DNA of 31,852 bases from Sanchytrium tribonematis (lineage: Eukaryota; Sanchytriomycota; Sanchytriomycetes; Sanchytriales; Sanchytriaceae). Positions within the stretch are counted from its first letter, which is position 1. Each line of letters begins with the position of its first letter. Shown in pieces: positions 1 through 31,852 of this stretch. The stretch lies in assembly GCA_018985235.1 (NCBI GenBank), contig JADGIG010000047.1, positions 1 to 31,852 on the forward strand, given 5' to 3'. A program made the position numbers and the translations under genes. The notes beneath the pieces are model-generated. The model saw only the letters and a program-made list of their open reading frames with translations, had not been told where the DNA came from and did no database searches.

Positions 1-30
1 AATCCCCTCGTGACCCCTCGTGACCCCCTT
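1..30. repeat. GC-rich 10-base tandem at the window edge
   Basis: The unit CCCCTCGTGA occurs at 4-13 and 14-23, followed by another run of C. It is much more GC-rich than the rest of the window. It lies in the open frame of the partial gene, but the frame there (Arg/Gly-rich) no longer resembles the paralogue. It may be a real repeat or an assembly end artefact. Confidence 0.5.
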
Positions 31-2300
31 GGGTCTACAGGGTCAAAACTGCTCCCGTCGGAGTATAACCTACAACAGATTCCGTTATAGTTTAATGTAC
101 AAATACATTGGTCATCACTGACACAGATTCCATGATCTAAATTGCAACCCTTGGAGCAAATTGGGGACCTACAATTGGGAAGGTTTTCTGAACCAGCATT
201 AATTTGACCAGTGGGACACTCAAGTATAGTCAAGGGTATTTCACAATATATTGAAGACTGGAAATTTGTTCTACTTGAATTAACCTTAATAATGTGTTTT
301 CCAAATTCTGCCAAGATTTTAGGTTTAGCAAGTATGAATGGTTTGTTGATTAATGGAAAAATGGTTTCTCCCTGGAATGTCACATTTTCGGGTTCTTTGC
401 TAAAAGGCGAGACCACTTCGAGTTTGGCAAGAAATACCGTTGAAATATCAGACACCAAGAAACTTGGTTGCCCGTAAAAATCTGATAAGGTGAATTGAAT
501 CGAAGGCAAATATTGTCCCGCGATTATAGATATTTCTGAGACATTTGAGAGTATTTTAAATGGTGGAGATGCAAAAATATCGCCTTGAATCGCTTTCGTA
601 TTTTCAAAGTAATTATATTTCATTATGCGTCGGTAATCAGATATGTCGCTGTCATACAAAACTGCGCCTCTTTGGGATTGAACAGATCGAAAATTGTTTC
701 CAATAAATTTAAAATCCTTACTTTTCAAGAAAAATACTCCACCATTTGACGTGCTGTTGATATTGGTGAAATTTGAATGAAAGACTTCTCCAGAACCGCT
801 TGCTTGTAAGACACTGCCATCTACACCTTGAATATTTTGAAAATTGCAGAAGTTTATAAGTAGAGCGCCATCTGATATCATTAGGGATGTCCCCTCAATA
901 TGATTGAATTGAGTTCTTGTTATATTAAAGTGATCACGTATCAAGAACAAAGACCCGGCGATATTTTTAAAATCAGAATCGCTTATGGTTACGTTCCCTA
1001 AGCTTTGTGATATCAAAAAACTATTTGATAAGTTTATCTTTTGAAAAATGCACTTTTGAATATCAAAAATCACCTTTTCTATACCGTCCAATTGAAAGAA
1101 TGATTTTTCTGATTGAAAGGAATCAGTGACGTCACGGAATTCAGAATTTGACAACGATGCAGTTGAGCCTAAAAATCTTGTAAATGGAGACGGCCCATTG
1201 CCATAATATAGCGATCGATCATATGAAAATTTAGTTCCATAGTCTGAGAACAGAAAATAGGCACCGAAAAAATTTGAGTGTAGTTGACAATTATTAATTC
1301 GAATTTCACTAGAGCCGCTATTGTAAATAGCGCTGGAAAATGCCCAAGAATTGGAATAGATCAAACTATTTTTGATGATAGTCAGGCTGTTAGAAAAGGC
1401 CCCGAGAAACCATCCATCGCTATTTTTGAAAATATAGGAATTAGCCAAAACCAATGTACTACTTTGGGAAATTTGAATCATCCTGATACCATTATTGGAA
1501 TGCTCTGAGACGGAGCAATTTACGAATTGCAGATCGCTTGTACTTGATAGACTAACAATACTTATCAGACTACCAGTATTATTTCGAATAATTGAGTTTT
1601 TCAAGAATCCGCTTGATTGCAGCATCTGAAGTAGCCCAGTTCTTCCTCCATCATTGTTTTGAAAAGTAGAAGACGCAATCTCAATTGTAGTCGCTGTATA
1701 CATTCCAAATGAAGAGTCTTGAGAAGATGGAGAAACTGAATTTTGCTCAAAATCAACCAAATTAAGTGCAAGATAACAACCATTCATTACCGAAAAAGTG
1801 CCAATATTGTTTGCAATTATCGTGCTGAGCATTTCGACTGTGCTACTCTTACAGTCTACAAACTGATTATTCATAATTTTGTTTCTTGTAAATAACACCA
1901 GATTTAAACTTAATTGGGACGAATCATTGATTGTAAAACCTAATGTGTTATTGCTAATATTGCAGATCTGAAAAGCAATATTGGTTGATACGGCGCTAAA
2001 ATAAATACTCGACTCAGAGAAATTTGAATTTAAAAAAGAAATACTGCCTCCATTTGATTGTATCGAAAAATTGCTCCTAACGATCGCAATTTTATCTAGT
2101 TTAAAATACTGCGCTGTTTTGATAACACCAATCCATTTAATAGTCGCAGGTCCTACTAATTCTAATTGATCAATATTTAAGCTTTCCTCAATCTCATAAA
2201 TTATATTATTAGAAAGCTGTATTTTATTTTGGGATCGTGATCTTAGTTTTTGAACCAAATCAGAGTTAGTTAATATTCCATATACGAGTGTCAGTAACAT
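1..2300 (-). CDS. Large secreted/surface beta-helix protein with EGF-like module (3' end cut by window edge)
   Basis: An open frame with no stop runs from an ATG at 2300 to the window edge (about 766 codons), so the gene is partial at its 3' end. The N-terminus (MLLTLVYGIL) is a short hydrophobic, signal-like stretch. The body is rich in Asn and Ser with repeated short strand motifs such as NGGVFFL and RGAVLY. These resemble the GGA(I/L/V) and FxxN repeats of Pmp-type right-handed beta-helices. Near the edge, at about 100-160, is a Cys-rich EGF-like module (CxxxxCxxGC then HGxC then CxC). The protein matches the head-to-head neighbour at 2450-6065 in layout and in the Cys pattern, so the two are divergent paralogues. 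By analogy the missing part may encode a seven-span region, but this cannot be seen. It probably acts at the cell surface; ligand unknown. Confidence 0.8.
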   Translation of the reverse strand, partial: MLLTLVYGILTNSDLVQKLRSRSQNKIQLSNNIIYEIEESLNIDQLELVGPATIKWIGVIKTAQYFKLDKIAIVRSNFSIQSNGGSISFLNSNFSESSIYFSAVSTNIAFQICNISNNTLGFTINDSSQLSLNLVLFTRNKIMNNQFVDCKSSTVEMLSTIIANNIGTFSVMNGCYLALNLVDFEQNSVSPSSQDSSFGMYTATTIEIASSTFQNNDGGRTGLLQMLQSSGFLKNSIIRNNTGSLISIVSLSSTSDLQFVNCSVSEHSNNGIRMIQISQSSTLVLANSYIFKNSDGWFLGAFSNSLTIIKNSLIYSNSWAFSSAIYNSGSSEIRINNCQLHSNFFGAYFLFSDYGTKFSYDRSLYYGNGPSPFTRFLGSTASLSNSEFRDVTDSFQSEKSFFQLDGIEKVIFDIQKCIFQKINLSNSFLISQSLGNVTISDSDFKNIAGSLFLIRDHFNITRTQFNHIEGTSLMISDGALLINFCNFQNIQGVDGSVLQASGSGEVFHSNFTNINSTSNGGVFFLKSKDFKFIGNNFRSVQSQRGAVLYDSDISDYRRIMKYNYFENTKAIQGDIFASPPFKILSNVSEISIIAGQYLPSIQFTLSDFYGQPSFLVSDISTVFLAKLEVVSPFSKEPENVTFQGETIFPLINKPFILAKPKILAEFGKHIIKVNSSRTNFQSSIYCEIPLTILECPTGQINAGSENLPNCRSPICSKGCNLDHGICVSDDQCICTLNYNGICCRLYSDGSSFDPVDPRGSRGVTRG

Positions 2301-2449
2301 TTGGCCTACTTTCGTTTTTACGAAATTTGGTTTTCACAAGATCATCATCCAGACGAAACTCAAAGAGTACAGCATTGCTTGCACTATGTGGATTACAATT
2401 AATTAAAAGTGAGATTCATAATTGGAGTTAATGTATTAGGCCAGAAACA
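2301..2449. promoter_or_regulatory. Shared promoter gap of two divergent paralogues
   Basis: These 149 bases separate the start codons of the two beta-helix genes. The heptamer TAGGCCA lies just upstream of each ATG, pointing in the direction of transcription: at 2302-2308 on the minus strand and at 2437-2443 on the plus strand. This suggests a duplicated leader or initiator element. No clear TATA box or CCAAT box was seen. Confidence 0.5.
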
Positions 2450-5400
2450 ATGTCAATCAATTTGATCATCTATATAATATTTGGACAGATTCAAGACTCG
2501 TTAGGAAGAAAATTTAATAGCTTACAGCAAGCCATCGAATCAAGAGCAGAAAATTTGTTTTTTATGTCTAAAATAATAGGCAATTGTGACACTTTCATAA
2601 ATTTTCCTGTAAATATTGTTGGAAATACGCACCAGCTCAAGTGCGTCGATTCGGGACAAGTGAAATCTAACAATAACCTAAATATCTCTGGACTGGAAAT
2701 TGTTAATCTCAAAATGGAGTTATCAGGAAACGGGTTTTTAAAAATCGAAGACAGCAATTTTATTGGAAAATCATCTTTCTCATTTGACGAAAATTCTGCA
2801 GCATTTATTAATAACGTTACAATAATCGATTCAAGCATCAATTTAGTTGCAGCAAAAATGACCAACTTGCAAATCTCAAATATCGTAGAAGTGAATTCGC
2901 AAACATTGTTGATTAGTTCAGATGATTCAAAAATAGCTATTCGTGAATGGTCTAGAAAATTTTGCACCGGAAACCTGTTTGAATCAAAAGATAGCTCCTT
3001 TATATCAATTTATGGACTAACTTTAGAAAATATGTCATGTACTTCGAATAGTGGCAATACTTTAATTGGGACATCCAGGGATACTAGTAATTTTGATATA
3101 AAAAATTTAAAAGCGACTAAAATTGATGCATCGGATTGTTCCATCGCCTTTTTTTCACTTACTTCTAATTCGGCTGGTGCCTTGCAAGATGCAAGTATTG
3201 TAGATTCCGTAGGCAGATTTTTATACATGGATGACAACAGCTATTTGGAATTGAATAACTGTACCATCATTAATCTTTCAGAGTCTAAGAATGAGTATTT
3301 AATTTATATGCGAGGCTCTTCCATAATGACAATATACAAATCTAAATTTGACTCGACACTTGGAGCGATTTTAATAACAGAATATTCTTCATTAATTGTT
3401 AACAGCACCCAAATGTTAAATATGAGAGGAACTGAATCTCGTAAATATGTGTTCTCCAATTTCGAATTTTCTAAACTTCAATTTAATGAAGTAGGAGTCT
3501 TCTACACACAAATGGTGTTGAATTTTGATAACTTTTTGATATCCAGAGGCTCTTCTTATACAAGTTTTAGCAATAGCATTATAACTGGAATGGACTGCAC
3601 TCAAGTGTGCTTGGATATACAATCAAATTCGCAGCTGCAAATATCTGGGAGCTCTTTCGAGGCACTAAAATTCAAAACTTTCACACGGCTATCTGGACCT
3701 TATACGCGTACACTGAATATAAGTGGTAATACATACCAGAGTCTTGATGGAGATAATTTCTATGACGTTTCCAATTCAAAAATATTTTCAGAAAACGAAT
3801 TTATTAATAGTGCAAAAGTATTCGCATTCTTCAAAATATCGCAAAATTCCCAGTTTTTTGGTTTGAATCTGACATCTGAATTAGTGGGAACGGAAACTTC
3901 CATAGGCTCTGTTATCAATTCTGACAAATCTTTTATTGAGTTGATTCGATCAAACTTTACAAATAATGAAGCTTTGATAGGAGGAGTATTATTTAGCGTG
4001 TTATCTAATTTGAGCTTGCTAAATTGTGAATTTATTTCCAATAAAGTTAATGGGGATGGAGGAGCTTTGTATCTGGATGAAAACACGAACTTTTATTCTA
4101 ATTTGACAAATTTTAAAGGAAATACCGCTTCTCGTGGCGGAGCCATTTATTTGAATAATACCGAATTACCAAATTCAGACTTTCCTTTTTTTAATAACTC
4201 TGCTTTGCAAGGAAATAATATTGCAAGTAGCCCCAAGTATTTTCAAATGAGTTTGACTAGAGGAAGAACTATAAATGCGACCATAAAAATTACAGACTTA
4301 TATAAACAACCAATTGTTGTTCAGTCTTGGGATCCTATAATATTATTATCCTTAAAAAGTGAAACCCTAAAATTTTTTGGTCAAATATTGATTCCAGTTA
4401 CGTCTTCAGAAATTAAACTTAATAATATTCAAGTTTCTGGAAAGTTGGGTCAGGGAGAAATTCAATTGATAGAAGTTGAGGATGTTGTGAAATTTAATGG
4501 TAAAATATTAACTACAGCCAACATTGAAATTGAACCCTGTCAGTCAGACGAAATAGAAATAACGAATAATGAAATGTATGAGTGTGTAAAAAGTTTTTTA
4601 TGCTAATGTAGAAATTTGTGAACAAGGCTGTTTGCATGGAACATGCTTGGGAAACAATAATTGCAAATGTTTTAAAGAATTTGAAGGTGATGACTGCTCT
4701 TTAAGTAACAATCCTGACTACATCGAGGTTAAACTAAATCACACTATACCTAACTTATCTTCGAGGCAATTATTTGTAAACTCGATCCAAGATTGGCCAA
4801 ATTTTAGTAACGCTGAATTTCGGTCCATCGCATTTCGGGACCATACTACCATCGTGAAGATGTGCTTGAAAAAAAACAAGTTTAATAATTTTTACGTTGC
4901 ATTTGATGATTTAACTACTGCCTCGGATGAAAGTCGTTCTAGATATAATTCTCTTGACGTGATCTCAATTTCTCCGTATTCAGTTACTAGTAATCGTGTA
5001 CCATTGAACTCAAATTCAATTACTCTAATGGTGCTTAATATACTTGTTTCAATTATTGGTCTGGTTCTCTTTTTGTTCCTTTATAGGCAGCGAAATCATT
5101 TGGTTTTTAAAACTTCACCCTCTTGGTTATATGGGAATTACTTATTTGTTGCTATTTGTATGGCCATGGCCTCCATATTACTATCAGTGGGCTATGTTAA
5201 GCTCATGTGCGCTCTTGAGAGTATTTTGTGGGGTATTTGCATTACAATACTGACTTTGACTCATTTCTTACATGCAATGGAATTTTATTATCGAAACCAG
5301 AATTTAAAATCTTGTGAGCGACCATTTTATCGTCAAAATGTCAAATTGTATATAATTGTTGGTTGTTTAGCTCTATTTTCTATCACATTTCAAATTTTAT

Positions 5401-6065
5401 TTCACACTATAAAGCGAAATGGAATTATCATTAATGACGATCAATTAATATGCGATTTAGATGACGTTAAGCAGTACGTCTATATTACATTTGCATCAAT
5501 TCATATCATCATATCAATAATTAATGGTCTTTTATTTTGGACTAGCAGATATATGTCTGAGCCAAAAGTGATGGTCGTTATTTCATTCACTTTACCAATT
5601 TCCTTGGTGCTGAAAGTAGTTCAATATCAGAGTGGGATTCTTTCCCAATTTATTTATCTCATGTGTAATTTGCTGGTTTCCATTTCAGTGCTAATTTTTT
5701 TCAGCTACAGGTTACACAAGATTTATTATCGAGAATGCAGAAGTGCATTTGAAAATCACTTTAATTACTCGAACCTTGAAAAGAGCAGTGTGAAGCTTAG
5801 TGGTGTGCTACCTTTAAAAAAGTCAAATGGTTTTAAGTGGAGGCAGTCCCTTATTGAGCTAGTGACAAATCATAATTACCTCGTCATATCTATGGGAGAT
5901 AAAATGGTTATGTACAAAGATTTCAAAATTATGAGTTTGGATGGAAAAACTACTGAGACAAACTGTTTTGAGATATCCACAAGAAAGTCAAAGTATCTCT
6001 GTCAGTGCGAGTCAAAAGAAGAGTTGGACATATGGATTAATGAGTACCTCAAAATCTCAAATTAA
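2450..6065 (+). CDS. Receptor-like protein: beta-helix, EGF-like, seven-span (class C GPCR-like), PH-like tail
   Basis: Two exons (2450-4592 and 4612-6065) give 1,198 residues. The N-terminus has a short signal-like hydrophobic run. Residues about 20-640 are Asn/Ser-rich repeats, ending with clear Pmp-type motifs (FTNNEALIGGVLF, GGALY, NTASRGGAIY). A Cys-rich EGF-like module follows (about 710-745). Seven hydrophobic segments span about 850-1085. After the first comes KTSPSWLYGNYL, and the region resembles class C/GABA-B-type receptors. The last ~90 residues look like a PH domain (FEISTRKSKYLCQCESKEEL, then a W in the final helix). The likely orientation is a large ectodomain outside and the PH-like tail inside, bound to phosphoinositide or protein. 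Without splicing the frame breaks exactly between the EGF cysteines; with it, the spacing matches the paralogue (ECVKKICEQGC versus NCRSPICSKGC). The domain order is unfamiliar to me. The ligand is unknown. Confidence 0.85.
4593..4611 (+). other. 19-nt spliceosomal intron (receptor gene)
   Basis: GTTTTTTATGCTAATGTAG, phase 1. Removal joins a frame-2 exon to a frame-0 exon and restores the Cys spacing of the EGF-like region seen in the divergent paralogue, which has no intron at this point. It ends in TAATGTAG, matching TNAYNTAG. Confidence 0.88.
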
Positions 6066-6157
6066 ATGTTTCGATAATTCTGCGAGGCTTCTTTCTTGAA
6101 GGCAACCAAAAGAAATAAATATAAAGCGATCGTGTTTCAAATTTAGGTCTATTTGTA

Positions 6158-9100
6158 ATGAGTCGCTTAGCGTTGGAAAGAGCTCATTTAGATAGTCCAG
6201 AAATAAGACAGCAGTTATCGGATGGGCATGATAGAATCAAACAACTAAATGGTATTGCTACCAAGCTGAACAATTTAGTCAAGGGTGTAACAAACCACAT
6301 CGAAGAACTGGGTAACCAATTAACCGAATTCTCTTATGAATTGACTGATTTGTTGAATTTTGAGCGAGAAAATTGGTTCACTATGGAGGAAAGAATTTCA
6401 ACTCCTACCATGTCTGCCAAAAAGGTGACCAATCGTGGTAATAAAACCAGTAATGGTGGAAATGCTGTAGATTTATTGTTTAATACGATTTCTAGAATGA
6501 ATCAATGTGCGCGAAGTATTCAAGATCAAAAAACTAATGTCGAGAAAATTAGAGACGATATAATTGCACCTTTAAATTCCTTTAGCTCCCAGGTAGAGCA
6601 ACTAGAGCATGTCAAAGCTCAGGTTGAAATCAATAGGCAGAATTATGAAATCCAACTTGACAAATTCTGTGGACTTTCAAAAAAAAAAGAAGAGAAAAAA
6701 ACAATGCACAAAGATCAACTTATCAAAATCACAAATGCCCAGAACGACTACTTTTGTAGCATAATAGGGTATATGGGCAAGGTAAATATGATGAACCAAA
6801 AAGAGGGGCTTTTTTTACTTGCTAAGGGAAATACTTTCTTATCTATATTAAGTCAATGGTCAAATCAATCATTCAACTACATTTCATCTGCTAGTCATTC
6901 TATCACTGATGTTTATGAGAAGTGTAATCAAGCAGATGCAGACCGGCCTGTGGATGATCTTGAGCTATTTGTCAATTTAAATTTGGCCAAGCTGCCAAAG
7001 TTTGAACAGGACGACATACAAAACGACTCTTTAATATTGAATGATAGAGGTTATAAACACGGTTACTTGAGATTTCGTGCAAGAGGTCGAAAAGAATGGA
7101 AACGAAAATATTTTTATATTCAGAAACCAGAAGGTTTATTGATGTGTATTGAAACCGGTGAAAGCAGCATCATGGTCGCTGACATTAAAACATCTATGGT
7201 TCAACAAGCTGATATTGATGATAGATATAACACTTTTCAGATAATCTGTCCCCCTCATTCTTTAATTGCTCTGCAAGCGGAGTCACAAAAAGATTTGAAA
7301 GAATGGATGAAAACTTTTAGGGCAATTCAGCTTAGTGATACTGGTTTAGAAAAGCATGAGCTAAATGCAATCAGGGTCTCCACAGAATGGACAGCAGAGA
7401 TTGAAGATATGTTATCTGCTGCATCAAACGTAGCATCAGTGATTCAGCAAAATTCTAATTTAGGAAGGAATTCATCGCTTTTGAGCAGAACAAATAAGCA
7501 TATCGAGCAAGACCATATAAATAGTGTTCTAAAGGAAACCGAATTGATCAACATGAATGTAGGTTGCTGTGAAATCAAATCTCAAAAGTGGAAAGGGAAA
7601 CTGGCGACCATATTGGCTTCGGGATACTTTAAACTTTGTACACATCCTTCTGAGAAGAAAGAGGAACCAGCAATAATATTAAAGATATCCGATATTCCGA
7701 TGGAGATGATTATACCAGTGCATCCAAGTCTTTTTGATAGAAAGCATGTGTTTTGCATCAAGTACGGTACGAAGATTTTTTATTTAAAATGTGATGATGT
7801 CGAAAAGTATATAAAATTAAATTATTGGCTAAAACACTTTTCCATCAAGCCATCCCCAATATTGATCGGGAGTGAGTTCATCCCAGTTAGGACATTACGT
7901 CACTTGGTGATAAAATTGATAGATGGGCGAAACTTTTTAAACAGAGGAGATTTTTATTGTACAATTAGTATTGATAACATACTATTAGCAAGAACATCAT
8001 TTATAGAAAACAATCTAGATCTTATCATAAGAGAAGAGTTTAAATTTGACGAATTTCCTGCTATTAATTTTGGGGTTACAATTTCAGCTTATGATACCAC
8101 TAGATTTGCTAAAGACCAGAGATTTGGCCGAGTGTTTGTGAGAGCCTCAAAATTAAAGTCCGAAAAAGAAGAAGAAGACTATTACCAGTTGGTTTCAGGC
8201 GAAGACAAAGACGAGGATCTAGCAAGAGTATCTAATTTGGGTGAAATACACATTAAATGGAAATACCAAGAAATTAATGTATTACCCCTGTCAAAGTATA
8301 ATCATTTACTATCTCTTATGAATTCATTTGATTATGAGCTTTTAAAAAGCCTTTACAAATCCGCATTTGATCTAGAACCACTCTCTCACAATTTGTTAAT
8401 GCTATATATCTCTCAAAATAGAGAAATAGAATGGTTCATGTTTTTAATCGAATTTGAAACTAAATCAATAGGTTATTTTCACTCACTTAGATTCAAACAC
8501 TCTTTTTCGTGGGAACTCATTATTGACAAAAGCACTGGAGATTTATCTCAAAATAATATGCTTCGATTTTTTAGATAGTTGCGTTGGTGGATTTGTGAAA
8601 ATGCTAATAGAGAATGACATATATTTAGAAGTAGATCCTTTAAGAGTTGAAAAGCAAGAAGTTTTGCAACACAATTGGAGCCAGCTAATTGGATTTACTG
8701 AGACGTTGTGGTTGAAACTATTTCAAACCAGGAAAGGTATTCCTATGAAAGTTGTTTTATTGCTGCAATTCATAAGAGAAAAAGTTACGGAACAACTGAG
8801 TGAAGAAAATGCTAAATTTCTATCAGTTAGTGCATTTTTCTTTTTACGATTAATATGTCCCTCTTTACTTAGTCCTAAGTTATTTAATCTCACAAGGGTT
8901 CATCCTTCCCAAAATTGCCAAAGAACCTTGACATTGATAGCCAAATCGCTTCAATCTCTGGCTAATTTGAGCATTTTGGGTGCTAAAGAACAATACATGA
9001 ATCCCATGAACACATTTATAGAATCAAAGTTTAATGACATGAAGCAATTCTTAATAGACGTGTCGACTTGTGCCACACCAATTCGCCCACCAACTTTGAA

Positions 9101-9242
9101 CATGAATGATGATATCCACACAATTGAATTAGAAAATCACCTGGCTTATTTTCACCATTTTGTGATGAGCTCTGATAAGACTAATATTCATAAAGACCTG
9201 ATTGCAATCTGCAATAGCATATCGAACTCAACAGAAGATTAA
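6158..9242 (+). CDS. BAR-PH-PH-C2-RasGAP protein
   Basis: Two exons (6158-8471, 8491-9242) encode 1,021 residues. Residues about 1-260 are helical and resemble the ACAP/ASAP-type BAR domain. A clear PH domain follows (about 300-392, starting HGYLRFRARGRKEWKRKYFY), then a second, weaker PH (about 467-570), a C2 domain (about 579-700) and a RasGAP domain (about 710-1000). The GAP keeps its key parts: the arginine finger in NTLFRGNSL (Arg about 778) and the FLRLICPSLLSPK motif near 890. It should therefore stimulate GTP hydrolysis by a Ras-like GTPase at curved, phosphoinositide-containing membranes. PH-C2-RasGAP is the SynGAP/RASAL-type core; an added N-terminal BAR is unusual. A run of ten A at 6679-6688 lies in the coding sequence. 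The exons join inside the GAP domain. Confidence 0.9.
8472..8490 (+). other. 19-nt spliceosomal intron (RasGAP gene)
   Basis: GTTATTTTCACTCACTTAG, phase 1. Splicing creates SIDSNTLFRGNSLLTKAL, the expected sequence around the RasGAP arginine finger; reading through destroys it. It ends in TCACTTAG. Confidence 0.95.
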
Positions 9243-9273
9243 TAAACAATTTGATTTAAACTTGAAACATTGA

Positions 9274-10104
9274 ATGAAAGCAATTTCATTAAATCAATTT
9301 CCTCAGAATGTTAAATACAATATTAAAAGATATCTAGAATTTTGCGAAAACAATCATATCAGCGACAACCTACCATATGAAGATGCAGTAAAAAACGTAA
9401 TAAAGTTTTTTGAGCTGGAGCTGAAAAATGGGATCGGAATTGGAACTATTAATGCACGAAAGTGCGGTATACTCAAGTACTACAACGCTTTGAGAGTCGA
9501 TGAGAACCCTGCCAAAAGTGAGAAATGTAATCAGTGGCTAATTGAACATGGGTTAAGGGAATACAATCGAGGTAAATTTAGGAAATCTGAAAAGCCGAGT
9601 CGGACTAATAGCGCAATAGAAATTAAAGAGCGAAATGATAGTCATCTAGATCTCGTTGACATATGTGAAGAGAACAACAGTGATAAGAATTCAGAAATAT
9701 TAGAAGATAATTACCATTTAGGATTGTGTAATGTGAGCGTTGGTGAAAGTCGGTTTGAAAAGGCTCAGAAACTTCTAAATTTCGACCCTTTGCAGATATT
9801 GCAGGAAATGCAAGATATTTATTCGGACGAGATACATGGTTTAACTGAGAAATTGAAATTTTTCGAAGACAAAATGATACAGCAAGATAACTTGATAAAC
9901 GAATACGAATTATCTATGAAGAATTTACTGCAGACTTTAGAAAATAAAGAGGCGGATCGAAATGGCAAGGAAAGAAGACTAAGATCAAAAATTAACGACC
10001 TTGAATTCAATATTGTGGAGCTTCAAAGAGAAATAAGATCCAAAAATTCAAAAATTGCAAAAACCAATTTAAATGATTTGCTTCCGCCGCTACGAAATAA
10101 CTAA
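9274..10104 (+). CDS. Integrase core-binding-like domain with C-terminal coiled coil
   Basis: 276 residues from the first ATG, 31 bases after the RasGAP stop. Residues about 1-95 (NVKYNIKRYLEFCENN, then GTINARKCGILKYYNA) look like the four-helix SAM-like core-binding domain of tyrosine recombinases and related elements such as cryptons. The middle (about 95-165) is polar and low in complexity. Residues about 175-270 are a heptad-rich coiled coil. No catalytic recombinase domain (Arg...His-x-x-Arg...Tyr) follows, so recombinase activity is not expected. It may be a domesticated DNA-binding relic or simply a helical protein; the family call is tentative. No intron is needed. Confidence 0.6.
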   Translation: MKAISLNQFPQNVKYNIKRYLEFCENNHISDNLPYEDAVKNVIKFFELELKNGIGIGTINARKCGILKYYNALRVDENPAKSEKCNQWLIEHGLREYNRGKFRKSEKPSRTNSAIEIKERNDSHLDLVDICEENNSDKNSEILEDNYHLGLCNVSVGESRFEKAQKLLNFDPLQILQEMQDIYSDEIHGLTEKLKFFEDKMIQQDNLINEYELSMKNLLQTLENKEADRNGKERRLRSKINDLEFNIVELQREIRSKNSKIAKTNLNDLLPPLRNN

Positions 10105-10175
10105 TTTGACAATGCACGTATATATCAAAATAAAAGTCGATCGTACTTAAACGTTTCAATTTTCTCCTATTCCAA

Positions 10176-10802
10176 ATGGAGAAAATATCAGAAGATCTGC
10201 ATGTTCATAAGGTCTACAATCAAATTGCTGGCCATTTTGATACAACCAGATTTGCAGTCTGGCCAATCGTAAAGGTTTTCTTCGATTCCATAGATTCCTT
10301 CTCAATTGGATTTGATGCAGGTTGTGGAAATGGAAAGTACATGAAGTTGAGAAACGATATCTTTATATTAGGTGGTGACTCGAGCATGGAACTATTAAAA
10401 ATTTGTAAAAAAAAGACCTTTGAGGTCTTTCATTTGAATTTGATATCAATTCCAATCCGTCAAGTAGATTTTGTTCTGTGCATTGCAGTCTTGCACCATT
10501 TATCTACTCAAGAAAGAAGGATTCAAGTTTTGAAAGAATTTTACAAAATCTTGAAACCACATGGTCGCTGTCTATTATTCGTTTGGGCCAAAGAGCAGCC
10601 TAAATTTAAGGACTCTATTGGGCAAGACATTATGGTCCCTTGGCACACAAAAGTTGGGAGCGAGATGAAAACATACAAGAGATACTATCACCTTTTCCTT
10701 AAGGGAGAATTGGAGTCTTTGGTTTCTCAGATTGGTTTTACAATTATTAATAACGGTTACGACAAAGGAAATTGGTACGTTGAAATTTCTAAACCGTCTT
10801 AG
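10176..10802 (+). CDS. TRM9: TRM9-type tRNA (wobble uridine) methyltransferase
   Basis: 208 residues, close to the usual length of the methyltransferase-only TRM9 family. The family start VYNQIAGHFDTTRFAVWPIV is present. The SAM-binding motif I (FDAGCGNGKYM) lies near residue 50, followed by GGDSS, then IAVLHHLSTQERR and the family-typical LLFVWAKEQ, MVPWH and RYYHLFLKGELESL. The enzyme, with the small zinc protein Trm112, methylates carboxymethyluridine at tRNA position 34 to give mcm5U, in the cytosol. No AlkB domain is fused, as in yeast and unlike metazoan ALKBH8. The stretch between the SAM motifs is a little shorter than in the homologues I recall. A perfect 8-bp inverted repeat lies inside it at 10412-10430. 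Confidence 0.93.
   Translation: MEKISEDLHVHKVYNQIAGHFDTTRFAVWPIVKVFFDSIDSFSIGFDAGCGNGKYMKLRNDIFILGGDSSMELLKICKKKTFEVFHLNLISIPIRQVDFVLCIAVLHHLSTQERRIQVLKEFYKILKPHGRCLLFVWAKEQPKFKDSIGQDIMVPWHTKVGSEMKTYKRYYHLFLKGELESLVSQIGFTIINNGYDKGNWYVEISKPS
10412..10430 (+). repeat. Perfect inverted repeat within TRM9
   Basis: AAAGACCT and AGGTCTTT are separated by three bases, giving an 8-bp stem with a tight loop. It is preceded by a run of A. It encodes the KKTFEVF segment and may be chance. Confidence 0.5.
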
Positions 10803-10896
10803 TCAATCTTTTTCCTGACTGCAATTATTTGAATAAAATAATGTATAATTAGTTTGAAAATAATACAAATACGGGGAAATTGAAAACAAACATCAA

Positions 10897-11760
10897 ATGC
10901 AAAATCAGAATGGACTTATTGCAATCAAGCACCCTCAACGAAGCAAGACTATGTCAATATCGAAGCCAAATTATGTCAAAGTCAAAGTTTTAGGGATTGG
11001 CGCATTTGCAAAAGTAGAATTAGTGAGTAAAGATGGCCAACAATTTGCCTTAAAATCAGGAGAGGTGCAGAACGAATATAATATACTTAAAAATATACAT
11101 CATCCAAATATTGTCAAATGCGAACAGTATATACCTCTTGGAAATTCTGCTGGCTTATTACTTGAGTATGTAAAAGGAGGGGAACTTTTTTGTTTAATTG
11201 CTTTTCATTTTAATCTGATGAAGATCGAGTGGATCAATCGTATTATGACAGATTTGTGTGACGCTGTCTATTATCTTCATGACAATGGCATTGCCCATCG
11301 TGATATCAAATTGGAAAATATTTTGTTATACAGTAAAGTGGATGTTGATTCGAATCCACCAGTTTTTCCATTTTCAATCAAGCTTTGTGACTTTGGTCTG
11401 GCTACTTCTGAAGAGAGCAGTACCAAAAATTGTGGTTCAAAAGAATATGCTGCACCAGAGCTCATTCTACAGCAAGAATACGACCCGAAGCAGACTGACA
11501 TGTGGTCGATTGGTGTTGTTTGGTATGCGTGTTGCTGTGGTCAACTACCTTTTGGTGATCAAAATACCCTAGCAAAACAATTTACAGGAAAAAAGAAAAA
11601 AATCGAATTTTTAATTACTGGAATATCTTATAGATTTACTGAATCTAATATTCTTAATGAAACAATGAAAATTGGAATCCAACACCTAATTTGTCATCGT
11701 GACAAAAGGTGGAACATTAATAGCTTGAAACTTTTTCTTTCTGAAAATAAAATTTTGTAA
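10897..11760 (+). CDS. Small Ser/Thr protein kinase
   Basis: 287 residues, almost only a kinase domain. The glycine loop is GIGAFAKV (about 33-40), the catalytic lysine is in FALK (Lys 53), the catalytic loop is HRDIKLEN (134-141), then DFG (165-167) and an APE motif in EYAAPEL. All catalytic residues are intact, so it should be active. The short C-lobe, with little beyond DMWSIGVVWYACCCGQLPF, ends in a divergent helical tail. The activation segment (NCGSKEYAAPEL) is reminiscent of fungal CAMK-like/NPR1-HAL-type kinases, but the subfamily is not certain. There is no recognisable regulatory domain. It lies 94 bases after TRM9 and 39 before the Tudor-SN gene, all on the plus strand. Confidence 0.88.
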   Translation: MQNQNGLIAIKHPQRSKTMSISKPNYVKVKVLGIGAFAKVELVSKDGQQFALKSGEVQNEYNILKNIHHPNIVKCEQYIPLGNSAGLLLEYVKGGELFCLIAFHFNLMKIEWINRIMTDLCDAVYYLHDNGIAHRDIKLENILLYSKVDVDSNPPVFPFSIKLCDFGLATSEESSTKNCGSKEYAAPELILQQEYDPKQTDMWSIGVVWYACCCGQLPFGDQNTLAKQFTGKKKKIEFLITGISYRFTESNILNETMKIGIQHLICHRDKRWNINSLKLFLSENKIL

Positions 11761-11799
11761 ATTCTTGTTAATATGTTAACCCTAGTTTCATAACTTAAT

Positions 11800-14122
11800 A
11801 TGATTAACAACGTTTTACAGAATATATTGTCTGCAAATCGCGTCCTTATTGACAAAAAGCTTTACTGGCTAAATGGCGTTAAGGCTCCATTGGACTTCAA
11901 GGATCCACACTTTTTTGAGGCCAGAGAATTTCTTCGGAAATTTGTTGGGTTACAGATAAAATTTGATGTTGTTTACGAAAAAGAAAAAAACATTTACATT
12001 GATTTGTACCTGCCAAAATCTGGGGAATTTGAATTGGTCAACGCTTATCTTGTTAGACAGGGATTTTGTTCCGCAATTGGAAAAGGATATGAAAACGAGG
12101 AAAATTTGGCAAAAATTGAGAAACTCGGAATTCATGGAGGATTTTCCGGTATTTCGCCTAAAGAAGAGATTCCGCCTGGTAATAATTTTAACGGAATGAT
12201 AGAACGAGTTTTGCCCAAATCCGTTTTAATTAGGGCGATAATTGACAATAAGCACTTTCTTTTTCAGGCCATGTGGTCTGGTGCAAATTTGAATGACAAA
12301 GCTCGAGATTTTTTGGAGTTTTTTCTAATTTTGAAAACAGTGAGCATTTCAGTTGACTCTAGAGAACCAGCCAGAGTTACGATCAATCACTCAAAGGGAA
12401 ATGTGAATTTGATTTTAATTGAAAAGGGCCTGGCTACTCCGGACTTCAGAACTCCTTTAAAGTGGCTGCCTATTGATAAAAAAGACGCCAAAAGAGGCCT
12501 GAAATTAACAAAAATATTGCACGCACAAGCTTTTGAGATATCTGGGGAATTATTTTATCTTAATGGCATAAGGATCCCTAAGGAAATAGATCAAATTGAC
12601 GCACAAGATCTTCTACGACCCTTTATTAATCAGTCCTGCTCTTACACTGAGGAAAAAGTATTAACCATAAATGATCAAGTTAGAAGTTACGGTGTACTTT
12701 ATATCGAATCGAGGAAAATTTTCCCAGCAAAATTATTGGTCGAGAAAGGTTTAGCAACAGTTTTTCGACCAAAAAAGGATGAGCAACCTACAAGCATCTA
12801 TTCAGATTTATTAGAGCTCGAAAGCAAAGCTATTAAAGATAAAGTGGGGATTCATAATCCAAATTATAAGCCGCAACCTTACATTGATGCAAATGAAAAT
12901 TCTTCAAAAGCTAAGTCGTTTCTTGGCCAGCTTCAAAGAAGCGGTAAAATTCAGGCTGTGGTAGTATTTCAAATATCTCCGACAAAGTTAAAGTTGCGTT
13001 TGCCAAAAGAACGATTAGTCGTGATTGCAAGTTTAGCTGGAATAAGGACGCCATACTCTAAAGTTGGCAACGAGTACAATGCCATTAGCCAAGCAGCTGG
13101 TAAATTTGTTAGCAATGCATTAACAAAAGACATTACAATTGAAATAGAAGATATTGACAAGTCTAATGCATTTACCGTCAATCTTTGGGTACAAACAAAT
13201 CTTCTTTCTCAGCAATTAGTGGAGTTAGGCTATGCTACTGTCACTTCAGAGTGTAAATATTATAATACAATTAAAGCAGCAGAGAATATTGCTTCTGCCA
13301 AAGGTATAGGACTATGGGCACTAGAGAAGAAGATCGAGGACCATACCCCAAGATTGTGGAAAATTCAGATTGAAGGGATTAAATGTTGTGTGACAGAATA
13401 TAATGGAGAGGGAGAAGGCTTCATTCAAATTGTAAACGATGATATACATAAATTAGGTGAAATTACTAATATTTTAAATAACTCCACATTAAATACAGCA
13501 AGTACCCTTAATGGATTAGTAGCAGCTAGATCTGAAGATGGTAAATTTTATAGAGCCAAAGTTATAAAGAAACTAAATGAAAAGGCGCTGGTTCGATTTG
13601 TAGATTTTGGAAATGTACTTTTTAATAATATAGACCGAAAATGTTCTTCTTTCTGATATCAAAATAATTCCCGAGGAGGTTCCAAAGATTCCCGAGCAAG
13701 CCAAGCCATTCAAGTTATCATTCGTAGATTTGCCTGCATTGCCTGATAGATATGGTGCAGAAAGTGGCAAGAAATTTTCCGAATATATTGGAAAAGATTT
13801 GGTAACTGCCAATGTTGATTCTATTCAAAATGGAGTGCATAATCTTACGTTTTTCCCAAAAGAATTACCCAATGTTACAATTGACATAAGCACAAAAAAA
13901 TATGCCGAGTCCATTGGAATGCAGTTCAAATTATCCGTCAATGCGATGCTTGTATTTGATGGTCTAGCATACATGAATTCTTTTATATACAAGAAAAGTA
14001 CATCGCTCGAGGGCTTAGCGGACAAGGAAGAAGAAATTGTAAAATGTCTAAGCTCTTATCAAGCTGAAGCTAGGAGAAAAAGAAAATTTCTTTGGGAGTT
14101 TGGGGACTTTTTGGAATATTAA
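11800..14122 (+). CDS. SND1: Tudor-SN (staphylococcal nuclease-like and Tudor domain protein)
   Basis: Two exons (11800-13614 and 13634-14122) encode 767 residues, shorter than the roughly 880-910 of animal and plant Tudor-SN. Four degenerate SN-like (OB-fold) repeats occupy about 1-510. Typical family segments are the repeated 'LVEKGLAT' strands and RLPKERLVVIASLAGIRTP in the fourth repeat. The Tudor domain (about 560-640) carries RAKVIKK and VRFVDFGN, followed by a partial SN domain and the family-like end RKRKFLWEFGDF. In other eukaryotes the protein binds and cuts structured or inosine-containing RNA, takes part in stress granules and RISC, and binds methylarginine through Tudor. The repeats look too divergent to judge nuclease activity. 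It converges on the minus-strand genes at 14128-16080. Confidence 0.9.
13615..13633 (+). other. 19-nt spliceosomal intron (Tudor-SN gene)
   Basis: GTACTTTTTAATAATATAG, phase 0. It sits right after the Tudor strand VDFGN. Splicing yields VDFGNTENVLLSDI, which matches the family; reading through stops within 14 codons. It ends in TAATATAG. Confidence 0.95.
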
Positions 14123-14127
14123 TAAAT

Positions 14128-14235
14128 TCATTTTGATAAGTTCAACTTTTCAAGCACTTGCTTGGCTTTTTCTTGCTCTTTTTTAGCTTTTGATAACTTA
14201 ATTTTAACATTGTTTAATATTGCCTGGTCCTCCAT
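14128..14235 (-). CDS. Possible 35-residue Lys/Glu-rich microprotein
   Basis: A short frame from an ATG (14233-14235) to TGA (14128-14130) encodes 35 residues, with the core KIKLSKAKKEQEKAK predicted as a charged amphipathic helix. It lies 30 bases downstream of the CaMK-EEP stop on the same strand and 5 bases from the Tudor-SN stop on the other. This convergent gap is 143 bases, much larger than the others here (2, 21 and 40), which leaves room for a gene. It may instead be translated-looking 3' UTR. No homologue is recognised. Confidence 0.4.
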   Translation of the reverse strand: MEDQAILNNVKIKLSKAKKEQEKAKQVLEKLNLSK

Positions 14236-14265
14236 GGTTTCAAAGCAATTTTAATATAATGAAAT

Positions 14266-16080
14266 TTACTGATGAGCTACTCTGATGGTGATTCCATCAA
14301 CCCCACAAAAATTGTGAGATCCTAGGAATGTTGTGTCTAATGAAAATCTATGATCGCACGGCTGATACGATGTATTCCCTACCAAAATTCGATTCGTAAG
14401 AATTCTGGAGTCTGTACCACTTTTCAATTTTAATACATCCTGGAGTATTAAAGCACGATTTAAATCACCTCCTCTGGTGGTATTATCTGACCTTAAAGAC
14501 CCATTCATTTCATTAAAATCTTCTGATTGCTCAATGCCATAATCACATCCAGTTACAATACAATCTGTCTTTTTCATATCTTTTGTACAAGCATTTATAA
14601 ATTGTTTCATTGCAACGAATTGTTTCTCTTTTGTGATTGAATACTGTCGAAGTGTTCTTAGATCAAACGAGAAAACGTGTATATTTCTTTCCTCATTTAA
14701 TTGAAGACGTGCATATAATCCAGCTTTAGACTGGAACTTGTCGCCCAAAAGCATAGTTTTCTTTAATGACATTGTGTTTTGGCTAATAATAGGGATTTTA
14801 GATACAATAGCTAACCCATGATCTGTTGATGACCAAACAGACTTTGCGTTGGAACAAGCTACATAAAATCCTTTGGCTTTCAATGTCTGGGTCCACACAT
14901 CGTTATCCTTTTGTTTGTGCGAGAGCATATGTTGCAAGATAACTACTTCAAATGATGGAATCTGTTCCAAAAGAGCCTTTCTATACATCTCTAAGCAATC
15001 AGATGACACACTAGAAAAGTTGTAATTTACAATATTTGCAATTTTTCTGTTTGATGTATCTGATGCCCTGGAATTAAAAGGTAATGTTGACAGCATTGAT
15101 ATTTGGTCTCTTGATGTTAAAACAGCAGCAGAGTCCATCAATTCGTCTTTCGCTTTGAGCTGGGTATTTATAGTCTCAAGATCCATCATTCTCAAGCTTT
15201 TAGTTGATCTTCGAACTTCTTCTAAATCTTTTTTCATTGCCTCCATAGCCTCCGGAACATGTTCAGTAATGAATGGGTGACATAAGGCGTTGTGAATTGT
15301 CAAACGCCGTGACGAATCTACGACCAGACTTCGAGATACAAAATTTTTTGCCTGATTTGAAATATGATCCCAATATGGAGAATCGAACTCGAATTTTCCT
15401 TTCAAGATCTGGTTGAATAATTCTGCATTGTTTTCTTCGTAAAACGGTGGATATCCACAAAGTAAAATATAAGCAATCACTCCAATTGACCACATGTCAA
15501 CTTCTTTCCTATATCCTTTTCGTCTTAGAACTTCCGGTGCAACGTACCCAGGTGTACCGCAAGCTGTTTTCATGAGCTGATCCTCATTAAATATCTTGGA
15601 TAAGCCAAAATCACTTAGCATAATTCTAGAATTTTTGGATTTATCATAATATAATAGATTTTCAGGTTTCAAATCACGATGGCAAATTCCAACGGAATGT
15701 AGATACTCTACGCCCTTGACAACTTGGTATATCAATTCGGCAGATTCTTTTTCTGTATATTTTCCTCTTTCAACAATTGAATCAAACAATTCACCACCTG
15801 TGACAAGTTCCATGACGAGGTAAATTTTATCTGACGTCTCAAACATATCATAGAGCTTAATGATATTTGGGTGTTCTACTTTCTTAAGTATCTCTATTTC
15901 TGATTGAATCATAGATTCTTTTCCTTTACATTTTGCTCTATCGATAATTTTAATAGCAAATAATTGTTTTGTTTGCTTATGCATTGCTTTTTTAACCTCT
16001 GAGAAAGCACCTGTTCCTAATGTTTGAAGAAAATCATATTGGTCCAGTTGCCCAGAAAGGTTCAAATTTTCTCGACTCAT
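14266..16080 (-). CDS. CaMKI-like kinase fused to a degenerate sphingomyelinase/DNase I-like (EEP) domain
   Basis: 604 residues in one exon from the ATG at 16080; an upstream in-frame TTG at 16098 is not needed. Residues 14-270 are a complete CaMK-type kinase: loop GTGAFSEV, Lys 44, HRDLKPEN (134-141), DFG (157-159) and activation segment TACGTPGYVAPE with phosphorylatable Thr 172, as in CaMKI. A helical linker (about 275-330) replaces an obvious calmodulin-binding helix. Residues about 345-604 resemble neutral sphingomyelinase-type EEP domains (GLAIVSKIPI; DKFQSKAGLYARL). The expected catalytic positions are changed, however: LQE is LQH, the THL strand is FDL, GDFN is CDYG, and no terminal DHI is seen. 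The C-terminal half is therefore probably a pseudoenzyme or lipid/protein-binding module. The fusion is unbroken in frame. Expression is inferred to start in the 190-base gap upstream. Confidence 0.85.
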   Translation of the reverse strand: MSRENLNLSGQLDQYDFLQTLGTGAFSEVKKAMHKQTKQLFAIKIIDRAKCKGKESMIQSEIEILKKVEHPNIIKLYDMFETSDKIYLVMELVTGGELFDSIVERGKYTEKESAELIYQVVKGVEYLHSVGICHRDLKPENLLYYDKSKNSRIMLSDFGLSKIFNEDQLMKTACGTPGYVAPEVLRRKGYRKEVDMWSIGVIAYILLCGYPPFYEENNAELFNQILKGKFEFDSPYWDHISNQAKNFVSRSLVVDSSRRLTIHNALCHPFITEHVPEAMEAMKKDLEEVRRSTKSLRMMDLETINTQLKAKDELMDSAAVLTSRDQISMLSTLPFNSRASDTSNRKIANIVNYNFSSVSSDCLEMYRKALLEQIPSFEVVILQHMLSHKQKDNDVWTQTLKAKGFYVACSNAKSVWSSTDHGLAIVSKIPIISQNTMSLKKTMLLGDKFQSKAGLYARLQLNEERNIHVFSFDLRTLRQYSITKEKQFVAMKQFINACTKDMKKTDCIVTGCDYGIEQSEDFNEMNGSLRSDNTTRGGDLNRALILQDVLKLKSGTDSRILTNRILVGNTSYQPCDHRFSLDTTFLGSHNFCGVDGITIRVAHQ

Positions 16081-16270
16081 TGAATGCTGAAAGTGCAAGC
16101 AATGGGCCGTTGAGAATTTATGTTAAAAATCAATTTCAAACAGCGAATCGATAGATAGCATCAAAGCCACTTAATAAGCCATTATTCTTCGCGTTACCCA
16201 ATTACTTATATTGGTGGCAAGTAATTCAAAGCTATTTATTAAAGATTTAAAAAAGAAAAGTGATTTTAAA

Positions 16271-18035
16271 TCAAGGCCTCGACGATGATGATTTTTGAGA
16301 TGCCAAGGATTCCTGAGAATTATTGGTATATAAAAGCTTGGCCTTTCTGGCAGTAAGTTCGTCTAATTTCCGCTTGCATCGTTTCTCTAAAATCGGAATT
16401 TCATCAATATCTATAATATCTTTTCCAAAAATTTGCTTTTCATAGTCAATTACGATATCCACGACATCGGAGTGAATTAATGGATAGAGTCCCACAATCT
16501 TTTCATGTATTCCACTTTCTCCGCTTATTAGAATTTTCTGTTTGGTGAGATTTCTATCCTTAACAAAAATTTCAGAAACAATGTCTTTTGATGGTTTGCG
16601 GCTGTTTATATATGCCGACTCCGCAACATAGCCAGATTCCAGTCGAGAGCTAGCTGAACTGTGTTTTGAAAGCCTCGATCTTGTCGAAGCGGAATCAATT
16701 TTATCACTTTTTTCAGGAGAAATTAAAGGACTAAGAGTTTCCATTTTTGGCGAAACCAATGCCTCTGAATGGCTTAACATTTGGGTCTGAATGGGCGCTG
16801 GACTTATAACAACTGTGCTGCTATTCGTATGTTCAGAATTTGATGATCTCGTACTTTTTATATCAACAATTTCAATATATTTTTGTAAAGGAGTCTTAGC
16901 CTGAGGATTGTTTAAATACAACTCTGGTTTCATTACTTCTAGAAAAAAAGCTAGATAAATATAATATACATGGAAACCTGTGGTCATACCTCCAGGCTTT
17001 TAGAGCTAATAAAACTGTATTCATAACACTCTCAGATACAATGCCCAATTTACCATAATCAGATTCGTGGAACTGGAGCAACGTATCGAATCTGTCAATA
17101 CTTTTAAGCAATTCGATGTCGCTTGGGTGCTCTTGCAAATCCGATGATCCTAAAAAAACCCAGTCTATCCATGATTTTAATACAGGTACATCCTTTTCAA
17201 CTAAAAACTTCCGCCCTATACTTAGACAGTCCCCATGATATATATTGTGAAGATTCGACTTTCCAACTTTTACTCCATTTACAAAGGTGCCATTTGTACT
17301 TCCATCTTCGACCAAAATCTCATATTTACCACCGGCTTGCCGTCTTCGTCGTATTCTACAATGGAAGTGCGAGACCTCTTGAAGTTTAATAACATGATCA
17401 GCACTGGGGTTTCTACCTATTTGAAAATCGTCTCTAAAAACAAATATTTTATCAAAGGTTCCTTGAACGACGGGAGTCAAAGTACACCAAACTTTCTTCT
17501 TCCCTTTTTTGCTAGAATCTCCTCCTATTTTTTTCAAAATAGAGTCTTTAAATCTAGACATAGAGCTCGAGCTTCTAGGTCTTCGATCGTTATCAGTGAT
17601 AGGCTCCGTAAAGCTTCTCGATCTGTTTGTCCCTTGGCTTTCAAAGCTAATACCACTTTGTTGACTTTGGCGACTCTGCTGGCTTTGAAGTGAATGATTC
17701 GATGCCGTTGTGTTGTTAGATTCTGAGCTTGTCTTATCTTGAAGTTCAATACCATTAGGGTTTTTCAAAAATTCCTCAATGGCATACTTAATAGGGTAAC
17801 ATGGGCCCAATGAATTGAGATCCAATTCTTTATGACAGACCGGACATTGCCGCTTGACTTGTGGTTGATCTGGATCATAATCACCTTTCAACCACTTCAC
17901 TATGCTGGATTTATCAAACATATGCCCACATTTTGATATTTGTGGTTCTTTCATTATTTCCATACTTATAGGACAGATGAACATCTCTGGTATTGCTTGC
18001 TGAAATGTTACTGGTGACGGATTTGAAATGGACAT
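16271..18035 (-). CDS. U-box/RING and FHA domain protein (putative E3 ubiquitin ligase)
   Basis: Two exons (18035-16970 and 16950-16271 on the minus strand) encode 581 residues. Residues about 18-75 form a U-box-like RING: FICPISMEIMKEP, CGHMFDKSSIVKWL, then CPVC. Some RING cysteines are missing, so the U-box fold is likely. A Ser/Gln-rich linker follows (about 95-175). A typical FHA domain (about 190-280) has IGRNPSADH, SHFHCRI and DGSTNGTFVNG, with the Arg, Ser and Asn that bind phosphothreonine. The C-terminal half is unrecognised, mostly polar, with a final charged helix. It probably brings ubiquitin to phosphorylated partners, like RNF8, CHFR and yeast Dma1, but those have FHA first and RING last; here the order is reversed. 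Confidence 0.85.
16951..16969 (-). other. 19-nt spliceosomal intron (U-box/FHA gene)
   Basis: On the minus strand it reads GTATATTATATTTATCTAG, phase 1, ending in TTATCTAG. It joins the two overlapping open frames (…DHRFP to SFFLEVMKPEL). Support is from frame continuity and the shared intron consensus rather than from a known domain at the joint. Confidence 0.88.
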
Positions 18036-18251
18036 GAAAAGAGTGGCTTGTAATTACAAAATTCGATGTGTGTCAAGTTAAGAAGATATAGATAACACCC
18101 GCTGCATTTTAAGGTGATAAATTTGAAGGCCTCATTCTAGGATGAAAATTAATTTAGGCAAGCAAAACAAGGGACTTTGGTGAAGCAATCGCCAATCAAC
18201 TGAGTTCTCGATAGTTTTTTATGATGTGGACAATCCATAACTCAGTAATTA
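18036..18251. promoter_or_regulatory. Divergent promoter gap with a CCAAT box
   Basis: 216 bases between the starts of the U-box/FHA gene and the type II membrane gene. GCCAATCA at 18191-18198 lies about 54 bases before the plus-strand ATG, at a spacing similar to the CCAAT box of the eL39 gene. No other element is clear. Confidence 0.5.
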
Positions 18252-20474
18252 ATGTCTCAGAAAACTTTTAATGAAAAAATATTGGAACTCAAGAGAAGGA
18301 AATCGCAAGTAGCTGTTTCAGAGGATGATTTCCAATTGACGAATAAAATATCCCAACGATCTTTGGTCACTTTGGTGGATCAAAACTCCATGATTAGTAG
18401 CTCCACAATCTCTTCTCTGGACGAAGAGTTTATAGCCACTGAGGATCGTAGTTGTAAAACTGAGGAAAAATCAGCCATTTTACAAGTTATCGATAGTTAT
18501 CTCGAAGAAATTGAATTAGAACTAAGCGCTATTTACAGTGAAAGTCAAAGCGAGAATTCTCACGATTCTCCTATCAAAGCGCCGGAAAATAGGCTAACAA
18601 ACGAATTCTCCATTGTTACCAAGGGCGAGGGATACGTGATCAATACCACAGAAATAAAGGTTCCAAAAGCAGATCTTGTATCCATGGTAAAATATACTAG
18701 TTACGATCAATTGCAGAGTCAACTAAATTACCCATATCCGAATTCAGTCAATTACGAACGTTTTTCTCACCAATCAGGCGAGTTATCCCTAATAAGTAAT
18801 TCTGAGTTTGAAGAAGTTCCAATATCGAAGGCTGGTAGTCCAAGATACATGAGCTCAACTTCTAGATATTTCGAAACGGAAGAGGATGAGACTGATAGCC
18901 ATAGAGATTCTAATTCTTCAGCACAAGATATTTTTCCGAATACAAAGCCAAAACGCGCAACATTGGAGGATTCAAGCAATTTCTCTCATCAACTTTTAGA
19001 AAATCCAACCAGATTTTTAATGAAGAAGAAAAACAATAGTCGATATCCAAATTGGATGATTATAATCGGCGTATTTATGCTATTATTTTGCATTATATTG
19101 GCAATCCTTGTTCCAATTTTGAATTATAAAAAGTCTTGCTATAACAATTTGGATCGATGTCGAGACGATTTTTTGGCAAAATGTAAGTCGCAGCTCTCAT
19201 GTTCACCTGACTCGGTATTGGCAGCAACAATGGAGGGATGTCGATGTATTAAGGTGACTTGTTCGTGTCTTGATTCTAATTGCTCAACAAAATTTGTAGA
19301 TCCTTCCATAATTAACAACAATACAAATGTAAAGCAACTATCTAGTTCGATAGAATTCCTAGATTGGGGTTGCTCAAGTCAGGCAAAATTATTTAATTTA
19401 AAATCCGATTTTGAAAAGTCAGTTCTTGCATTTTATTCCTCAATATCACCTAATATGACACTAATATCAAGCCTTTCGTCTAAATTGATAACAAATACCA
19501 ATGAAACATTGATTTTTGATGATTTTAAAATTGATTTTGTTAAAAAAACAATTAATTTTCAAGGTAATAGCAATGAAAGCACAAGCAATAGGTTTAATTT
19601 CGCACTTGAACCTCTAATGACGAGCGTCTACTCAAAAGCCATCAAGTTGTCTGAATTAAAAAGCAATTCCTTACTAATCTTGTTCCAGGATCTGGGTTTA
19701 AATAGCGAGATATTAAGTAATTTCAAGTACAACTTTCTACAGAGCAATATTCTATTATCCGTAAATCCAAATGAAATGCTGAGTCAAACAACAACTATGG
19801 CTGAGTATCTCACCACAGATCCAATTTTGCACCCATCCTGCATTTCGGACAAAAGCGTTTTTACCAATTTAAGCCCTTTTTTTCCAGACTTCAAATTTGA
19901 AGACTGCAATTTGAGACCACATTTCGGAACTTTCAATTGGAAAAGAATCAGAAGTGGAGATGTCCAAGGGTCCTTAAAGCAGCTAGGCATGTTTGTGTCG
20001 TCATCCAGATTTAGATCGGTTGTAACCACTGTCGATCCTAATGATCCAGAAAAAAATAGCCAAAATACCATCGGATTTGTGGATCACATGGATCATGTTA
20101 TCTTTGATTTCTTTGTAGGTTTAAAGAAAGAGGATGCTATAGCATTGATAAAATTTGTTTTGGAAGGTGATCCAGGAGAGATGTTCGATAATTCCTTGCC
20201 AAAATTCTTATACACATTAATATTTGATAATTTGAAACCAGCAGATGCTGATGCTTACGCAGTTTCACTTACTACAGATGGTGCACCTAATTCGTCTCTT
20301 TTAATATCCAGCAGTTCATTAATTCAAGCTCGAAATAGTTTGAAAAATATCAGCAAACCACTAATTCTTACATATAAGAATGAATCTGCTATTGATTCTC
20401 CAAAATTTGACGGAATCTGGCAAAATCTCAAACAAAATTCACCAGAAAATGTTTGGGCAAAAATAAATAATTAA
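18252..20474 (+). CDS. Type II single-span membrane protein, function unknown
   Basis: 740 residues in one exon. Residues 1-265 are Ser/Glu-rich and probably disordered, ending in a basic patch (MKKKNNSRYPNW). One transmembrane helix (about 267-290; IIIGVFMLLFCIILAILVPI) follows. The basic N-side implies the N-terminus is in the cytosol and the remaining ~450 residues are outside or in the lumen. Just after the membrane is a dense cysteine cluster (about 297-350, at least eleven Cys), then a long region with several N-glycosylation sequons and regular alternation of hydrophobic strands and helices. I do not recognise the ectodomain family. It could be a surface adhesin, enzyme or receptor. 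It converges on the SUR7-like gene with 40 bases between stop codons. Confidence 0.8.
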   Translation: MSQKTFNEKILELKRRKSQVAVSEDDFQLTNKISQRSLVTLVDQNSMISSSTISSLDEEFIATEDRSCKTEEKSAILQVIDSYLEEIELELSAIYSESQSENSHDSPIKAPENRLTNEFSIVTKGEGYVINTTEIKVPKADLVSMVKYTSYDQLQSQLNYPYPNSVNYERFSHQSGELSLISNSEFEEVPISKAGSPRYMSSTSRYFETEEDETDSHRDSNSSAQDIFPNTKPKRATLEDSSNFSHQLLENPTRFLMKKKNNSRYPNWMIIIGVFMLLFCIILAILVPILNYKKSCYNNLDRCRDDFLAKCKSQLSCSPDSVLAATMEGCRCIKVTCSCLDSNCSTKFVDPSIINNNTNVKQLSSSIEFLDWGCSSQAKLFNLKSDFEKSVLAFYSSISPNMTLISSLSSKLITNTNETLIFDDFKIDFVKKTINFQGNSNESTSNRFNFALEPLMTSVYSKAIKLSELKSNSLLILFQDLGLNSEILSNFKYNFLQSNILLSVNPNEMLSQTTTMAEYLTTDPILHPSCISDKSVFTNLSPFFPDFKFEDCNLRPHFGTFNWKRIRSGDVQGSLKQLGMFVSSSRFRSVVTTVDPNDPEKNSQNTIGFVDHMDHVIFDFFVGLKKEDAIALIKFVLEGDPGEMFDNSLPKFLYTLIFDNLKPADADAYAVSLTTDGAPNSSLLISSSSLIQARNSLKNISKPLILTYKNESAIDSPKFDGIWQNLKQNSPENVWAKINN

Positions 20475-20514
20475 ATGATTTATTTTGTGTGGAGGGAATT
20501 TTTGTTTTTGAAAA

Positions 20515-21438
20515 TTAAACTTTTTGAATACTTTTCTTCGTGAATCCACTTGTTTGACTTACTGACGAGATAGATGAAGCTGTTGATATTCTTCTACGAT
20601 TTCTCAATGAAGGAATGATGGTATTCACGCACCCAGAACACGACAATGATAGAATGCAGAGCAAACCCACAAAACTTAACCAGAGAGACGCCCCAGTAGT
20701 AACCTTAACATCGTCCCATATATTTGGACTCGTATCAACATAACTCTGGAGTCTAACAATGACAAATGCCCACATAATCAAGACAATAATAGCTGCTATG
20801 GAAGCCAGGGTCGCCAGAACAGTTGCCGCAAAATTGATGATTTTTGCATTGTTAAAAATCCCTAAAGCAAACAAAACTGTTGCAAAAACAGTTGTGAAAA
20901 ATATCCAATAGTACATTGACTCGATAGCGATGAAAAAGGAACCAGACTTATCAAACATTGCACTATTGAACATATTGGTGGTCAAGGTAGTGTCAATTAT
21001 CTGACCAACCGATACTAACGTTTTTTGACTTTTCAATGCAATTTTGGGATGCACGCACTGAACTATTTGATTCGTTTCATAAACTGAATCTCTCTCGTCA
21101 ATTTCGTATGCCGGTATATTCTGTGAATCCCAAAGCCTGTAAAAAGATGAGTCTCTTCCAAATTTGTAAGCAAACATACACCAGTTTCTTAATGAAAATG
21201 TGATTTGATTCGGAGGTACTTCAAGGGATTGAACACTATCAAGCGGATTCACATTAAATAAATTTGAATTACTCCACATAGTCAAAGGATCCATCATAGT
21301 CGATTCGAATGACCTACACAGTTTTACAAAGTACCAATTTCGAATGCCCGGAAGATTTACACCTCCCATTATCGTCAACATCCATATTATAATCGCGACA
21401 GTTCCTAGCACAACATTGATAATTGACATGGCTTTCAT
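20515..21438 (-). CDS. SUR7/PalI-like four-span membrane protein
   Basis: 307 residues in one exon. Four hydrophobic segments lie at about 5-27, 168-190, 198-226 and 245-270. A long first outer loop contains GIRNWYFVKL and ITFSLRNWCMFAYKF, with Trp and Cys residues as in claudin-like folds. The Ser-rich, basic tail (RNRRRISTASSISSVSQTSG) is cytosolic. This layout fits the fungal SUR7/PalI family, whose members sit in plasma membrane eisosome patches or act in pH sensing. The sequence is divergent, so the call rests on topology and loop motifs. If correct it is one of the better lineage hints in the window. It starts in the 174-base divergent gap shared with the GPI-anchored protein gene. Confidence 0.6.
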   Translation of the reverse strand: MKAMSIINVVLGTVAIIIWMLTIMGGVNLPGIRNWYFVKLCRSFESTMMDPLTMWSNSNLFNVNPLDSVQSLEVPPNQITFSLRNWCMFAYKFGRDSSFYRLWDSQNIPAYEIDERDSVYETNQIVQCVHPKIALKSQKTLVSVGQIIDTTLTTNMFNSAMFDKSGSFFIAIESMYYWIFFTTVFATVLFALGIFNNAKIINFAATVLATLASIAAIIVLIMWAFVIVRLQSYVDTSPNIWDDVKVTTGASLWLSFVGLLCILSLSCSGCVNTIIPSLRNRRRISTASSISSVSQTSGFTKKSIQKV

Positions 21439-21612
21439 TATAATATTGACGACAAGAGAATGCTTGTCTAGATAATTGATTCAAGGGGTTTGTAGTCAGA
21501 CGTGATTGGAGGTGTAACCAAATTTCTGTAACACAAATTGGACACTAATTGTTTCACTCAGTTACACCAATTTCCGGTGCCAACATTGTAGAAATAGATA
21601 CCCCTGTAATCC
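21439..21612. promoter_or_regulatory. Divergent promoter gap with an inverted CCAAT box
   Basis: 174 bases between the SUR7-like and GPI-protein start codons. GATTGG (inverted CCAATC) lies at 21504-21509, about 66 bases from the minus-strand ATG. Nothing else is clear. Confidence 0.4.
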
Positions 21613-22059
21613 ATGTTCTTCTCTTTGCTATCGATCCACAGTTACAATCCCGGAAACAGCTACAATCAGCAGCGATCTCCTGGTTATTCCTACAGTGCTT
21701 CTCCCGGTGAATATAGCTATAGTGGCCAACAATCGTATTTTTCATCTGGTAATAAATATGGTCGAGCAAGACCATCGACTTCTGGGTATGTTGGATACAA
21801 TTCAAATCCCTCGTATTTAAACCCACCACGATTTGATACTCCAAAGGGATTCGAGAATGTAGAACCAACTAAAACCGTTAACAAACCGGATGCGACCTCA
21901 AATGATAGCGAACCTTTTGAAGATGATTCTTCAGTTGAGACCGAATCCAGTGAGACTGAGACTGAGATTGTTTTTATCAAAAAAGCCACCAAAGGGAAAA
22001 ATTCGGGCGCTTCAATCTATAGTTTCTGCGGTGCAATTTTAATTTCTTTCTTTTTATAA
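21613..22059 (+). CDS. Small Tyr/Ser/Gly-rich protein with GPI-anchor-like C-terminus
   Basis: 148 residues. A short hydrophobic start (MFFSLLSIHS) could serve as a weak signal peptide. Residues 10-70 are repetitive Tyr/Ser/Gly/Pro-rich (YNPGNSYNQ, PGYSYSASPGEYSYSG). Residues 85-120 are acidic and rich in Ser, Thr and Glu. The end is a polar KGKNSGAS followed by a hydrophobic tail that stops at once (IYSFCGAILISFFL), a classic GPI-attachment pattern. It is therefore a likely cell-surface or wall protein, of no recognised family. The signal peptide is short; an undetected upstream exon is possible, but no TNAYNTAG acceptor was found in the gap. Confidence 0.65.
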   Translation: MFFSLLSIHSYNPGNSYNQQRSPGYSYSASPGEYSYSGQQSYFSSGNKYGRARPSTSGYVGYNSNPSYLNPPRFDTPKGFENVEPTKTVNKPDATSNDSEPFEDDSSVETESSETETEIVFIKKATKGKNSGASIYSFCGAILISFFL

Positions 22060-22129
22060 TAAAAACATTTTAAATTTGGAATTTTGGCCTCAGAAATTTC
22101 TATCAAAAATTCGTGGCTTAACATTTTGT

Positions 22130-23888
22130 ATGTCTTCCACAGATTCTAAACTTCCATTGCTTCCAGGTAACAAAAGAATTGGGCCATACATACTAGGAAA
22201 AACATTAGGCATTGGCTCAACAGGTCGCGTTAAATTAGGCATTCATCATAGAACAAAAGCAAAGGTAGCGATAAAAATAGTCCCAAAATATCCTTCAAAG
22301 AAAGGAAAGTCAGACCAATCTGCTTATTTTAAAAAATTAGAACGCGAGATTACAATTATGAAATTAATTAGACACGATAATATTATGACTTTGCATGATG
22401 TTTACGAAACTAAGGATGAATTATTTTTGGTAATGGAATTGGTTGAAGGCGGTGAATTATTTGATTATCTGGTTAAGAAAGGTAGGCTTGGAGAAGATGA
22501 AGCCCGAAAATTTTTTCAACAGATGCTACTTGGACTTGATTTCTGCCATCGACATTTAATATGCCACCGGGACCTAAAACCAGAGAATCTTTTATTAGAT
22601 GCTGAAAAAAATATTAAGATAGCAGATTTCGGAATGGCAAGATTTCAACACAATGGGAAAATGCTTGAAACAAGTTGTGGGTCGCCACATTATGCATCTC
22701 CTGAAATAATCAAAGGAATAAAGTACGATGGGCCTGCAAGCGATATATGGTCCAGCGGAGTTATATTATATGCTTTGCTCTCAGGTTCACTGCCGTTTGA
22801 TGACGACAATATCCGCCGCCTTTTAGCAAAGGTGAAAGCTGGAATATACCAGCTACCAGAACATGCATCTTTGGAAGCTCAAGATTTGATACAAAGAATG
22901 TTGGTCATTGAGCCAAAAAGACGTATCACTATTGAGGAAATATTTAGCCATCCGTGGTTCACAGCAAATGGGAAGGAATTAATTGCAAGAACCCAGATAC
23001 CCAAAGAAATCCAAGAAGTTGAACCAGTTGATGAAATCGATTCCGAAATTGTTAAGAATCTATGCTTTCTGGGGTGGGAAGAATTTGAGTTGATTGAATA
23101 TTTGCAAAGTCCAGATAAAAACATAGAAAAAATATTTTACACACTGCTTAACGAACGGAAGAAACACCCATTCTATCAAATGGGTTCTGATGATGATTTA
23201 GAGTCCGCAGTTGATGATGCATCTCCAAGAAGAAGAATCACAAATCAAGGCGATGTTTTCAATGCATTACGAAGAAGGAGCGACGTACACAATAGTTCTC
23301 CAGATATTTCTAATTCATCTTTGCCAACAAGCTCATCCAACAATGTCGATTTGTCGAAATCAAATCCGCATAAACATAGACTTAATATACAAATTCCAAC
23401 TACCTCGGAGCCAAATATTGCCCAAAACCCATCAACGCCATTTCACAGAGAACACATAGATGCAGCTCAATATCCTGGAACTCCGATTATAACAGAGACA
23501 CCGAAGAAGACCTGGGTTCCAGATATGTTTACTTTTAACAAAGATCTGCCAACAGTATTAATTATTGACGTAGATTTTCGCTGTGACTTCTAGTGGCGGA
23601 CCCGACGATGTGATTAAAAAAGTTAAATCAATATTGAATAACATGGGCTGTAAAACCCAGCCTGGTAGAAAGCATGGATTGAAGTGCAAGCAAGATTCGG
23701 ATATTAAATTTAAAGATGATCCTAAGCCTCTCAAATTTAGAGTTGAAATAAGCTCGCGCCCACCTAGAGAGACTGATATGCAAATAGATCAGTTATACAT
23801 CACATTTCAATTACAAAGCGGATACCTTGAACAATTCAAACAACTAAATGATCATTTTACAGAAGTTTGGAATGTAAATAAACAATAG
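22130..23888 (+). CDS. Gin4/Hsl1/SAD-type protein kinase with KA1-like C-terminus
   Basis: Two exons (22130-23554, 23574-23888) encode 579 residues from the first ATG; an in-frame TTG further up is not needed. The kinase domain (about 17-275) has the start RIGPYILGKTLGIGSTGRV, Lys 49, HRDLKPEN near 146, DFG near 165 and activation segment TSCGSPHYASPE. A UBA-like segment (about 300-345; IVKNLCFLGWEEFELIEYL, then EKIFYTLLNERK) matches the equivalent region of fungal Hsl1/Gin4/Cdr2 and animal BRSK kinases. A polar Ser/Asn-rich linker leads to a C-terminal domain (about 478-575; LKFRVEISSRPP, then LYITFQLQSGYLEQF) that fits a KA1 membrane-binding domain. Such kinases link cell polarity or septin organisation to the cell cycle at the membrane. 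Confidence 0.9.
23555..23573 (+). other. 19-nt spliceosomal intron (Gin4/SAD-type kinase)
   Basis: GTATTAATTATTGACGTAG, phase 0, ending in TGACGTAG. It joins the linker to the KA1-like exon as DLPT to IFAVTSSGGPDDVIKKV. Without splicing the protein stops before the KA1-like domain. Confidence 0.92.
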
Positions 23889-24024
23889 ATTTCTTGTCAT
23901 TCTTGACCTGGTGATATCTCTGCTTGCCTGAAAGAAATTCGCGTTTCGGTATTTTGTTTCACTTTCTGATTGGGCAAAGCTCAAGTTATGGAGAATCATC
24001 AATTCTAGAACATCGCATATTAGA
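23889..24024 (+). promoter_or_regulatory. Promoter gap of the eL39 gene with an inverted CCAAT box
   Basis: 136 bases between the kinase stop and the eL39 start. GATTGG at 23968-23973 is an inverted CCAATC, 52 bases before the ATG. The gap also carries the 3' end of the kinase gene. Confidence 0.5.
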
Positions 24025-24177
24025 ATGTCTTCTCATAAATCTTTGAGAGTCAAACTTCATCTCGCAAAGAAAGCTAAGCAAAATAGACCTTTACCATATC
24101 TAGCAAGAACAAAATTGGGAATGCGCTACAACAACAAGCGAAGAAATTGGAGACGTACTAAGACTAAGATCAATTAA
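24025..24177 (+). CDS. RPL39: Ribosomal protein eL39
   Basis: A 50-residue frame in a single exon. It starts [10 protein letters not shown], continues [11 protein letters not shown] and ends [13 protein letters not shown], all hallmarks of eL39, a protein of the 60S subunit that lines the peptide exit tunnel. Compared with yeast and human (51 residues) the middle is two residues shorter: where they have a QWIR segment, this one reads [15 protein letters not shown]. The conserved Trp is absent. The gene lacks the intron often found after the ATG in other eukaryotes. It stands between the kinase and RER1 genes, on the same strand. Confidence 0.95.
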
Positions 24178-24269
24178 TAAATGCATCGCCATGTTCTATA
24201 ATCCTCTATCATTTGCTTTCTCTGAATCTATGATGTTTAATCTACTTGAGGATTTTTCAAAACGTCCCC

Positions 24270-24760
24270 ATGACCCTAAAAGCATATCTTGATCAATTAA
24301 TTCCATATAAAGCACAGCGTTGGACCACATTTGGACTGTTGATTACATTATTCCTAATCAGAGTGTTCCATTACCATTTATTCTACATCTATTTGTATGC
24401 ATTAATGATATATATTTTGCAACTTTTCCTTTTATTCTTAAGCCCGAAATTTTTATCAGAACCTGACGAAACGCTCCCGATAACCTCAAATGATGATGAA
24501 TTTAAACCTTTTGTTCGCAAATTACCAGAATTTCAATTTTGGATTCGAATTACAAGTGGTACTCTGTTGTGTAATTTATTGATAATTTAGGCTGCATTAT
24601 ATCGCTATTCCCAGGCTTGGATGTTCCAGTTTATTGGCCAATTTTGGTTGTTTATTTTTTCCTTCTATTATTTTTAACATTGAGAAAGCAAGTTCAACAT
24701 ATGATTCAATATCGATATGTCCCTTATACAATAGGCAAAAAGAAATACAATACGAAATAA
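24270..24760 (+). CDS. RER1: RER1, ER/Golgi retrieval receptor
   Basis: Two exons (24270-24570 and 24591-24760) encode 156 residues, somewhat shorter than the usual 190 because the N-terminus is trimmed. Family landmarks are YLDQLIPYKAQRW, FLSPKF, DDEFKPFVRKLPEFQFW, LDVPVYWPILVVYF, RKQVQHMIQYRYVPY and a final GKKKY. Four membrane helices are expected, as in the family. RER1 binds polar residues in the membrane spans of ER proteins that have escaped to the cis-Golgi and returns them by COPI. The start is uncertain: an in-frame TTG lies upstream at 24246, and ATGs at 24191, 24230 and 24233 are in another frame. It converges on the ABC transporter with 21 bases between stops. Confidence 0.93.
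24571..24590 (+). other. 20-nt spliceosomal intron (RER1)
   Basis: GTAATTTATTGATAATTTAG, phase 1, ending in TAATTTAG. Splicing recreates the conserved fourth-helix region (LLCCIISLFPGLDVPVYWP); the unspliced frame stops at the intron's own TAG. Confidence 0.95.
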
Positions 24761-24781
24761 TAAAAATGAATCACAATATAT

Positions 24782-27700
24782 TTATTCCAAAGTAATTTGA
24801 CCACGAGCCAAGCCCTCCAATTGTTCCGGATGGGTGGAACTGTCAACCAATTGTCGAAACACACCATCTTTCTTGTCCAATAATGCGGCCGGACTGCCAT
24901 ATTCAACGACACATCCTGCATCCATCACAAGCACTCTGTCACTATCAATAATAGTGTCCAATCTGTGGGCAATCGTGACCACAGTCTTATCGGCAAACAT
25001 CTCTCGGATGACTTTTTGAATATGTCTGTCAGATTTAGCGTCGATTCTGGAGGTTGCTTCATCCAAAACTACGATTCTACACTCAGACAATACAGCTCTT
25101 GCAATACAAAGCAACTGCTTTTCGCCCGCACTTAATTGGTTAGTCAAGATTGTATCCAATTTTTCAGGAAACGCTTTTATCTTCTCAGTCAAATTCATCT
25201 TATCAAGAACTCTCCATAAATCTTGCTCCGTAAATTCGTTCAAAGGATCCAAGTTGTATCTCAAGGAAGTTGTAAATGTGACTGGTTCTTGAGGAATGAT
25301 AGCAATGCTACTTCTTAAAACTTTCAAGGGAAGTTTGTCGCATTGAAATTCATCCAATGAAATGTGTCCTCGAAATCCATCAACGATTCTGAATAAACTA
25401 GAAATAATGGTGCTCTTTCCTGCACCTGTTCGTCCCACAACACCCACCTTTTCACCAGGTTTAACATCAAAACTCACGCCTTTTAATATAGGATCCCCAT
25501 TTTCTTCATATTTCAGCCAAAAGTCATCATATATAATTTTGCCTGTAAATTTTGGAGCCAAAGATTTGTCTTCGGCGGTGTCAATTTCCTCCACGGCATT
25601 GTCCCTAATGAACATATGAGATTGGCCCGCTTGTAATCCCAACAAACCATCACTGAAGGCTTTAACAGTCCATTGTAGAAAAACCAGTAGTTGAAGTGCA
25701 TTCGACAAAGCAAGTCCAAGGTTAGAAGGATCGGTTTGAAACAAAAAAGCGAAACAGGTGGCACCAAAAATGTATAGTGACACCCAAATATCAACGTAAA
25801 AACCACGGAAGCATTCTAATAAACCCAAAGCTAGTGCATATTGATGGTTTCCATCCATTATACGATACAAAGTATGAGTAAATTGAGTGGAAGATCTGAA
25901 AATTCTGACACAAGCAATACCGTCAACAGTGACGTTCAAATGGGTGTAGATTTCAGGGCGGGTGCCCAATTCCTTACTTAATAACGTATCATAAAGATTC
26001 TTTGTAAAATATTGGACGCTCAGGGCAAGTACGATCGCTGCAATAGACAATGTCCAAGTCCAAGGAATAAAAGCAATTGTCATACCCAAACCTCCTAAAG
26101 AAAGAGGCAGAAATTGCAAAACTTTAAAAAAGCTTTCAGGCATTTCGTCGTCCAATGCATATATGTCTTTGGAAAATGCTCCGATGGTAATTCCGATTGG
26201 ATTGACCTCAAAATATTTCATCCTGGACTTAAATATAGTATCAATACTAGTTTTGTGGATAGACTTTGCACGGCTACTCGAAAATCTTGAAAACACATAA
26301 CCTCTTGAGAAAACAAATATTCCAAAGGCGGCCATAAAGATCAAATAGTATAATGCATACTCATTTGAGGAGAGACCTGGAATCGCTTTCTTACCCCAGA
26401 CTCGAACCCAGTAATCACTTCCCAAACGGATTCCATGAGTAAAGAAAAACAAAAATACCATTGCGGCAAAAGAGAGCCTGATTTTCTTATTCCCTAAATA
26501 AAATCCAACCGCTTCTCCACTCTTGATTTTCAACTCATCTTTATCTTCTTGAGGAACAAGAACTTGGTCATCTCCTTCTTCTTCGTCTTCACCGTGACTC
26601 GTAAGTTGACTCTTTAACGATCTCCAGGTTTGCGAAGGATAGTTATAACTTCCACCAGTCGACCTCATTGCCAAAGATGACCTTGTGGTCAGTTGTATAC
26701 TTCTAGAAGTGTTTCCACTATGCGCGTACTTTGCATAATCTGGCACCTCCAAATCATTTTCAGGACCTTCATATTCAAATTGCATACCCGAATGTTCTTT
26801 ATAAAATTGTTGGAAAGCAGGGTGCTTCGTTGCTTCATTGGTGACACCATGACACGCAATTTTACCATCTTTCATTAAAATGACATAGTCAACGTTATTG
26901 ACCTGTTGCAAGTTATTTGTAACGAGCAATACAGTCCTTTTCTTTAGAAACTTCTTCACACACTCGTCAAATATATGCTTACCTACTTTTTGATCCAAAG
27001 CGCTGAGAGGATCGTCTAGAAGGATCAAGTCACTATTAGCGTATACAGATCTTGCCAAGCTAACTCGCTGCCTTTGACCTCCAGATAAATTTGCTCCACC
27101 TTCATGTACGAACTAAATAAATATGAATCTACCATATTTTCGCCCTCTGCAAACATTTCCAAATCAGTTTTAAGTCCACACGAATGGATGACTTGCTCAA
27201 GACGCTTTGCACTAAACGGAGCACCAAGTAAAATATTTTTCTTGATGGTTTCCTTCAAAAGCCAAGCCTCTTGAGGACATAAACTGACGGATGAGGTTAC
27301 ATTTCTGGTACCAGATACTTTTTTCATTTCACCAGAAATTGCGTTTAATAAACTCGACTTTCCCGATCCCACATCTCCAACAATAGCCACTAGAGTTCCA
27401 TGTTTAATTTTTAAATCTTCAATTTTTAATTTGAAGGACTTCTCTTTGTTCCAAGTAAACTCTGCCTCTTTAATATCAATATCGAATTCTTGATGAGTTT
27501 CAGCACTTTCTGGCGCATCAATTTCATCATATGCTAAAAATCGCTCGATATTTTCCATTCCTTTTATAGCACCAACAAAATCGGTGATTGCATTAGGTAG
27601 AAGCAGAAGTGGGTACCTTAATGAATTGAATAAATTCAAGCAAGTAAAAGAAACAATCGGACTAATAGTTCCACCAAGTAGCTGAAAAGTCCAGAGTGTG

Positions 27701-28596
27701 ATCCAAACAGTGAAAACTGGGAATACAAACACAGCCGTATAATTGCATGCTCTCAGGATCATTTTTTTCAACATCAAGTCTTCTTCACCTTTTCTGTCTT
27801 TTTCGATGTCATTCTGGAAATGATTTTCCCAAACATAAAACTTAATCAACTTCATCACAGGAAGAACTTCCACTACTTTCTGAACTCTGTTCAATGTCAA
27901 AGAAGTTACTTTGTCAATAGTTTTAGCTACAACTGCACCAATCCAGCCATTAATAGGTAAGAAAATGAGCAACATTCCGATTGCTGGCAATACCGCAACA
28001 CCAACAAGTGAGCTTCCCAAAGCAAAGATCGCAATGACTTCAAAGGGAGCTGTCCATAACACATGAAAACTTTGGACACCTTGAGCTACGCTAGGAATAT
28101 CAGTTGCAACAATTGTGACTGTGTCTGTAATAGGTTCACTAGCCAAAGTTTTGAGTAGCTTTGAGTATACCAAGCTAGTCAAAGCTGCCTTAACTCTAAC
28201 CGAATGCTTAAATGATAAGTAATTCATGTAGTGAATAGCAAATGTAGCACCTAGACAACAGATTAACATAAGTGCAGCCCATGTATAGGATGTTATCCCA
28301 TACTGTTCAACTCCAGACCCAGCATTTAACAGTCCTAGAAAAACCCAATACGTTGCTGTCCAAGTGAATAAACCCCAAATAATTTTAAGAAATCCGAAAA
28401 GCAATAGCTGCTTACCATTATACTTCAATAACCAATTCAACAATGCTTTTTTTCCAGGAGTAAATGAGTACACAGGTGCGCTGGCTGAAGTTGACAAGAC
28501 TTCTTGTGGAAGCCTTAACCTTGCGTTAGGATTTTTCATAAGTCGAAAAACCTGACCGAAGAGCCATTTCGAGGTTATTGAAATAGCCTTAACCAT
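24782..28596 (-). CDS. ABC transporter, ABCC/MRP subfamily
   Basis: Two exons (28596-27133 and 27112-24782, minus strand) encode 1,264 residues: a full transporter without the extra N-terminal TMD0. Order: short N-tail, TMD1, NBD1, charged linker (about 580-640), TMD2, NBD2. NBD1 has Walker A GDVGSGKSS near 405, signature LSGGQRQR near 495 and Walker B LILLDDPLSALD. NBD2 has Walker A GRTGAGKST near 1049, an altered signature LSAGEKQ near 1151, Walker B VVLDEATS and H-loop IAHRLD. As in many ABCC proteins, NBD1 has Asp where NBD2 has the catalytic Glu, so only one ATP site is fully active. Such pumps export organic anions, glutathione conjugates or drugs across the plasma or vacuolar membrane; the substrate here is unknown. 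ATG 28596 is chosen over the TTG at 28608. Confidence 0.95.
27113..27132 (-). other. 20-nt spliceosomal intron (ABCC transporter)
   Basis: On the minus strand it reads GTAGATTCATATTTATTTAG, phase 0, ending in TTATTTAG. Splicing gives GENM then FVHEGGANLSGGQRQR, restoring the NBD1 signature; reading through shifts the frame and loses it. Confidence 0.95.
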
Positions 28597-28937
28597 CAAA
28601 AGACTCAAGTAGAAGATTATCGATGGAAATGCAGCTATTTATACTTTTATCAGCCAATCATAAATCTTAATACCAAAAGGAGATTGATTGCTGTTGATTG
28701 GACGACGCTCTGATAAGCCAATCATGGGAATTCAATTTACTTTTTCTGGGTAAATCATAGACATCAATTGGCTCTTGACTAATTTTTTTGGATTGCCAAG
28801 ACACGATTACCTTGCTTTTGTTTGAAAGTAAATTTTTGGAAACAAATCACCTACTCCTCATATTTTTTATCTTTTTCATTCGGCTATTGGACAGTCCTCG
28901 TGATCTTTTATATCCATAACAAATACCTCCTTCAATC
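28597..28937. promoter_or_regulatory. Divergent promoter between ABC transporter and eIF5A, with several CCAAT boxes
   Basis: 341 bases, the largest gap in the window. AGCCAATCAT occurs twice as a direct repeat (28652-28661 and 28716-28725). GATTGG at 28696-28701 and ATTGGCT at 28767-28773 are inverted copies of the core. CCAAT boxes are bound by the NF-Y/HAP complex in fungi and animals. Their number fits strong expression of eIF5A; their position nearer the transporter leaves the target gene open. No open frame of note is seen. Confidence 0.6.
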
Positions 28938-29405
28938 ATGTCCGATCACGAATTCGAAGCCGTAGACAGTGGTGCATCAAAGACCTACCCAATGCAAGCT
29001 AGTGCCTTGCGAAAGAATGGCTTTGTTGTAATTAAAGGTAGACCTTGTAAAATTGTCGATATGTCTACTTCTAAAACTGGAAAGCATGGGCATGCTAAAA
29101 TTCATATGGTTGCTGTTGATATTTTCACTGGAAAAAAATACGAAGATATCACTCCTTCTACTGCTAATATGGATGTTCCTCATGTATCCAGAAGTGAGTA
29201 TACTTTGATTGATATCGATACTGATGATGGATTTTTATCACTAATGGAAGCCAATGGTGACACCAAGGATGATATCAAGTTGCCAACTGACGATTTGGGT
29301 AAGACATTACAGGCTGATTTTGACAATGGAAAGGAAATATTGGTAACAGTTGTTGCTTCAATGGGTGAAGAAGCTGTTGTCTCTTACAAAGAAGCACCAA
29401 AATAA
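28938..29405 (+). CDS. eIF5A: Translation factor eIF5A
   Basis: 155 residues in one exon, the normal length. The hypusination loop [14 protein letters not shown] is intact, with the lysine to be modified at position 49. The C-terminal OB-fold (residues about 85-150) is complete. Hypusine-containing eIF5A enters the ribosomal E site and helps peptide bond formation at stalled sequences such as polyproline, and termination. The presence of the loop implies that deoxyhypusine synthase is encoded elsewhere in the genome. The gene lies 62 bases before the copine gene. Confidence 0.97.
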
Positions 29406-29467
29406 TAAATTAGATGCACATTTTATTCAAGACTTGTACTTTTATTTGAAACAAGGTAAATCCCTTG

Positions 29468-31049
29468 ATGAATTCCTCTATTGCAGTGGACCTTAAATTA
29501 AGTTGCCAGGGTCTTAAAAACAAAGACACATTCAGTAAGAGCGACCCATATATCGTGGTGTTCGAAGATTCTCGGATATTGGGGAAGACCGAAATAATCA
29601 AAGACAATTTATCCCCTGCGTTTACCAAATCCATTCAGCTGGATTATTATTTTGAAAAGGTGCAAAAGCTTCATTTTGAAATTCGTGATGATGATGGGAA
29701 TGAAAAGTATGATCATCTGGGAGAAGCTAAAGTGGTGCTCTGTGACATCGTCACTGCAGGACCTGATGGGTTTGAGGTGCCAATTTTGATAAATGGAAAA
29801 TCTCACGGAAAGCTAAAAATCAAGGCCCGAGAAATCAAAAAAGAAATGTTAAATGCATATGTAAAATTTTCTTTGAGTTGTACAAAATTGGATAAAAAAG
29901 ATTTATTCGGAAAAAGTGACCCTTATTTACTTTTGTTTAAAATTGACAAAGATGGAAGTTTGAACAAGGTTCATAAAACTGAAATAATCAAAAATACGTA
30001 TGATCCAAATTTTCAGTCATTTAAATTACCACTTTCTGATGTCGGCGAGGAAAAAGTACGACTGGAATGTTGGGATTGGGACAGAAGCTCCAAGGATGAC
30101 ATAATCGGTGCATGTGAATTCAATATGCAAGACTTTAAAAGTAAGGATGAGTATTCAGAGATTGAACTCTTCAATCCTACAAAAAAGAGTGGCAAAAGAG
30201 CCGGAATTTTGATAATTAAAAAAATTTATATACATAAAAATTGGTCATTTATAGACTTTATACAATCTGGTACGCAATTGTGCTTCTCGGTAGCAATTGA
30301 TTACACTGCAAGTAACGGGGAAATGGACAAACCAGGATCGTTGCATTATGTTGGTTCACAAAATCAACCTAGCCAAGTTCCCACTTTATATGAACAAGCA
30401 ATACAAAGTATTGGAGGTATTTTAGAATATTATGATAACGATAAACAGTTTCCATGTTATGGATTTGGTGCCAAATTTCCAAATGGAAAAGTGTCTCATG
30501 ATTTTCACTTAAATTTTAATGACAACGATCCAAATGTTTTAGGTGTTCCAGGAATTTTAACTGCTTATCGAAATTGTCTAATGAATGTCAGGCTCTTTGG
30601 TCCTACGGTAATATACATTAACATAGAATTGCGCACCTATTATTCGCAAGATGATTAGTGTATGCAAACAAGAAGGAAAAGGTGCAGAGAAGTATTTTAT
30701 TCTATTGATTTGTACAGATGGGGAATTAACAGATATGGATGAGACAATTGAGGCAATAGTCGATGCTTGTGGAAGTCCTTTATCAATTGTGATTGTAGGT
30801 ATTGGAACCGCTGATTTTGGAAAAATGAAAGTATTGGACGGTGATGAGGAAGGACTTAAGGATAAAAAGGGTCGGGCAGCCTCCAGAGACATTGTTCAGT
30901 TTGTTGCCATGAAGAATTATATGGATTTAAATGCCATAAATGTACAGCTGCCCAGTGATTTACTAGCTGAGGTTCCAAAACAACTTCTTGACTACATGCA
31001 ATTAAGAGAAGTAGGTCCAGTTTTTGAATTACCACCTGGTGAATTGTAA
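29468..31049 (+). CDS. Copine (two C2 domains and a vWA-like copine domain)
   Basis: Two exons (29468-30607 and 30627-31049) encode 520 residues, typical for copines. C2A (about 1-120) has SKSDPYIVVFED and the acidic RDDDGNEKYDHLG loop; C2B (about 130-255) has GKSDPYLLLF and CWDWDRSSKDDIIG. Both keep the aspartates that bind calcium. The copine A domain (about 265-500) begins FIQSGTQLCFSVAIDYTASNG, the MIDAS-type metal site, and includes CTDGELTDMDET. Copines move from cytosol to phosphoinositide or phosphatidylserine membranes when calcium rises and recruit partners through the A domain. With the RasGAP, CaMK-like and PH proteins it adds to the membrane-signalling content of the window. Its stop lies two bases from that of the next, opposing gene. 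Confidence 0.95.
30608..30626 (+). other. 19-nt spliceosomal intron (copine)
   Basis: GTAATATACATTAACATAG, phase 0, ending in TAACATAG. Splicing gives LFGPTNCAPIIRKM, matching the conserved copine segment GPTxFAPII; the unspliced frame loses it. Confidence 0.96.
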
Positions 31050-31051
31050 AA

Positions 31052-31306
31052 TCATGACATAAATTTATTGTTTAAACGGAAATTTTCTTCTGGTTCGTCT
31101 ATATATGGTCGAAGAATATCTCGTAATTCTTCCAAATAATCTTCTATAGTTACAACTCTTCTGTGAATTTCTCTTCTGGACTGCCTTAATTGTGATAACA
31201 TCTTTGTCGACTGACGAACAACTCTTTCGTGGGTATAATTCGATGTATTTGTATCATAATATTCTGCAAGTTCCTGTTTTAATATTCGCAAGCTTGAGGG
31301 CTTCAT
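31052..31306 (-). CDS. Small charged helical protein, unrecognised
   Basis: 84 residues from the first ATG (31306) to TGA. The sequence is rich in Arg, Glu and Leu and looks entirely helical (LRILKQELAEYYD, then RVVRQSTKMLSQLRQSRREI, then IEDYLEELRDILRPYI). The same frame is open for a further ~60 codons upstream, to a TGA near 31465, and reads plausibly (SDLELANNLGNQTRALTS) but has no ATG. The gene may therefore have an unseen first exon or begin at 31306. No acceptor fitting the local TNAYNTAG rule gives a workable joint. The stop codon is two bases from the copine stop, so the two transcripts must overlap at their 3' ends. Confidence 0.55.
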   Translation of the reverse strand: MKPSSLRILKQELAEYYDTNTSNYTHERVVRQSTKMLSQLRQSRREIHRRVVTIEDYLEELRDILRPYIDEPEENFRLNNKFMS

Positions 31307-31517
31307 GAAGAACAGGCAATTGTTTGAACAGGGGTTAAATAATGAATCTTGATTGATTTTTTGGTTTGATTGGTGTTTAAAATATGATAAAGGCGATGTC
31401 AGGGCTCGTGTTTGATTGCCCAAATTATTAGCCAGCTCTAGATCTGATGTGACACTCGAACAGACATTTCAGACAATGAAAATTACAAATACATACCATG
31501 CAGGTAAGTCATAATCA

Positions 31518-31852
31518 ATGACTGACTATCAATCTTTCAAGTCCCAAACCAAAGAAGAAAACTCTATGGATAATTTAAAGAATGATCCCATGGTCAATAA
31601 TATATTGAGCGGAATAGACGATTCCTCGAATCAAATTAAAGATTCGAATTTGAGAACTACAAGTCCAAATCTATTAGCAATACCCCTATCTCCGACTCGA
31701 AATAATATCAACAATAATCTTAAAGGTGATGCGAATGATCAGCAGCATCCTAATGCTGGAGGGGGATTGAATAACAACACATTTGAATTAATAGATTCCG
31801 ACCCTCGTTCATCTGATATGAATGTTATATTTATTAATGATACGTTGCAGTG
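31518..31852 (+). CDS. N-terminal part of an Asn/Ser/Asp-rich protein, cut by window edge
   Basis: An open frame from an ATG at 31518 runs off the right edge (about 111 codons seen, no stop). The visible part is polar and probably disordered, with Asn runs (NNINNN-like and GGGLNNN) and short Ser-Pro motifs (SPNLL, LSPTRN). Only the last residues (DMNVIFINDTL) look ordered. They faintly recall the 'xIxIND' segment that precedes the first membrane helices of P4-ATPase flippases, but too little is present to call a family. It diverges from the small gene at 31052-31306. Confidence 0.65.
   Translation, partial: MTDYQSFKSQTKEENSMDNLKNDPMVNNILSGIDDSSNQIKDSNLRTTSPNLLAIPLSPTRNNINNNLKGDANDQQHPNAGGGLNNNTFELIDSDPRSSDMNVIFINDTLQ

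What the first reader, a model, noticed from the sequence alone, without database searches (positions are those of the whole stretch)
4593..30626. Eight 19-20 nt introns with a rigid TNAYNTAG 3' end
Eight genes are interrupted by introns of exactly 19 nt (six) or 20 nt (two): 4593, 8472, 13615, 16951(-), 23555, 24571, 27113(-), 30608. All begin GT (GTA in six, GTT in two). All end in TNAYNTAG: TAATGTAG, TCACTTAG, TAATATAG, TTATCTAG, TGACGTAG, TAATTTAG, TTATTTAG, TAACATAG. So a branch-like A lies exactly six bases from the intron end, with no room for a polypyrimidine tract. Lengths like these are known in chlorarachniophyte nucleomorphs (18-21 nt), with 15-16 nt in heterotrich ciliates, but this window has ordinary nuclear gene content with fungal-type families. 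This implies a spliceosome working by intron definition on minimal substrates. Introns of a multiple of three without a stop would escape my detection.
Basis: partly seen in the sequence, partly recalled or inferred. Interest (0 to 1): 0.93.

Follow-up and report, generated by a model that had tools for sequence, protein, structure and literature searches.

The report
Nineteen-letter introns in a parasitic fungus
An alga-infecting fungus, very probably Sanchytrium, interrupts its ordinary genes with introns of only 19 or 20 letters, close to the shortest that splicing is known to handle, which makes it a fungal test case for how small an intron can be.

Summary
All eight segments restore one open frame when removed; four junctions lie inside Pfam domains, two beside known motifs. 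In 231,498 bp of the same assembly, GTA...TNAYNTAG occurs 36 times at 19 nt and 11 at 20 nt, against 0-5 at each other length from 13 to 30. No class of 18, 21 or longer introns shows there. U1 (sub-threshold), U2, U6, SF1 and Prp8 are present.

The organism is very probably the alga-parasitic fungus Sanchytrium tribonematis; its published proteins were predicted from unspliced ORFs. Four related copine genes break at the same codon, with implied 20- or 21-nt introns. The layout (branch A at -6, 5-nt tail, T at +5, A+T-rich) resembles the 15-16-nt introns of the ciliate Stentor.

Corrections: a minority ends AAG; +5G is absent in 35 of 35 motif-selected introns; introns lie in the 3' half of genes (29 of 32), the opposite of Stentor.

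Most likely mechanism: U2-type splicing in which branch-site recognition fixes the 3' splice site. Slu7, Prp18 and U2AF65 were not found, but only about 57% of the genome is held. No RNA evidence was available.

The parts
4593..4611 (+). 19-nt intron, phase 1, in the gene at 2432-6065 (EGF-like domain followed by a 7TM-like region)
   Evidence: Pfam EGF_PEAR1L (below its cut-off) directly after the junction
8472..8490 (+). 19-nt intron, phase 1, in the BAR-PH-C2-RasGAP gene at 6125-9242
   Evidence: no gain in Pfam score; junction just before TLFRGNS (motif recalled)
13615..13633 (+). 19-nt intron, phase 0, inside the Tudor domain of a Tudor-SN-like gene at 11794-14122
   Evidence: TUDOR 35.7 bits unspliced, 56.9 bits spliced
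16951..16969 (-). 19-nt intron, phase 1, in the U-box/FHA gene at 16271-18053
   Evidence: frame rescue, 361 upstream and 226 downstream codons; domains of the first exon
23555..23573 (+). 19-nt intron, phase 0, before the C-terminal tail of a protein kinase at 22043-23888
   Evidence: frame rescue; kinase domain; no Pfam match across the junction
24571..24590 (+). 20-nt intron, phase 1, inside Rer1 at 24234-24760
   Evidence: Rer1 107.8 bits unspliced, 188.7 bits spliced
27113..27132 (-). 20-nt intron, phase 0, inside the first ABC domain of an ABC transporter gene at 24782-28638
   Evidence: ABC_tran 37.2 bits in the first exon, 70 bits for the spliced first domain; junction just before NLSGGQ
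30608..30626 (+). 19-nt intron, phase 0, inside the Copine domain of the copine gene at 29450-31049
   Evidence: Copine 90.2 and 142.7 bits in two ORFs, 248.8 bits in one; continuous match to BONZAI 1, E 2e-90; same break codon in four related genes

Best explanation
These are U2-type spliceosomal introns reduced to 19 nt (most) or 20 nt in the nuclear genome of a sanchytrid fungus, very probably Sanchytrium tribonematis. Shown by sequence: consensus GTA-W-T-T, an A/T-rich spacer, a branch motif T-N-A-Y with its A at -6, then a 5-nt tail ending TAG or less often AAG. Inferred: SF1 and then U2 recognise the branch motif; the lariat loop is 14 or 15 nt with a 5-nt tail; the 3' splice site is simply the AG at the end of that tail, a fixed ruler without a polypyrimidine tract, so that U2AF65 and the second-step factors Slu7 and Prp18 may be dispensable. 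Without G at +5, U1 can form mostly 3-5 contiguous pairs, so the fixed spacing and the branch helix must carry much of the specificity.
For: Length peaks at 19 and, with the motif, 20 nt. Branch offset: 36 raw and 23 rescued at the stated place; 3-4 raw and 0-1 rescued at five of six other offsets; 13 raw and 6 rescued at the sixth, of which 9 of 13 carry the standard motif as well. Longer introns with this acceptor: 14 of 1062 rescued, against 49 of 2203 for a control acceptor. U2 has GUAGUAU and U6 ACAGAG; a U1 candidate begins AUACUUACCU. SF1 itself has a 19-nt intron inside its KH domain; the KH score rises from 44.2 to 62.2 bits on splicing, and the product matches human SF1 residues 96-323, E 2.5e-41. 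Prp8 697.6 bits over PROCN. Four related copine genes stop at the same codon with endings that fit 20-nt (three) and 21-nt (one) introns. +5 is T 26, A 6, C 3, G 0 of 35.
Against: No transcript data. Slu7, Prp18, U2AF65 and Isy1 were looked for only in the held 6.34 Mb, about 57% of the published 11.2 Mb, by six-frame search; for Slu7 no control genome rang and the tool itself says that this does not show absence. The U1 match is below its gathering score (43.7 against 69.5), and at E up to 1 the same search rang, also below cut-off, in 3 of 14 control genomes. RBM39/Rsd1-like protein is present. 20-nt introns are not in clear excess when no branch or 3' motif is asked for. In the unselected set of 38 rescued 19-mers, +5 is G in 2. 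SF1-HH scored below its cut-off.
Confidence: 0.93

Rival explanations
1. The segments stay in the mRNA and ribosomes shift frame or bypass them.
For: The segments break frames, and no RNA data were available here. The Euplotes paper listed (abstract start only) describes abundant frameshift sites in another protist.
Against: GT start, [T/A]AG end and fixed branch motif; splicing parts present; SF1 interrupted by the same kind of segment; all three phases occur (13, 9 and 6 of 28 introns of 19 nt).
Confidence: 0.02
2. DNA-level excision (IES-like elements), or assembly errors or pseudogenes of an amplified single-cell genome.
For: The published assemblies come from whole-genome amplification (PMC8371127, passages).
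Against: A shared sequence motif at one length in dozens of genes with long open frames on both sides; the same break in four related genes; boundaries are GT-AG.
Confidence: 0.02
3. Introns as described, but the spliceosome is ordinary: Slu7, Prp18 and U2AF65 lie in the unheld 43% or diverged beyond the search, and only intron length has shrunk by deletion bias down to a physical minimum.
For: 6.34 of 11.2 Mb held. PMC10245619 (section 7 read) offers deletion bias against a functional threshold for mikrocytids. Prp8 of this clade sits on a long stem, so other factors may be too divergent.
Against: SF1-HH and p25-alpha were found with single candidates, so the search has some reach. Stentor, with the same tail, is also reported without Slu7 and Prp18 (PMC9505925).
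Confidence: 0.5

Closest known systems
Stentor coeruleus 15-16-nt introns (heterotrich ciliate; PMC9505925, passages and section 2.1 read)
   Same: Mostly a fixed 5-nt tail after the branch A (A10 of 15, A11 of 16; here A14 of 19, A15 of 20); the most frequent intron, GUAAUUUUUAUAUAG, also has U at +5 and fits TNAYNTAG; A+U 75.6% there, A+T 79.6% here; U6 ACAGAGA box and U2 branch site conserved; Slu7 and Prp18 listed as not found there.
   Different: Loop 4 nt longer here; a fungus, not a ciliate; introns towards the 3' end of genes here, the 5' end there; no CAG class seen here; U2AF65 listed as present there, not found here in the part held.
Mikrocytos mackini and Paramikrocytos canceri introns (Rhizaria; PMC10245619, section 7 and passages read)
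   Same: All introns in two adjacent lengths (217 of 224 at 16 bp, 7 at 17 bp); conserved sequence; small parasite.
   Different: 19-20 nt here. There U2, U4 and U6 were identified and U1 is not listed; here a U1 candidate is present. [quoted passage not shown] here an ABC transporter gene has one.
Chlorarachniophyte nucleomorph introns (18-21 nt in PMC10245619, 18-23 nt in PMC6461891; passages)
   Same: Same length range; U1 and U6 5'-splice-site motifs retained although the 5' splice site departs from them.
   Different: A relict endosymbiont nucleus; no 5' motif beyond GU is reported there, while here GTAWTT is clear; here a main nucleus with wide gene content.
Yarrowia, Trichomonas and Giardia introns with a fixed branch-AG distance (PMC2483917, passages)
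   Same: Short fixed branch-to-AG distance and no polypyrimidine tract.
   Different: Intron-poor genomes there, and Yarrowia introns are described as rather long; here hundreds of introns by estimate, with no longer class seen in the sample.

Membership tests
Ultrashort, uniform-length spliceosomal introns (heterotrich, mikrocytid, nucleomorph class) | GT-AG borders | tested here: met
   8 of 8 in the window; the GT..AG test without branch or 3' motif peaks at 19 nt
Ultrashort, uniform-length spliceosomal introns (heterotrich, mikrocytid, nucleomorph class) | One or two adjacent lengths of about 21 nt or less, no long introns | tested here: met
   in 231,498 bp, not the whole genome; long introns with another 3' motif not excluded
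Ultrashort, uniform-length spliceosomal introns (heterotrich, mikrocytid, nucleomorph class) | Branch A at a fixed distance from the 3' end | tested here: met
   by motif only, branch points not mapped
Ultrashort, uniform-length spliceosomal introns (heterotrich, mikrocytid, nucleomorph class) | Removed from mRNA | not testable with these tools
   no RNA reads available
U2-type (major) spliceosome | U1, U2 and U6 snRNAs with canonical pairing sites; SF1; Prp8 | tested here: met
   U1 below its gathering score; U4 and U5 not searched genome-wide
Reduced spliceosome lacking second-step factors, as reported for Stentor | Slu7 and Prp18 absent | tested here: inconclusive
   not found, but about 57% of the genome held and no positive control for Slu7
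Sanchytrium tribonematis (Sanchytriomycota) | TPPP of 174 aa (Amoeboradix gromovi: 180 aa) on GenBank contig 129; GC about 34.6%; SPAdes contigs; a sister species at moderate identity | tested here: met
   174-aa TPPP on C34, the 130th contig by inferred name order; GC 35.3% in the sample; C11 has the length of EukProt NODE_10_length_61504, which encodes a protein identical to the C11 query; 18S search not answered

The most novel reading that the evidence does not exclude
Sanchytrid fungi have evolved, independently of Stentor, a one-signal 3' end: SF1 and U2 on TNAY fix the splice site by a 5-nt ruler, U2AF65 coupling is lost (the SF1 ORF found here has no tryptophan before residue 191, so it lacks the N-terminal tryptophan peptide that docks U2AF65 in other species, recalled), Slu7 and Prp18 are lost, and the +5G contact to U1 and U6 is abandoned. 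The same loss of second-step factors together with the same 5-nt tail in a ciliate and a fungus would show that tail length determines which splicing factors a cell can discard.
Probability: 0.35. Interest if true: 0.82.

Novelty: new variant of a known kind. Interest (0 to 1): 0.68.

Why it matters
Tiny fixed-length introns were known from heterotrich ciliates, mikrocytids and nucleomorphs; a fungal phylum adds an independent case close to yeast, where spliceosome structures and genetics are best known. It makes a long-standing idea testable by comparison: that Slu7 (and Prp18) are needed only when branch and 3' splice site lie apart. If the organism is what it seems, the published sanchytrid proteomes, predicted from ORFs on contigs (PMC8371127, passages), would hold many truncated proteins, which would affect gene counts and inferences of gene loss.

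Tried and rejected
A codon-usage gene finder with free intron lengths was weak: in its second version 10 introns at 19 nt and 2 at 20 nt, against 0-2 at 19 nt and 0-1 at 20 nt for seven control border pairs; it missed most motif introns. The reversed-pattern control of the whole-genome motif count gave as many hits as the pattern (513 and 527 against 487 and 549), which taken alone speaks against an excess; length-resolved counts and frame rescue settled the point. Scaling by the background, about 770 of 1036 raw hits in the held 6.34 Mb would be real 19-nt TAG introns; this is an estimate.

First guesses at the organism (mikrocytid, early microsporidian, Babesia) were dropped: the named best matches of homocitrate synthase in the 120 listed are fungi and the TPPP result points to Sanchytrium. 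A quick Prp8 tree joined the query to three relatives (SH-aLRT 100), but the clade sits on a long stem and its place among fungi is not resolved.

Rejected hits: Prp18 (weak, inside an ORF whose only Pfam match is SRA1; it looks like a Sec31 C-terminus, from recall); Isy1 (a stretch inside a PXA-RGS-PX protein, above Pfam's cut-off); U2AF65 (best hit looks like RBM39: residues 132-209 match RBM39 chains, though the top PDB hits by score are PABP, nucleolin and PUF60). An apparent surplus of longer motif-bounded introns vanished after removing sites of tiny introns.
Full report
WHAT WAS CHECKED. Removing each joins two open frames into one protein of 156 to 1264 aa. Four junctions lie inside Pfam domains: copine FGPT|NCAPIIRK, Rer1 SGTLL|CCIISL, ABC EGENM|FVHEGGANLSGGQ, Tudor VDFGN|TENV. 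Two lie beside recognisable motifs: RasGAP ETKSI|DSNTLFRGNS and an EGF-like stretch. Pfam scores join or rise for four of the six spliced products scanned; RasGAP and the kinase tail show no gain.

IS IT MORE THAN CHANCE. I had 231,498 bp of the same assembly: 20 stretches of up to 10 kb, one small locus and the window. With GTA...TNAYNTAG: 36 at 19 nt and 11 at 20 nt; 0 at 18, 2 at 21, at most 5 at any other length from 13 to 30. With frame rescue: 26 of 44 at 19 nt and 7 of 14 at 20 nt for GT...TNAYNTAG, 0-3 elsewhere; all eight window introns are among these 33, so 25 are new. With no motif beyond GT..AG, the 19-nt peak remains (38 rescued against 0-19 at other lengths; control GT..AC 11 at 19 nt), while 20 nt does not stand out (19 against 14 in the control). 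Longer introns with the same acceptor show no excess (14 of 1062, control 49 of 2203); long introns with another 3' motif are not excluded, although the free-length gene finder gave no sign of them. One search found 1036 raw 19-nt hits in the held 6.34 Mb, with a reversed-pattern control of 1040; with the length background about 770 would be real.

CONSENSUS. From 28 introns of 19 nt and 7 of 20 nt (one further hit each at 18 and 21 nt, which share one acceptor, was left out): GT, then A at +3 in 32 of 35; at +4 T 16, A 12, C 5, G 2; at +5 T 26, A 6, C 3, G 0. The branch A is at -6 by selection. In the set of 38 not selected for the motif, A is at -6 in 29, T at -8 in 32, and +5 is G in 2. Ends: TAG, and AAG in a minority (6 raw, 4 rescued at 19 nt); no CAG or GAG class. 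A+T is 79.6%. The U1 candidate begins AUACUUACCU, so +5 mismatches U1 in 35 of 35; the longest contiguous U1 pairing is 2 bp in 1, 3 bp in 11, 4 bp in 15, 5 bp in 6 and 6 bp in 2.

THE ORGANISM. Contig C11 is 61,504 bp; a protein identical to my C11 query is listed by EukProt as NODE_10_length_61504. Copine and Prp8 have relatives at 65-71% and 63-74% identity in ENA contigs and in EukProt entries with other NODE names. Contig lengths suggest that contigs are sorted by name as text, so C34 would be NODE_130 (inference). The only p25-alpha gene found lies on C34 and encodes 174 aa. PMC10459994 reports 174 aa for S. tribonematis on JADGIG010000129 and 180 aa for A. gromovi on JADGIF010000946 (results section read). 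GC is 35.3%, against 34.64% and 36.27%. The held set is 311 contigs and 6.34 Mb (smallest contig seen 10,309 bp), against 11.2 Mb and 1960 contigs published, so short contigs seem to be missing. I take the organism to be S. tribonematis with about 90% confidence. PMC8371127 (passages only) predicted proteins with TransDecoder from contigs, and its one use of 'intron' is in a reference title. I found no paper on introns of this phylum: (three papers hold both 'Sanchytriomycota' and 'intron'; in the two I opened the word is in a reference title, the third was not opened), with wider searches, seen as listings. The library holds open-licence papers only.

RELATIVES. Four related copine genes (P0002-P0005) end right after FGPT with VVLF, VVKF, VLSF and VFFQLI. 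In phase 0, a 20-nt intron puts TNA in frame as a stop after four codons, and a 21-nt intron puts TAG in frame after six; the endings fit exactly. This is inferred from protein ends; their DNA was not seen.

MACHINERY. U2 115.9 bits with GUAGUAU; U6 61.8 bits with ACAGAG. U1 43.7 bits, below the gathering score of 69.5; at E up to 1 three of 14 control genomes also gave sub-threshold U1 matches, so this one rests on its 5' end and fold. SF1 is present and is itself interrupted by GTATTTCGAACTTATTTAG inside the KH domain; spliced, it matches human SF1 96-323. Its first ATG lies about 50 residues before the matched part of the helix-hairpin domain, there is no tryptophan before residue 191, and a 353-aa ORF on the same strand ends about 45 bp upstream, which leaves little room for another exon. 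In other species the U2AF65-docking peptide of SF1 has a tryptophan (recalled). Prp8 is strong, in one open frame of 2239 aa, of which 1277 aa were read. Slu7: no candidate (no control genome rang). Prp18, Isy1 and U2AF65 hits look like other genes. Since about 43% of the genome is not held, absence of any one gene is weak evidence.

MECHANISM. The best reading is U2-type splicing with a 14-15-nt lariat loop and a 5-nt tail. Stentor has 10-11-nt loops with the same 5-nt tail in most introns, its most frequent intron also has U at +5, and Slu7 and Prp18 are listed there as not found (PMC9505925). The title of Brys and Schwer 1996, seen in a reference list, states that the need for SLU7 depends on the branch-to-3'-splice-site distance. 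Together these suggest that a short tail makes second-step factors dispensable; here that is inference.

POSITION IN GENES. Of 61 motif candidates with GTA, 48 have a spliced frame of at least 150 codons not cut by contig ends (median position 0.79). Of the 32 of these with at least 40 codons on each side, 29 lie in the 3' half. In the window 7 of 8 do. Candidates with very short downstream parts may be false, since the motif holds stop codons and control spacings also pile up there (18 of 33 in the last quarter); with 40 codons on each side only 4 of the 88 control hits remain, 3 of them in the 3' half, too few to judge a bias of the method. Stentor introns are biased to the 5' end. I have no explanation; retention near the 3' end may be less costly.

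NOVELTY. The kind (uniform introns near the physical minimum) is known in three other settings. The occurrence in a fungal phylum, the 19/20-nt length there, the AAG minority and the 3' bias are, as far as the searches named above show, not in print. The finding is real, partly convergent with known cases, and useful.

Noticed in passing
genome sample, 61 motif candidates; window introns: Tiny introns lie mostly in the 3' part of genes (29 of 32 with at least 40 codons on both sides; 7 of 8 in the window), against the 5' bias reported for Stentor and yeast.
   Followed up: partly
window 6125-9242 (+): A BAR-PH-C2-RasGAP protein in one gene (APPL-type BAR).
   Followed up: no
window 2432-6065 (+) and 3-2333 (-): Two large neighbouring genes in divergent orientation; the first has an EGF-like domain and a sub-threshold match to class C 7TM receptors, the second only a faint EGF hit.
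   Followed up: no
L028 622-3234: A PXA-RGS-PX protein with a stretch scoring above Pfam's cut-off for Isy1; may be a coil resemblance or a fusion.
   Followed up: no
window 29450-31049: A copine in a fungus; the best-scoring named non-animal match in the listing is Paraphysoderma (Blastocladiomycota), the phylum reported as sister to sanchytrids.
   Followed up: partly
L029: Prp8 of this clade sits on a long stem in a quick tree, which suggests fast evolution of the core splicing protein.
   Followed up: partly
window and L001-L020: No Rfam family at gathering score in 229,126 bp and no tRNA in the window.
   Followed up: no
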